From: Favolaschia claudopus
Taxonomy: Eukaryota > Basidiomycota > Agaricomycetes > Agaricales > Mycenaceae
NCBI GenBank assembly: GCA_037176885.1
Contig: JAWWNJ010000009.1
Span: 1 to 64,000, forward strand
Direction: 5' to 3'
DNA length: 64,000 nucleotides
Below the pieces are notes generated by a model. It did not search any database. It saw only the letters and a list, made by a program, of their open reading frames with translations, and had not been told where the DNA came from. Positions within the stretch are counted from its first letter, which is position 1. Each line of letters begins with the position of its first letter. Made by a program: the position numbers and the translations under genes. This document shows positions 1-64,000 of the stretch, piece by piece.

Positions 1-204
1 CAACTCCTGCACAATGTCTCGATGAAACTTGCAGACGCGACGACCTTGAAATATTTGCCAGTCCGCGTACGGACCGAACGACGTATAGAACCCGAGCGTA
101 ACCAACATGAGCACGGCGCGTAGTGCCCGGATTCTACGCGCGGGTGGGTTGCGTATGGAGAGGCCCTCGTTCAAGGAAGTTGTCAGGTTGGGGGGGAAGC
201 ACAA

Positions 205-450
205 GCCAAAATTTCCTTGAGGATCGAACTTCAGAAGGCAGCCAGTGAAACTTGCTGCCGAGGAAGAGAGCGGAACTGGAGGACAGTGAAAAGCGAGTCA
301 GATTAGAGTCGCTGAAGCCGATGAATCAGAGCCATTCAGACAAGAGCACTTGGTGACCGAGTAACATGTCACCCACTCACCTTTTCCTGTCTTTTCGCTC
401 TCTTGCTCCCTGTCCTCGCTGCATACGGAATGGACAACGACATCGATACT
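205..450 (+). repeat. Diverged dispersed repeat, copy 1
   Basis: Three landmarks occur in order: TTCCTTGAGGAT (about 212), ACTTGCTGCC-AGGAAGAGA (about 250-270), and ACATGTCAC followed by GTCCTCGCTGCATACGG (about 364-427). The same landmarks in the same order occur at 2860-3170, and the last one again near 3525, so these are related segments. Function is unknown; frames are broken in all copies. Confidence 0.55.
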
Positions 451-2859
451 CTCTCCGGAACGTCTCAAGTTCTCTTTGTTCTTATCTGGGTCTGGGCCTC
501 GACGTCTCTTACTCAAGGCATCTGGGCTCCAAATTCAATTGCCTCTTATCACAATTCCTCTGGGGCGTCATTCTACTCACCGCTGAGCTAGCACAACCAC
601 CGGCCCTTCCGGTGGTCTGTGACGGTTTCAAGGACTCGAGATTTTTGGCTTTCCAAAGAATCTCGAGTCCGTGTTGCGCAGGGAACGAATTCATGGGTAC
701 ACTGGGCTTGGACGAGATGCAGGATCGACTCGAATCATCTACCATGAACATGTGCAAGCTTACGACGGGATTCACACATCGTCTCTCAGAGACACAACCT
801 CGCCGTGTCCCCTGTCGAGTTTGGGGGGGGGCAAGCGTAGCAATCACTGCAGTTTATGTTCAGGAATGCTGCGGGTGAACGCGTAAAGAAACTCGTACCT
901 GTGACACGAGGAGAAGTGTTCCTTCGATAAACCACCAGCGATCTAAATCGGAAACGTCGCCATTCGCGAGACGGAATGGTAGGTCCTGAGAAGCCCGCTC
1001 GAGAGCACTGTAAGGGGAAGAGCGGTCGCGTCCCACTTGATTCTTTCCCCCGCAACTGTGAACATGGCGGGATCGGAGACTTAAAGGAAAGCGTCGAGTT
1101 TCCTCCGCTTCTTTTGAAGTCAATGCGTGATTGTGGGGTTGAGATGGTGAAACTGTTTCAGGATATCGGCGTCGGGAGGTTAGGACGCGAAGGGCGCCGC
1201 TTGTGGATCCGAATTCGACTAGGATTGGCGCTCGTAACTCGACGGGCGCCGACAGCCCGCTCTCTACCCCAGTTCATCAGCGAGATGAAAGAAAACGGGC
1301 GCTTGGATTTGGAGCTTCCCGCTATCATCAGCACGAGCTGGAAGAACCAACGAACTTGCGACGTAAAATGTCGTCGAGGGCGCGCGGCGGCTTGATCACC
1401 TAGCGCAACAAATCTTGTTTCACGTTGGGGACATGGACGCGGAGAAGAGCTTGCTGGAGGTGTCACGTTCAGGCGAATGTCACAAAGGGCATTGAGCTGA
1501 AAAAGGAGACAATAAAAGAAGACATGGGCATGTACCTGGGCTGCGTCAATTGAGGGCATCCCTGTCGTTTCCCGTTTGCGCCCGCTCGACGTAGCAAGTC
1601 GATTCAGCAGCGACGACATTGACGCGCGCAACAGCACCGTTGACGTTCCTTGAGTTCGTCCACTTCTGAATGGTTGTTTACGACAGCAACGGACGCCCGA
1701 GTCTCAGACCTTGGACTTAGCGAAAGCGGAGACGTTGAGAAATTACGAGATAAAGGGAAGAAGGAGAGACACACCTTGTATCCTGATATGGTCCTAGACG
1801 AGCCGACTCGACTCGTCGACCACCCTCCGTTATCCCATCTCAGTCAATCGGCCGTAGTCTCCTCGAAGGGGCGACTGTCTGGAAGACTTCAACTCTTCTC
1901 CTTACCCAAACGTCGGCGGTGTCGAGTTTGAAGGCGCGGAGAGTCCCCGCGACGACTGCAGTCGAGAAGGTTGCTACGACGACATCAACACATACGGCAA
2001 CACGCACACCAAGTCCCGCGCCTGGGAATCCGCGATAGCGAACACGACGGTGAGCGGGACTTGGTCGTAGTGAGGGGCATCCCAGAGAATAGGGCGGCTG
2101 GAAGGAATGTGAGCGCCGGAGGGCATAGCCAGTGCAGGGCGTGATTGAGAAGGGGGAAAAAGAAGAAGACGCACCCAACCTATTCCCCTTCATTCCGCCC
2201 TGCTGCTTCAGCAACCCTCCTTCATCGACAGAGCAAAAACCAGTCGATCCCTGCGTCGACCCGTGTTCTAAGTCTCGCCCCTTGGAGGTTTGAAGATGGA
2301 CCTGAGCGCGGTGATGCCGCACAGATGTTTCATGGAACTTGCGGCGGCGGCGAGAAACTTTCAGGCTTTGAACGCCGAATTTCAGAAGGGAGATTACGGG
2401 GAAAAGGATTTAGTACTCACATTGACTCGAATAACATACCTTCGCCCCGCTCGTACAGCGGAAACGGTCAAGCAGCGCACTCCCAACGCCCACTCAAATA
2501 CCAACACCGGCACAACTGGTCCCAAAACCCGGACCGTGGCGAACGCGAATACGAACAACACGCGGCGAGCGGGATTTGGAGCGAGAAGGTAGCGTGGCGG
2601 CTGGGGGACCTTACCAGGCGCTTCGTCGACGACGTGAAACGTCGTGCAAAGCAAAAGCCAGACAGAGCAGTAAGAAAAGACTCACCTGCCCTCATTTCGC
2701 CCCGCGGCCGACATGATCTTGCTGTCAAATCCATCCACTTTCCTCCAGTTCGGTGACCTCCGCCAATTGCAGTTGTTGAGCTCGATTCGTGACGTTGACT
2801 CAAAGGAGGTGAACTTGAAGAGGTCGAGTTGGAGGGAAAGCAGAAGACAGAGATTCCTT

Positions 2860-3170
2860 GAGGATGGAAAGCACAGAAAGCATTTCGAGGAGGGCGCGTA
2901 AGATTTGCGCCACATCGAAGAAGAGGAGTGTCCTTGCTGGGATTGGAAGCTCAAACTGCAGCAGGTAAGACTTGCTGCCAAGGAAGAGATTAGGGTCAAA
3001 GAAGCACGACAAAGCCAGTTGCTTGAAGACAAAGAGACCACCCATAAAGCAGAGGAAAACGAGCTGACTCGCACGCAAACGAGAGGGAAGAAGTCAGAAA
3101 GCGGAGAATTTGTGACATGTCACGTCACTAACGTTCTCTCCGTCCTCGCTGCGTACGGTGTTGACCTCAA
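2860..3170 (+). repeat. Diverged dispersed repeat, copy 2
   Basis: Carries the same ordered landmarks as 205-450: TTCCTTGAGGAT at about 2864, ACTTGCTGCCAAGGAAGAGA at about 2970, ACATGTCACGTCAC at about 3115 and CCTCGCTGCGTACGG at about 3145. This copy keeps the longest open stretch (2905-3261), rich in Glu, Lys, Arg and Gln, which hints that the ancestor coded for a coiled-coil segment. No domain is recognisable. Confidence 0.55.
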
Positions 3171-3504
3171 CTCTCTGTCTCTCTCTTCCCCGTCCTTATA
3201 CCCTATCAACTCGATTCTTAACGCTAACGCTGGGTCTTGGAGCCACCATCTGATCTTATGACTGTCAAAACTTTCTAGTTCACTTCCATCCACCCAACGA
3301 AGATAAAGCGCTTGAAAGGCAGACAAAGTGAACACAGAACCGCGCTGACTCACATCTCGTCTATACTCGATAACTGTCCGAGTCGCATCGAGCTCTCTGT
3401 GTAGTTGCGAGCCGGCTGCGTTTTCAGGACACTCCCGGAATGTGTTGTAAACTCTCTGTTGTTGAGGGGACCGTCCCTGGTCGAGTTTGGAGGAGAAGGA
3501 AAGA

Positions 3505-3575
3505 CAGCGGAGACTTTGTGGCTATGTCACGTCATACGCACGTTCTGCCTGGCCTCACTGCGTACGGCGTTGGCC
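3505..3575 (+). repeat. Diverged dispersed repeat, copy 3 (partial)
   Basis: Only the last landmark of the repeat is clear: TATGTCACGTCA at about 3523 followed by CCTCACTGCGTACGGCGTTG at about 3552. It resembles positions 3115-3165. The upstream landmarks are not visible next to it. Confidence 0.45.
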
Positions 3576-5311
3576 CGCATTCGCGCGTTCTCTCGTTGGT
3601 TATCGCCCGGACGCGTCCATCTTCAACTTGTCGACATACTTACTTGGAGTCTCTCCAGATATTCACTGCTGCGATGCTGCCGTTTTGAATACGTCTCTTG
3701 CCAACGTGCTTTCGCTAGTTCAGCGAACCGACTGGACTCGAAGTTTCCGGCTCTTAAAGAGGATTCGTGATACCGGAACACCGGAAACATCGTCAAGGGC
3801 CTCTTGGCTGACGCCGCCGATGACTCAAGAAATGCAACTTCGCCGAGACCATTAAAGTCCAGAAAGTAGGCCTCAGGAAGTACGACCCTCAGCGTGTCAA
3901 TCGTTTCTCGAGAACCGTCAAACTTCCAATGTCCCTCGCCCTCGCATGTCCATCGACCTTCTCGCTGATGCTGCCGACATCGACCGCGCTAAGCAGATCA
4001 CGCTCTCGCAGCTGGTCGGGTTCGTGCCAGAAGACTCCAGTTCTGTGCAAATACACAGGCCGAATTGTCAACCCCCAACAGCAACACAAGCGCAAGTCCC
4101 GGGCTTTAGTATCCGCAAGGGCGGAGGACATCAAGCAAACGGGATTTGACGCTGCGAGTGTTGTGATGCGACTGCAATTGCGGGAATCTGGGCAATGCGC
4201 CGTCGATAAATCAATCGTCGTGGAGAGAGGGTCAGGATAGGATAGAAAAAGACAAGATAATGTTACACGACGCACCTTCGACCTCTCACCCTTGCCAACC
4301 TCCTCTTCCTCTACCTTTTTTCTGCTTGCTCCTAAACCAGCCATTGAATCTCCGGGTATCCCGAGCTCGGAGCGTTTAGACGATACAACGAAGAGACGCG
4401 CGCTCCCTGTCGCCTACGAACCAATCAGAGTGCGGAAGGGAGGTGTTGTTACACCGTTCTCTCTCATTCAACGACTCCTACACCCTACCTATCTGCTTCT
4501 CTACGGCACACTCGTGGGCGGCATGGGATTGTGATGACCGCTTTCTACGTTGTCTCGTCAGACTCATCTGCGACTTCACCCCCACGAGTCCATTCATTGC
4601 GCATCATCCTGCCCCTGACGCACCATTTTGTCCCACCACCCCACCCCTCTCCCTCTCACGCGGTACTCTGTACGCAGTGATCAACATAAATTCATTCCGA
4701 AAGCAGCCTCTCACGTTCTACTAACAAGAGACTACTTTCGTGGGGGGGCATAGGGGAGTATAGGAGTGGCAATGAGTATGCGAGTCTAAGCCACGCAGTG
4801 GACTCGAAGAGGGAATGGAGGCAAGGTGTAGAGGACTGGCAAGGAATATGGAGACGAGCCGGAGGGAGATTGGAGATGGATCGGAGTCTTGACAGAGTGT
4901 ACTCCTGAGCCGTATTTGCAGGGAAGGCGCAGGAGTAATGAAGGAAAGATGGAGAGCAGGCAGAGATCTTGCGGAGGTGAGATGTAGGGTGACTGGAAAG
5001 GGATTGGAGGCTTGTGAATGCACTGACAGATGGACTCGGAGATGCCAAAATTTCTAACGAGCAAAATTTTCACCCAATTTCTTTTTCCATTTTAGTCCCT
5101 CGCAATTTCGGTCAAAAAAAATTCTCAATTCATATTCCGCAACTGGAGAGTGGGGGGCTTTGTGACGGCTATGGAGCATTATTTTACTCTCCACTTACGG
5201 TTCATGAGGTGGATTTTATTTCATGATTTTATGTAGTCACACAGTCACGTTTGTAACACATTTGATGACTAATACAATCTATTCTTCACTTATACTTCCA
5301 CTTGCGGCCTC

Positions 5312-5544
5312 GCGTGCCCCTCCAACAGGAGTCACGCAGTAGGCCGGCGGGTGGACGGAGGGGTCTGCCCCTCCATGCTCTTTAGTACACCGCAGACCAC
5401 CTGCGGTTCTAAGGTGTACACTAGGCCTCTACAGCCTAGTGAGCTGGCGCTCACCGCGGACCACCTGCGGTACCAAGGCGCCATTCGGGCCTTCTAGGGC
5501 CCTCTATCAACTACTCTACGCGCTATTCTGCCACTAGGAGGCAG
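5312..5544. repeat. Cluster of seven consecutive stem-loops
   Basis: Inverted repeats follow one another with little space: GCGTG/CACGC (5312-5337, with an inner CTCC/GGAG), GGAGGGG/CCCCTCC (5357-5374), GTACACC/GGTGTAC (5385-5419, inner CCGCAG/CTGCGG), CACTAGGC/GCCTAGTG (5419-5441), TGGCGC/GCGCCA (5445-5483, inner CCGC/GCGG), GGGCC/GGCCC (5487-5502) and CTGCC/GGCAG (5528-5544). Two of the hairpins are diverged copies of one 29-bp unit (5388-5416 and 5452-5480, four mismatches). It lies just left of the KDZ-associated minus-strand gene and could be subterminal DNA of that element, a structured RNA region, or a separate foldback repeat. Function is not known. Confidence 0.75.
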
Positions 5545-5601
5545 CCGTTCATCTACAAGACTCGCCAGCTCCTTGGTTTGGATTATTCCCTCAAATAAAG
5601 A

Positions 5602-6498
5602 CTACAAAATATACCGCGAAGTCTTACAGTGATAAGTCAGAGGGGGCCATAGAAAAGAAGATATTGTTACGCACGGAGTGGTGAAAGCAACATATTGGAA
5701 GTTGTGGAACTTCAACTTAGACCCAAAGAAGTCGGGCAGGCGATGGGTCGGGGATACTCCACATTCCACCCGGTCTGCCTGCACCTCATCGACGAAGACC
5801 CCGTCATCTCGAAGTCCGATCCAGCCCGTTGCCGCAATGCGGGTCTTTCGAAGAGAAAAGGAGGCGCGGATAGGCTGGAGTTGAGTGTGTACCAAATGAC
5901 GGGCGTGGCGGCGACGCTGCCCATCGAGAAGGTCAACTTGAGCCTTCTCCGAGGCACGTTTCGCAGCGCGGTTCTTCTTGGAGTGTTCTTTGTTCTTGTC
6001 CTTCCGAGACTTCTTGGGAGCCGTGGAAGTCGTGGAAGCGGGGTTGGTGGAGGGTGTGGAGGTGAAGGGCATGGTGGAAGAAGAAAGACTGAGGGCTGCT
6101 AAAGCAGCCAGGGGAGGGCCGGTGTCCAGTTCTGCGAGGTCCTCCTCTTGGCCTGCATTGACCGCCATTGAGTGGGCCAGCGCTGTCGCAATCTCGAAGG
6201 TGGTGGTGCTAATGGTCCCCCACTCAGCAAAGCAACGGCCAGAGCGCGTTGTACGGAACTTGAACGCGTCCATGGTCGGGTCAAGCCCTGAGAAAGAAAC
6301 AAAAATCAGCTCAGGGTCCGGGTAATGGAGAAAAGAGGCATTGGTGAGTGACACACGTCTTTTCTTCCTCCTAGCAAACACTGTATTCCCCGGCAGGAGT
6401 ACACAGTGCATGCGAAGAGGCTTTGACACGTCCTCCTGGACTGGCATGCTGTACCATTCTCCATAGACGAGCAATTTCCGGGCACGGATACTGCTCAT
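5602..6498 (-). CDS. Hypothetical protein of the KDZ region, divergent to the transposase
   Basis: I do not recognise a family. The likely start is the ATG at 6498 (MSSIRARKLL), although the frame stays open to an ATG at 6627. A clear intron at 6288-6356 (GTGTGT donor, TTTCTTTCTCAG acceptor) joins the exon ending in Arg-Arg-Lys-Lys-Arg to LDPTMDAFKF. The protein of about 270 residues has a conserved-looking N-terminal half, a Ser/Thr/Pro-rich middle (STPSTN...), and a strongly basic stretch (KKSRKDKNKEHSKKNRAAKR) that could be a nuclear localisation signal. It starts about 280 bp from the transposase start in head-to-head orientation. Copies of the degenerate TGGAAGCNGTGGAAG motif seen in the transposase introns also lie in its sequence (about 5695, 6023, 6500-6530), tying it to the same element. 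It may be a second transposon gene; that is inference. Confidence 0.5.
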   Translation of the reverse strand: MSSIRARKLLVYGEWYSMPVQEDVSKPLRMHCVLLPGNTVFARRKKRRVSLTNASFLHYPDPELIFVSFSGLDPTMDAFKFRTTRSGRCFAEWGTISTTTFEIATALAHSMAVNAGQEEDLAELDTGPPLAALAALSLSSSTMPFTSTPSTNPASTTSTAPKKSRKDKNKEHSKKNRAAKRASEKAQVDLLDGQRRRHARHLVHTQLQPIRASFSLRKTRIAATGWIGLRDDGVFVDEVQADRVECGVSPTHRLPDFFGSKLKFHNFQYVAFTTPCVTISSFLWPPLTYHCKTSRYIL

Positions 6499-6781
6499 GG
6501 AGGCGGTGGCATGGAAGCCGTGGAGAGGGGAAGAAGGAAGGGAGGAGGGGAGGCACTCTGACCTTGAAGTTTGAGGGAGAGACGCATGAGCGTAGGAAGT
6601 GTGTGTGTGGCAGAAGGTAAAGAGCAAGAATGCCCAAACAAAGTCGGCTTGTGGTCATGTGCTCGTTATTTGGTGATGGCTTCCACAGCTTCCACCAATT
6701 CCGTGGCTTCGGACCTTCCACCGAACGGGGTAAACGGTCATGTGACAGTAGCGAACACGACTCTGTTTTTTGCGCAACGCT

Positions 6782-9700
6782 ATGCCAAAAGCTGGGGCAG
6801 CCCCGAAGCGCACCAGGGGCACAAATGTTCGAATGCCAGTCCAGACTATCAATGCTGCAGGAGTCAAGGTCACCAAAATGAAGAGCATGAGTGCCAAGGC
6901 TCGAGCTGCTTTGCAGGAAGTCACAAACCAAGAGATATTGGACCACTTACACAGTGCGATACGGCTGTTATGGGGGGAAGATGATTTTGACTGTGTGTGC
7001 AGGTCTTCCCTCCGACAAGAAGCAGACTTTTGACCGTCTTCGTGAACTTTCTGCCACGGCACCGGACTCGACTGAGGAGGTCTATACTTACGACGATGTT
7101 GCGCAAGGGAGAGCCCCCATCAACCTCAGTCATGAGGGAGGCGAAATGGACAATCTTAGAGAGGGTATAGCAGCCAACGTGTCTCAGTGAGTGGTTTGTC
7201 AGTGCTTCAAATATGAGAAGACTGAGATGCGGTAGGAAAAAATATGTCGATACGCGCAACCGTCGCGACCGCACACAGAAGCACGTGCTTGCCTTCCGAT
7301 CGCAACTGAAGGCCATGACCACTGCGTATATGAAGTGGGCGACTACACAGGAAGGATTTGGAGCTGAGGTCGCTTCTGACACGGTTCCCATGGAAGGCGT
7401 GGAAGGGTGGCTGAAAGTGAAGGTTGTCGACATATTCAGTGAGTTTTTGAACCCTGTTGGTGCCCTCGGTGTTACTGATCGGCATGTCAGAAACCTACAA
7501 GACTACCCTTGCAATGACGGCGGATGATGTTCTCCCTTCGACATGCCTCATATCCCAGGGACTGATCCCCTCGTCTCCCACACGTCCACAAATGGCATTC
7601 TCCATCCGCCTTCTGGAGATTTACCGAGTAGCTCAGCTTCGTACACCGACACTCACCATTGAGCCCTGGCTTAAGACTCTGGCGGATCTTCATGGAGATG
7701 TATTCACGCCTTATACATCAAAGCTATTCTCGCAGGCTTTTGACGTCTACTTGGAGATTCAGCGAATGGTTGATGAGAGGGTGAAACAGGTCCTGGGCCG
7801 TGGCGCTGCGGATTGGCGGATGAAGAATTGCTGTCCGGCGTGTACATATAAGTTGGAGGGGGAGATGAAATTAGTATTCCAAATGCTCCTGACGATGGAT
7901 GACAATGATTCTTTGAAGAGGGTTTTGAGGAAGGACAAGGGAGTGAACGAGAATGGGGAGTCAACAAGAGGGGAATGCGAGCGACCTGATCCGAGGGCGG
8001 AGGATGCGGGAGGAACCTACTTTCTGAGGCGTGATGAGGTAGATAAGTGGGCAAAAGAGGTGTTGGCAACTCTGGTCAAGAAGCCGGTATGGTATTTCAC
8101 TGAAAAGTCTCTGAGTTGGCTAACTGTATCTGCAGAAGGGCTCGACAAAGGAGGAGGAGTCAGAGTGTCAGGAACGGTGGAAGAACATGTCGGAGGAGCT
8201 GACCGCGAAGATGTGGGGGGTCTTTGATGAGACGGGGGGTTTTCCTGGCTCTATGTCGCCATGGCTTTGTGATACTCATTGCAGACATGGTCAAGAGTGG
8301 GGAGCTGTGAGTGCCATAGTTACCGTGGAAGCCATGGAAGTGATTGACCTTATATGTACAGAGCCAAGTACGGACTTGCCGTCACAAATGCTATTCTCGA
8401 GGCGTTTGGCCCGGATCTCGGCATTGGCTACGACATTGGCTGTGGCTTCTGTATTACCATCCGAAACTCCCCTCTTGGCGAGAAAGCAAAAGCTCTCAAC
8501 CTGAAGACTTTGGTGGGAGCATTCCATGGTCATGCACACAACCGCTTGTGTCAACTCAAGTACCTGGCAACCTACGTTAACGGGCTGGGACTTGAGGACC
8601 TAGAGGGATGTGAGCGGTTCTTCTCTAAATCAAACTCCCTTTCTCGGGCAGTGCGATACGCCAGCGTGTTCCACCGAAGACAGTCTATAGCCACATACTT
8701 GGCGCATACTGACACCTTTGACACATACGCTAATCTGAGTAAGTTGTTCCCTCTCAAGACACCACGTAGCCTGATTGTAGTTCAGGTACTTTCCTAATCA
8801 ACAACTACAAGCAGGCGCTGGAGATTTTGGGTTTGGAGGCCTCCCTCAAGTTTGCCATGCAACAGGCGGGGATTCCAGACAAGGATGTGTTCAAGGAGAG
8901 GCTGAAGATGGAGGACGAGTATCTCAGAAAGCTGATCAAGGAGCCAGAGGAGGAGACTGACCAGATGGAGTATTACAGGCGCATAACGGTGATGGAAGAG
9001 AAAAGGTGGGTCGCCCTTCCACGGATCCCATGGAACACTGATTCCATGCCTTCCACAGGAAACGGAAAAACGAGGTGTGCGCGCGCAATTCCCCTGCGAA
9101 GCCGGTTGTCAGGAGGCATGCTTGGGAGACCTATCTGAGAGCAATCAGGGCGTGCCAGGAATTGGAGGTGAAGATGGATATTGAGCGGTGGTAGACTGGT
9201 CAGGAGGAATACAAGAAGGCTGGAGAGCTAGTGGCCACCCGGGATTATAGACTGGCTGTCAACAAACTGGAGGAGCTGGTGGTCAAGCGGCTGTTTGAGC
9301 TGACAAAGATGAACATGTCTGGGACAGGTACAGCGATCGTTTATGTCAAACACTCAATCTAATTGGCTTGCAGGGTACAAATTGAGGAAGCACATTGCAA
9401 AGGCTCTTCAAACTCGCTCCAAGACAATCCGAAAGGCTCTGGAGCGCTATAACAAGGCTGCTAAAGCTCTGGTTCCCCCTCGTCGACAGCTTGAGTGGGA
9501 TGAGGTGATTGACTATGCATTCCTCTCCTACTTCGACATCCTTCGTGACCCGGAGGCAAACGCGATAATCAGGCCTTGGGCTACGCCAGCCGCCCGCCAG
9601 ATGATGGACACCTACTTCAAGATTGAGCGGGTGAAAGAGGAGATTGACAGGCTGAATGTCGAGATACGTCGCCTAGTGACCTATATCAAGGATGAGTGGG

Positions 9701-10068
9701 AGTTCCTTCTCAAGAAGGTAGCAGAGGTGCAGGAGACTGACCCTCAGGCCTTCTTTGTGGAGAGGTATCGAATGGAGCGCAGCCGTTTTGATGGAGTTCA
9801 CATGGAGCGCTTGCAAGCCTTTGCAAAACAATATGGCCACCGCTTTACTGGGACGCTGAGGCCTGGGGTGAGGATGAAGGAGGAGTCTGGGGAGCAGGGG
9901 AATGAAGAGGTGGAGGAGGACTCTGATGTGGAAATAGTGTCTGACGATGAGGGAGACTGGGAAACGGACGAGGAGGATGAGGAGGAGATGGAAGAGCGTG
10001 TGTCCGAGGTGGTGGAGAGGATCATGGCATTTGCTACGGACAAGGAGGCTGTGAGCGATGATGAGTAG
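6782..10068 (+). pseudogene. KDZ (Kyakuja-Dileera-Zisupton) transposase, nearly complete but broken
   Basis: A cut-and-paste DNA transposase read as nine exons: 6782-6951, 7000-7187, 7236-7439, 7490-8086, 8136-8306, 8362-8738, 8786-9005, 9059-9327 and 9374-10068 (the early ones less certain). Family hallmarks occur in order: an N-terminal VDTRNRRDRTQ block; the CPAC cysteine cluster (CxC1-like) before DDNDSLKRV; CRHG and DMVKSGEL; the core block with fHGHAHNRLCQ and GLEDLEGCERFFS; then YKLRKHIAKALQTRS near the C terminus and an acidic tail. Two lesions are visible. The six-G run at 8234-8239 shifts the frame by +1 before CRHG, and an in-frame TAG lies at 9192-9194 inside the conserved C-terminal helical part. 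As read, this copy cannot make a full transposase, though the otherwise intact exons suggest recent decay. It lies head-to-head with the unknown gene at 5602-6498. Confidence 0.85.
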
Positions 10069-10087
10069 AATATGAATTTCTTTTTGG

Positions 10088-10455
10088 ATGTGGAAGGGGT
10101 GGAAGGGTGGGTGTCATGGAAGCAGTGGAAGGTTACATAATGAGGAGATATTAATATTAAAGTTGAATATTTTCATGGAAGCGGTGGAAGATCAAATCAC
10201 CACCTATATATATGCTACAAGTCCCTCATGGAAGCGGTGGAAGGGTATACTAACCCTACTACAACTTTGTTACTTCATGGAAGTCATGGAAGTGTATACA
10301 AAATGTGATGGAAGTCGTGGAATTCATTAGTACCCTTTAAAGGGGGTTTTTGTAGCGGGAAAAGGCATGGAAACGGTGGAAAAATCTCATTTTTCGCTCC
10401 GGACAAGTCCTCTGTGGAAGCCGTGGAGATGCCTTTCTGTGGTTGTCATGGAAGA
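10088..10455 (+). repeat. Array of degenerate 18-bp motif CATGGAAGCNGTGGAAGG downstream of KDZ
   Basis: About nine copies of a motif close to CATGGAAGCGGTGGAAGG lie in 370 bp at about 10088, 10113, 10173, 10227, 10275, 10307, 10366 and 10413, with a half copy at 10447. They are separated by AT-rich spacers. The same motif occurs in introns of the transposase (8321-8340; inverted at 9016-9057), near 7388, inverted between the two divergent genes (6679-6697), and in the minus-strand gene. The layout fits subterminal transposase-binding repeats. Confidence 0.8.
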
Positions 10456-10464
10456 TAGTTCGAC

Positions 10465-10511
10465 CTATAACTATAGCTTTCATGTGAACAATATGGAAGC
10501 TATAACTATAG
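10465..10511. repeat. Pair of 12-bp direct repeats at the KDZ / element A junction
   Basis: CTATAACTATAG occurs at 10465-10476 and again at 10500-10511. The element A reading frame becomes unrelated sequence and stops at 10480, so this is about where the KDZ-region DNA meets element A. I could not find a matching terminal inverted repeat at the left side, so the exact KDZ ends are open. Confidence 0.4.
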
Positions 10512-12803
10512 TATAATATTGGGCACCACAGGTGCTCTCATCTTCCTGCTCCTCGTTCACCGTTTCCGTATTGTGCACGGTCTTTCCCAGACTTCCATTA
10601 CCGTCCTGTTTCTTATGTCTTCCCGGGCGGCAATAAGGGCAGTCGTCTTCCTCGTAGCTTTGGGACGTCAAATGCGAACATTGCTGTCGAGGCTGAGTAG
10701 GAGAGGAGGCGAGTTCCGAGGAGTCGATGTTAGCCTTGATGAGTGAGGACATCACCTCCGCTGCTTTGCGATACTGATCCCAGCTTTCTGGACTAGTAGG
10801 TTTGTCGAAAAACGAAGCAGGATCTATCAAGTGACCCACAGCTTCCCCTTTGCGAATCATTCGAGGCTGACTAGATGTGTTGCTGATTGGAATGAAGGGA
10901 TTCATAGAAGATATCAGGACATTAGGAACAGCGAAGTAAGCACCATTTCCGTTGTCCAGCAACCCTTTCTCCACAAGCCATTCCTTATCCTCGTCAAAAT
11001 ACCCATCGACTTTGATAGACCGGCATTCTTGTGCTCCGATTCGGTAGTCCTGCGACGCTCGAAGAGTGTATCGTTCGGTTTGATGTTTGCGCTCCTTCTT
11101 CCGGCGTCGGACCAGCTTGTTGCGGTGAGTTTTAGCTTTCGTGCGAGGATTTAAGATGGGACTGCTCAGAAGAATCTTTCCATAGCTTTTGAGACAAGAG
11201 ACGGGCTCCGCTCGGACGGAGTAGCTCCAATTATTGAAATGCAATCGATTCCCTCTCTCTACTTCTCGCGTAACGGCCATTTCATAAGCTAGGGCATAGT
11301 CTTCTCCTAGGAGAATGGGAACACTCATCCCAGGTACGACGTACGCCTCAGCTTCTGACTCCAAAATTCTTCCGTCCTCGGTCTGCATGAAGATGGGTAT
11401 GCTGATATATCCTTGGATTCCTTCAGATTCTTGCGTTAACTGTACTAGACGCATAGCAACTCCCTTTTTCAAGGGCGGCCGGTGGTTTAGGGACTCGTAG
11501 TACTCTTTGGAAATCAAGGTAATATCCGCACATGAATCGATCCTTACATCGATGGGCTGCAAGTCTAGATCGCCTACCCAACCCTTGACTGAAAGTTCTG
11601 AGGTGCCTAGGGCTGAAGTGCCTCCGGGAGCGTGTCGCTTCTTGGACAGTTTGACACGATCTAACTTCCTCGTCTCGGGCTCTATCGCGTTAGAGGTAAA
11701 AACAAAACTCTCTCTAGGAAGACCTTCTTGAATTAACTCTTCCTCTTCGTTGATGTCAGGGCCTTCCCCAATCTCTGCGCCTTCGTGATCGAAAATCCGG
11801 CCGTCATTCATCCAGAACTGCTCTGCCCATGAGCTGTTTGTCTCGGCTTGTTGAGCTTTCCGGTCCATTTCTTTATATAGAGGGTCTTCGTCGTCTTCGT
11901 TCAGCCTGACATCTTCAATGATAGCTCTCGGGTTTCGCGGGGATTCGTTTACTGGTTCCAGGAGTTCGCTTTCGTCTTCTATCTCTTCCACGCTGACCTT
12001 CCTGTTCATTTTAGATCCTAATTTATTGAGAGTCGTATTCGGTTCCGAGTTAAGATCTAGAGACTCGGAGTCCGATTGACCGGTGGTCTTACTCTCCCTC
12101 AGAGCTTCTGAGGAAGATGCCGACTTAAAACGAGAAAAGTCAATCGCAGAGGAAGCGACCGTTTGATTCAATAAAACAGAGAAGGTGTTGTCATACATGA
12201 TCTCTTCTTCGCTGTTTTGTCGAAATTCAGTGAGTTTGCCGCTTTTCTTCATTCCTGCATCATAAAGAACGTAGTTCGGGCATTCCCTGTTCCAGTGTTT
12301 CGCACTTCCGCATAGACGGCACGGACTCGGAGGCAGCTTCCCCAGCTTCGTCACTACGTGATCGTTCTTCGGAAATGGGTAAGTTTGAGGAGTCTGGGAC
12401 TTTTGCTTGTCTTTCAGGATCTGGTAGACTTGTTTCAGGATCTCGTCTTCAGGAAATTCCTTTAAGTTCAAAGACTCATCCTTCTCGTCTTCAGTCTCAA
12501 GAGCCGTGTCTACCCCTTCGACCTGGATACCGTCTTCCATGGATGTGCGATTTACTTGCTTGGTAGGCATTCGATTACGATCCAGAGGTACTCCTAATGC
12601 TTTTAACGCCGGAATCAGATTGTCTACTGTCACGATCTTAGAGGCTTCAGCTCTCCCGGCTTGCACTAGAGCTTGCTCATGCTCAGTAGCCTTGGACCAC
12701 AACTGCATCGTGGATCGGATGTTCTCCACTATAAGGATCGGTCCCCAGGAGACGGGAGCTTTTTCCATCACATGGTACACTTCCCCAGGACCTCCATCAT
12801 CGG
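10480..12803 (-). CDS. Element A gag C-terminal half and aspartic protease
   Basis: This is the second half of the element A gag-protease frame. It has a CCHC zinc knuckle (CRLCGSAKHWNREC, spacing C-X2-C-X4-H-X4-C, near 12290) that in Gag binds nucleic acid. An acidic linker follows, then a retropepsin-like domain with the block RIDSCADITLIS near 11510-11550 and a downstream hydrophobic PILLGEDYA block that fits the flap and C-terminal part of retroviral-type proteases. The catalytic motif should read D-S/T-G, but here the third residue is Cys (codon at 11530-11532), a single-base change from Gly that would probably disable the enzyme. The last codons (about 10480-10515) are unlike any protease and probably read into foreign DNA. 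The first methionine at 12780 is not a true start; the frame opens at the element B junction. Confidence 0.75.
12800..12803. repeat. Target-site duplication of element B, left copy
   Basis: TCGG directly precedes the TG of the left LTR and is repeated directly after the CA of the right LTR (33182-33185). A fifth matching base (ATCGG) is possible if the LTR is taken to end at C instead of CA. Confidence 0.85.
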
Positions 12804-14612
12804 TGAAACGGTGCGTGTAGGTGTAGGCGTGAAATATACCGAAATATAAAAATCACTAAATCTAATCCAATACGACGTGTGTGTGTGTGTGTTCGGGGTG
12901 GCGGGAGCACGTATCGTCCCTCAGAATACTTGTGCAAGCTTCAATCAATCAAGGTCGCTACGTTTGAGCGGGACGAACTACTAGATTGTCTAGCGAGAAC
13001 GTAGCGGGCAAAACGATTTGCAGCGGGAGAAGCGAAGAGTCACTCTTTCTGAGACTTCGAAATGAGAAATTCTGAGTCTAGCGGGGAGGGTCTCCGTGCC
13101 AATAGAAAAGCGTCGCCCGGTAGTGGATCGTCAACCGGGAAGAAGCTTTCTGGATGACAACCGGCGGGCAGAAGGCGCGGCTCAGCGGGACGGGGTTCTT
13201 ATTCAACTGGCGCGGCTCTGGCGAGGAGCGGGGCTCTTACGTCGATGGCGCGGACACTAACAGTGGCCGGGGCACTTACACCACTACGCGGCGGCGAGCT
13301 CGAACGGGGGTCTTTGAATACCGCGGAACGGCAGGGCACACGGGGCGTCGACGGCGCGGAATCAAGCACGAACGGGGGTCTTGGTTATACCGCGGAACTG
13401 CAAGAGACGGGGCTTCGTATTTCAGGAGGGCGCGGGCTCAAAGGCTGGCGGGGCTCTCAAAGTTCTGGCGGCTCGGTATGCCACAAGTCTTTCCGTATCA
13501 CTCGAGTCTCTCTCAGATATCAAGTCTAGTCTCTTTCAAAGCTTCAATTCAAATTCTAGAGTCCGCTACAAACTGCCCTTGTCTACGGGTAGGTAATTGA
13601 CTGAGTAACAAAAAGTACACCGGGAGATTAAATACATGCAGCGGGAGCAGAAACAACCAGATAAAATCATGATGAGAGAGTGTCCAAGTTTGATGCCGCG
13701 CCCGCTGGGAACCAATGGTATATTCAGGATTGCGAGTCGTGAGTGAAAAGACTGCCTCCCGGAGAAAGTCCATGCGGGCGGGTGGGTATTGCGCCTTATT
13801 GCGGTGCAATGGCGTGCTGGTTGCCATGTCCCCGAGAGGAGACACGAAATTCCTCCTTCATAATATGGTCTTGCCGCTGGTCGAGTTGAAGTCGAAAAGG
13901 CTTCCCGCTGAGTAGTTAGTCAACGGCTCGACAGCGGTCAAGTTCGTCCCGTCTCCTATCTTCAGAACAGTTTAAGTCCCAGGGGAAATAGGGAGAGCCG
14001 GGCCGCGTGAGCGGCTCGCCACCCGCCGTTCGGGTTGTCCGCAATCAGCGGGAAATGCCCCCGGCAACTCGCCATGTCCTTCTCATCATGCTGACAGAGC
14101 CGTTGGTTGGGTAGCCGCTGGCTCCGCGGTGCTCCCGCTGGTAGTCGGTTAAGTCCCGGCTGTCTGTGATCGGCCGGCGCGCTCGGCTAGAGTCTGCCGG
14201 TGATGATGTTCGTCGGTAGAGTGGCGGCCGTCCTGAGTTCGAAGTTGAACTCAGATGGTCCCCCGCTAGATCTTCTTCATGTGGGTCGGCGGGTGAGCGC
14301 CTAACCTCAGGGAGGTCGGTAGTTCCTCTTGGTCGCCTCCAGCACCTTGAGATAGTAGTTTCCCACTAAGTCTCTCGGCCTGGCAGTAGAAATAGTCAGC
14401 GGCAGAGTCTCGCACCCGTGTTTAGGGAAACGTCGCTAAGCCGCCGCTACCTGTTAGTGGCCTGCCAGCTTATCGGCTATCCACAGCAATAAGATACTGC
14501 CCGCGAGGTCGGGCATACCTTCTGTTATCCTAGCCTCACTTCTCCCGCTGATAGATCTCGAAAATCGATAAATTTCAGGCATTTCATGCCTAGCCGCTGA
14601 GCGGCCCTATCA
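12804..14612 (-). repeat. Element B 3' LTR
   Basis: 1,809 bp, identical to 31373-33181 except at 13972 (T versus C) and 14299 (G versus A). In element orientation it begins TGATAGGGCC and ends CCGTTTCA. It contains a (GT)8 microsatellite at about 12876-12891 and 13 copies of CAGCGG/CCGCTG. Open frames inside it (for example 13154-13600) have no domain and are not considered genes. Confidence 0.97.
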
Positions 14613-14625
14613 TCTCCCCCTTTCT
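14613..14625 (-). other. Element B polypurine tract
   Basis: Directly next to the inner edge of the 3' LTR, the minus strand reads AGAAAGGGGGAGA. That is the expected place and composition for the primer of plus-strand DNA synthesis in an element of this orientation, and it confirms which LTR is 3'. Confidence 0.85.
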
Positions 14626-15127
14626 AGATTTCAACTCTCCCGAGTTGACGGCTTGGGACCGCCCGCTAGAGATCTTATCCATCTTCCCGGGGAAGGGGAC
14701 TTCAAGACAAAAACTTTGTCTTGGAACAAATTTAGATAACGAACGGGCCGCCAGTGAGGCCCGGTTCCCGCTCGTCCCCTTTGGTATTTCATGAGAGAAA
14801 ACCTTAACGAAGGACTCGTGGCGACCTAATTTTAGATCCCACTCTACCTCCGTTGACAGTTTCTGGACTCAACTTCTCGCCGCGGCCGGCGATGCCGTCA
14901 CTTTCATTATGAGGCGTCATTCCTGCCTTTTTCGGAAGTACATCAAATCAGAGAAGCGCTCGAATCAAACTCTAACCCTGCGCTCTCTAAAGCCGTCCTA
15001 TTCATCCGTAGTTTGGAATGTTTTGGATCAAAGAAGCCGCGGGGACCCCCCGCTTCTTCATTCAAATGTTTTTCTCTGAAATTTTCTCGAGAATCCCATC
15101 AAACATTCAAACTCCGATTCTTCAGGG

Positions 15128-15134
15128 TATAAAG
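15128..15134 (+). promoter_or_regulatory. TATA box candidate for cargo gene 1
   Basis: TATAAAG lies about 160 bp upstream of the first ATG of the gene at 15292, on the same strand. This suggests the antisense genes have their own promoters. Position is the only support. Confidence 0.45.
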
Positions 15135-15291
15135 AGTCGAGAGGTTTCTGGGCGGATTCCCCACCGATTCCCCGATTGGGTACCCCCTTGCCCTCTCTTC
15201 CCTTCGTTTAATCTTTCTGTCTTTCGCCCGCCGACTGGATTTCTGGCGCCTTGCACCGGGAAGCTCTTCTTTTTGATTATTTCGTCCCGCA

Positions 15292-18200
15292 ATGGCTCCC
15301 AAACCCAGCGGCGGCTCCGCCTCCCGTTCTGAATCTCGCTCTTCCCGTCGCGCCCCGGTCGCTTCGTCTCCACCACCGGTTCCTCGAAAACAGCTTTCTG
15401 GTCCTGGGCAGCCGCCTGCCGCATCGTCTTCAAAATCGACCAAACTCCCTCCGCCGCCGCTGGATTCTTCTAGCGTGGACTGGTTCGCCGTATGGCGCGA
15501 CAAGCCGGAGGAGTGGAAGACTCTGCAGGAGCTTCTTGTCCCGTCGAAGCTCGCGGACTACTCTCAGTCTGGAATCGGCAAACTGTTGCGCTCCATCCAG
15601 CAGCCGCTGGTAAGTTCTCATCGGCTGTTTATTCTTTCAGTTATTAATTTCTTTCTAGAGGGAGCATCGGGCGATCTTGGGGGTTGCCCAGAAAGGTCTC
15701 GAGCCTCCCCCGATGGCCCTTGCCATAAGCGTCCATCTTCAAAAGGCCATACAGACGTTCGACCCGGAGGAGCACCTGCCCGATATTCAGGCCCTTCGTT
15801 ACCGCAAGACCGAGCTCAAGCAAAAGAAGGTGCGCCCGGCCAGTAACTTTCTTGGCTTCGCTTCCGCTGATCGTTCATCTAGCTATTCTTGCCCCCGCCC
15901 CCTACTGAGGCTATGGAAGCATTCCCTATACCACCGGTCCCGACCACTCAACTCTTCGTACCGAAGAGGACCAAAGCCGCCTCGGTAAGTTTTGTCAACC
16001 TTTTCACCGGGCGATTCTGACTAGATTTTCCTTTAAGGCCGCGTCTTCGTCTGGCAAAGTTAGCGGCAAAGCCGCGCCCGCCGCCAAAGAGTCTGGCAAA
16101 GTCAGCGGAAAGGCCGCTACGACGCCCGCTGAGTCTGAAAAAGTCAGCGGCAAGGCCGCTGCCAAGGTAAGTCGGGGCAGCCGTCAATCGCTTTTCTTTC
16201 TAATTCTTTCTTGTAGGGGGAGGACACGCCCCGGCCCCAGCCCAAGAAACTCCCAAATTTCACGAAGACGGTGAGTTTCATTTCTAGTTTATCTTGATTC
16301 TTCCCGGCTGACTGTTCGCGTTTAGACCACATCAACTACCGACGATCCCAAGCCCGAGCGGGTCAAGGTAGTCAAAAAGACCATCAAGGTTCCCGCCGAC
16401 ACCCCGACCGCCAGCGGCAGCGGCATCAAACGCAAGGTCTCAACCGGCGCCGAGTCGTCCCCCTCCAAAAAGGCGAAAGAGGACAGGGCGGTCAAGGACA
16501 AAGCGGGCAAGGCCCCGTCTCGTAGTCAGGTAGTCGTCGCCCGCTGCTGCCCTCAATGTAAGGCCGATATAGAATTAACAATAAACTTCTCGTAGTCTGT
16601 CATTAGCGTCCCGAGCTCCAGCGATGAGCGCGTTCCCGTTCCCGACTTCGAAATTCGTAAGTCAGTCCAACGCCGCCTGTTTTCTGCGCTGAAAATCTTT
16701 CTTAGTGATAGAGACCAAGCCGCCCGCCACTCGAAAGAGCAAGAAGGCTAAAGCCGCCACCGTCGACACAGTGCCCTCTCTCAAAGGGCTGGGCACCCGC
16801 GCCGCTCAACTCGCTGCTTTGGAGGGAGTCGGTATCAAACCGGCCAAGCCGGCGAGTTCTTCTTTCTACGGGCGGGGAATTCCCTGGCTAACCTCCCGCG
16901 TTCCCTCCTTAGCTTCCCGAGCAGCCCATCAGGTCGATGGAGCCGATCAAGAAGAAGAGCAAGCCTCGCCCCGATGGGGAGTTCAGGCCGCCGAACAAGG
17001 ACGTCGTGAACAAGTTGTTCACTAATTACCCGCAAGCCGCTCGCCGCCAGGACCTCCCGTACGACCCCGAGAAGGAGCAGTTCGCTTTGGTCGCCAATCA
17101 CCTCATTGGCAACCTCGAGCTGAACGTCGCTCATGTAAGACAGCTTTTTCTTTCCCGATTATTTCTTTCCTCAATCTTTCCCTATCTAGAACGGTCCCCG
17201 CTGCCTGCGGTGCATCGCCTGCGGCAGCAAGTGCGAATCCACCGGCGTCCCCGGCGAGTGCACGGCCTGCGCCAGCCGCAAGTCCACAAAGGACTGTACT
17301 TTCCTTCTCGACGGCGAAAAGATCAGCTCCATGGGCTCCGGGCTGAAGCAATGGGTCTCGATGACCCGGCCCGGTAAGTCAACCACTACTTTCCCGTTTA
17401 GGCCCGCTGACCATTTCAACAGAGTGGTTCGACTTGAACACCGATGTCAACACCGCCGCGGACACCTGTTTCGCCATCCAAGACGCTTTCGAGAAGGCGC
17501 GCTGGAATTTGAACCAGAAGTCCTTCAAGATGCTTCTCTCTGTCTTGGTCACCCGCCGGGAGATCCAGCGGGAGGATTTCATCAAACGCTTCGCCGGCGA
17601 GACCCCCGAGGAGCAGGAGAAGAACATGGACCAGGTCTTGCGCATCGCCATGACCCAGGGGTTGACCGCTTCGTCGACTATCAAGTCGAACCGCCGCTGG
17701 CAATATTACCCTGGCGAGGTCCTCGACGAAGTCCCTATCCCCGGCTTCGAGGACGCCTATGCCTTTTACGAAGCCAAGGACCGCCAGGACCAAAATGTCC
17801 CGCTCGCCTTCTACCTCATCCCGGCCGAGCCTGAACTCGCGATTCCGACACAGTGGGTCGAAGTGCAAGTAAGTCCCATTCTTTCTTTACATTATTCTTC
17901 TGGGCCGCTGACCCTCTTATTCCCATAGCCGGAGGACTGCGTGGACCTCTTCCACGACTTGAAGGGAGAGGACGCCGCTGAAGAGATCCCCGACGGCTCG
18001 AAAGTCCGACAGCGCCTCCTCCTCGACGGTAAGGGTCCAATTAATCTCGACCCAAACGACGAAGACGGCAATGTCTTGCCTTACAGCTGGGAGCACAAGA
18101 GCGTGCCCGGCTTCTTCAAGATGTTGTACCGTAAGGGTACGTTCTTCGAGATCCCCGACGCTCCTCCGCCAGAGCCGAAGCGCAAGGCCAAGTCCAGCGG

Positions 18201-18758
18201 CAAGGTGAAGTCGTCTTCTGTGGTTCACGACGACGCCGACGACGAGTTCAAACCCGACCCGACTTCCCAAGAGGAAGACATGGGCGAGGCCCCGGACGAC
18301 CGTACGTTACCTCTTATTTCTTCTTTCCAATTCATTGCTGAAGTCAACTTCTCCCGCTAGCCATGGATATCTCTCGCCCGCCGACTCCTGAAAAGCGCCC
18401 GAAGGGCAAACAGCGGGCAGTCGAGCCGCCCATCCCTTCGTCTAGCGATGAAGAGGAAGGAGAGTCCGGCGAGGTGGGTGCACCCGCTGTCGAGGACTTC
18501 CTAGCTGAGTCGTTTGCACAGGACGAGTCCAGCGGCGAGGAGGACAGCGAGGCCGAGGTTCGCGGGAGCGTCCAGGGGGAAGTCGATGAGGAAGGCGACA
18601 GCGACCTCGAGGAAGTCGAAATCCCGGGCACCGCCGATTTCGCAGCCAGCGGCGAGGAGGACCTTGGGCCAGAAGTAGATGCAGTGGGCGAGGAAGATGC
18701 AGACGTGCATCTTCCCGATCATCCTGCTCCTTCGGGTGACGACACTGTCGAGAGCTGA
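15292..18758 (+). CDS. Element B cargo gene 1: large nuclear-type protein with Zn2Cys6-like cluster
   Basis: A gene of about twelve exons, antisense to gag-pol. Introns show GTAAGT-like donors, a CTGAC branch sequence and YAG acceptors (for example 15610-15658). The protein has a Ser/Pro/Ala-rich start (MAPKPSGGSA), a short globular part (DWFAVWRDKPEEW), a basic low-complexity part with repeated SGKVSGKAA units (about 16040-16170), a second globular part, and then a six-cysteine cluster at 17202-17296 with spacing C-X2-C-X6-C-X8-C-X2-C-X8-C. It ends with a Lys-rich linker and a long Asp/Glu/Ser-rich tail (18363-18758) that resembles an activation or chromatin-binding tail. Cluster spacing fits Zn2Cys6 DNA-binding domains, but the usual basic residues between Cys2 and Cys3 are few. 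A phase-0 intron lies four residues before the first Cys, as in cargo genes 2-4. DNA binding and nuclear location are inferred. Confidence 0.75.
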
Positions 18759-19557
18759 GCGGGTAAGCACGCTCCCCCTTTCCTGAGTCTCATCCCCCGC
18801 TGACCATCTTTACAGCCTTTCCTCGTGGGTGGGCGGGCGGCAAGTAAGCGACTCGCCCGACCTCCCGCTGCCTTTGACTTCACACTGACTTCATTCCAGA
18901 AATTTTTCTGTATTCATAATCGCGGGGGCCGAGCGGCCCCCAAAATCATCAAAAGCTACGGGCACGGGTCCCATAACCCCGTTTCTTGCGAAGGGTCTGG
19001 CCTGGTGGAATTCCACCCGCCATGACCCACCAAATAAAAATTTTAGATTCAAATCAAGTACCCCGGGTAGAGTAGTATCGTGTACCGGCCAAAGAGCCGA
19101 TGAAGCGCAAAATAAAGAATTTTACGATGCTCTCATTTATGTGTGATCAACTTCTAAGTTCTTTCTAAGTTCCAAAGTCAGAGTCCCCGATTGGAGCCTC
19201 TAAGCGTCTTGTAAGAGTCTGAAGTGAGGAATTCCAACTAAGTGCTGCGCCCGTCGGCTGAGCACGACTTGGAGGGCGAGCTGAACACTCGAACTTTTCG
19301 AGATTTTCAACATGCCGAGCAGCAACGGTGCTTACCACCGGGATCATCAGATAGCGGGGATTGCCCGCGGCATCTCACCCAGCTGTCAGCGGCTGTCCTC
19401 GGATTCCATTGGGCGACTAGTTCCTCATTTCTCCCGCTGGTCTCGTAAGAGTGATAACGTAGAGTAGAACCGGCCCGGCGGATCGAGTTACCCGCTACCG
19501 TACTTGTATTCGATAGGGGTAGATAGCCAATCAAACCATCTTTTTCTTTCAACTACC
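18759..19557 (+). other. Spacer between cargo genes 1 and 2
   Basis: About 800 bp inside element B with no convincing frame. It presumably holds the 3' end of cargo gene 1 (a GTAAGC...CTGAC...ACAG stretch at 18763-18815 looks like a 3'-UTR intron) and the promoter of cargo gene 2. No clear TATA box is seen. Confidence 0.5.
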
Positions 19558-20300
19558 ATGCCTCAGCCCATGGGTGAAGTCTTAATCGACTATCATTCCT
19601 TCCCGGTGGCCAGTCAGGACTTCGTGCGCAAGATCTATACTGTGGTAGGCTGTCCTCAACACATTTCTGCGTCAAGTCCAACCAGCCGCTAGCCGAATCT
19701 CGTCTGCACGCCTTGTAGCGACGCCGGCGAAGACTGTGAATTTCTTCACTGGGGCTCGAAGTGCACTCGGTGCCGGGAGGCGAAGGTCCCCAAGTGTCTG
19801 TTCACCGGGGTGGATTGGTTCAAGTTTACCTATCCATCTTCGACCTTTCCGACACTTTTCATCTATCGCAGCGGTAAGTCTAGCCGCTCTTCAAATTCTC
19901 ATCTTTCTTATGCTACTCAGGCGGCACTTTATACGACCTTGCATTCCTCGAACTCTGGTACCACCTACGCCTTGGCGGCTTAAGCCCCGATATGTTCATA
20001 GGCTCGGTGGACGGTGAGCCCGCTGACTTTTTACTTCGGCGGGAGGAATTTGCCGGCGACCTTCGTGACTGGGACATTGCTCACGACCTGTCTCACGCCG
20101 CTCACTCCAGCCAGCGGCTGTATTTCTACAACATCCTGTCTCGAGTTTTACGCGAGTGGCGCGCTCAGGACCGTTCGATCCATGCCCAATGCGATGTCGA
20201 CGCAGCTATCTCTCTTCATGATGTCAGGCGGCGGGACGCTCATGTTCCGACCTTCGTGCCCTTGACCCAAGGCACGCGCCGCCAGACCTTCGAGCGATAA
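19558..20300 (+). CDS. Element B cargo gene 2: small Zn2Cys6-like cluster protein
   Basis: Three exons. Exon 1 starts MPQPMGEVLIDYHSF and ends after KIYTV; the intron (GTAGGC ... CCGCTAG) is in phase 0, and exon 2 opens P-N-L-V before the first Cys. The cluster at 19704-19797 reads C-X2-C-X6-C-X8-C-X2-C-X7-C with a Trp-Gly pair (HWGSKC) shared with cargo genes 3 and 4. A second intron follows (GTAAGT ... TACTCAG), then a helical C-terminal domain (GGTLYDLAFLELWYHLRLGG ...) ending at 20300. Total length is about 210 residues. No database family is recognised beyond the cysteine spacing. The shared intron position, cluster and layout show it is a paralogue of cargo genes 1, 3 and 4. A role as DNA-binding regulator of the element is a hypothesis. 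Confidence 0.7.
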
Positions 20301-20472
20301 TCCAGGCTAGTAGCTTTTCCCCGTTAGGGTCAAATAAATCTCTTTGCCCGGTTGCAAGCCGTTATCGTGATGTCTGATTCCACCTGAGCTTTTGGTCCGG
20401 CAGCCGGCGGTACTCACCCGTCGGCTATAGATTTTACTTATAGCGGCCGGTGCCCAGTGAGTCCTTCGAGCG

Positions 20473-21143
20473 ATGCCCGCCTTTTCTTTGGCAGCGACCT
20501 TTTACTCAGAACGCTTTAGGAGCTTTACCGGTCCCTCAGAGTACCAGCTCGTACTTCAAGCTCAATTCGTGGGTCTTTCGTTCTTTCTCAGTGCTCTCCC
20601 GCTGACGGGTGCCCCTTCTTAGCCGGAGTACGAATGCCAGTGCTGCCTCAAGAACTACCGCCATTGCATCTGGATTCAGTGGGGTGAAGCCTGCCTCAGC
20701 TGCATGTTCATAGGTCGCGCCGCCTTGTGCTGCTACACTAAGAAGTCCGTCTGGCAGGCCGAGAACAGCCGTCGTCGCGACACTCTTCTAGCCTCTCAGC
20801 CAGGCAAGTCTGCTTTCTCTCTTTCTACCTCTCGGCGGGGGCTTACTGGATTTTAGCTCCCTTCGCCGGGCGGATCGCTCAGTTTGACTGGTACGCCAGG
20901 GCTGCCGCTGCCCGATTCGACGAGAAGTTGTACATTGATGTGCGTACTTGCACCATCCTCGCCGCCAGGTCCATGCTCGGCACCCTTGGGTTTGGCCAGC
21001 TACGCTTCTTGTATCGGCTGTGGTTTGACGCGAAGGGGGCGGGCATGCGAAAGGAAATTGTAGATCTCCTCCGGGATAGGTTAGACGCTGTAGCTCTCCA
21101 GTCCGGCGCAAGGCTCCCGCCCGTTATGTTCATCGGGCCGTAA
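20473..21143 (+). CDS. Element B cargo gene 3: small Zn2Cys6-like cluster protein
   Basis: Three exons. Exon 1 begins MPAFSLAATFYSERF and ends ...LQAQF; a phase-0 intron (GTGGGT donor, CCGCTGAC branch region, TTCTTAG acceptor) precedes P-E-Y-E and the first Cys. The cluster at 20634-20730 has C-X2-C-X6-C-X8-C-X2-C-X8-C with the shared Trp-Gly before Cys4. After a second intron comes an alpha-helical domain starting PFAGRIAQFDWYARAAAARF with many Ala/Arg/Leu, ending PPVMFIGP. About 180 residues. It sits head-to-tail 172 bp after cargo gene 2 and about 285 bp before cargo gene 4. The C-terminal domain aligns loosely with that of cargo gene 4 (hydrophobic helix, then R-E/D-R-L-D motif near the end). 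Confidence 0.7.
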
Positions 21144-21383
21144 GCGTAGTAGGAAATATATTCCCACTGTCAAACGAACTTGCATCTTTAAAACTCTGTT
21201 TCAAGCTGCCCGATTAGGAAGGCTTCTTAGAAACCAAAGCTTCCTCGTGTTTTTCGCTCAGCGGGAGCTCAGCACCTCGTTGGATATTCCACATGTATTG
21301 CGGATCTTCCGGGAGCGTCGGGTGCAATGAGTCCCACTGTCGATCTCTTATGTTTTTGGGTCTCCCGCCAGGTCTCAGAGGGG

Positions 21384-21390
21384 TATTTAA
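21384..21390 (+). promoter_or_regulatory. TATA box candidate for cargo gene 4
   Basis: TATTTAA lies 39 bp before the ATG at 21429, a usual TATA distance for a short fungal 5' leader. Supported only by sequence and position. Confidence 0.45.
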
Positions 21391-21428
21391 GCTGGCGGGA
21401 AGGTCCCATTTGCTTCAGTCGTCTACGC

Positions 21429-22057
21429 ATGTCTTTGTTGGAAAATCCGCTCTTTCCGAATGACCCCGTCGGCCCGCTCAGGGAGTACTATGTACGTTCC
21501 TGAACATTTTGCCTCGGGTAATTCCTCATCATTCGGCAGCCTGGCCGGGTATGTTCTGCGTGCCTCAACGCCCGTTCTCATTGCGAGTTTACTGAGTGGG
21601 GAGCACCGTGTACCCGCTGTTTCTTGCTGAAGCACAACTGCTCGTATACTCAGACCGCTGAGCTGGCCGATGAAATAGCTGCCCGCCGGCACCGTTTCAA
21701 AGAGGGTCCCGATCGTAAGTGACGACTTCTTTCTTATCTGTTGCGCCACAACTGATCCCCCGGTCGCTTCTAGCGGCTACGAAGGAACAGCTTGCTGCTT
21801 GGGACGTCGTTCACGAGGGGACCCTGGCGCAGTTCCCATTCTGGCAACAATACCATGCTGTAATCGTTGGTCGAAACGTCGCAGAGGCAACCCAACGGCT
21901 GTCTTTTTACTTCGAGGCCCGCCAGGTTTTCCATCTTCTGCAAGAGGCCAAAACGGCTAATCTCCCGGCTGCGTATGTTGCTGTTATCCGCGAGCGGTTA
22001 GACGTTCTCGCCAATAATCTTTTCCTGGATCTTCCGGCTAGGATGCGGGCAGTGTAG
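21429..22057 (+). CDS. Element B cargo gene 4: small Zn2Cys6-like cluster protein
   Basis: Three exons. Exon 1 is MSLLENPLFPNDPVGPLREY plus one Tyr; a phase-0 intron (GTACGT ... TTCGGCAG) precedes P-G-R-V and the first Cys. The cluster at 21552-21641 reads C-X2-C-X6-C-X8-C-X2-C-X6-C with EWGAPC matching the Trp-Gly pair of cargo genes 2 and 3. A second intron (GTAAGT ... CTTCTAG) leads to a helical C-terminal domain (ATKEQLAAWDVVHEGTLAQF ...) that shares the R-E-R-L-D-x-L pattern with cargo gene 3. The spacing is the closest of the four to a textbook Zn2Cys6 cluster. Function is inferred as DNA or RNA binding in the service of the element. Confidence 0.72.
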
Positions 22058-22408
22058 ATACAGGCACATGTACTTTCGGATAGTTCGTTCTGATAACACA
22101 CGCTCCCGCCCCATGTGAGGCCTTGGAAACATTTATTTCTTGGTAAAGATGTGCCCGCTGCCCTCAAATGACGTGCTAGGTGACCCACCTCTCCCCCTTT
22201 CAGAAATCTCAACTGTCCTCAGTTGATCGATCAGAGGAAATTCAGGTCCCCCGGCAGCAAATTTTCGTGCCACGGAACGATCGGGCGCGTTTGAAATAAT
22301 TTTCTGCGCCACCGGCGGGTGCATCTACCATAAATGGTAATCCAAGTTCGGCCGTTGTCCAAATTTCGTCCCAATTATCCTTACGGCGTTATATTACGGC
22401 CGCTCGAG

Positions 22409-22414
22409 TATAAG
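22409..22414 (+). promoter_or_regulatory. TATA box candidate for cargo gene 5
   Basis: TATAAG about 66 bp before the ATG at 22480, followed by a pyrimidine-rich stretch directly before the start codon, as in many fungal promoters. Confidence 0.45.
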
Positions 22415-22479
22415 AAGCAGCGGGCGAACGGGTATACTCCCCAGCCTCGTCTACTGTCTTTACTCTGCTTCCTTCAAAA

Positions 22480-23727
22480 ATGTCTCAAAACGATTACAAC
22501 ACCGTCAAAGCCGATTTCCTCAAGGCTATGGACGTTGCCGCCAACCTCGTCAAGTATTCGCCGCCCGAGTCTCGTAAAAACCAGCTCAAGGACGTCGCCG
22601 AGATTCTCGTAAGAGCCGCCGGCTACATTGACCAGTCTCGTTTTGTTAACATTATTCTTTCATCCGTAGGCGCGCCTTCCCCCGCTCATGCCTTTCATCT
22701 TGGAAGACAAGAGCGCGGTTCTTCGTGAGGCAATCTTCACTTCGCGTGAATATTACCACACCTTGTACGACCCGGATGGTAAACGGGACGTGTCCTTCCC
22801 CGCTGGGTACGATGCCCTGCGGCGGATCACCAAGGCCATTCACGAAGACCGTTCCAAGAAGGCGATCCCGCCCGTCTCCACCGTTTCTTCTTCCAAGGGG
22901 ACCCGGGTCGGTTTCACTAACTTTTATTGCCGTGTTCACCATTGACTCACCATCATCCCCCGCTAGAAGAGTACTCGCGGGCGGTCTCAGGGTGAACCCG
23001 AGTCTGAGGACGAGGACGAAGGCACCGTTCGTGCTCCATCGCCCGCTCTCACCACCGTTGGTGCTGACGAGGTTCGTTCTTTCATTTAACAGCTGGCCTG
23101 TGTAGAGCTGACGATTGATACTTCTATCATCGCCGTCGGGTGTTTGTTCACCCAGATGCTCGTTGACGATGAGCATGTCCCTGCTCCCAAGGCTCCCCCT
23201 ACCGGTCCCAAGGCTAAGTCAGCCCTGGCGGGCAAGAAGGGTGTGCGCGCTGTAAGTCGCCCGTTATTTCTGCTTTTCAATTTCATTCATTCAAAATTTC
23301 GTTCTTTCAGCATAGCCCGGCCCCCGCTAAGAAGGGCAAGGGTAACAAGCGCGCCCGCATCGACAGCGTCCCGTTCCACGAGGACTCCTTCCTCACCCAC
23401 GGTGAGTTTCCCGTTCACTGTCAGTGATTCCTCCCGCTGAGTGTTTTTGCAGCAACGGCTGAATTCTATGCTTCGGCACCCGCTTCAGGTGCCGTCGTCG
23501 ACGAGGCCGCTAGCGTCGTTGAGATGGGTACCGAGTTCATGAGCAACCACCTTGCCTTGCGCAAGCGGATGTATTTCATCATGGTCGAGCTGGCGGTCAT
23601 CCACGAGAACCTTCGTAGCTCTCTGGCCCGGCGCGAGCAGCTCCTCGACGAAGGAGAGAAGATCTCGGCTCGCCTTCGCGAGTTCCCCGAGTCCTCCTCT
23701 GCCGGCGTCGATGCTCATGTTCCTTGA
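22480..23727 (+). CDS. Element B cargo gene 5: hypothetical protein without cysteine cluster
   Basis: Five or six exons can be joined in frame. Exon 1 starts MSQNDYNTVKADFLKAMD; intron 1 begins GTAAGAG and ends CCGTAG, intron 2 ends CCCCCGCTAG, another ends TTCTTTCAG, and the last carries CCCGCTGAG before TTTTTGCAG. One further junction near 23077-23091 is uncertain because the obvious intron would be only about 20 nt. The protein has an N-terminal helical part, an acidic stretch (GEPESEDEDEGTV), a basic stretch (AKKGKGNKRAR, a possible nuclear signal) and a long C-terminal coiled-coil-like helix (ENLRSSLARREQLLDEGEK). It is not clearly related to cargo genes 1-4. It ends 222 bp from the convergent pol stop. 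No function is claimed. Confidence 0.6.
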
Positions 23728-23949
23728 CTCGTTCCCAAGGAGCTTCCCCAGCGGGTCCCCCCTTCTTCAGCATACTCGGTACTGGCTCAATCGTTTCGGA
23801 CACCTCACGGCTCATCCTTCTGCTGGCCGCCACACGCTCCCCGGGTGCGCAACTTAGTCGCTGCTCACTGGCGGGAGATGCAGACAATCCAATTACTTAA
23901 AGACTTCGAATCCCGTTTCAAATTGTAACGTAGATATCTTAGCAGTAAT

Positions 23950-26900
23950 TCATTTCCGCGCGGCGGCTTTTGTGGCAGAACGAGTCTTTCGTTTGAAAGG
24001 CAGCGGCTCATCCGTGCCAGGCTCCTCTTCCTCTTCTTCTTCCTCGGGCAAGGCCTCCTCCAGAGTTGGCTCTTCGTCAGCCGTCCCGCTGGGGGTTAAC
24101 CTCACATTCCCGAATTGGAAGTCGTCTCCAGAATAACCGTCTTCCTCCTGGACCATCTTTTCCAGCGTCTCGGCCGAGAGGTCGATTAAGTCGTGAATGT
24201 CAGCGGGCAGCTTAATTGAGCGCCGCTGCTCGAAGGGGACGACCCTGAACTGAGCAATCTTCGATTGAAAGACAGAGCCGTCCATCTCCGCTACGATATA
24301 ACTTCCACCTTTCGTACGACGGATGATAATTACTGGTCCCAGGTATCTGGCGGCCATCTTCGTATTCAGCGACTTCTCGACGGTCGTATTCCTGATGAGC
24401 ACCAAGTCTCCCGGCTCGAAATGGTAATCTTCGATAGTGTGTTTATGCGCTATCTCATACCGGTGTAAATTCGCTCGTTTCTCGTCGGTGACCCGCTCCC
24501 TCATCTGTTCGACGTGAGTGGCGTGCTTAGCCAAGGCCTGGGCTCGATAACCGATTAATTCAGCGGTCGTCAGAGTCCTGCCGGGCAGATGCACTAGCCA
24601 AGTCGCCTCTTCTATATCCAGCGGGAGGATCGGATGTGCGCCCGTTACCATAAAGTAGGGTGAACAACCTGTTCCTCGTCGAATAGTGACCCGGTCAGCC
24701 CACAACATCTGCGGGAAGAACCAGTACCACTTGCTGGGATTCCCGCCAGTAGCTTTCCATAAGGATTGCCTCATCGAGAAGTGCCCATTTTCGATTTTCC
24801 CGTTGGCTTGAGAATTGTACGGCGAAACTCTAATATTCCTTATGCCATACTTAGACTCAAGGTAGGCCACAGCCGCTAGGAAGGCCGGTGCATTATCTGT
24901 CACCAATTCCTCCGGGCAGCCCCACCTACAAATCACATCTTCAAGTAAGAACAAGGCCAATGTTCTGGCATTCTCATTCTTTATCGGCCGCGCTTCTATA
25001 TAGCTGCTGAGGGAGCAGCGGGCGTCAACAATTTTGTTGAAGCCGTTGGAAGGGGTTCCAACGACCATCACGTCGACGTGCACCACCTGGAAGAGCGAAG
25101 GGGTATGGGTGACAACGGGCGGGATCTTTAATAAAGTCCTTTGCCTCAACTGACACAATTCGCAAGTTTTAATATACCAGGTGACGTCCCGCTCCATCTC
25201 AGGCCACCAGAAACGCATTTCTATCAAGGATTTGGTAGCAAAGACACCGCGGTGGGCCAGGCTATCATGAGCCGCCCGCATCATATACATTCGGTGATCT
25301 TTGTCTACCACCAACTGATGTGCACTCCCCGTTGAGGATTTATGATAGAGTTTTCCATCTGCGTCCTCGAAGAAGCCGGTGGCGAATCGCAAGAAGGCTT
25401 TGTATTCCTTGTCGTTCATGCCAGCCGGGCGAGCCAGGGTATTCCGCCGCCAGTCCTTCATGAGGAGCAGCCGCTCGTCCGCTAGCTTCGCTGCTACCGA
25501 TCGTTGGTCTTCAGAATACGGTTCCCGCTTCGTCGGGTCGTATTTCAATTCGAGGTCAGGGATCAGCGGCTCGCCGTCTGGCTTGTCGCCACCCTTTGAC
25601 TGAGAGAAGACTTCGAAAACATGTTCTCTACCAAGGCGGGTGTAAGCCCAAGCCTGCTCGGCGTCGTTTCCGAAGTCAGCGGCTGACCGAGCCTCGTCTC
25701 CCGCCAATTCCGCTACCATATATCCACCTCGGGTGTCAATATCGTGCTTGAAATCCTCGAAGTTCTTGAGAGGCGGCCAAGCACTACTTTCAGGATGAAG
25801 ACCCGGCGGCTCGTTATTATCGAACTCGTCTTCTGGATGATCATACTCTGGATCCCCCGGCTGAATACGCCGGCGGGAGAGTCCATCTGGCCCGAAAGTC
25901 TTGCCCGGTACATGCTTCAGAGTGAAATGAAACATCAGGATCTCCTCAATCCAGCGGTTGATCGTAGCGTTGGGCCCCATTCCCGGGTGATCCAACATGC
26001 CCTTGAGGTACTGAGCGTCGGTTTCGACGACCAGCTTGCGGCAGCCCAACAGCCAATATTGCATGTGGTCTAGCGCCCTCTTCAAGCCAAACAATTCCCG
26101 CTTGGGCTGAGAATACCTCGACTCCCGGTCATTCAAAGGTATGGAGCTGAAGCGGGCATAGTACCGCTTATTTAGGTCCAAAGGATCCCGCTGGTACACA
26201 TGCACCCCAACTCCAAGGTACGACGTATCAACCGCCAGCACCACTTCAGTGTCCCATTCATATCTTATAGGTCTAAGCGCGGGACATTCTCGCAAAGCCT
26301 TCTTCAAAACTTTCATGCATGCGTCTTGGGCCGGGCCCCACTCGAATATGACTTCCTTCCGGGTGAGCTTCTGGATCGGCTCAGCCTTGACTGTATAGTC
26401 TTGGATGAACATTCTCATAACGCCCACAGTTCCCAGGAAAGCTTTCACATCGTGGAAATCCTTCAGCGGGCCCCAACGCTCAATGACGCCAATTCTATCT
26501 TCATCCGGGCGCATGCCCTCGTATGAGCAGACATGGCCGACCACCTTAAAAGTTCCCCGGCAAATCTGCAACTTCTTCCCGCTTACAGTCGCCCCAGAAT
26601 AGGCTAGCCGGGTAAGTACCCGGTTGCAGTCTACCAAGTGTAACCACACAAAGACCCTTATCAGCGGGTTCTCAGGGATGGTCTCGTACGTCCCGTCAGG
26701 CTTTTCGTATCGAGTGAAGCCGCCGGCGACAGGCACGTCATCTATATACGGCCGGGTAACCGCAGGAATTTCATCTCGCAGGATGTAAGTTACGTCTTCG
26801 TGGAAGATCGGCACCGAGTTGGTCCAACCCTGCGGCAATCTTACCAATCGAAGCGCACCAAACGGAGTTTGGAAGGTTGTGTAATCTCGAGATTCCGGGT

Positions 26901-28061
26901 CAATCAGCCGGTGGTTGTACCCAGAGTAAAGATCAAACGTGGACCCACAAGCCCTTCCTGCGAAATGTTCGGCCAGATCCGCGGCGCCGGGAGGCACCCC
27001 AGAGTGTGCAATGGTTACCGCGTTCAGCGGCTCCAGCGAATGCACTAACCGAATTGACTTCTTATCACTCTTCAGAACCCCAAAGTACTTGGTGCGATAC
27101 GAGCCATTAGATGGTTCATATATATTGGCATCGATACTCGCCCTAAGCACCTTGCAGACTTCCTCCAGCTGCCCCGGCGGGATGGGAATATTTCTCTCCA
27201 CCCAAACCTTATGGTCTGGCTTCACCGGGAACTTTACTGGCGGGAAGAAATCCGTTCTGAAAGTTCCTCTTTCGCTGTCATCCCATGCTACCGTATTTTC
27301 GTGTATAGATAACATATGATGAACCAGCTTCATCTCTTCATCATTCAAGAATCCATCGTCATGCAGTTCGTCCACCACCGCCTTCCTCTCCGCAGTGTAT
27401 CTTCCGACGGGAACGAATTCTGGCGGGTGAGGGTCTAGCGGGACGAGGTTCTGCAATGGATCCCCGATGATATTCCTTTCTATCCTGAACTCGGGAGGGA
27501 GCGGCTCGAGGACCGGCTTTACTTTTAGCGCTACCGGTTTATACTTCTTCGAGAACACCTCCTTCACCTCGACTTCGGGCGGGTGATCCTCGGGAATGAT
27601 TTCCTCCATCAAAGCGACTTTCGTCTCATTGTGTTCAAACCCGGGTACTACCCAATCGGCGTAGTCACAGCACTGACAGCGCTCCCCCGCTGAATGACGA
27701 GATTGCTCTTGCCTAACCGACTCAATATCGATGCCGGCAGTCATAAACACAGCGGCCGGGTCCTTCAGTTTTTCTCTGACTTTGTCCGTTATGTTGGCTA
27801 CGATAGCCACATAGGATTCGCCGACTTCCTTTCCTTCTGTCAGCTGCTCGTTGTATTCTTGGAATAACTGAGCAGCGGGTTCATCATCAATTTCTGGCAT
27901 GGCAGCCGCCAGGTAGGCCATTTTCGTCTCGGCCATCGAAAATCCCTCTTCTCCAGACTTCATCAAAGCGCAAATTCTAGGAACATTATTCTCGTCCAGT
28001 TCTATCTGAACCGCTAATTCTCCTTGATGGTTAATCAACTCCTCGAATTCTGAAAATTTTG
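23950..28061 (-). CDS. pol: Element B pol: reverse transcriptase, RNase H, integrase
   Basis: A frame of over 1,360 residues, uninterrupted. Order: N-terminal linker; reverse transcriptase with LVHSLEPLN, FDLYSGYNH and the catalytic YIDD (about 26739-26750); RNase H-type domain starting VLAVDTSYLGVGVHVY; integrase HHCC zinc domain (HDSLAHRGV ... CELC, about 25150-25280); and the integrase core with D (VVHVDVM), D (VTDNAPAF) and E (NGKIEN), the DDE triad. The C terminus is acidic then basic (KRKTRSATKAAARK). No chromodomain is recognised. It overlaps the protease frame and is in -1 phase to it. The first in-frame start-like codon (TTG at 28038) is not needed, because a canonical slippery heptamer A-AAT-TTT lies at 28053-28059 before the protease stop, so expression as a fusion is likely. 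It copies element RNA into DNA in virus-like particles and integrates it. Confidence 0.95.
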
Positions 28062-29201
28062 CTCCTCCTGGCTGCTCGGCTGCTCAGCCGGTGATGCGTC
28101 GTTCTGGACGCGCCGCACCTGTCGCCGCTGGCCTCTGGGGAAGGTAGGGACGACCACCCGCTTCTGCGTGGAGGGGTCGGTCAAAGTCAGGAACTGGTTC
28201 CCGTCAGAGGTATTTTTGATACCGCTGGCGGTCAGGATTTCGAAGGGTCGCCCCAACAGCACCTTGTAGGCCGGGTTTCGTATGACATGCACTTGAAGGT
28301 ACACCGTCATGTCACCGAACCTGAAGGGGACGTTCCTGGCCAGACCGACTGACTTCTCGGTTTGCCCGTTGGCGCTCATCATGTGGATGCAGTTATCTGG
28401 GTCCCAGCTGACTCCTAGTTCGGTGGCTACCGACAGGGCCATGGACACGATCTGCGATCCACCGTCCAGAATACATTCAACTTCAGCGGCGCCGTGAATG
28501 AGCGGGAAGACTACCCTCAGGGCCGCTGATTCTCCGGCAGAAGCGTTGTCGGAGATGGCGACGAAGACATCCCTTACCGGCTCTCCCTCCACTATCGACT
28601 GCCAATATTGGACTACTGGGTCGACGGTGATCAGGGCTCCCGCTGGCATAAGTCCGTCGGCCGCTGTCGCGACCTGAACTATTACTTCGTAAGGTAGGTC
28701 CTCTACGGTTACGCTGGAGGACTCGTCGTCTTCGTCGGCCTCTCTCTCTGCGTGGCTAATCAACTGTTCTAGGGTTACTCGAACAGCGGGCGAGACTCTC
28801 TTCTTCGAGAGCAACGCCTTAGCCTGGCGCAGCAACTTCGGGCTGAGGGCGAACAGTCTCCCCAGCGGGAGAGCTATTTCCAGGTTTCCGAAGATCTCCT
28901 TTATCAAGGATTCGACCTCCTCATCGTCCTGGTCCTCTATGGGCGCCTTCAACTCGTAGTTCTTCTCGTTGGCCACTAACGGCGGATCTCCCGCCGGCCG
29001 AACTCTAGGTTCGTTGGGCCTTTTGGCTGGCTTGACCGGAGGAACGTTCCTATACGGAAGCTCCGGCGGCTGAGCGCCATTTTGTTCTTCTGTCTCCTCC
29101 CGCCCTTTCTCCTTGGTTTCAACGATCGCCGGCTGTGCTTCGACAGCGGGCTTTCGCAGCGTCCTCGGCTTGTAGGGCAACTTCGGCATCACAACTTCCA
29201 T
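28035..29201 (-). CDS. Element B protease (gypsy-type aspartic protease)
   Basis: 388 residues from the first ATG, but the frame is open through the gag stop (residues such as GAKGKPSADKPPENRQV precede the ATG), so it is probably made as a gag-pro fusion by a -1 shift. The N-terminal third is Pro/Lys-rich. The retropepsin-like domain has CILDGGSQIVSM (catalytic Asp near 28470) and the typical fungal gypsy blocks NVPFRFGDMTVYLQVHV and YKVLLGRPFEILT. It would cut the polyprotein during particle maturation. Sequence is intact, unlike the protease of element A. Confidence 0.88.
   Translation of the reverse strand: MEVVMPKLPYKPRTLRKPAVEAQPAIVETKEKGREETEEQNGAQPPELPYRNVPPVKPAKRPNEPRVRPAGDPPLVANEKNYELKAPIEDQDDEEVESLIKEIFGNLEIALPLGRLFALSPKLLRQAKALLSKKRVSPAVRVTLEQLISHAEREADEDDESSSVTVEDLPYEVIVQVATAADGLMPAGALITVDPVVQYWQSIVEGEPVRDVFVAISDNASAGESAALRVVFPLIHGAAEVECILDGGSQIVSMALSVATELGVSWDPDNCIHMMSANGQTEKSVGLARNVPFRFGDMTVYLQVHVIRNPAYKVLLGRPFEILTASGIKNTSDGNQFLTLTDPSTQKRVVVPTFPRGQRRQVRRVQNDASPAEQPSSQEEQNFQNSRS
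28053..28059 (-). promoter_or_regulatory. Slippery site for -1 frameshift, protease to pol
   Basis: In the protease frame the codons read CAA AAT TTT CAG, giving the heptamer A-AAT-TTT of the X-XXY-YYZ type. It lies about 20 nt before the protease stop, and the pol frame (-1) is open across it. I did not establish a downstream pseudoknot. Confidence 0.6.
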
Positions 29202-29287
29202 TTTCTTTCCTACGGGCGGGCGTACTTGTCTGTTCTCCGGGGGCTTATCCGCACTGGGTTTCCCCTTTGCCCCCTTCCTCGAACTCT

Positions 29288-31210
29288 CTAAAAATGCTCT
29301 CCTTCGGCGCTGTTCCCCGTTCGGGAGGGACCAGCCCCGTTGGGAGAGCGAGAGTTCGCTGAGACAGCCGCCAGTAGAATCGCAACAGCGTTGGCGTCGA
29401 ATTGCGGCGGGGGAGGTTGGCTTTGATGAGCCACAAGGGGTGGTTGAACACCCCCTGAACCATGCGACTGGAGTTGCGTCACTTGCCGCTGGAGGTTTAC
29501 TTGCTCAGCTCGCAAGGAAACCAATTCTTCTTCTCTCGGGTCATAGTAGAATTCCTCGTTCTGGCTGAACGCGGCTTGCGCGGCTTCCAGCTCCTGCTCG
29601 TCCATGTCAAGAACGGAGAGCTGAGCGAAGACAGACTGGTAGTTTTGCGCAGCGGCCGTTGGTTGTGCGGCCGGGCGGTACTCCTCTACCTGCTGCTTCT
29701 TGGACTTGTGCCCGTCCTTCGGGATAGGTATCCCATCGGGAAAACAGTCTCTGAATCCTACGACCTTCATCTTTCCACTCCCTATGTGGGCTTGCCGGAT
29801 GAGACACTTATCTCTAAAGTGCCCAAACTTGTCGCAATAAAGACACCCCTGATCCGCCAGGTTCCCTTTGAATTGCACGGTAGGCATTCGCGGGTAAGAC
29901 TGGGAGTCAGCGGCGCCTGGGACTCTGCCCGGTAGGGACTTATAGAAGGACTCTAACTCAGCCATCTTCTTCTTGGTCGCGGCGTCGATCTCTTTTAATT
30001 GGGAGGTCTGATTATCCAGCCGCTCCATCATAGTGACGACTGACACCTTAATCGTCTCAAGAAGGGCCTTGTTAGGGTCCTCTTCTTCTTTCTTAATCGC
30101 AACGTTCGGATTCGGGAGAATCGACCGCCCGCTCGACGCTCGTCCAGAGCCGCTGGCGCTCTTTGACTTGCTCGAGTAACCTCGATCAGAAGTGCCAAAG
30201 AACTCCGAGTTGGCGGTCGAACGTTTCGCGATCTTTTTGGCCTCACTCATGACTTCGGCCAGCGTCCATGAGCGGGCGTCTGGCTCGTCGTCGTCCTCAG
30301 CGGGAGGTTTCCTCTCGAGATTCTCCAGGATTCGCTCTTTAAACTCGCGAGTCAATTTGGAGAAGAACATCGGGAGGGCTTCCCGGTGCGAAATCAAGTT
30401 TGAATCGAGGAGTTTGTTCGCCTCGACGTTCATGGTTCGCGTGAGGCGCATGAGCTCGTCCTCATCATCCCGGTCAATCCCCTCTTCGGCGAACTTACGA
30501 AGCTGCTTGTGCAATTTCTGCACAGAGCCCTTCTTCTGGTCGACGACTGACGGGTAATTTTCCAAGATTTCTTTCTTAAAGTCGTCGAACGTCTTGGAGA
30601 ACGAGTCGAACTGCCGCCACTCCTCAGCCGTAGCTTGAGCGGTGTAGCGGCAGACGAACTCGTTCTTCTTGTCGGCCAGCGTCTCATCTAATTCCATCAT
30701 ACGCTCCACATGGTCCAGGAAACGAACGAGTTCCTCCGGCTCATCTTCTTTGAAGAGCGGGGCGTTCCTGTCCCATGGTTCCGGCGCGCGCTTCTTTCCT
30801 CGGGCGACAGTATTATTGCCGTCTTCAGCCATTGGATTGTTTGAAGGGGTTGGTGAAGTTTGGAGTAGTGGTGAAGAGACAGACGAGAGAGTCGTTGACG
30901 ACTGGGTAGCTGCACCGTCGGGCGTAACAGGTCTAGTGCCGGGCGGTTGAGTCGGGGTCTGTTGTTCCAGCGGAGCAGAGGGGCTCAACGACTGGGTTCG
31001 GCGGGCACGATAAGCTTGTGCTTGGGATCGTCCGCGCAGAGAATAGATTTCCCGGGCGAGAGCAACAGGCGGGAGGGAAGAATCGGCAAGTTCGAGATCG
31101 AGAGCGGCAGCAGCGGCGCGTAGGCTAGTGTTGGTAGATCGAGGTTTTGGTGGTGGTACTCTAGCGGATCGTCCTTCTGAAGCCACGTCTCCTCCGAAAC
31201 TAAATGGCAA
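29288..31210 (-). CDS. gag: Element B Gag
   Basis: 640 residues. The N-terminal part is Pro/Ser/Thr-rich and disordered. The middle (about residues 140-330) is the helical retrotransposon Gag/capsid-like region (EPWDRNAPLFKEDEPEELVR, then a Trp-Arg-x-Phe block). It is followed by a coiled-coil segment (TMMERLDNQTSQLKEID), one CCHC zinc knuckle CLYCDKFGHFRDKC near 29805-29845, and a Gln/Pro-rich C terminus. Gag forms the particle and packages RNA. It starts about 160 bp inside the 5' LTR boundary. The stop TAG is preceded by a run of five T; the protease frame is -1 and open here, so a P-site slip at TTT could connect them. Confidence 0.92.
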   Translation of the reverse strand: MPFSFGGDVASEGRSARVPPPKPRSTNTSLRAAAAALDLELADSSLPPVALAREIYSLRGRSQAQAYRARRTQSLSPSAPLEQQTPTQPPGTRPVTPDGAATQSSTTLSSVSSPLLQTSPTPSNNPMAEDGNNTVARGKKRAPEPWDRNAPLFKEDEPEELVRFLDHVERMMELDETLADKKNEFVCRYTAQATAEEWRQFDSFSKTFDDFKKEILENYPSVVDQKKGSVQKLHKQLRKFAEEGIDRDDEDELMRLTRTMNVEANKLLDSNLISHREALPMFFSKLTREFKERILENLERKPPAEDDDEPDARSWTLAEVMSEAKKIAKRSTANSEFFGTSDRGYSSKSKSASGSGRASSGRSILPNPNVAIKKEEEDPNKALLETIKVSVVTMMERLDNQTSQLKEIDAATKKKMAELESFYKSLPGRVPGAADSQSYPRMPTVQFKGNLADQGCLYCDKFGHFRDKCLIRQAHIGSGKMKVVGFRDCFPDGIPIPKDGHKSKKQQVEEYRPAAQPTAAAQNYQSVFAQLSVLDMDEQELEAAQAAFSQNEEFYYDPREEELVSLRAEQVNLQRQVTQLQSHGSGGVQPPLVAHQSQPPPPQFDANAVAILLAAVSANSRSPNGAGPSRTGNSAEGEHF

Positions 31211-31352
31211 AATCTTCTATCGCGGGCCTGGAGCTAAAGGCTCAACGGGCGGGTGTATATTCTATTCTCGAGTCAACCGGCGGATGGTTCGTGCTAGTTT
31301 ATAGCAGCGTCCACAAGTGATTTCTTTCGACTTGACACAAATAATCTGTCAC

Positions 31353-31370
31353 CCCTCGCGGTGGGCTCCA
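31353..31370 (-). other. Element B primer-binding site
   Basis: Two bases after the end of the 5' LTR in element orientation, the sequence reads TGGAGCCCACCGCGAGGG. It starts with TGG, as expected for pairing with a tRNA 3' CCA end. I could not match it to a particular tRNA from memory. Confidence 0.7.
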
Positions 31371-31372
31371 GA

Positions 31373-33181
31373 TGAAACGGTGCGTGTAGGTGTAGGCGTG
31401 AAATATACCGAAATATAAAAATCACTAAATCTAATCCAATACGACGTGTGTGTGTGTGTGTTCGGGGTGGCGGGAGCACGTATCGTCCCTCAGAATACTT
31501 GTGCAAGCTTCAATCAATCAAGGTCGCTACGTTTGAGCGGGACGAACTACTAGATTGTCTAGCGAGAACGTAGCGGGCAAAACGATTTGCAGCGGGAGAA
31601 GCGAAGAGTCACTCTTTCTGAGACTTCGAAATGAGAAATTCTGAGTCTAGCGGGGAGGGTCTCCGTGCCAATAGAAAAGCGTCGCCCGGTAGTGGATCGT
31701 CAACCGGGAAGAAGCTTTCTGGATGACAACCGGCGGGCAGAAGGCGCGGCTCAGCGGGACGGGGTTCTTATTCAACTGGCGCGGCTCTGGCGAGGAGCGG
31801 GGCTCTTACGTCGATGGCGCGGACACTAACAGTGGCCGGGGCACTTACACCACTACGCGGCGGCGAGCTCGAACGGGGGTCTTTGAATACCGCGGAACGG
31901 CAGGGCACACGGGGCGTCGACGGCGCGGAATCAAGCACGAACGGGGGTCTTGGTTATACCGCGGAACTGCAAGAGACGGGGCTTCGTATTTCAGGAGGGC
32001 GCGGGCTCAAAGGCTGGCGGGGCTCTCAAAGTTCTGGCGGCTCGGTATGCCACAAGTCTTTCCGTATCACTCGAGTCTCTCTCAGATATCAAGTCTAGTC
32101 TCTTTCAAAGCTTCAATTCAAATTCTAGAGTCCGCTACAAACTGCCCTTGTCTACGGGTAGGTAATTGACTGAGTAACAAAAAGTACACCGGGAGATTAA
32201 ATACATGCAGCGGGAGCAGAAACAACCAGATAAAATCATGATGAGAGAGTGTCCAAGTTTGATGCCGCGCCCGCTGGGAACCAATGGTATATTCAGGATT
32301 GCGAGTCGTGAGTGAAAAGACTGCCTCCCGGAGAAAGTCCATGCGGGCGGGTGGGTATTGCGCCTTATTGCGGTGCAATGGCGTGCTGGTTGCCATGTCC
32401 CCGAGAGGAGACACGAAATTCCTCCTTCATAATATGGTCTTGCCGCTGGTCGAGTTGAAGTCGAAAAGGCTTCCCGCTGAGTAGTTAGTCAACGGCTCGA
32501 CAGCGGTCAAGTTCGTCCCGTCTCCTATCTTCAGAACAGTCTAAGTCCCAGGGGAAATAGGGAGAGCCGGGCCGCGTGAGCGGCTCGCCACCCGCCGTTC
32601 GGGTTGTCCGCAATCAGCGGGAAATGCCCCCGGCAACTCGCCATGTCCTTCTCATCATGCTGACAGAGCCGTTGGTTGGGTAGCCGCTGGCTCCGCGGTG
32701 CTCCCGCTGGTAGTCGGTTAAGTCCCGGCTGTCTGTGATCGGCCGGCGCGCTCGGCTAGAGTCTGCCGGTGATGATGTTCGTCGGTAGAGTGGCGGCCGT
32801 CCTGAGTTCGAAGTTGAACTCAGATGGTCCCCCGCTAGATCTTCTTCATGTGGGTCGGCGGGTGAGCACCTAACCTCAGGGAGGTCGGTAGTTCCTCTTG
32901 GTCGCCTCCAGCACCTTGAGATAGTAGTTTCCCACTAAGTCTCTCGGCCTGGCAGTAGAAATAGTCAGCGGCAGAGTCTCGCACCCGTGTTTAGGGAAAC
33001 GTCGCTAAGCCGCCGCTACCTGTTAGTGGCCTGCCAGCTTATCGGCTATCCACAGCAATAAGATACTGCCCGCGAGGTCGGGCATACCTTCTGTTATCCT
33101 AGCCTCACTTCTCCCGCTGATAGATCTCGAAAATCGATAAATTTCAGGCATTTCATGCCTAGCCGCTGAGCGGCCCTATCA
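31373..33181 (-). repeat. Element B 5' LTR
   Basis: 1,809 bp, two differences from the other LTR. In element orientation it must hold the promoter for the gag-pro-pol RNA; I did not find a convincing TATA box and transcription start. It is followed by the PBS and precedes gag by about 160 bp. Its outer edge cuts the element A gag frame. Confidence 0.97.
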
Positions 33182-33185
33182 TCGG
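33182..33185. repeat. Target-site duplication of element B, right copy
   Basis: TCGG directly after the CA end of the right LTR, matching 12800-12803. Collapsing the two copies restores the element A gag frame through a His-Ala-Asp-Asp-Gly-Gly junction. Confidence 0.85.
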
Positions 33186-34407
33186 CATGTACCAAAATAC
33201 GTGTGTACATGATACGCCTTCCCACAAACATGGTAGGAGATTCGTTTTCATGTCCCTTTTGACGAAATTTCTGTAGCTCATACTGACGATTCATTGCTCG
33301 TTGCCAGGTGCTTCCTAAAAACCAGTCTTTGATCCCTTGGACGTAGCGAACCCAGTGCGAACGCATGTGAGCTTGGTGAGTTTCGGGCAAAGTTGCGAAC
33401 CAGAGTTGAACTGTAGAACCTTCGACTAATCTACTCCCCAGCCAATATCCTAGTGCTAGCGGCAGATCGCCTTGCAAGGCCGCCTTCTGAGAGATATCCC
33501 AGAAGTATTTGACCGCCGTATCGTGATCTCCATCCCAGTTAGGCAAGTCCGCTTGCTTTAATTTTACATCTATTGTAGGGATAGCCGTTCCATAGGGAGC
33601 AGGTGGTCTATTTGGATCTGGTGCGTCGCCTCCACCTCCTGGTGGTCCTGGCGGTCCGGGAGGACCGGGAGGCCCTGGCAGTCCTGGCAGGCCTGGTGCT
33701 CCTGGCGGTGCTTGACCTCCTGGAGCTCCTTGACCCCCTGGCGGTCCTGGGGGCCCCGGTGGTCCAGACCCTGGAGGACCTGAAGGTCCTGGCGTACCAA
33801 ATCCGCCTCCTCCCCATCCACTTCCCCCTGGCCCCCCAAATCCACCGCCGCCACCTCCATGTCCACCTCCAAATCCTCCGAATCCGGAACCTTTTCCTTT
33901 ATTTCCAGCGTTGGACGGTCCAGCGCTGTAAGGTTGACCGGCTGCCTGAGAGGTAAAGGGGATGTTGGCTGATTGGGTTGGAGGAATATTGGAGGAAGGG
34001 TGACTCGCGAGAGTCGGTGGTTGAGAGGAAAGGTTTGGTGCAGGAGCTTGAGAGAAGAGGTTTGGTGCAGGAGCTTGAGGAGAGTTGGTTGACGCGGTTC
34101 GGGACGATCCAGAAGCGGGCAATGGTACGGTTGCCAGAGAGACGTTTCTAGGCTGAGGCCGAGGAGTGCTGGTACGGACTCCCGGACTTGGGGATATCCT
34201 TCTCGAATGCGGAGCCACGTACAGAGGAGGCGACTGTGCAGTAGCTCGGGGAACCGCTCCTGAAGGAGAACGGAGAGGTACATTGAACCCTGGAGGAGAA
34301 TGTCTAGAGAGACTAGGCAGCATGGGAGAGAGACGAGAAGTATTGGCGAGGGGCGGAGAGAGACGCGATGATAGACCCGGTATTGGGCCAGGGCTGAATT
34401 TATTCAT
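33182..34407 (-). CDS. Element A Gag, N-terminal half (interrupted)
   Basis: Starts at the ATG at 34407 ([12 protein letters not shown]; an in-frame ATG at 34446 is possible) and runs into element B at 33182. The first 190 residues are Ser/Pro/Ala-rich; then comes a Gly-rich block (33800-33890) and a run of about 50 residues of collagen-like Gly-X-Y triplets rich in Pro (33640-33790). A helical Gag-like domain follows, with [36 protein letters not shown] and a Trp-rich stretch ([20 protein letters not shown]) typical of basidiomycete gypsy Gag proteins. The remainder of the frame continues at 12803. Apart from the insertion the coding sequence has no stop. Confidence 0.8.
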
Positions 34408-34446
34408 TTTCAGTTCAAGTGCTATTGTATTAAAAGAGTAATACAT

Positions 34447-36366
34447 TAAATACCAAGGGGATACGCTCGTATGAGGACTGGTGTTTGCCTGAGCGGCCAG
34501 TTAAAGGATTATACACTAAGTGGGAGGTCTGGCACTGTCTACGACTGCGCTGGTATAGCGTGGAAGTTATAATATTCCAGAACAGACCTATCACGAAAGG
34601 TCTCTAACCATCCGGAACAGGATTGGGAGTCGCCCTGTGTTCCGACCAAAGGCAGAATGAGTGGGATATTACTTGGAACTTATAAGAACCTGCTGAAAGG
34701 CCAGAAGGAGTGTTTCCTGGAGGCAAGAGGCTTTCACGAATAATTCTATAAATCAATTGCGAGAGATTTGCGGAAGTAGAATATTCCTACAAGGAACTAC
34801 ACGTCATGCCGAGGTGGCTGCCGCTGTATTACGATCAAGGAGCACGGTCCGAGGAGGGACAATGATACAAGGCCATTAGTGCCAACTTGGGCAATATTGA
34901 TTGGGCCGCAGCGGGCCACTGTCATAACATAATGATTGGGATAAGGGAGTAGGATTCAATGCACTTTTGATCCATTTCCTGTTCTGGCAACCAAGGATAG
35001 GGCGAGGGCATGGCGGGCCCTATGTTTCTCTCACCATATACCTGTTTGTCAATTGTTCGGTCTCTTATTATTTATTAGTGGAAGGTATAAAAGGCATCGT
35101 TTCCTGTACTGGTACTCCAGTGGATTCCCTCCTCTCGTTGTGAGCGTCAAGCCAGTATTGGCTTCGTGAACAACTAGACGTTGGACTCCATTCGAGATAA
35201 ACTCCAGAAGCTTATTTGTTTTCTTTGGTTTGTTTCGTCGATATATATTGTCTGTTGGATCATCGCTTGAATTGTACGCGTGAATATTGGAATTTTGGGA
35301 ACTTATGCGTGGAATTATAAGAACTTTTGGCATACGGACGCGTGAAACAGTTATAAGACATCTTTCGCGAGTGATATATCGGCGGCTTTACGAGCATCTA
35401 AAACACCTAAACCTCTTGAGAAGAGTTACATCTCAAACCTTTGTTGAAACCCACACTTCCTGTGTCAACATAGGACTCTTATAGACATTCTCTGTACAAA
35501 GTCAGCAATCGCGAAAGCTTAAGTTTAGTATATTTTGAGTATTAGGATAGTTGGATTGCCACAGTCTATACTGGACTGGAACCCCGAACCTCGCACGTCG
35601 ATCTCATAGTGGTTAGGATTATATTTAGGATTTGATTTGGGATTTAATTCCTTTCATTTCTTGGGTGTTTTCCATAGTTGCCCTATAGTCAGTGTTTCAC
35701 CGCTTCAGTTATTGTCTCCAAAATGTTTCGTGAAATACAACATGACCACTAGTACGTGCTATTGGAGCAAAGGGGAGTGATAGTATCACAGTTGTAGTCC
35801 ATCCTGAATCCTTCATACAAATGAAATCTAGGCTGCAATGATTCAGAGACAATTTGATTACAGTTGAAGTGACTTTGATATGCTCCGATTCAAAACGATG
35901 CCTGCACAATTTATGTGCAGTGCCATTTGTCTTTGAGCTGAATTTTTCTCACCCAATTGGCATCCCAGCCCAATTCCCCAAAAAGCGTGTTGGAACGCAT
36001 GATTACAGTGATTGTGGGCTAAGCAGGGCTGCTGGTTGGCGATGAGTCGACGATGCCCGTGGTGGAAGAAAGCAAGACGTGTCCAGTCACTGCTTGCCGA
36101 AACCCAGCTGTGATGGGTCGGTAGCCAATCGGTAGCTTAGACTCAGCTTACCGCAACGGCAGCCTACGGCAGCACAGTGAGTGACATTTTTGGTCACTGA
36201 TCCCTGATCTGGTCGTGATTTTGAGAGTAACGCGCGTTCAAAGACCTGGAACCTAGACCGGTACCAGGAATCCGAAAGTCGAGACAGCGACTGCAAGCAC
36301 GCGCACACAGATTGGTGCAAACAATTGCCCACTTTCGGTGTTCCCAGAATGCGGAAAAATGGTGAA
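34447..36366. other. Region without clear genes; probable remains of element A LTR and flank
   Basis: About 1.9 kb, AT-richer than the elements to the left. No frame has a recognisable domain. Since element A points left from 34407, its 5' LTR should lie here, but with no second copy in the window its limits cannot be set. A plus-strand TATA-like GTATAAAAGG is at 35082-35091. Short related words recur (GGAACTTATAAGAAC near 34674 and GGAATTATAAGAAC near 35312). Confidence 0.5.
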
Positions 36367-37174
36367 TCATGAACCACGGGCTACAGGCTCTCGTTCCATA
36401 TATGATCTCTCCACGGCATCCTCCAGTTCTTCGTCGTCTGTGTCCCCAGCGAAAAATTCCTCAATATAGCGCATTCTCAGTTCTCGATCCTGCTTCTGAA
36501 GCTGCACTCTCCGCTCCTCCTGCAACCGCCATGGAAAATCGTCATCCGGCCAATTGGGATGCGTCGGCACGTCGTCCAAAGTCAGTTCCCGATCTTTCTT
36601 CTCCCGCTCCTTTGCTGCCAACTCCGTCGTTGCCTTCTTGCGCCCCTTCTCACCCATAGCACGCCTCGCGGCCCCCACCGCTGCATCGACGTAACTGCCG
36701 TTGAGGGGACTCTCGTCTAATATCACCCTGCCGAACCCGTTCAAATAGCCCGCGAACAACCGCTGCGGAGGACCAAACCCGCCGTTTCGAAACTTGTCTA
36801 CCCGCCGTTTCTTCCGCTTCTGTTTCTCCGTCAAAGGGGGTGGGAGTTCAATGGGTTGGACGATTGTGGGTTTTGGGGGTCGTGGTGGCGGAGTGGGGAA
36901 ATCACCAGAGAATTGCGGTTGACGAACCCATTCAGTAGTTTTCTGTGCAGCCAACGTAGTGAGAGAGTTGAAGCATAGGAACAAGTGGTCGGCTGCGTAC
37001 ATAAACGCCATATCCCCCGGCCATTAAGCTGGCCTCAAAGCTTTCGGCGGACGTCTGTTGGAACTGGCTCTTGGACCCTGGGCTTTGCATGATTCGTGGC
37101 GGTCGTAACGGAGGCGTTATATGGTGAGGAATGGGGGAGGAAGTGGCACGAGAAAAAGGCGCAAAGAGCGCCAA
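36367..37174 (-). CDS. Hypothetical protein, two exons
   Basis: Exon 1 (37174-37001) begins MALFAPFSRATSSP and ends AGGYGVY; the intron 36943-37000 has a GTACGC donor and GCACAG acceptor and keeps phase 0, giving ...GVY-KTTEWVRQPQFSG in exon 2. The product of about 248 residues has a Pro-rich segment (TPPPRPPKPTIVQP), a strongly basic patch (EKQKRKKRRVDKFR) followed by NGGFGPPQRLFAGYLNGFGR, a conserved-looking block, and a charged helical tail (EEERRVQLQKQDRELRMRY). I do not recognise the family. The neighbour on the left is non-coding; on the right it precedes CAND1 in the same direction. Confidence 0.6.
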
Positions 37175-37359
37175 CCGTTTGTTTGTGCATTATTTGCACG
37201 GCACGGGATCGTGGAATCAGATGGCTTCACGCGCACTGAAGAACCCCACAGACACACAGCGACGACTTGTGCTAAGAGGTAGTTCGAAGAGGAATGTTGA
37301 ATGCGTATGATATTTGTTGATACTGTAGAAAGCAATTGAAAACAAGGATTGTTTGTACA

Positions 37360-40300
37360 TTAAGCTTGTGCGGCTAATTCTTTAAATTCACTCCCCCACT
37401 GCGGGTTCTTCTTCAGCTCCTCCACAAATGCGTCGAATCTGGGCGAAGCGCCATTACCAGCAATCTTGCTGAGGGCAGCTACTGCACGGAGAGCACTACG
37501 CTGTAGCTCCGCCGCACGCTCCAAATCTTGCTTCACGGTGTCTTTCGTCACCGTCGCTCCTTTCATCGTCTTCTCCAATTCGGGCGTTGCCTCGTCCAGC
37601 TTCTGCGAGACAGCAGCGGGAGCCACCTGGGATAACCTGAAGAGCATCATATGCGAAATGACCTTGATCTCGTCTGAATCGTCTGCTAGGCCGGGGAGCA
37701 CACGTCCAAGGAACGTGGGCAGCTCGAGCTTCGCCAGACAAGTGTCAAGCTGTTATACCATGTTAGCCTCGCAACGATATCAGACCACCATGTTCGCACC
37801 AGAGTGTACATAGTCTCGTAAGCCGTTTTTCGAGCATCCAAACCGTCGTCGACCTTGTGCGTCCACGGGCCCATCTGCACAGTACGGATGAGGTCGGGGT
37901 TGATGATCGTTTCCCTGTACAAGCTAGGCAGGAGAGCGGGTAGATGTTCGCGGATTAGATGAGGCTTCGTGCGCGCCGCCGAATTCAAGGCAGACAGCGC
38001 CAGTCGTCGAACAGTCTGTAGTAAGAAGTCAGAGTGAGCTCGTTAAGGTAACTAATTATCCAAGATACCAGATCTTCATCAAGCATGAGAGACAAGAAGT
38101 CCACAAGAAGCGGCGCGAGCAACTCATCGTACGAGGACGATGTCTCAGCGAAAGTGTATCGGATTGCAGACACAACCGTGGCGCGAGCATCAGCACTGGG
38201 GTCTTGAACACGAGCCTACAAGACAGATGAGAAGGAACATGAAACGAAACCGAAGAGTCACTTACATGTAGCTGCGGAAGATATCTCGAGGGATGAGTCG
38301 TAGCCAATTTCCCAAGACAGGCGGCGGCCACATTGCGCGTGGTCTCTTCAGAGTTTTCAGAATTCTCAAACAACGGCACCCAAAGCAGATCAGCAACGCC
38401 CTCCAACTGTCCTTGAGAGCAATGCGTCACAACCTAAACCAATACCAAAACTCAGACTCCTGATGAACAGACACAAGAAGAAAAACACAAGCCTCTTTCA
38501 GTGCATGTAACGACAACAGCCGCTTCTTCGGATCGCTCTTGACAATCTTAACAATAGCAGGCAAGAACTGCGGCAGATTCCCAATAGCGATGTTCCCAGC
38601 CGCGAACGAAGCAGCCGCACGTATTTCTTCTTGCTCTCCCCCGCAAAATGCTCAAATCGCATCCCGGAATATGTCTTGCTGATTAGACATATCACTGTCG
38701 AAATATGTTGAACAACCAAGGCCTAGCGGATAGTCACATCAGCAACACATACATGAACCGTCCCAGCTCTCCGAGGATGAGCAGACTGAGCACAACAGTT
38801 TGAGTCTTCGCCTAGGAAGTTTTCTACGGACACACGCATCAGTCAAAAGACACCAAGAACCAGACAAACGCGACGCGACCTTTATATTCTTAGCATACTG
38901 CGCAATCGTACCCGCAGCGATAGCCTGCTGGCTCTTCACAATCTGCGCCACCGCTTTCGCTACATTACTCGGGCTCGCATCCGCCTTGGGCGCTTTCTCG
39001 ACAGCAATCACAAGGTTGGGCACCAAATGCGTCGCGATCTGATTGTCCGCGCTCACAAGCGCAGCGCAGAAGCTCAGGAGCGAGTCCAGCGCAGCGCCAG
39101 AGACCAACGGCGAGTGCGCAATGCGATAAACGTCAGGGAGAAGGTCGCTCTCTATCTCCGGGAACGTCGTCGTCGGCGCCAACTCCAACAAAAGGGCCAA
39201 CAGGGAAAGCCCCTGAGACAAAAGAGGGATGTCGCTAGTCGAGAGGTAGGGCTTGATCTGAGGCACAAGAGCCGGTGGCAGAGCTGCCGGAACACCCTCC
39301 GTATAACTAGATGAGAAACCATCAGCGGACAGATACATGGGAAAATGCAAGCCCACACTGACCTGCGCAACAAAACGTCAAGCCCCTGGAAAACCTCCAT
39401 CTTACCACCTCGCCCTCCACGCTTCAGCAACCCATCGCCCACTCAACGCATCCATTAACCCACTGATCTCCCAGCGCCCCAGGCACCTCCCTCGCAACCC
39501 GCGTAACAACCTTGACCGCCCCCTCCGTCTTCGCACCCCGCACGACAAATAGCTTCCCATTCCCGACGATCCCGACTCCTTACGACATCCGTCGCGCACA
39601 CCCACAAGTCGCCAACACATGCCTCAGCACAAGCCCGCACCTCAGCGTCCGTATCGTGCGCGGTGAGCCGCGCAACAGCCTGCTCATACACCGCCTCCGC
39701 CCACTCTCCCCCAGCCTTAACCGGTTCAACGCGTTCAGGAGGGCCGAGAAAACGCGGAAAGTCTCAGAGGCGACACGAGGGTGACGTTCACCGAGGCTGC
39801 GAAGGAGGGCCGGGGTAAGGTTGGGAAGGGATGGCGTGAAAGTCGGGGGAGAATGTGTTGCAAAGAAAAGGACGAGGAAGGACAAACACGCCAAATGGAG
39901 TGTCGAGGTCGAAGTGCTTGGCGGTTGCGCAAGGATGGACTTCGAAGTCGCCGCAATCGAAGCCACTGGCTCGCCAGGGACCCAGGAAGCACATCAAGCA
40001 GCGTATGAAGCAGCGCAAACCCAGCCTGCAGAGTCGCAGGCGGGGTCTTCGCCGACTTGAGCTGGTTGAGCAGAGCCTTGGAAAGGGAAGGGACCTGCGC
40101 CTTGAGCAAGCTGTACGGTCCCTCCTCAACGTCCATAGTTTCCGGATCGCGTTTCCGCTTCAGCGAAGAGTCTTCTGGAGCTTTGGTCTGCGGCTGGCTG
40201 GCATAGAGCGCAGTCTGATTAAGCAGCACGACGTACGTAGCCCAAACCTCCAGCCTCACAGTTTCCTCGCGGTCGCCAAAGCGGCGAAATCAGAACCGGC

Positions 40301-41823
40301 GAAACGTCTTTGTAGATCGAGGAAAGCAGATCGGGGCGCGTGCCCACGATGGCCGCGAGTAGTTTTGTTGCCGAGCGACGGATTTTGTAAGACGTGTCTT
40401 CGTCATCGGAATACCTTCAAAGATTCAGGAATGTTGCAGGGAACAGAAAATGAATTGAAGATCTTACTCGTCCAACTCAGCCTCGACGTCATCGTCGTCT
40501 GCGTCTGCCATTTCCTCGTCTTCATCGTCGCCTGCGTAGTTCTGGAGGAAAAGGAGTGAGAAGGATGGCAAAAACAGCATATAATTGTAGGCATACAGGA
40601 TCATACTTGATGTATTGAATGCCTGTCTGTGTGATGGGCGCGACATACGGCGTAATCTCCGTCGGGCAACGCAACAGCAACGCCTCAAGCGCCTAAACTC
40701 GTCATCAGCACAACACCCGCAAAAAAATCTAAATGACCTTACCTGCAAGCCGCCCTCTCGGAGTTCGTCGTCGTCGCGCTGCACGGCCTTGAGCACACCC
40801 GGAACAATCTCTGCAAGGACGGGTGCGATCTGGTGGGTGCCGTTCGCGCCCACAGCAGCGATAAGATGTACAGTAGTGCGCTGCTTCTCGAGATTGGCAT
40901 TGGGTGCGAGGAAAGGGAAGACGTGGGTCGCAAGCAGGTCGGTAAACAGGTAGCCTTGAGATATAGGAACAAACTGCGCGAGCGTAACGATAGCGCGTTT
41001 ACGACGACGGGGCGGGGGTGAACCAATAGTGGTGCAAGCACAGTCAGTGGTTGGGGAGACAGAGTGCGCTGGAGAGATGGGCTGGGAAGCGTGAGATGAG
41101 GATGGTAAGGATGGCGAGAGTTTCAACTAGAGCTTCTGGAGGTGTTGTTGGCTGGAGGAAGTTAGTAAGGGCGCGTTATAGAGAGGGGAAGCTCACGTTG
41201 GAAATCTGACCCAGCAATTTCGGGGTCAATTTGGAACAAGCAGTTGCAGCAATCTTGCCATCCGGTGAAGTTCAGCCGTGATTGTCTTGAGAGCTAAGTA
41301 GAGCTGAGTCAACAGAATATACGAGAACATAAAAACTCACCAAGGCCAGAAATGTCACGCAATTCCTCGTCCTGGCCGCCCGAGAAATCGATGAGTTTAT
41401 CTACGACAGTTTCCATCTGCGGTTGGCGGATAATCTTGATCAATTGGCCGAGGCTAGTGCTGTTTGAACACGCAGAACAACGAGAAGCTAAAACGCACCA
41501 ATTGACTGCTTGGTTCTTCACTTCTGAAATCTTGTCCTCGACAAGGGCCAAGACTTGCATCAAGACTTTGTTTTCTACAGCTTCGTCGCCCACAAAGCAG
41601 GTCTGATCCTGCTTGATCTCGTTCATTAAATCATTGAGGCCCATAAATCTGAGAATGGATCATCTATCGAGTGGAGGGAATGAAAGGCGCGTCGAATGGT
41701 ACCGAAAGTCCTGGTCGGGAGACTGCATCTATTGGGGCACATAACGAGTCAGAAATGAAAGAGGGAGTGAGGAAGTTGACTGACCTTCTCGACAAGACTG
41801 GTCATTAGATATGCCTTTGTCAT
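37360..41823 (-). CDS. Cullin-associated NEDD8-dissociated protein 1 (CAND1/TIP120)
   Basis: A large multi-exon gene for an all-HEAT-repeat protein that binds unneddylated cullin-RBX1 and exchanges F-box adaptor modules of SCF ubiquitin ligases. The start ATG is at 41823: MTKAYLMTSLVEK, intron, MQSPDQDFRYMGLNDLMNE. This matches the conserved CAND1 N terminus, followed by EDKISEVKNQAVNW and LIDFSGGQDEELRDISGLG. Further helical exons follow at 40464-41126, 38739-39356 and 37686-38430, and the TIP120 C-terminal region with KTAYETMYTL (about 37800) and the final residues FKELAAQA at 37360. At least ten introns are apparent; I did not resolve each boundary. No lesion was noted. Host housekeeping gene, unrelated to the transposons. 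Confidence 0.88.
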
Positions 41824-42874
41824 GGTGGGCAACGGGAAGGATAAGAGATGAAAGGTGTGAAAGAGGCTGGAAGAGGACTAGGATTGCGGAACAAAAGTCG
41901 GTGGTAAATTAATATTGTAATTTACCGCGGTCACGTGACAAAGAGGAAGGACGCCAAAATTTAAATTGAAAGCAACCGTTACCAAGCGCGAGAGAGCAGG
42001 GATGGGGTGGGGCACAAAATTTTGGTGGTAGAACGCGAGGAGTTTCTGGTAGGACCAGGTACAATACACGACGAGAGCACTATACTAGTGTAAGTAGAAG
42101 TAAAGCCGAATGATCACGTAAAACGTGGGACTTAACTCCCACTGAGGCCCGCTCGCAAGCTCGCATAGCCTCAGCTCACAACCACTCAAGTAATCGAACT
42201 CGCTCACCCATTTCTGCACAACTTGTCCACCACTCGCGTCTGGCAATCGAATCAAATCCTCACCGATCCTCTAGTTGGTTCTCAACCGCCAGACGTTGCG
42301 GGGTTACAAAACGGATCGTTGGAAGATCTTGGTATTGCCATTCCCAATGTGCTTTTCTCAATATGTTTTTCTCGAATGTGCTTTTCTCGAATTGTTCAAT
42401 GCAATGCGCTTTCAAACATCGAGACGTTCTCTGCCTTGAGCAACCTATACTTAACCCACCATTCAATGACCGCACTCAAAACACCCACCCTTCAAGCGTG
42501 AACTCGAGCGGCGCTAATGATGCCCGCGTCTACGATTCATCCCTGCTTGCAGCTTTGGTCGAGGTCTCGTCGATTTTTCCACAGATGGCACAACTTGAAA
42601 ATGCATATGTAGCTCATCGGACGCAAGAATATGCTCCTGTGCCGCGACACACGACCGTCGGAGCGCTCACTATTTCATTGGGCATAGAGCTGTTATCTGT
42701 TGATTCCGCGATCCTCGCCCAGTTTTCATAACGGTGGACTACCGCAAATATCTATCGACAAGTCCGCAGCGTGCGGCAACCTCACAATGGCCCGTAGTTA
42801 GCGCAACTCCACCATCGACAATGGGCACGGCGCCTATCTGTACGCTACTCTTGCTCGCACCCATCTCCATCTCC
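41824..42874. other. Intergenic region between CAND1 and the hydrolase
   Basis: Divergent promoters are expected here. Open frames on the plus strand (42223-42731) have no recognisable domain; they may be 5' leader or an unrecognised upstream exon of the hydrolase. Nothing else is seen. Confidence 0.45.
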
Positions 42875-44155
42875 ATGCCCCATGTCGATCTTGAGACCTC
42901 AGAAACATTCTTCTACACCATCGCCACACCGTCCCAGCCCTCCGCTTCGCAAATCATCCAAGCCCTACCCACTCTCGTCTTGATACATCCAGCCTACACA
43001 GGCTCAGCTATCTTTCATTGTCAGCCGCCTACTACTCCTTCGACCTCTGCATACATAACCAACTTACTTGATTCCAGCCATATATGCCAACCGCCACTTG
43101 AGAAGATTCAATCTCGTTTCAATGGATTTACGCGGCCACGGATGGACCTCAGCAACGGTGGACGATTCGTATAGCAGTGAAACCGTAGCGGATGACGTGC
43201 TGAGACTCATGGTGCGTTAATCTTCGTGGCGTTTGCTTGCGACTGACTCTCGACATCGTTTAGGACCGCCTCAAAATCTTCAATTTCCATGTCGCGGGCA
43301 TCTCCACGGGCGGCTCCATAGCGTTGCAATTGGCCATCGCAGTCCCAGAAAGAATCTTGTCCGTCTTCATGATGTCGGCAGCTCCACAACATGAAGTAAG
43401 TATGACACCCTACATTCTCTTCTAAAAGAGCCCGAATACATACAACCATCACAGCCCGCAGAAAGCATGCAAGGCCGACATGAGATAGCTCGCTACTGGG
43501 TGCAAGCTCACCAGCCCAATGCAAACGCGGCCGATAAAGTCGCTGCTGAGGATGCCATATATGGGTCATTGCAACTAGCATACAGCAACATGGAAACACC
43601 GTTGATCAGAGCGTCCGTACATTTCATTTGGGCATAGTTACTCCCCGCTAACCGACCAGCAGTATCCGAGACTACTCAATCGAAAAGGCCGAACACAATT
43701 GGACCAGAGACAATCTGCATTACATCGAGCTTTTGACGATTCAATTCCATCTAAATCAACCGATCTACACTTTTGAGATGCTTCGACGGATCCGCTGCCC
43801 GATGCTGCTCGTACACTGCAGCGAGGACTTCGTGTACCCGAGAATTCATGCAGAGGAGCTCCTCAACCTTCTTCGTACGGCGAATGTCGATGTGAAGCTA
43901 GAGACTATTGAAGGGGCGCCGCATTGGGGGAACGTAACGCACCCGGATGAGTGAGTACATACCTACTAGTATTCGCCATTCGTTTCTTCGAATTGACTGA
44001 ATTGGATACATAGAACAAACACGCTATTGTACAATTTCGTCACGGACCACTGCAATGCCTCAGATCTTCCTCTCCCACCCGACGTCGTCGAGTCTCCATT
44101 CTCCGAAGAGCTGGCGCGACACGGTTTCCAAGACGGCGACGTCGAGTCGGATTAG
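42875..44155 (+). CDS. Alpha/beta-hydrolase fold protein
   Basis: Start chosen at MPHVDLETSETFFY. Exons join cleanly: after GSAIFH an intron (GTCAGC ... GATTCCAG) leads to YANRHLRRFNLVSMDLRGHG, the usual strand-loop with D-x-RGHG. Then DDVLRLM joins across an intron at about 43213-43263 to DRLKIFNFHVAGISTGGSIA, whose G-I-S-T-G-G is the nucleophile elbow (catalytic Ser). Later exons give CPMLLVHCSEDFVYP (acid residue Asp) and EGAPHWGNVTHP (catalytic His), and the end FQDGDVESD at 44155. Length is about 320 residues, usual for esterase/epoxide-hydrolase type proteins. There is no signal peptide, so it is probably cytosolic. The exact substrate cannot be told. Confidence 0.78.
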
Positions 44156-44321
44156 AAGTCACGCAGTAGAATTCTTTTATACACTTTTACGGTGCGGGGA
44201 GGCTAGAAGACGCTGTTATAGATATTCGTTTGTATTTCTAGTTCGTTTGTACAGTATGTAACGCAATCGTAATTGGTCCAACTCAATATCTGTCCAGTAT
44301 TATTCTTCATCGTGAGGCTCG

Positions 44322-45217
44322 TCAAAACTGCGGCGAACTCGAACCCATCTCCGTCCCCTGTATTTTCTCGTGGTCCGCGAGATTTGCCTGCGCTTCGTAA
44401 ACGGTTATCGGCGCGCTCATCTTCCGCTGATGGACGTGTTACCGCGATACTTGTTAGCAAGAAGACAGGAAGTTACCTCCGTCCAGGTCCCCAGAAATCC
44501 AAGGTAGTATATCTGAGTCGTATCGGCGCCCTGGGATTGAGGGAAGAACATCGAAATCGACGAGACGTTCGAGAATTTCGCGGTCCTGTAATCCTTTCAC
44601 CAGGACAAAACAGCCCAAGGAAGGGTGCAAAATACCTCAGAGCATATTCACCCACTTCCCGCCCTTGCGCGACGATGAATTCCTGCGTCGACGCTTTGTC
44701 TGCGATATCTTGAAAGTCTAAGCTTTCCTCGTTAGAGAACTAGGGTGAAGCGCGTCAGACAAGCCGCGCGCGCGGTCTGCGAGACCATACTAACCAAAAC
44801 CACTTTGAGTGGCGTCTGATCGGCGGGGCCAGCTTTCAAAAGAAGAGAACGTAGTTTCACAGAGCCAGTAAACGGAACGCGTATAATCCTGAATCAGCCA
44901 AACGCTCAAGCCTGTTCATCAAGCAAGATTGAATATCTAACATTTGGTCGTCTGCGTCGGACTCGATCGACTGAGAGATACAGCATATGAATTGAACAGT
45001 CTGAGAGAGCACTCAAGGGCTTAGAAACCTTTTCTTCGTCTAGACGTTGGTGCCACGGCTTGATCACTGTGGATCCACGTCCCGTAGCATTCAAGGCCAC
45101 GACATTGTCAATGTCTATCTGAGAAAATAGATTGTCTTTGGGTCCTTCTGAATCACCGTGGTCGTGGTCGTGTTCGGTACTCTCGTGGCCACAGTGAGAA
45201 TCGTGTTGGTGCGGCAT
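44322..45217 (-). CDS. PITH-domain protein (PITHD1-like)
   Basis: Start MPHQHDSHCGHESTEHDHDH at 45217, a His/Asp-rich N terminus typical of PITHD1 homologues, followed by LFSQIDIDNVVALNATGRGS and KPWHQRLDEEK. Later exons give FTGSVKLRSLLLKAGPADQT, FSNEESLDFQDIADKASTQE, QGADTTQIYYLGFLGTWTE and, after an intron (GTAACT ... CATCAG), SAPITVYEAQANLADHEKIQ, ending GTEMGSSSPQF at 44322. These are the ordered blocks of the PITH (proteasome-interacting thioredoxin C-terminal) domain, a jelly-roll beta sandwich. The thioredoxin half is absent, as in PITHD1. It probably acts in the cytosol near the proteasome; the family role is only partly known. Confidence 0.85.
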
Positions 45218-46037
45218 GCGGATTATTAGACAAGAAACGGTGGTGAGATGGTGGTAGTGAATGAAGAAGATCGAGGTGGCTGTGTCCTCTGGGATTCTTT
45301 TCTTCGACGCAACTTCGACGCTCTTTGTGGTTCATAATCTTGCAGTTGCCCCCAGCGTTCTCAATGAGTCAAACTGCACCATGTACCGCGTCACCTCCAC
45401 TGGGATGTGCAGGGAGAATTTACTTGACAACTGTCGCGACCTTGGAATACGCTTTTTCGACCTGTTTCAATCTGGACCACCAGTCTTGGACTATGTCATT
45501 GAGGATCGCCAGAATCACATAAAAAAGGCTAGTCTCGGTCGGCCGGCGCCAGTCGGAGCTTGTAATGTCGAGATATTGCAACCGATTGTTGGACAAATCG
45601 CCGACATCAACAGTGGTCGTTCGACGACCGTTGTCTACCGTTGTCTGCGGCAGCCAGAATCAACGTCGAGCCAAGCTTTTGAGCCATTTTCCCGTGAACT
45701 AATCCCCTCATTCTTCGTTCAGAAAAATGGGGATCACCTCTGGATGCTATTCAGAATTCAGCGGAGTGGTAAGCATCGCTGGCGCTCATATTCGTTGTTC
45801 GTGAATCGTGGGGGAGACAGCGGTTGCGCGTGATTGACAAGTGCCTGACTTCCCCGCAATTTCAAATTGCAAATTACGGGGCGATGTGAAGACAGATGCA
45901 TATAAAACAGTTGGGCGGACATGTTCTAGATCCCCTTCTCGTTTCTCTCCCTCACCATAACTTGACTTTCTGAATTTTGGCCAACAAGGCGTGGCCGGCC
46001 ACCCGCCGCCAGCCTTCAGACATCGCGCGCTGGCGGG
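45218..46037. other. Intergenic region
   Basis: Divergent promoters of the PITH gene (minus) and the membrane-protein gene (plus). Open frames at 45261-45833 have no recognisable features. A TATA-like CATATAAAAC at about 45898 lies 140 bp before the next ATG. Confidence 0.45.
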
Positions 46038-47770
46038 ATGACGACTCCGAGCATACCAAGCGTAAATGACGACATTGCTGAAAAGTGCGGGCCGCTCAAC
46101 GCATTTTTTCCCGTGCAAATGCTGACCTGCAAGTGGAACCTTTCAGCCTGCGGACGAATGTGGGTGGCGTCCTCGCATCTTATACTGTTTTCTGAAGGCT
46201 TGTAACAGTGTGTTGGCTTCGCGGCCTTCACTATTTTGATCTGGGACCACATCGACACTTTTACCACCGAAGTATGGAATTGCATGGCGATGATGTGCCT
46301 GCTAACTGAGTCGGATAGGTCGAGTACATTTGGAAGAGGAAGAAGGGACTTCGTATGCTGTGTTCCTTCAGCTCGACTATTCAATTCCCTGACATGGTTG
46401 TTAGTCGTATATCTGTTCCTCCTCAACCGTTACCTGACGCCGTTGGGATTCATCGTCAACCTCTTCGGTACCTGCATATTTCGATCATAAGTGAATCCGA
46501 CTGAATGTCTCCCTCAGCCTACCTAGCGCCTGTGTGGACCGATGAGGTACGAGCCTACCGTTACGTCGTAGTCCCTACTCAATATGCCGCTAGCGGTAAG
46601 ACATTTGGTCTGGCATTGCTCTTGTTGGGAACCATCCTTCGTTGCAGATGCCGAGACTTCATTCGATTCGAAGGTGCAATGACCCTGATCGGAATTCATG
46701 TTGTGGGTATCATGATGCTTTTACGGTAACGTTCTTCGTCAATAATACAAGCCGCGACTCATGAATACTACAGCATTCACGCTATATATTCAGCAAATCG
46801 GCCTATCGTTGGTTTTGTCGCTTTTTTATTGTTGGTCTCGTTCTCCATCAATGCGTGGCTACTCTCGCGGGGCGAACGTATGTCAGATCTGTGCATCGTC
46901 ATTGGCGATTCTCTGAGTTCGTGCCATAGACGTTATACACAACCCCCAGTCAAAAGTCATAGGTATCTCAACTCGATCGCACGAGTATACTTCTTTCTCA
47001 TCCAATACAGCATGCACCATGATCTTTCCTCCGGAAATGTGTGTCTTGTTTACCGCAGCCTCCTCTACATTTTTAACGGTCTATTCAGAAGCGCCATTGC
47101 CTCTTCTTCCGCCTGGCTCCCCCTTCTCTACGATTCCGTCGTCTTCTTTCTGACTCTCAAGAAAACGATACCTTTGGTGCGGAATAGCAGCGCGACCTAT
47201 ATGGTGAAACGGATCCTCGAAGATGGTCTCATCTATTACGCGTCAGTCGCCTAATCTTTCCGACTTGGACGGCCTCGTTACAACTGCATTAACAGAGCAA
47301 TATTCTGCGTGACCCTCGTCCTGACTCTCATGATCATATTTGCGCCTCCAGGTTCGTGCCCTGTGGCGAACTCATATATGCTACCTCATCTGCTCACCCT
47401 CAGGACTGAAAAATATTGCCGCTCAGTATGTTCACTAACCATCATTACATTGCTTTCTCTCTGACATTTTCCACGTAGACTGGAGCTCTTGTGAGTAGTT
47501 CGCTAACGATCGCCGCTGACTTGACTCCATTTTCGTTGCAGAATCACGGTAGGATCTATCATTGATTATATCCGTATGCTCGCTCAAGTAGAGCAAATCT
47601 AGGTCACGATGATGTCCCGGATCACCCTCAACCTCAAAAAATGCGCTGACAAGAGGCTCCAGAGCACTGTCTTGCGAGATCCGGGGACCCTCGTCTTCCA
47701 GACAGTGCTCCCGACAAACACGACTCATACCTTTAGTGGCAGCGGGGCTCGGACTATTGGTGATTGGTGA
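46038..47770 (+). CDS. DUF6533-type seven-helix membrane protein
   Basis: Multi-exon gene, start MTTPSIPSVNDDIAEKCG. Splicing restores the family hallmarks: GFAAFTILIWDHIDTFTTEV, then VEYIWKRKKGL joined to LVYLFLLNRYLTPLGFIV by an intron inside 46355-46407, matching the D-H-x-x-T-x-x-x-E-V ... W-K ... L-F-L-x-N-R-Y pattern of agaricomycete DUF6533 proteins. Further exons give GIHVVGIMMLLR-IHAIYSANRP, WLPLLYDSVVFFLTL and ILEDGLIYY, and the C-terminal tail ends TFSGSGARTIGDW at 47770. Several hydrophobic stretches of about 20 residues support an integral membrane protein. This family is strongly expanded in mushroom-forming fungi; the ligand and function are not known. Confidence 0.78.
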
Positions 47771-48195
47771 TTTCTGTTGTACTTATTCTATGTTGTACAG
47801 TTAATGTACTATATACCTATTAAAGCCTTGTGTACGACGCGGGTGTGGATGTAGGGGTACGTCCTGTGGGACGATGAGACGTCAACATCGAAGACACCGC
47901 TCGCGTCGATTGTCGAACGCGACTTCAAGAGAACGCGAGTTGTCACAGGCCTGTGACTGTGACGACGCTTTTCAGCCTTAACTCCAACTTAACTCTCAAC
48001 CAGTCAAGCAGTGAACTCTGCCACTAGTGAATCTTTCAAAGCCTCGACTGTGCATGAGAACCTTCGATCTATGACACCCAACGCCCCGCAGAAATTCCGC
48101 TGTCCGGCGGTCCGCCTCGAGCCTTCCAAGGTCACGCTGGTCATTCGCGAGCACATAAGTAGCCAACCCAAAATACTTATATCCTCACTCTCTGC
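47771..48195. other. Intergenic region upstream of the pectinesterase
   Basis: Promoter region of the downstream gene. A direct TATA box is not obvious. No other feature is seen. Confidence 0.4.
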
Positions 48196-49860
48196 ATGCA
48201 TCATCCTCTGCTTTCTGTCTTGATTTTCGCCACCTTGGGGCACTGGCACTTTACACTCGCCCTTTCCCCTGAATTTAATTCATGTCAGATTCAAAAGCCA
48301 TCACATATGTCTCCGCTCTCAGGATGCCCACCTGGAACTATATTTGTCTCTGCGAATACTAGCGATTCTCAAGCAGATTTTACCAGCATTCAAGCCGCCA
48401 TAGCGTCTCTGTAATTTTTTTCTTCTCGTTTTACCCGAACACATGTTGTGGCTCACTTTGAGTGCAGTCCCCCAACGGACGCTGCTACCATCCTCATTGC
48501 GGAAGGAGTCTACCACGAAACACTGAACGTCACTCGTACCGCGCCCCTCACCCTGCTGGTCTTATTTCTCGTACCTGACCTGTTCCCTCAAATTCACTAA
48601 TTCGCAGGGTCAACTCCCTGCGACCGCCATGGCTCTAGCCGGGAAACCCTTCGCAAACGCTTCCTCCCCAAATATGAATCTAGTTCAGATTTTCCAAACC
48701 AATTTCGTGATGAGCGGCCAAGACGATGCCACCTCCGCCGTCCTCACCGTTGCGCCGAACCTCGCTGGTGCACTCATCGGAGCCGGCCCCACAGGCGCCC
48801 CCCTCCAGCCCGAATTTGGCAACGTCGACTTCAAGGCGTATAATCTCGATTTCCAGAACCGCGCTGTATGTGCTTGACTTCTTTTTTTCTGTTCGTGGGT
48901 CGAAAGGAAATCTCTGACCCCTCGAATGTAGGCTAATTTCTCCATATCCCAAGCCCTGGTCACGGATATCTCTTACGCTAATGCCTCATTCTATGGGTGC
49001 TCCTTCGCGTCCTTCCAGGATACATGGTACACGGGACGCAATGCAAGCACCTATGTCGTCGACAGCGTGATTTTCGGGCAAACAGATTGTACGTTTAGAT
49101 CGCCTCCCTGGGTACCGATTCCTCCCCCCTACTCACATCGATCCCGCAAGATCTGTTCGGCTTCGGCACCGCGTACGTATGTCTCAATCTTGATCCTTGT
49201 TGTCATTAATATTCAACGTTCATGTAGCTGGTTTCAAAATGTGATCCTCGCCAACCGAGCTTGCGGCGGGGGCATAGTCGCTTGGAAAGGAACTAACCTG
49301 ACTGATGCGCCGGGTAATCACTATGGTGCATATATATCTAACTCGCAGATTATACGCGTACGTTGTTCATCCACGGAAAATAATTCCTCATCCAACCCGT
49401 TGGCTGCAGAGTCCCGATGCCAACGCCACTACGCAAACAAACGGACTGTGTTTCCTGGGTCGGCCATGGAACGACCTCGCTACTACCGTCTATCTCTCCA
49501 CATTCATGGACGCGAGCATACGTCCCGCGGGATGGGAACCCTTTGACAGCGCAAGGTAGGTCATTGCAATTTGCCCCAACGGCACAAACCTGAACATGTA
49601 TGCATTGCAACTTATAATTGATCCAGACCGGTAATCGCCAACACGACCTTCTACGCCGAGTTCAATTCCACAGGTTAGGCTCAAATTACCTGGACCCACG
49701 TTGATTTACAAATCCTGCCCTAGGTCCTGGCGGCAACATCAGCGCCCGAGTGCCCATAGAACACCTTCTGACCCAACCTCAAGTTGAGACGTTGGACTTG
49801 ACGATTGACGGGGTATTCCTGGAGCATCCTAAATGGATTGATTTTGGGTACTTGTTCTGA
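48196..49860 (+). CDS. Secreted pectinesterase (carbohydrate esterase family 8)
   Basis: Demethylates pectin in plant cell walls. Start MHHPLLSVLIFATLGHWHF with a hydrophobic signal peptide. Exons separated by short introns give ADFTSIQAAIASL, then TILIAEGVYHETLNV, SFASFQDTWYTG (the Q-D catalytic block), DSVIFGQTD joined over an intron to the LFGFGTAWF block (the second catalytic Asp region), and LCFLGRPWNDLATT (Leu-Gly-Arg-Pro-Trp substrate-binding block). The protein ends HPKWIDFGYLF at 49860. All family motifs are present and no lesion is evident, so it is probably functional. It lies near an MFS transporter and a secreted amidase, which fits life on plant matter, but joint control is not shown. 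Confidence 0.88.
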
Positions 49861-50142
49861 TACTCAAGTAATCAAACGAAGATGTTAAAACGGCTTTCCC
49901 ATGTCAGTGTCTGCGCAACTTCATGCCCCAAAATTTCTTGTCCTGTGACAACAGTGAGATCGTATGACATGCAACTCGACCGCTCCGACCTGCGTATGGA
50001 TCATTTGTTTCTCGATATGGCAACTACCTCAAGTTCGCCGTTTAAACAATGAATGGACGACATATGACAGAAAGAAGCAGGCCCAGGGCAGAGCTAATAA
50101 TGCGTGAGTAACGGGCTTTTCACTTGCACTTCTTCCATCACA

Positions 50143-52392
50143 ATGTTTGAAGAAAAGGCGCAGCAGGGAGAGGTCGATGCGCGTGCGTGAGGGGGACTCT
50201 GTGCTGTTTCACAAACTCAATATTCCTCGCTATACATACATAGAGACAGACCCTCATTCACCAGACCAACTTGGCAAAGAAGAAATCAAGCTTGACAGCC
50301 ATGGGCTCCCTCTCATCCCCCAGCCATCGACAGACCCCTCTGACCCCTTGAATTTTCCTCAATGGTTGAAGATAGTTATTTTGCTTCAGGTTAGCTTCAT
50401 GGTTGGCCTTGGTCCTCTGAATCAAGCGGTCATAAATCCAGGCAAGCACTCATTTCGTTACACCCAAACCGATTGTAGATTCATTTGGGTTCACCACAGC
50501 GTATGTTCCCCTCGCTGCTCACTTCCACAAGACAACGGTCGTGGCAAGGTCTCTTCTTCCACTATCGTATGATAAACGCCCAACTCAACTTCTGCCGTTG
50601 TTCTGCCAGCTATCAAACCACGATTGCCGTACGCTATGTCAATCATGATGCAGCCAGCCCTGACTGAGGAGAATAGATTGCGTTTGTTGGCGTTGGCTCG
50701 TTTCTCTGGGTACCGCTGGCAAACACATATGGGCGGCGCCCTGTCCTCCTCTTTACGACACTTCTTTCTGCGGCCTCTTGTCTCGGTTCTGGGAAAGCGG
50801 AAACTTGGGCCCAACTCATTGGCACTCGGGTAGATCCGTCTCTGCATCAGTCCGCGCTTCATGGAATACTCACTCAGAAATAAACAGATACTGAATGGCA
50901 TCGGAACCAGCTCATTCTTCACATTGGGAGCTGGCGTAGTTGCCGATTGCTTCTTTCTGCATGAAAGAGGTCGCGCAATGGGCATTTTCACTGTTTTCTT
51001 GACCAATTCCGCACATGTTGCACCGATCCCGGGTGGGTTCCTCGCCCAGTATGTTAATTTCCGATGGTATGTGCGCTCTTCTTTCTCTGAACTCAAACCT
51101 ATACATGATTCTCCAGGTGTTACTACCTCGTACGCCTCAATTTGAAACATAAAGAGCTTGTTGACACATTCGGCAGCCTGGCATTCTTGACTTGACGATG
51201 TTTTTCATCATGCTCTTCTGCCTTCCAGAGACGATCTATGTGCGAGGCTCTACGCCAGTTGTCACTCGTCGTCCAATTATTCGACGACTGAAGCTATGGG
51301 GTCTCAGCCCTGAGGAAAAACATCTCAAACTTTCGGACTTCGGGCGTCCATTTCAAATGTAGAATATCGAGCTTTCATACACACAGCAAGCCGGATTAAT
51401 CCACTGGCAGGTTCATATATCCTCCGGTACTCATCTCCGCTGCGTACTACTCCGTCACTTTTGTGCTGGGCTCTATTCTCCCCGCCGTTACTTCTGCAAC
51501 TCTCTTCCGACTTGTTCATAATTTCACCACCTCCCAAACCGGGTTGGCGCTTGGATTGGCACTTTGATTGGGTCTACTTTAGGCGAACTGCTGGGCGGTA
51601 TTGTCGTTGACCGCACGATGTTTCGCAGTCGCAAGGTCAAGGGAGGCGAGGTTGTTCCGGAGGTCAGATTACAAGCTATCTGGGCCGGTGCCATTCTTCA
51701 ACCTGTGAGAGAGTTTTAGTTGAGTTTTCACCCTTCCCTGCGCTCACACCAAATTATTACATAGATCGGCCTCCTAATCTGGGGCTTCTGCTGGCAGTAC
51801 CGAAGTCAGCCAAGTTGCGAGATCCTTTCTTAACTTCTAATCGTGATTTTAGCCCCGTGGATTGGCCCGACCATGGGCTTCGCTATCATGTGTTTCGCCA
51901 TCCAGTGAGCTTGCTCTCGAACTGTTATATGGGGCGGATCTTGATGCAGCTCCTCCATTAGAATCATTAGCAGTGCGTCAACTTGGAATTGCATCTCAAC
52001 TAGAATCTCAGATGCCCATTAACATTAGCTGTTCTCTACTCCTACACCGCCGATTGTACGCACACCCTACGGTGAAGACTGCATCAACTTATGACTCTTT
52101 ACTTGGCAGGTTACAAGCCTCAAACGCCTGAAATCGCACAAGTATTAAACTTCACTCGTCAGACGGTTGGAATGACTGTCGGCTTCTGGGCCATGTTCGT
52201 GCCATCACCGTTCCACAAAGTTTGCCACTCATCCATTGCAGTCCAATGGGTGTAAAAATCGGCTACCAATACATGAGTATCACCCTAGCACTCATCAGTC
52301 TCGTCACATTCCTTCCAGTCCTTTATCTGATGCGCCACGGCAAAAACGTACGCGCCAAAATGGGGCTTCCCAGTTTCAATCAAGGGCTTTGA
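50143..52392 (+). CDS. Major facilitator superfamily transporter
   Basis: Start MFEEKAQQGEVDA, then an intron (GTGCGT ... ATACATAG) to QTDPHSPDQLGKEE and the family signature DPSDPLNFPQWLKIVILLQ. Splicing joins TTAYVPLAAHFHKTTVVA to SYQTTIAIAFVGVGSFLWVP and ANTYGRRPVLLF (the loop 2-3 G-R-R-P motif), then LNGIGTSSFFTLGAGVVADC with HERGRAMG, PIPGGFLAQYVNFRW, FCLPETIYVR, GELLGGIVVDRT and GLLIWGFCWQYRS, and the end VGMTVGFWAIPMGVKIGYQY ... GLPSFNQGL at 52392. About 12 hydrophobic segments are expected. It resembles the fungal drug:H+ antiporter (DHA1-like) group, so export or uptake of small organic molecules at the plasma membrane is likely; the substrate is unknown. Confidence 0.85.
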
Positions 52393-52540
52393 GTTGGAGT
52401 ATATGTACGCTACATATGAGTTCAAACCCAAGCAGTCACAACTGTACATCCGAAGTGTAATTGTATTAGCAGGTACGGTACATGAATACCAATTAGGAGA
52501 TGAGATTACCACGGTCCATGCAGAGAGGTCTCGATGTCAT

Positions 52541-54865
52541 CTACAATTTCCCGCATTCCTTGCCAACAACATCCACGAGCTGCGTTTTCGGCGTCGCCTT
52601 CTCATACGCCCTACGCTTCAGTCTCGTCTGTGTCGCCTGCTCGTACGCATACGCATACGATAGAAGCTTGCTCTCGCTGAACGCCTTCCCCACGAACAAG
52701 AGCCCGAAAGGCATCCCAGGAGCGGTATCGATTGGGACGTCTTTCCCATTGACCACGGGCTCAGTGTCGTCCGGCTGAAACCCGAGAGGGACGGTCACTG
52801 CGAGCAATTAGTGAGCAGTTTCACCAGATAGTCATGCACATGCACGTACCTATCGGATAGCCGCCTGCACACCCGCGTAAACGATATGGTCAGTAGAAGT
52901 GAAAGATCGAGAGAGAACGCACAATAGCCGGCCAGTGTGAGCATGAAGATAGTCTCAGGTAGAACCAAGGCATCGAGATTATACTGCTCAAGGACGGCAT
53001 CGATGCCTCTCAGCCCACCGAGCTCCCGGTTCACCTTCACCGCATTGAAATACGCGTCGTTCCTCTCCATCGACGCTGCGAGATTGAAGAACAGATTCCA
53101 GTTTGTATAAGCATCGAGGGCCGGTTGCTCGAGGTCCGGGTGCGCGTTATTGAAGGCAGCAATGTCCGCCACGGAGTGTACATCCGTTGGGATCTTCTTG
53201 AGAGACGCAAGGTATTTTTGCATACCGAACTTGAGATCCGTTTCAACGACGAGCTATAATGCATTGGTTGGTGTCAATCGAATGGATGCGCTGTGTTTTA
53301 TGAACGAATGAACGGAGGACTAACCCCGAAGGCCTCGTTGGTCAGAATTTCCTCCGCAACGGGTATATCGGCAGGGTCGGTAATAATGGCACCGAGGCCC
53401 TGAATGACTTTCAACGCATCCGCGAGAGCGGGTGTGCCGGGAACGTCTAGCAAAGAAATCAAGCAGACATGGGAGAAGGATAACATATCGACGTACGAGT
53501 ATAGGTCTCATTAAGAAAGATGCCACGCGGGACACCGATTCGAGCGCCTTTGAGGGCGTCTTTATTAAGGGCAGCGAGATAGTCCGGCACTTTAGCGGGC
53601 TGCGCGTCAGTATAGTTGTCGGCAGAGTCTTTCCCGGCAATCGCTGAGGTCGATCGTCAGCTCTACGATACTTGTTGACAGTTGCAGTAGGTTTACCGGA
53701 AAGAACAATAGCGGCATCCATGACAGAACGTGCCAGAGGTCCTGCAAGCGGTCAGCCACATGTTCTACACAACAGAGGGGCATGTATGCACATACCAACA
53801 GTATCCTGATGCTCGCTAACGGGGACAACTGCGCGGAAGGTCGTAATCAGCTCGAAAACCAGACACAACCGAAAACAAACCTCCTTTGCGCGAAGTGAGC
53901 CCCACTGTGGGTTTGACGCCGACGACATTATTCCGGCTCGCGGGGCAAATGATGCTCCCGGTAGTCTCCGTTCCTGTTCCACAAAAATCAGGGCCGACTT
54001 GTCCGTATCTTCGTGGGAGGAAAAGCAACCTAAGGTTGCCGCCGCGAGGCCGATGGCACTCGACACCCCAGAACCGCTGCTTGAGCCGCAAGCATTCCCC
54101 TTTACTGCTTTTGAGAGAAAAGAGCAGACGAGTTAAACGAAGACGCACTCCGGGATAATACGGATTCGTGGTTTGTCCACCTCGGCCCGACCACCCATCA
54201 GGCGCGACTGAACCAAACGCCGCCCATTCCGACTACGGATAGAAATGAACAAAGTTATTTCGGAAGCATTTTCAGGATGTAATACCAAGTTAGCTTTCCC
54301 AAGGATGATTGCCCCGGCCTGGAGGACACTCAAAATCAGCGTACACAGATTGAACGAGCACACTCACCCTTCGCAATTTCTCTATTATCGTCGCGTCCCC
54401 TGGAACAACGCTGTTAAGAAGTGCATACGATCCAGCAGTCGTGTTCATTCCATCTTGTATGCGCGTCCCGATGTTGTCTTTGACCAGAATCGGTATCCCG
54501 TGGAGAGGGCCAATCTTTTTACCCAGCTTGCGCTCAGCATCCAAACGTGCTGCCTGCTTGAGCGCGGTTTGACTGGTTTCGATCACAGCATGCAGTACGG
54601 GGTTGACTTCGTTGATTCGGGCCAAGTATGCCTATATACGCGCTTTAGAGGGACATGGACGCGGCTTCGCACTTGATTCAAGGAGGGCTCGTCGTACATT
54701 GACCAGATCCACGCTCGTGAAGTGCCCAGCGTCGAGGCCGGCTTGGAGGTCGGTGATTGAGGCCTCATATAAATCCGGGTACGTTGGGGCATTTGGTTCT
54801 GAGGTAGAGAACGAAAGGACTGGTTGCAGGGCGACCAAGAAAGGTAATAGAGAACGAAAAAGCAT
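52541..54865 (-). CDS. Secreted amidase (amidase-signature family)
   Basis: Start chosen at the ATG at 54865, MLFRSLLPFLVALQPVLSF, a clear signal peptide; an in-frame ATG at 54931 is less likely. Exons give SITDLQAGLDAGHFTSVDLV, INEVNPVLHAVIETS, LHGIPILVKDNIGT (catalytic Lys), KAGAIILGKANL, then across an intron the CGSSSGSGVSSAIGLAAATL block (Ser-Ser of the Ser-cisSer-Lys triad), TETTGSIICPASRNNVVGVK, and the C-terminal PLGFQPDDTEPV ... PFGLLFVGKAFSESKLL ending at 52541. The triad is complete. It hydrolyses amide bonds of small substrates; which ones cannot be read from sequence. It is convergent with the MFS gene. Confidence 0.87.
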
Positions 54866-55319
54866 GGTGGGTAAGCGAGAGGAACTTGAAGACGCGTAAC
54901 CTGCGCGTAACCGTGCTTCAACCTCGTCCATTTTGTATTTTTCAGCGGGCCACCATCAATGATTTGCGGGGTACCAGCATGGGTTCCGTGCACGAGTTCA
55001 GGAACCAGAATTGCATATTCCGTTCGGGAATATATGACCATCCTTAGCCGTCGTTGTGGCTGAAGATGAACAGCACGCTGACGTGATTGGTTTTTGAAAC
55101 CCACTCATCTTGTGATTCACCATCTTCACTCATCTCCTTCCAAAATTGAACAGCACAGAAGTCAAGAAGGTCTTGCATTCGAACGCTTCGAGCCGCGTCA
55201 ATCTAATCTCGACCCTCCCAAACGGCTGAAGTTTGGGTACGAGTTGATTCCAGTCAAGAGTGGTTGAACACCACATCTTCTTCAATATATTCCATCCATT
55301 CACCGACCATTTGCCAACC
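54866..55319. other. Divergent promoter region, amidase / F-box gene
   Basis: About 450 bp between two divergent starts. An in-frame ATG for the F-box gene at 55260 would shorten it. No clear TATA box. Confidence 0.4.
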
Positions 55320-56882
55320 ATGGAAAACCCTACGCTGTCTATCCGTGATATCCTCCGTGAGCAGACTGAGCGGACGCGACTCAGTTCAAGGGCGGAAATT
55401 GCGCAGTACATTGAAGACTGTGTTTCGAAAATTGCATCCTTGGAATCTCAAATCGACGCACTTATCGCTCTACGCGACCATGAACGCGACACAATCCAGG
55501 TGCTCAGGCATATCACCTCGCCCATCCGTTCTCTTCCGGTCGAATTGCTCTCCGAGATATTTGACCTCACCATTCGAGACCAAACCCATATCATGATCAA
55601 GGACACATTCAGAATCTCGCAGGTTTGCTCGGACTGGAGACATGTTGCCCACAACACCGCACGACTGTGGACTCGCCCCCTCCAGGTCAGCCCTTGGAGA
55701 AGGAGCCCTAAATCGGAGCGCGCTTACATCGCGGGTCTGAACACATGGCTCGCTCGCTCCGGTACACTCCCGATTTCCCTCAAATTGCATGTTGACCTGA
55801 GAACGCCTTCGGATTATCGGTCTTCAACCAGAACTATTCGTGACTGTGCTCCTTCTGCAGATTCTCCAATTTGGGAAGAGGTTTTCAAGACTTCTTGCCG
55901 ATGGCATTCACTTGATTTTTACGTGGAATCTTTCTACGGCTGGGGCTTTCCTGCTCAATCATGTCCGTGTTATCGAGGACTAGCTCAGTACAGCCTGGAC
56001 AGGCTGGAAGTGCTAAAATTCGCACCAGGTGACGATGATACAGTCATAATACACTTTGGCCCTGCCCCTCGCCTTCAAACGCTATCCCTTGTGATAGAAC
56101 AGCAACCTCATTTACCCGAAATAATTCTACCTTGGATCCAAATCACCACGCTTTCCCTCAACTTTCTCTACACCACTGAATACGTTCTTCCCATCATGAT
56201 GAAAATCTTTGGCCAATGTCCAAACCTCACCCAGGCATCTGTTTGCTGTACTCCGTCCATAGACCTTCCCAAGGTCGAACCCATAGTGACCTTTCACCGC
56301 CTGCGGACCCTCTCTCTCCACTCAATCGAAGGCGTTGAGGAAGATCTTCATCTCGCGCCATTTTTCGACCGCTTATGTCTTCCTGCGTTGGAAGAGCTGG
56401 TGTGGGACAATGATGACAATAGGATTGAGTGGGACGAGGAGCGCTTTTCTGCGTTCCAACTACGCTCACCAAATATTTCCCGACTCGAGTTTGTGAACCC
56501 CGACCCCATCAGCTCGGACGATTTGAGGGCCATTCTACGGCATGCGACGAACCTTACGCATCTGAAAATCGGGTTCATCAATAATTCCTGGAATAGAGCT
56601 ACATGCCGCGCTTTAACATACAAGGAAGGTGTTCCACCTCTCGTGCCCCTCCTGCACCATCTCGTCATCCTTAGCACCGAAGACGGGGATGCGGAGGATC
56701 TCTTTGTCAAGCAGAACGTCTTGTGGAAACCTCTAGCTACGTTCCTCGCATCGCGGCATTGGACGGATGCACAACTTGCCTCTCGCGCAGTCCCTCCGGC
56801 AGTTGCTCGTTGGACACACGTGGAAATCGCGGACAAGGTCCTTGACCTGTCGGAAGATGAAATCACTTGGGATTGGATGTAG
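55320..56882 (+). CDS. F-box protein with leucine-rich-like repeats
   Basis: Intron-less, 520 residues from MENPTLSIRDILREQ (the CCAACCATGG context favours this start over the in-frame ATG at 55260). It begins with a coiled coil (CVSKIASLESQIDALIALRD), then an F-box-like domain SPIRSLPVELLSEIFDL ... ISQVCSDWRHVAHNTARLW, the classic agaricomycete arrangement. The rest has irregular leucine-rich strands (TLSLVIEQQPHLPEIILPWI; NLTQASVCCTPSIDLP). It presumably acts as the substrate adaptor of an SCF ubiquitin ligase; such genes are present in large numbers in mushroom genomes. It lies in the same window as CAND1, which exchanges such adaptors, but that is likely coincidence. Confidence 0.85.
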   Translation: MENPTLSIRDILREQTERTRLSSRAEIAQYIEDCVSKIASLESQIDALIALRDHERDTIQVLRHITSPIRSLPVELLSEIFDLTIRDQTHIMIKDTFRISQVCSDWRHVAHNTARLWTRPLQVSPWRRSPKSERAYIAGLNTWLARSGTLPISLKLHVDLRTPSDYRSSTRTIRDCAPSADSPIWEEVFKTSCRWHSLDFYVESFYGWGFPAQSCPCYRGLAQYSLDRLEVLKFAPGDDDTVIIHFGPAPRLQTLSLVIEQQPHLPEIILPWIQITTLSLNFLYTTEYVLPIMMKIFGQCPNLTQASVCCTPSIDLPKVEPIVTFHRLRTLSLHSIEGVEEDLHLAPFFDRLCLPALEELVWDNDDNRIEWDEERFSAFQLRSPNISRLEFVNPDPISSDDLRAILRHATNLTHLKIGFINNSWNRATCRALTYKEGVPPLVPLLHHLVILSTEDGDAEDLFVKQNVLWKPLATFLASRHWTDAQLASRAVPPAVARWTHVEIADKVLDLSEDEITWDWM

Positions 56883-57023
56883 AAGGCACCTGCGCTAGGT
56901 TGGGACATCTTCAGTGAAGGCACAGCCAACCATCCGTAGTTGTCGTCTTTTGACCAAATTCAGATTCGTGCCATAATTCGTTTCATTGAGTACAACTACA
57001 ATTTACTGATATATTCAAGCTAC

Positions 57024-59145
57024 TTAACTTTTCGTACATCCCCCGTCCACAGTATACTGCACTTGCGCCTTCAGTCTATCGTCACGGTCAACCCTCACCT
57101 CGTTGGTAGCATACTGCACTTCAATAGTATACTGTCCAGAGCCTACCTCCGCCTCTGTGCTATTTGTGAACTTGCCTATCACCTGTCCATCTTTCCTCCA
57201 CGTAACAGTATAGCTTTCGCTCAACCCCGCCACCGCTGCGGCGCGGAACTGCGCGAGAGGGACGAGGCGCAGGGTCAGCTTGGTGAGATCCTCGTCGGCC
57301 GCAGACCCGACGCACGACGCGTCGATGCCATCGATGAGACTCACGTTGCGCAGAAGCGCAAGCCACAGCCCTTCGATGCAAGCCTTGCAGAAATTGGGCG
57401 TGGTCACTTGTCGCATGAGGCAGTCCTCGTTCGTGGGGCGGTATGTGGTTTGATTGTCCAACGAAAACCTAAGTCAAGGCATCAGTATCACAAATTTCGT
57501 CGTTGGGAAGTCACTCGAATTGACGAACGTCGGGTACAACGAATAATGTCCGGGCGTCGCGACAAATCTTCAACTCTATCAGCATACAAAAAAAAACACA
57601 AAAGAGGCATCGATACGCACTCGCTCTCATCGCCAAACTCCAATATTTCCGCGCTGCACATCTGAGCTTCCGGCTCCCGCGCTCCATTAAGCAACGTAAA
57701 ACTCAGCGTGTGCTCTCCGGCACTGAGCCCGCCATCCCGATGCACATCGTAGTGGTACCGGTCCAGCCCGATATCCGCTCTCGGCGTCCATCCTAAATCC
57801 TCTCCGTCCAGCTCGACCCGCAGATCCGCCGCCTCAGGGAGCCCCGATACCGAGAAGCGCACGAGATGCCGCGCGTAGGCACCGGAGGAGTCGAATTTCA
57901 CGGACCAAGGCGTGGAGGTGTTGAGCAGCGTCCATGCGTAAGCTTGCATAGGCATCACGGCGCGCTCGACGCGTACGTGGGTCGGGTCGGGGTCGGTGAG
58001 CCACTGCGCCCATGGTACGGCCTTTGAAAGGTTGTTGTAAGAATTAGATCCGAAGTAGGCGTAGCCTCCGTCGTATCTGGTTGAGGAGGGCAGGTTAGGG
58101 AAACGAGGATGGTCGGAAGCTAGATGAGAAAGACACACTCTTCGCCGACGTTAATGATGGAATGACCGAGCTCGTGGCGCAAGATGAGCGCTCCGTTAGC
58201 GATAGACGGGGTGATGACACTTCATTATAGATTAACGGATTGGCCATAAACACAACTCCAGTACTTGCGTGAATCGTCCTCCGAGCCCTTGAAAACAAAA
58301 TGGCCGATGTCAATTCGTGACTACGAATTAATTGACAATAGGCATACCTCCATACAGAGGATCATTCCCTTGAATGACAGTCAAGCCATTGAATTGCGTT
58401 CACGAGACAAAGAACCCTACCTAATAGGATCGGGTAGTCGCACTGGTCGCCTAGGGAGGAGCAAGCCGCGGCTGCCACTGCTGGTTTGGCGTAATAGACA
58501 CCCCTCAGTTCGGTTCCGTCGCGATACAGTCCAAAGGCCGTGCTGAAGAAACGACGAAGGGCAAATAAGAAGCTAGATGTCGCACGCCAAAACACAACTC
58601 ACTTTTTCGGCTTGCCTCCAACGCCCACGCCGCTCTACACGACACAACAATTGAAAGTCTGACCACAGATCCAACTACCATTTGATACTTCAAACCCACC
58701 TCTTTACTGGGCGTAAATGCCGCCCAGAAATTCATCAACGGTTTAACAGTGTTGAAAGTCTGGTTGCCGGATATATCCTCCGCGAGACGTTTCGCGTCTT
58801 CAAAGAATTTCTCTCGCTCGTCCTGTACGTCTGAAAATCGTGAAATTTGTTTAAGGCTACCTTGCGACGATGAGCTAGGCACGCACACCCGTCAGCGAAG
58901 AAGATTAAATCGACCCGATTGCTGGACGGTCCCGAGACTACCAGCGATAAAATTTCTAGTGGGGGAGGGGGGACGTCGAAGTCGTCCTTGAAGGTACTAG
59001 TCCAAGGAATCTGGGCTTGCGCTTCAGAGAACGGTGCCAACTCGTGAGCTGGATCGCGCGTGTCCGTAAGAACACATTTTCCTGGCCCATGCGCCAGAGA
59101 TCCAGGAAGAACAATAGACACGAGAAACAAGAGCAACGGCAGCAT
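57024..59145 (-). CDS. Secreted metallopeptidase, M64 (IgA peptidase M64) family
   Basis: Start MLPLLLFLVSIVLPGSLAHG, a signal peptide. Exons: a beta-rich N-terminal part (PPPPLEILSLVVSGPSSNRV, then DLIFFADG), EREKFFEDAKRLAEDI, FNTVKPLMNFWAAFTPSKE, and YRDGTELRGVYYAKP, then the catalytic LRHELGHSIINVGEE joined to YDGGYAYFGSNSYNN. That gives H-E-x-x-H with a downstream Glu-Tyr, the M64 zinc-binding pattern. The C-terminal domain (SVKFDSSGAYARHLVRFSVS ... QYTVDGGCTKS) is beta-sandwich-like. Length is about 640 residues. It is a probable secreted protease for external protein digestion; the substrate is unknown. The frame appears intact across its introns. Confidence 0.82.
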
Positions 59146-60313
59146 AATTTTTGTACCAGCAGCCGTGCAACAGCGAGCTCACTGTTCAGGACAAGTTGTG
59201 GCGAGCATTAAGCGGCGGCCCGGCCCTCCGGGTCCAAGTAGCGCCGCGGCGAAACATTGTGACGCAGGCGTGACTGGTCATTATCTTGCTGCCTGCTCCA
59301 CTTGGCGCTATTGACCCAGTGACAGTTCACGTGCACGTGATCTGGCCGCGGGCGGCGGCGGTGAATCTAAGAAAGCAGCGCGTATGAGTATCACGGATGG
59401 CGATGGCCATGTGAGCGGATACTAATGTTCGACCCATCATGCACGTACCATATCAGAAGCCTCATACTCTCAAATTGTGAGGGAAATTGGGAATCAAAGA
59501 TTTTCCAAAAAAGGAAGTTTTTTGTAACTAGAGTTGACAAGGGTTCATGTTGTAGTACCCGGGCTTATATTCAGCAACTTAATGTACCATGTCGTCGGAA
59601 GAGGTGTTATAACACAGTACATTCAAAAACTAACATTAATTATTTGTCCGAGCAGAGACTCCAAATTGAACTATTGAACGGTTGTATATTTCTCGGCATT
59701 ATCTTAACAAAGCTTCACGCCACGCAATGTGCATACAGGGAAGAGTGTACAGTAGTGATATCAAGCCTCGTAAAAGGAGGATGGGAAAAGGAAATCAAAA
59801 CGAAAAAGAGCAAAAAGAAAGTGCCGCAGGCAGATTCGAACCCACAGCGTCTCAAAACACAGGATATACACGAGATAGTAAACTACTACTGCACCAACAC
59901 AGACATTGAGGGCAGGGCAACGGCTGCACACATGGTGGCATCCAGCTTTGGCGGCGGGAAGCAGGCGTGGAAAGTCACGTGCACGTGAAATGTCACTGGG
60001 CCAATTGCCCAGACTCTGCCTGCTCCCCCACATCCCCGACTCTCCCGCCGTTTCTTTCGCCCACCTATCCGCTTACCCTCTGGCTTGGTTGGCTTACGCC
60101 TCGCGTGCTCTCCCAGCTTCCTTTTTCCTGTCTTACGCCCAGCCACACGTTCAAAACCGAGCTGCTTAGCCGCTCACATCCCCCTTCGGTGTTTGCGACG
60201 CGTCTCGCGCCGTCTCTCCCTCTCGCACCTCGCGCGGCAGAGCTTCTCCGCCCACGGTATCCACAGGATACCGTGTCCTTTCCTACACGCATACGAGCCG
60301 ATTGCTTGGCTCG
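59146..60313. other. Intergenic region between the M64 peptidase and glycosyltransferase
   Basis: About 1.17 kb. It contains the tRNA-like sequence listed separately; nearby stretches are AT-rich (59450-59700). CACGTGCACGTGA occurs at about 59328-59340, and a similar TCACGTGCACGTGAA at 59975-59989: twin E-box-like palindromes on both sides of the region. Promoters of both divergent genes lie here. Confidence 0.5.
59820..59904 (-). tRNA. tRNA-like sequence, possibly a relic
   Basis: On the minus strand TGGTGCAGTAG fits the A-box of tRNA genes, and about 40 nt later GGTTCGAATCT fits the B-box except for the last base. The 3' end TGCGGCA can pair with a possible 5' end TGTCTGT at only four of seven positions, the T stem is imperfect, and no clean anticodon loop is seen. 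I therefore call it tRNA-like and assign no amino acid. Confidence 0.3.
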
Positions 60314-61696
60314 ATGAGCCGCGGCGGATATGAACGCCTTCCGATGTACGCCTCTCCCGCGTCCTCTTCCCGTCAACGACACTCACCCCGCGAATCTTCT
60401 CTCCAATTCCTCCACCTAAACCTCTCATCCATAACCAGGTCCCGCACCCACTCCCACTCCCAACAACCCCCCTTCCACCTCAAAATCCGCCCCATAATCA
60501 CCCTCTGCAAATTCGTCCTTCCCGCCTCCCTTCTCCTCCTCCTTCTAGGTTATTACCTCTACGAACCCCACATTGAGCTGGCTTTCTACTCCCGCACCTG
60601 GACGCAGGACCACATCCTCCCCGTCCTGCCCCTCTCCGGCTGCTTCGACGAAGCGCGCGTCCACCCGACGTACAACCTCTCCGACGGCCTCTACGGCCCG
60701 CGGCGCACAGAAATTCAAGCCGGCATGTCCCTCCGCATGGGAATCGACTGCTACGACTTCGCCGGCACCATCCAGTCCCCCTCCTCCCCCCACAACACCA
60801 AAGACGCATCAAACGCAAACGCTTACGTCCCCCCAGACGCCCGCACACAATACCACACCTACTGGCGCAACGACCTCGCCGAGTTCGGGCCTAGACAAGA
60901 ATACATGCTCAAGTCCTTCTTCGCCACCCAGCACCTCCCCACCTCGCGCCTCGTCCTCTGGTCGAACGGCAACCTCGGCCCAAACGACATCCTCACAACC
61001 TACCTCACCCGCTTCCCCGAGTCCTTCGCCCTGCGCGTCGTCGACATCCCCGCGCTCGCACGCGGCACGGCCCTCGACGGCAGCCCTTTGCTTGTGCAAA
61101 AGGACAAAAAGGCGTGGGTCGACGGGGACCTCATCCGCCTGCTCCTCTTATGGAATTACGGCGGCGTCTGGGTCGACATGGACTCGCTCCTCACGCGCGA
61201 CCTCGACCCGCTCCTCGAACACGAGTTCGTCACGCAGTGGGACTGCTACGACAAGCTCTACCAGCCGCTCAACGGCGCGCTCATGCGGTTTAAGCGCCAC
61301 TCGCCGTACCTCTGCGAGGCTTTCCACATCATGGCGAGCACGCCCGCGCCGCGCGCGGGGAGCACCGACTGGGGCGCCCTCCTGTACCTCCGGCTCTGGC
61401 GCGCGCTTGTTGCTGGGGGCATCCCGCCGTTTAAAGTCCTGCCGTTCTGTTTCAGCGACGCGCGCTCGTGTCGGCTGGATAATCGGCTGCCCGATCCGTT
61501 TGTGCCTGACGGCGCGGCGGGGAATCGGATGGGGGTGTGGAATGGGGGGATGGAGGAGGGGGGTAAGCTGGACGGGGCGTTGGGGAAGATATTTGGGGTG
61601 CATTTGCATAATCAGTGGGAGAAGGCATACCCTGCTGGGGGGTGGGTGGAGAGGTTGTTGTTGAGGGGGTATGAGAGGCGGTTGAGGGAGTTATGA
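60314..61696 (+). CDS. DXD-motif glycosyltransferase, type II membrane protein
   Basis: Intron-less, 460 residues, start MSRGGYERLPMYASP. A basic Ser-rich cytosolic tail is followed by one transmembrane helix (CKFVLPASLLLLLLGYYLYE, about residues 60-80), the layout of Golgi type II glycosyltransferases. The catalytic domain has FFATQHLPTSRLVLWSNGN and the conserved LLLWNYGGVWVDMDSLLTRD, whose Y-G-G-x-x-x-D-x-D is the nucleotide-sugar/metal site of GT32-type (Gly_transf_sug) enzymes. Next is LNGALMRFKRHSPYLCEAF, and near the end HLHNQWEKAY. It would transfer a sugar, perhaps mannose or galactose, to glycans in the Golgi. The gene is GC- and Pro-codon-rich, which produces a long meaningless overlapping frame. 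Confidence 0.85.
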   Translation: MSRGGYERLPMYASPASSSRQRHSPRESSLQFLHLNLSSITRSRTHSHSQQPPFHLKIRPIITLCKFVLPASLLLLLLGYYLYEPHIELAFYSRTWTQDHILPVLPLSGCFDEARVHPTYNLSDGLYGPRRTEIQAGMSLRMGIDCYDFAGTIQSPSSPHNTKDASNANAYVPPDARTQYHTYWRNDLAEFGPRQEYMLKSFFATQHLPTSRLVLWSNGNLGPNDILTTYLTRFPESFALRVVDIPALARGTALDGSPLLVQKDKKAWVDGDLIRLLLLWNYGGVWVDMDSLLTRDLDPLLEHEFVTQWDCYDKLYQPLNGALMRFKRHSPYLCEAFHIMASTPAPRAGSTDWGALLYLRLWRALVAGGIPPFKVLPFCFSDARSCRLDNRLPDPFVPDGAAGNRMGVWNGGMEEGGKLDGALGKIFGVHLHNQWEKAYPAGGWVERLLLRGYERRLREL

Positions 61697-62412
61697 GTAG
61701 ATTGTAAGTATGTGCAGACTAATGGTTACTAATCGTAATTTGGATGGGACGGGGATGTACCTATGTGAATGCGAGACGCAAGACGCAGATCTTTTTACGA
61801 CTTGTTCCGCAACAGTCGAATGCGCCGCGGTGAGGATCCCTACATCTCTTGCTGTACGAGGAAGGTCGGGTTTGGATCCGTCAAGTATCAGGGACAGTTT
61901 CGTTGCGCAGATGCTTCGGAGTGGGAGTCGCAGGTCGCAAACGATTGGTCAGGGACGGGGCCAATACAGTGCGACTGGACAGAAAATTCAAAGCACACCA
62001 AACACACACAGAATTTTCGACCGCATAGTATTGCGGCGCTGTCACTTGGGAAGGTACGGCCTCGGTGCTGGCTAGAGATTGGATGCTGAGCACTTTATCA
62101 GGAAGACGGACTGACTTATGCCGGCAAGATGGGCGGCATCACCCTTGGTTGGTTCGTGGATGACGAAGAAGATAAAGTCAAGAGACTTGTTCGTCAAACC
62201 GACGCGTACTTCAATGGGCATTTGATCCTAGCACCACAACCATAACCACTCGATACCGAGTCACCCTTTTGCCGTGAAAGTGAAGGACTCCGACTGTACG
62301 CGTTCCCGATGCGGTAGACTTGATCCTTGCAATCGCATGGCATGTATCATGTATGACAGTATGTATACAACTCATGTACAGATGTTATATTCCCATTTAC
62401 GCCTCCCGCGAA
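61697..62412. other. Intergenic region (convergent)
   Basis: About 700 bp between two convergent 3' ends. Open frames here are overlapping and featureless. Nothing else is seen. Confidence 0.45.
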
Positions 62413-64000
62413 CTACGCAGCAGTTGAAAATTCGCCGAGGGCAGGCTCAAGCTCCGTGTAAACCTTGTTAGCCGCTTCGAGCGAGCTCTTCGCCTCCACG
62501 GGATTGCCGGCCTGCAAGAGGATCGTCAGCAAAGGGAGGTGGAAGAACAACCGACAGACCTTCAGGAGGTTACCGACCTCGGCAAGGTCGCGCGACATCT
62601 ATTGAATACATTTTTTTCAGCGGTTATTCTGTCGAGCAAAGCACGGACTCACGGAATCGTAAACGGTGCCCAGCATCCTGATCTTCGGAGAGATATCCGC
62701 AATGTCGCCCTGGATGTTCTGGATATCGATAAGGACGGTCTGCAGCCTCGCCTGCTGGTCGTCGAGGCTTTGGTCCTCCTTCAAACGGTTGAGGGCAACC
62801 TTCGCTTCCTCGATCTCACGCTTGTTGGCTGTAGGGCATTAGGCGACCATATAGGATGCATGCATGGAATGCCCACCGTCCATCTTCTTCTGAAGAGCAA
62901 TGACTTTTTTAATAGTCACGTTGGATTTACCTGCACGGCGAACAGCGTCAGGAAGGACCTTGCTCTTGTCCTCGTCCTTCGTTTTATCCTTCTTGTCGTC
63001 CTTGGTCTTGTCGTCGCTGGTACCCTTATGGTCGGTCTTGGTCTTCTTATCGTGGCTTGCCTCCTCCTCGTCATCATCGGTGGGCTTCTTCTTCTTGTCC
63101 TTGTTGACCGGCTTCTTGGAGTCGTCGTCTGAATCCTCGTCATCGCCACCCATCCATTTGGAGATCTTGGCCCAGTGTGAGATTGCGATGCAAGATAGAC
63201 GTGGACATGGCATACCACAGACTCCAAGAAGAGGTATGGTGCCAGCGTTAAGTAAAGCGTCAAGGAGGGAGAGTCTTCGCTGACGCCGAACTTCTTCAAG
63301 ATGTCGGGGACGACAGCCATGAACTAGAACGAGTCAGAAAGGCGCGTAGTCGCTGACGGAACGAATATACCTCTTCTTTGAGCCTGCCCAGCGGTGGTGT
63401 GAGCAGTAGACGGGCAGCAAAAAAAATGGAACCCACTTTTCACCAATCGCCTCTGCAGCATTGACACGAGCGATCGCAGCGTCCAGGGCCTTCTTGTCGG
63501 CGGCAGCAAGCTTATTGAGCATGGTCTCGGTGGCGGCACGGGTCTTGCTCAAGTGAGTGACGACGGGGCGGAAGTCGTAGCGGGGCTTCTCTTTGTCGCC
63601 AAAGTTCTGAGAGACGGTGAGCAAAAGACAAAACGAGGAGGCAGCATGACGAACCTTTCCGAGGTAGTCGATAACCTGGGAAGCCTCGGCAGAGGATATG
63701 TCGGGAAGGCAGGTCTTGACGGCGGCCTGGAAGGCTAGTATGGTATGGTGAGACAAAAAAGCATGCCGAGGGATGTATGACACTTTACAAGCAATACTCG
63801 CTCCGGCTTCAATAGCCGTCTTCTGAGCCTCAAGATAAAAGTCCAAGAAAGACTGGTGAAGAGATGAGAAACGGTCTGAGGGTACGGGGTCAGGGATTAC
63901 CTTTCGCGCTCCATTGAGTTCTTGGTTCGCAATGGTGGTGTTCTTCACGAGACCCAGGTTGGTACCAGAGGTGATGAACGCCTCCTGGACACTCGCAATA
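62413..64000 (-). CDS. Hypothetical helical protein with Lys/Asp-rich linker, 5' end missing
   Basis: A multi-exon minus-strand gene that continues beyond the right edge, so the start is not seen. Visible exons, in order: TIANQELNGARKVI, LHQSFLDFYLEAQKTAIEAG, FQAAVKTCLPDISSAEASQV, ATETMLNKLAAADKKALDAA, MAVVPDILKKFGVSEDSPSL, then a low-complexity charged linker of about 70 residues (DDSKKPVNKDKKKKPTDDDE) at about 63000-63160, and more helices (DLAEVGNLLKV; EAKSSLEAANKVYTELEPAL) ending EFSTAA at 62413. It appears almost entirely alpha-helical. I do not recognise a named family. Confidence 0.6.

Follow-up and report, generated by a model that had tools for sequence, protein, structure and literature searches.

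The sequence analysed here (hereafter the window) is a stretch of 64,000 nt from Favolaschia claudopus, namely forward-strand positions 1 to 64,000 of contig JAWWNJ010000009.1 (GCA_037176885.1). It holds a 20.4-kb Ty3/gypsy-type LTR element at 12804-33181, with gag-protease-pol on the minus strand and five spliced plus-strand gene models (g1-g5) between pol and the 3' LTR. Its features are as follows.

12804..14612, minus strand: 3' LTR, 1,809 bp, with target site duplication TCGG at 12800-12803
14613..14623, minus strand: polypurine tract abutting the 3' LTR, read from the sequence
15292..18758, plus strand: g1, 13 exons, 935 aa; exon 10 (17190-17373) contains the zinc cluster, motif at 17202-17297; belongs to class A of an exchangeable cassette
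19558..20300, plus strand: g2, exons 19558-19644, 19693-19873, and 19921-20300, 215 aa; zinc cluster at 19705-19797
20473..21143, plus strand: g3, exons 20473-20550, 20623-20803, and 20857-21143, 181 aa; zinc cluster at 20635-20730; donor of intron 2 is GC
21429..22057, plus strand: g4, exons 21429-21491, 21540-21714, and 21774-22057, 173 aa; zinc cluster at 21552-21641
22480..23727, plus strand: g5, 6 exons, 310 aa, without zinc cluster and without Pfam match
23950..28083, minus strand: pol frame with RT, RNase H, and integrase; PF17917, PF17919, PF17921, and, slightly below its cut-off, PF00078
28035..29504, minus strand: aspartic protease frame; PF13650 (1.8e-05), PF13975 (2.3e-05)
29288..31216, minus strand: gag frame, 642 aa open; CX2CX4HX4C knuckle, seen by eye
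31373..33181, minus strand: 5' LTR, 1,809 bp, with target site duplication TCGG at 33182-33185
12804..33181, no strand assigned: dispersed word CAGCGG/CCGCTG, 85 occurrences in 12804-31372

Paired LTRs with TG..CA ends and a target duplication mark this as an LTR element, and gag, protease, RT, RNase H, and integrase follow each other in the Ty3/gypsy order; within pol, RNase H (residues 612-716) precedes the integrase zinc domain (H2C2, residues 926-982). The gag frame, which had no match in the Pfam scan, is assigned by position and knuckle only. The frames and Pfam matches thus agree with the normal minus-strand gypsy layout described in the initial annotation. Past the 5' LTR, where a tRNA primer site would lie, the first bases read TC-TGGAGCCC. 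The insertion is clean, since joining the flanks minus one TCGG restores a single 1,212-aa open frame spanning the insertion site. Duplications of 4 bp are also present at the copies on C2, C10, and C55 and are mismatched at those on C16 and C36. The two LTRs differ by two mismatches (left-copy positions 13972 and 14299). Tandem arrays in the window are limited to two short ones, one of which is present in both LTRs.

The antisense genes appear, from comparison of their sequences among copies, to be maintained as five spliced genes by purifying selection. All 11 introns of g2-g5 keep GT-AG or GC-AG splice pairs in 20 other copies (220/220), and frames are whole in 18/20 copies for g2, 20/20 for both g3 and g4, and 17/20 for g5. 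Over 19 of these 20 copies, exons diverge from the window by 2.8%, introns by 5.7%, and intergenic DNA by 5.9%. The claim that intron-containing antisense genes reside within one element is thus borne out. Values of dN/dS for g2-g5 against the window range from 0 to 0.30 in the fetched copies, with the exception of L009, a near-identical copy with few changes (g2 0.90, g5 0.96, g3 0.15, g4 0.05, and g1 0.15). For g1, nine class-A copies give 0.13-0.16 and retain 108/108 GT/GC-AG splice pairs; for comparison, pol (23953-27500) gives 0.06-0.12 in the six differing copies of seven. Furthermore, an NCBI-annotated class-C g1 protein from Favolaschia claudopus has two skipped gaps that coincide with the introns flanking the cluster exon.

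The block also has a fixed place in the element. Whether other copies lack it or differ at its junctions was checked with a 3-kb stretch across the pol/antisense junction, which was matched in full at 40/40 scored places (window included; 367 first-look candidates), and g2-g5 occupy the same place in 20/20 fetched copies. Separate transposon ends inside the element were looked for as well: at E<=1e-5 the window holds no dispersed repeat besides the LTR pair, and a second transposon nested in the element was rejected on this ground.

Four of the five antisense genes encode a candidate zinc cluster. The Zn2Cys6 spacing CX2CX6CX5-12CX2CX6-8C has four matches in the six frames of the window, all in g1-g4, and none in 40 base-shuffled windows. 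It is kept in 21/21 sequences (window included) for each of g2, g3, and g4 and in 10/10 for class-A g1, and the cluster exon of each of the four genes is flanked by a phase-0 intron and a phase-1 intron. A search among the five proteins connects g3 with g4 (E = 1.5e-12), g2 with g4 (2.9e-09), and g1 with g4 (0.0055). Hence g2-g4 are mutually related, and g1 has their cluster exon in common. The proteins resemble fungal Zn2Cys6 transcription factors in their cysteine spacing (CX2CX6CX8CX2CX6-8C) and in the CGG word of the element, as Zn2Cys6 factors prefer CGG. They differ in that their clusters stay below the Pfam Zn_clus cut-off (13.9 vs 21 bits for g4, E 0.062; best E on short segments 0.0042) and in the weakness of the basic loop: classical Zn2Cys6 DNA binders have a basic run between Cys2 and Cys3, and by eye this loop is without one here, most of all in g2. 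Profile matches in the PDB are weak and mixed, an AlphaFold model of P0121 alone reaches a pLDDT of 38.9, and no relatives of g3 were found at E<=1 (903 candidates, from 5.8 billion proteins).

Neither the zinc clusters nor the word CAGCGG figured in the initial annotation. No other hexamer is as frequent in the element as CAGCGG. Expected counts are 14 under an order-2 and 39.4 under an order-3 Markov model vs 85 seen (flanks 24 seen vs 21 expected), so the excess is smaller against the order-3 model. Per kb, the word occurs 7.2 times in the LTR, 7.1 in the protease, 6.4 in g1, and 3.5-4.1 in gag and pol, vs 0.3-0.65 in the flanks. The 8-mer CAGCGGGA occurs 26 times in the whole element, and the LTR has seven vs 0.11 expected. 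CAGCGG counts in gag, protease, pol, and g1 exceed those of synonymous-codon shuffles; in g3-g5 these shuffles revealed no excess, and in g2 only one at 0.036. With codon use controlled for, g1 of classes B and C shows a weak excess only (shuffle fractions 0.017-0.33, six models). An effect of composition or codon use was rejected as an explanation, as order-1 to order-3 Markov models and the synonymous shuffles (gag, protease, pol, and g1) fall short of the counts. Conservation of the motif in noncoding DNA is based on eight sites (P 0.014), of which the six intergenic ones give P 0.077, and no preferred spacing of motif pairs was found within 40 bp.

At least three very divergent g1 classes occupy the same site: classes A, B, and C lie at one fixed place and have 34-48% amino-acid identity in one exon. 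Upstream of the 40 best g3-g4 places we found class A 13 times, B 10 times, and C 13 times, with none found at 4. After shuffling the class labels, the observed difference was reached in 0/2000 cases each for the LTR end, the leader, and the post-g1/g2 stretch, vs 1127/2000 for g3-g4, 1072/2000 for g5, and 870/2000 for the last 240 bp of pol. The g1 class is thus unassociated with g3-g5 and the end of pol and associated with the leader and, for class C, with the LTR end. Classes A and B have one LTR type in common, so the match between g1 class and LTR is partial. Some linkage of gag to the g1 class remains as well: among the 30 gag places with at least 99% identity to the window, 10 carry class A, 8 C, and 0 B, with 12 unassigned, and all 6 class-B assignments fall in the 92-93% group. 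It had been proposed that the whole unit moved recently as one piece. The two LTR differences are in line with a recent insertion as a unit, but because g1 has been swapped between very different versions, the antisense block has not always travelled as one.

Taken as an integral regulatory module of a Ty3/gypsy-type family, the block would encode DNA-binding regulators that act on the dispersed CGG word, a reading to which we give about even chances. Transcripts of the antisense genes would start on the 3'-LTR side and be spliced and translated, and the products of g1-g4 would enter the nucleus, where one or more might bind CAGCGG(G/C) on element DNA. Bound regulators could maintain the chromatin or the LTR promoters of the element in an active state (by anti-silencing or trans-activation), possibly in a way comparable to the VANC anti-silencing proteins. 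We infer, in agreement with the initial annotation, that the introns survive because the reverse-transcribed genomic RNA carries the antisense genes as reverse complements. The cassette g1 would be swapped, in class C along with the neighbouring 3' LTR; since the U3 of this LTR serves as promoter in the next generation, a regulator could move jointly with a promoter. More tentatively, and with the balance of probability against it, the zinc-cluster family may read a 6-8-bp word across the coding and noncoding DNA of the element and so counter silencing by the host, with g1 as a specificity cassette whose anciently diverged classes recombine among elements along with the adjacent U3 promoter, forming a self-recognition and anti-silencing system that evolved independently of VANC.

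The antisense proteins could also simply activate or repress the LTR promoter in trans, in the manner of Tat and HBZ, with another cause for the word outside the LTR. We consider this rather unlikely, even if the density of CAGCGGGA in the LTR, the adjacency of g1 to the 3' LTR, and the association of the LTR end with the g1 class (through class C) would all suit it. HBZ of HTLV-1, in the accounts consulted, is likewise an antisense nuclear regulator starting near the 3' LTR, which holds an antisense promoter in HTLV; it is one gene of an animal retrovirus, whereas here five genes lie in a fungal element. A regulator of the promoter only needs no CAGCGG in the element's body, yet it is as dense in the protease and g1 as in the LTR, and denser in gag and pol than in the flanks. 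It is improbable that the g1 classes are incompatibility types that restrain or exclude same-class copies: deeply diverged classes at one place among recombining neighbours do resemble idiomorphs under balancing selection, but there is no sign of inhibition, and class-A g1 is under purifying selection rather than changing rapidly. Still less probable is a captured host cargo that serves the host. Its introns and multi-gene make-up look host-like, but the complete junction matches and constant position of g2-g5 argue against it, and a host-serving gene would not need keeping in so many copies; L009 is uninformative here, with dN/dS near 1 only in g2 and g5, on few changes. Of the earlier label "cargo", the presence of an antisense block in one element stands, but these are probably no captured passengers, being in all 20 copies, under selection, akin (g2-g4, with their cluster exon also in g1), and partly exchanged (g1). 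That the function lies in the antisense RNA as such (dsRNA), the frames being incidental, is highly improbable: a regulatory role of antisense transcripts is discussed for other retroelements in the text consulted (PMC7264820), but dN/dS far below 1, the lower divergence of exons than of introns, and the retained splice sites all speak for translation.

Gypsy elements with a single antisense gene are already known, one of them in a fungus. Boty/BcGypsy1 of Botrytis cinerea, likewise a gypsy element of a fungus, reportedly carries an extra gene in antisense, brtn (Zhao et al. 2011), one gene instead of five as far as the available account goes. VANDALs are DNA transposons, so the carrier of VANC differs from the LTR retrotransposon described here. 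VANDAL21/VANC of Arabidopsis, in the portions consulted, resembles our element in its element-encoded, intron-bearing genes and in the accumulation of a short word (PMC5735166, PMC10398659). The same portions report that motif density matters for VANC localisation and that related proteins have different targets, and they place VANC motifs in tandem repeats of noncoding DNA, whereas CAGCGG, a putative binding word, is scattered and also coding. The plant gypsy elements Retand, RIRE2, and Grande have antisense ORFs as well (TRP28, gene23; PMC7264820); for Retand, the region measures 2.9-6.6 kb. The word "intron" is absent from both texts consulted, and their available parts mention neither a zinc-cluster family nor exchangeable classes. 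A Pfam match to TRP28 (PF04195) was absent from g1-g5 at E up to 10. In the literature searched, which takes in few subscription journals, we found no account of a fungal LTR element carrying a block of several spliced antisense genes.

The evidence for selection suggests that antisense encoding allows a retrotransposon to maintain a block of several spliced genes. Such encoding would remove the usual bar to introns in retroelements, and genes could be duplicated intron and all. With a dispersed CAGCGG word and an exchangeable zinc-cluster gene in hand, recognition of LTR retrotransposons by their own regulators becomes directly testable.

CpG is undepleted (o/e 1.05), and transitions show a mild rise only at CpG (41/790 sites vs 57/1985 other C/G), so methylation has left no strong trace. 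Lastly, ten sense-strand ORFs were checked in the antisense block; four are open in 21/21 sequences, all overlying antisense exons, and the remaining six are open in 3-14 of the 21.

The element is a Ty3/gypsy-type LTR retrotransposon whose gag, protease and pol frames lie on the minus strand and whose LTRs differ at two sites in 1,809 bp, both as the initial annotation had claimed. Its main parts are as follows:

12804-33181, minus strand, the element: 1,809-bp LTRs with two differing sites, 4-bp duplication TCGG
29288-31216, minus strand, gag frame
28035-29504, minus strand, protease frame
23950-28083, minus strand, pol frame

Among the matches listed for pol (120 relatives), Mycena chlorophos, at 53%, is the one organism that has a name.

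Further copies were sought in the organism's own assembly (264.6 Mb, 460 contigs), where each search scores the best 40 places at most and copy counts are lower bounds. For the 3-kb stretch across the junction between pol and the antisense genes, the best 40 of 367 first-look candidates were scored, and all 40 (the window being one) matched end to end. The equivalent of window positions 14300-24200 was then fetched for 20 of the other 39 places. The proposed check for the same antisense block in other copies came out positive for this junction and for the genes nearest to it (g2-g5), which are present in 20/20 fetched copies; it came out otherwise for g1, the gene beside the 3' LTR, whose region has no DNA alignment to the window in 11/20, yet a g1 relative is present there. 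Identity to the window is 95.5-99.1% for g3-g4, 95.6-99.3% for g5 and 86.2-98.9% for the stretch bearing g2. Single copies carry extra DNA: L021 has an insertion of some 1.8 kb in g3's second intron, and match coordinates place one of some 3.8 kb in L014, on the way from the junction stretch to gag. The element's g1 also occurs at identical coordinates, 17387-18958, on four contigs (C19, C66, C121, C420), a common block that is perhaps subtelomeric.

The five multi-exon plus-strand genes of the initial annotation, for which models were built manually on splice signals, hold up as predicted spliced genes, with splice sites and frames largely kept among copies. A small gene finder, trained on the same hand models, agreed on g1 as far as the last exon, which it continued beyond the stop by a further splice. 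All 11 introns of g2-g5 keep GT-AG or GC-AG in 20/20 copies, and frames are whole in 18 (g2), 20 (g3), 20 (g4) and 17 (g5) of the 20. Against the window, dN/dS is 0.09-0.30 in g2, 0.07-0.30 in g3, 0-0.21 in g4 and 0-0.16 in g5, with the exception of L009 (0.90 in g2, 0.96 in g5), a copy that is not independent of the window since the two sites have one flank in common. In the nine copies with the window's version of g1 (class A), dN/dS of g1 is 0.13-0.16, splice pairs are GT/GC-AG in 108/108 cases, and the frame is whole in six, including the shorter L016. For pol (23953-27500, seven copies, one stop in L007), dN/dS is 0.06-0.12 in the six that differ from the window. Constraint on the antisense genes is thus about as strong as on pol. 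GC-AG introns lie at 20804-20856 (g3) and 16852-16912 (g1) in the window, where some other copies have a GT donor; donors thus alternate between GC and GT from copy to copy in the element family.

Four of the genes appear related. A scan of all six frames across the 64-kb window gave four matches to the cysteine spacing CX2CX6CX5-12CX2CX6-8C, one each in g1, g2, g3 and g4, whereas 40 base-shuffled windows gave none. In a search among the five proteins, g3 and g4 match almost end to end (1.5e-12), g2 and g4 in two stretches (2.9e-09), g2 and g3 weakly (0.0002), and g1 and g4 in the region round the cluster (0.0055). Because the cluster exon (175-184 nt) is flanked by phase-0 and phase-1 introns in all four, we read g1-g4 as having multiplied together with their introns; g1's putative place in this family rests on exon frame and cluster. 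We call the proteins Zn2Cys6-like, since Pfam Zn_clus matched below cut-off and a PDB profile search gave 16 weak, mixed matches: nine chains bear the names of fungal Zn2Cys6 regulators (LEU3, HAP1/CYP1, Pho7, LAC9, C27B12.11c), and the best two do not.

The g1 region behaves as an exchangeable cassette. Class B g1 was found in two copies (L010, L020) and class C in nine (L012, L014, L015, L017, L021-L024, L026), the latter split into subclasses C1 and C2, of which L024 is a mosaic. In the exon after the cluster, identical residues number 71/147 (A/B), 49/142 (A/C) and 48/142 (B/C). Similarity between the window and class B ends at 15190-15273 and returns at 18800-18818, just beyond the g1 coding sequence; for class C it ends at 14733-14792 and returns at 19081-19225. 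Three exons of a class-C g1 in this genome match a protein annotated in Favolaschia claudopus, at 94.6-98.4%; a structure model of that fragment gave nothing usable. Together with Mycena chlorophos among the pol matches, this makes Favolaschia or a near relative in the Mycenaceae the probable host.

To assign classes, the assembly was searched with probes for A, B and C, and the hits were paired by location. Among the 40 best places each, g3-g4 gave 13 A, 10 B, 13 C and 4 without assignment (among them L013 on C162, a fetched copy that belongs to class A), the junction 13, 4, 15 and 8, and gag 11, 6, 9 and 14. Of these gag places, the 30 at least 99% like the window comprise 10 A, 8 C, no B and 12 without assignment, and all six B places fall in a group of 92-93% identity; gag is therefore not wholly unlinked from g1 class. 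Identity within classes exceeds that between them by 27 points in the leader, 14 at the LTR end and 3.2 in the post-g1/g2 stretch (0/2000 label shuffles each), and the association is absent in g3-g4 (-0.11; 1127/2000), g5 (-0.05; 1072/2000) and pol's final 240 bp (0.01; 870/2000). All these shuffles overstate certainty, because the copies are related by descent. A null next to a strong association within 2 kb is the pattern that recombination would give. The class-A copy L013 has a dS of 0.54 in g1 vs 0.03-0.10 in g2-g5. Classes A and B have a common LTR type. That of class C is distinct over the 312 bp compared (means 78.7% to A, 78.0% to B).

The element is also rich in one short word. CAGCGG/CCGCTG is its commonest hexamer, with 85 occurrences in 18.6 kb vs 12.7, 14.4 and 39.4 expected (order-1, -2 and -3 Markov) and at most 47 in any simulated sequence (60 per order). 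The flanks hold 24 vs 21.4 expected, no 2-kb stretch beyond the element has more than four, and the interrupted retroelement frame round it has one in 3.6 kb. Every 1-kb bin of 12804-33803 has at least two, and the two bins directly left none. The 8-mer CAGCGGGA occurs 27 times in the window (2.9 expected), 26 of these inside the element. The strands are used equally (44/41). Observed counts exceed synonymous-shuffle means in pol (17 vs 4.85), protease (10 vs 2.05), gag (6 vs 1.64) and g1 (18 vs 4.99), with 0/500 shuffles reaching each; the fraction is 0.036 in g2, and g3, g4 and g5 have no excess (0.30, 0.29, 0.66). Variation among copies is lower at eight noncoding instances than in random blocks (P 0.014), which is not clear for the six intergenic ones alone (P 0.077). 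In four B/C cassettes without DNA alignment to class A (L020, L012, L022, L017), the rank by excess is 1, 1, 2 and 1 for the overlapping AGCGGG, and 2, below 8, 7 and 4 for CAGCGG; TGGCGGG is additionally favoured in C cassettes. Codon-controlled CAGCGG fractions in six B/C g1 models are 0.037, 0.277, 0.327, 0.017, 0.037 and 0.017.

At the level of sequence, the element thus combines spliced coding genes kept by selection, a gene family, cassette exchange and word enrichment. Classical Zn2Cys6 proteins read CGG triplets, and the word contains one; one or more of the g1-g4 proteins may bind it. An anti-silencing or trans-activating role would fit best; a promoter-only regulator fits worse, because it leaves the word in gag and pol without explanation. 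The next copy's U3 is made from the 3' LTR adjoining g1, so that a swap of both could change regulator and promoter together. CpG depletion is absent, and CpG transitions, counted among single changes, show only a mild rise, a pattern neither for nor against silencing by methylation. In VANDAL21 (PMC5735166, PMC10398659), a short word likewise accumulates, its density matters for VANC21 localisation, and VANC removes silent marks. Antisense genes are known at the same place in plant gypsy elements, and one, brtn, in Botrytis, vs five here. In the literature searched, no spliced, multi-gene, duplicated, class-switching antisense block and no self-word of this kind turned up.

Once the element and one TCGG are taken out and the flanks joined in silico, a 1,212-aa open frame crosses the insertion site (pieces at 10483-12803 and 33186-34500). 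By eye it contains collagen-like repeats and a motif resembling a zinc knuckle, and Pfam gave no match for either piece; the landing site is probably inside a gag-protease gene of another retroelement. A KDZ transposase-like fragment with a CxC cysteine cluster lies at 7451-8227 (all Pfam matches below cut-off). Because the 4-bp duplications at five sites have CG in the middle, an integrase preference for NCGN is suggested: four sites have matching ends (TCGG at 12800-12803 and 33182-33185, ACGC, CCGG and ACGA; L034-L043 compared), and the fifth, ACGG, is deduced from two recombined copies. The copy on contig C16 (12618-33011) has the window's right flank (60/60 bases) and a foreign left flank ending in ACGG; that on C36 (312016-332405) has the window's left flank (60/60; 100% as rounded over 1 kb) and a right flank beginning with ACGG. 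The two copies look like products of a reciprocal exchange that involved two insertions, perhaps on different haplotypes.
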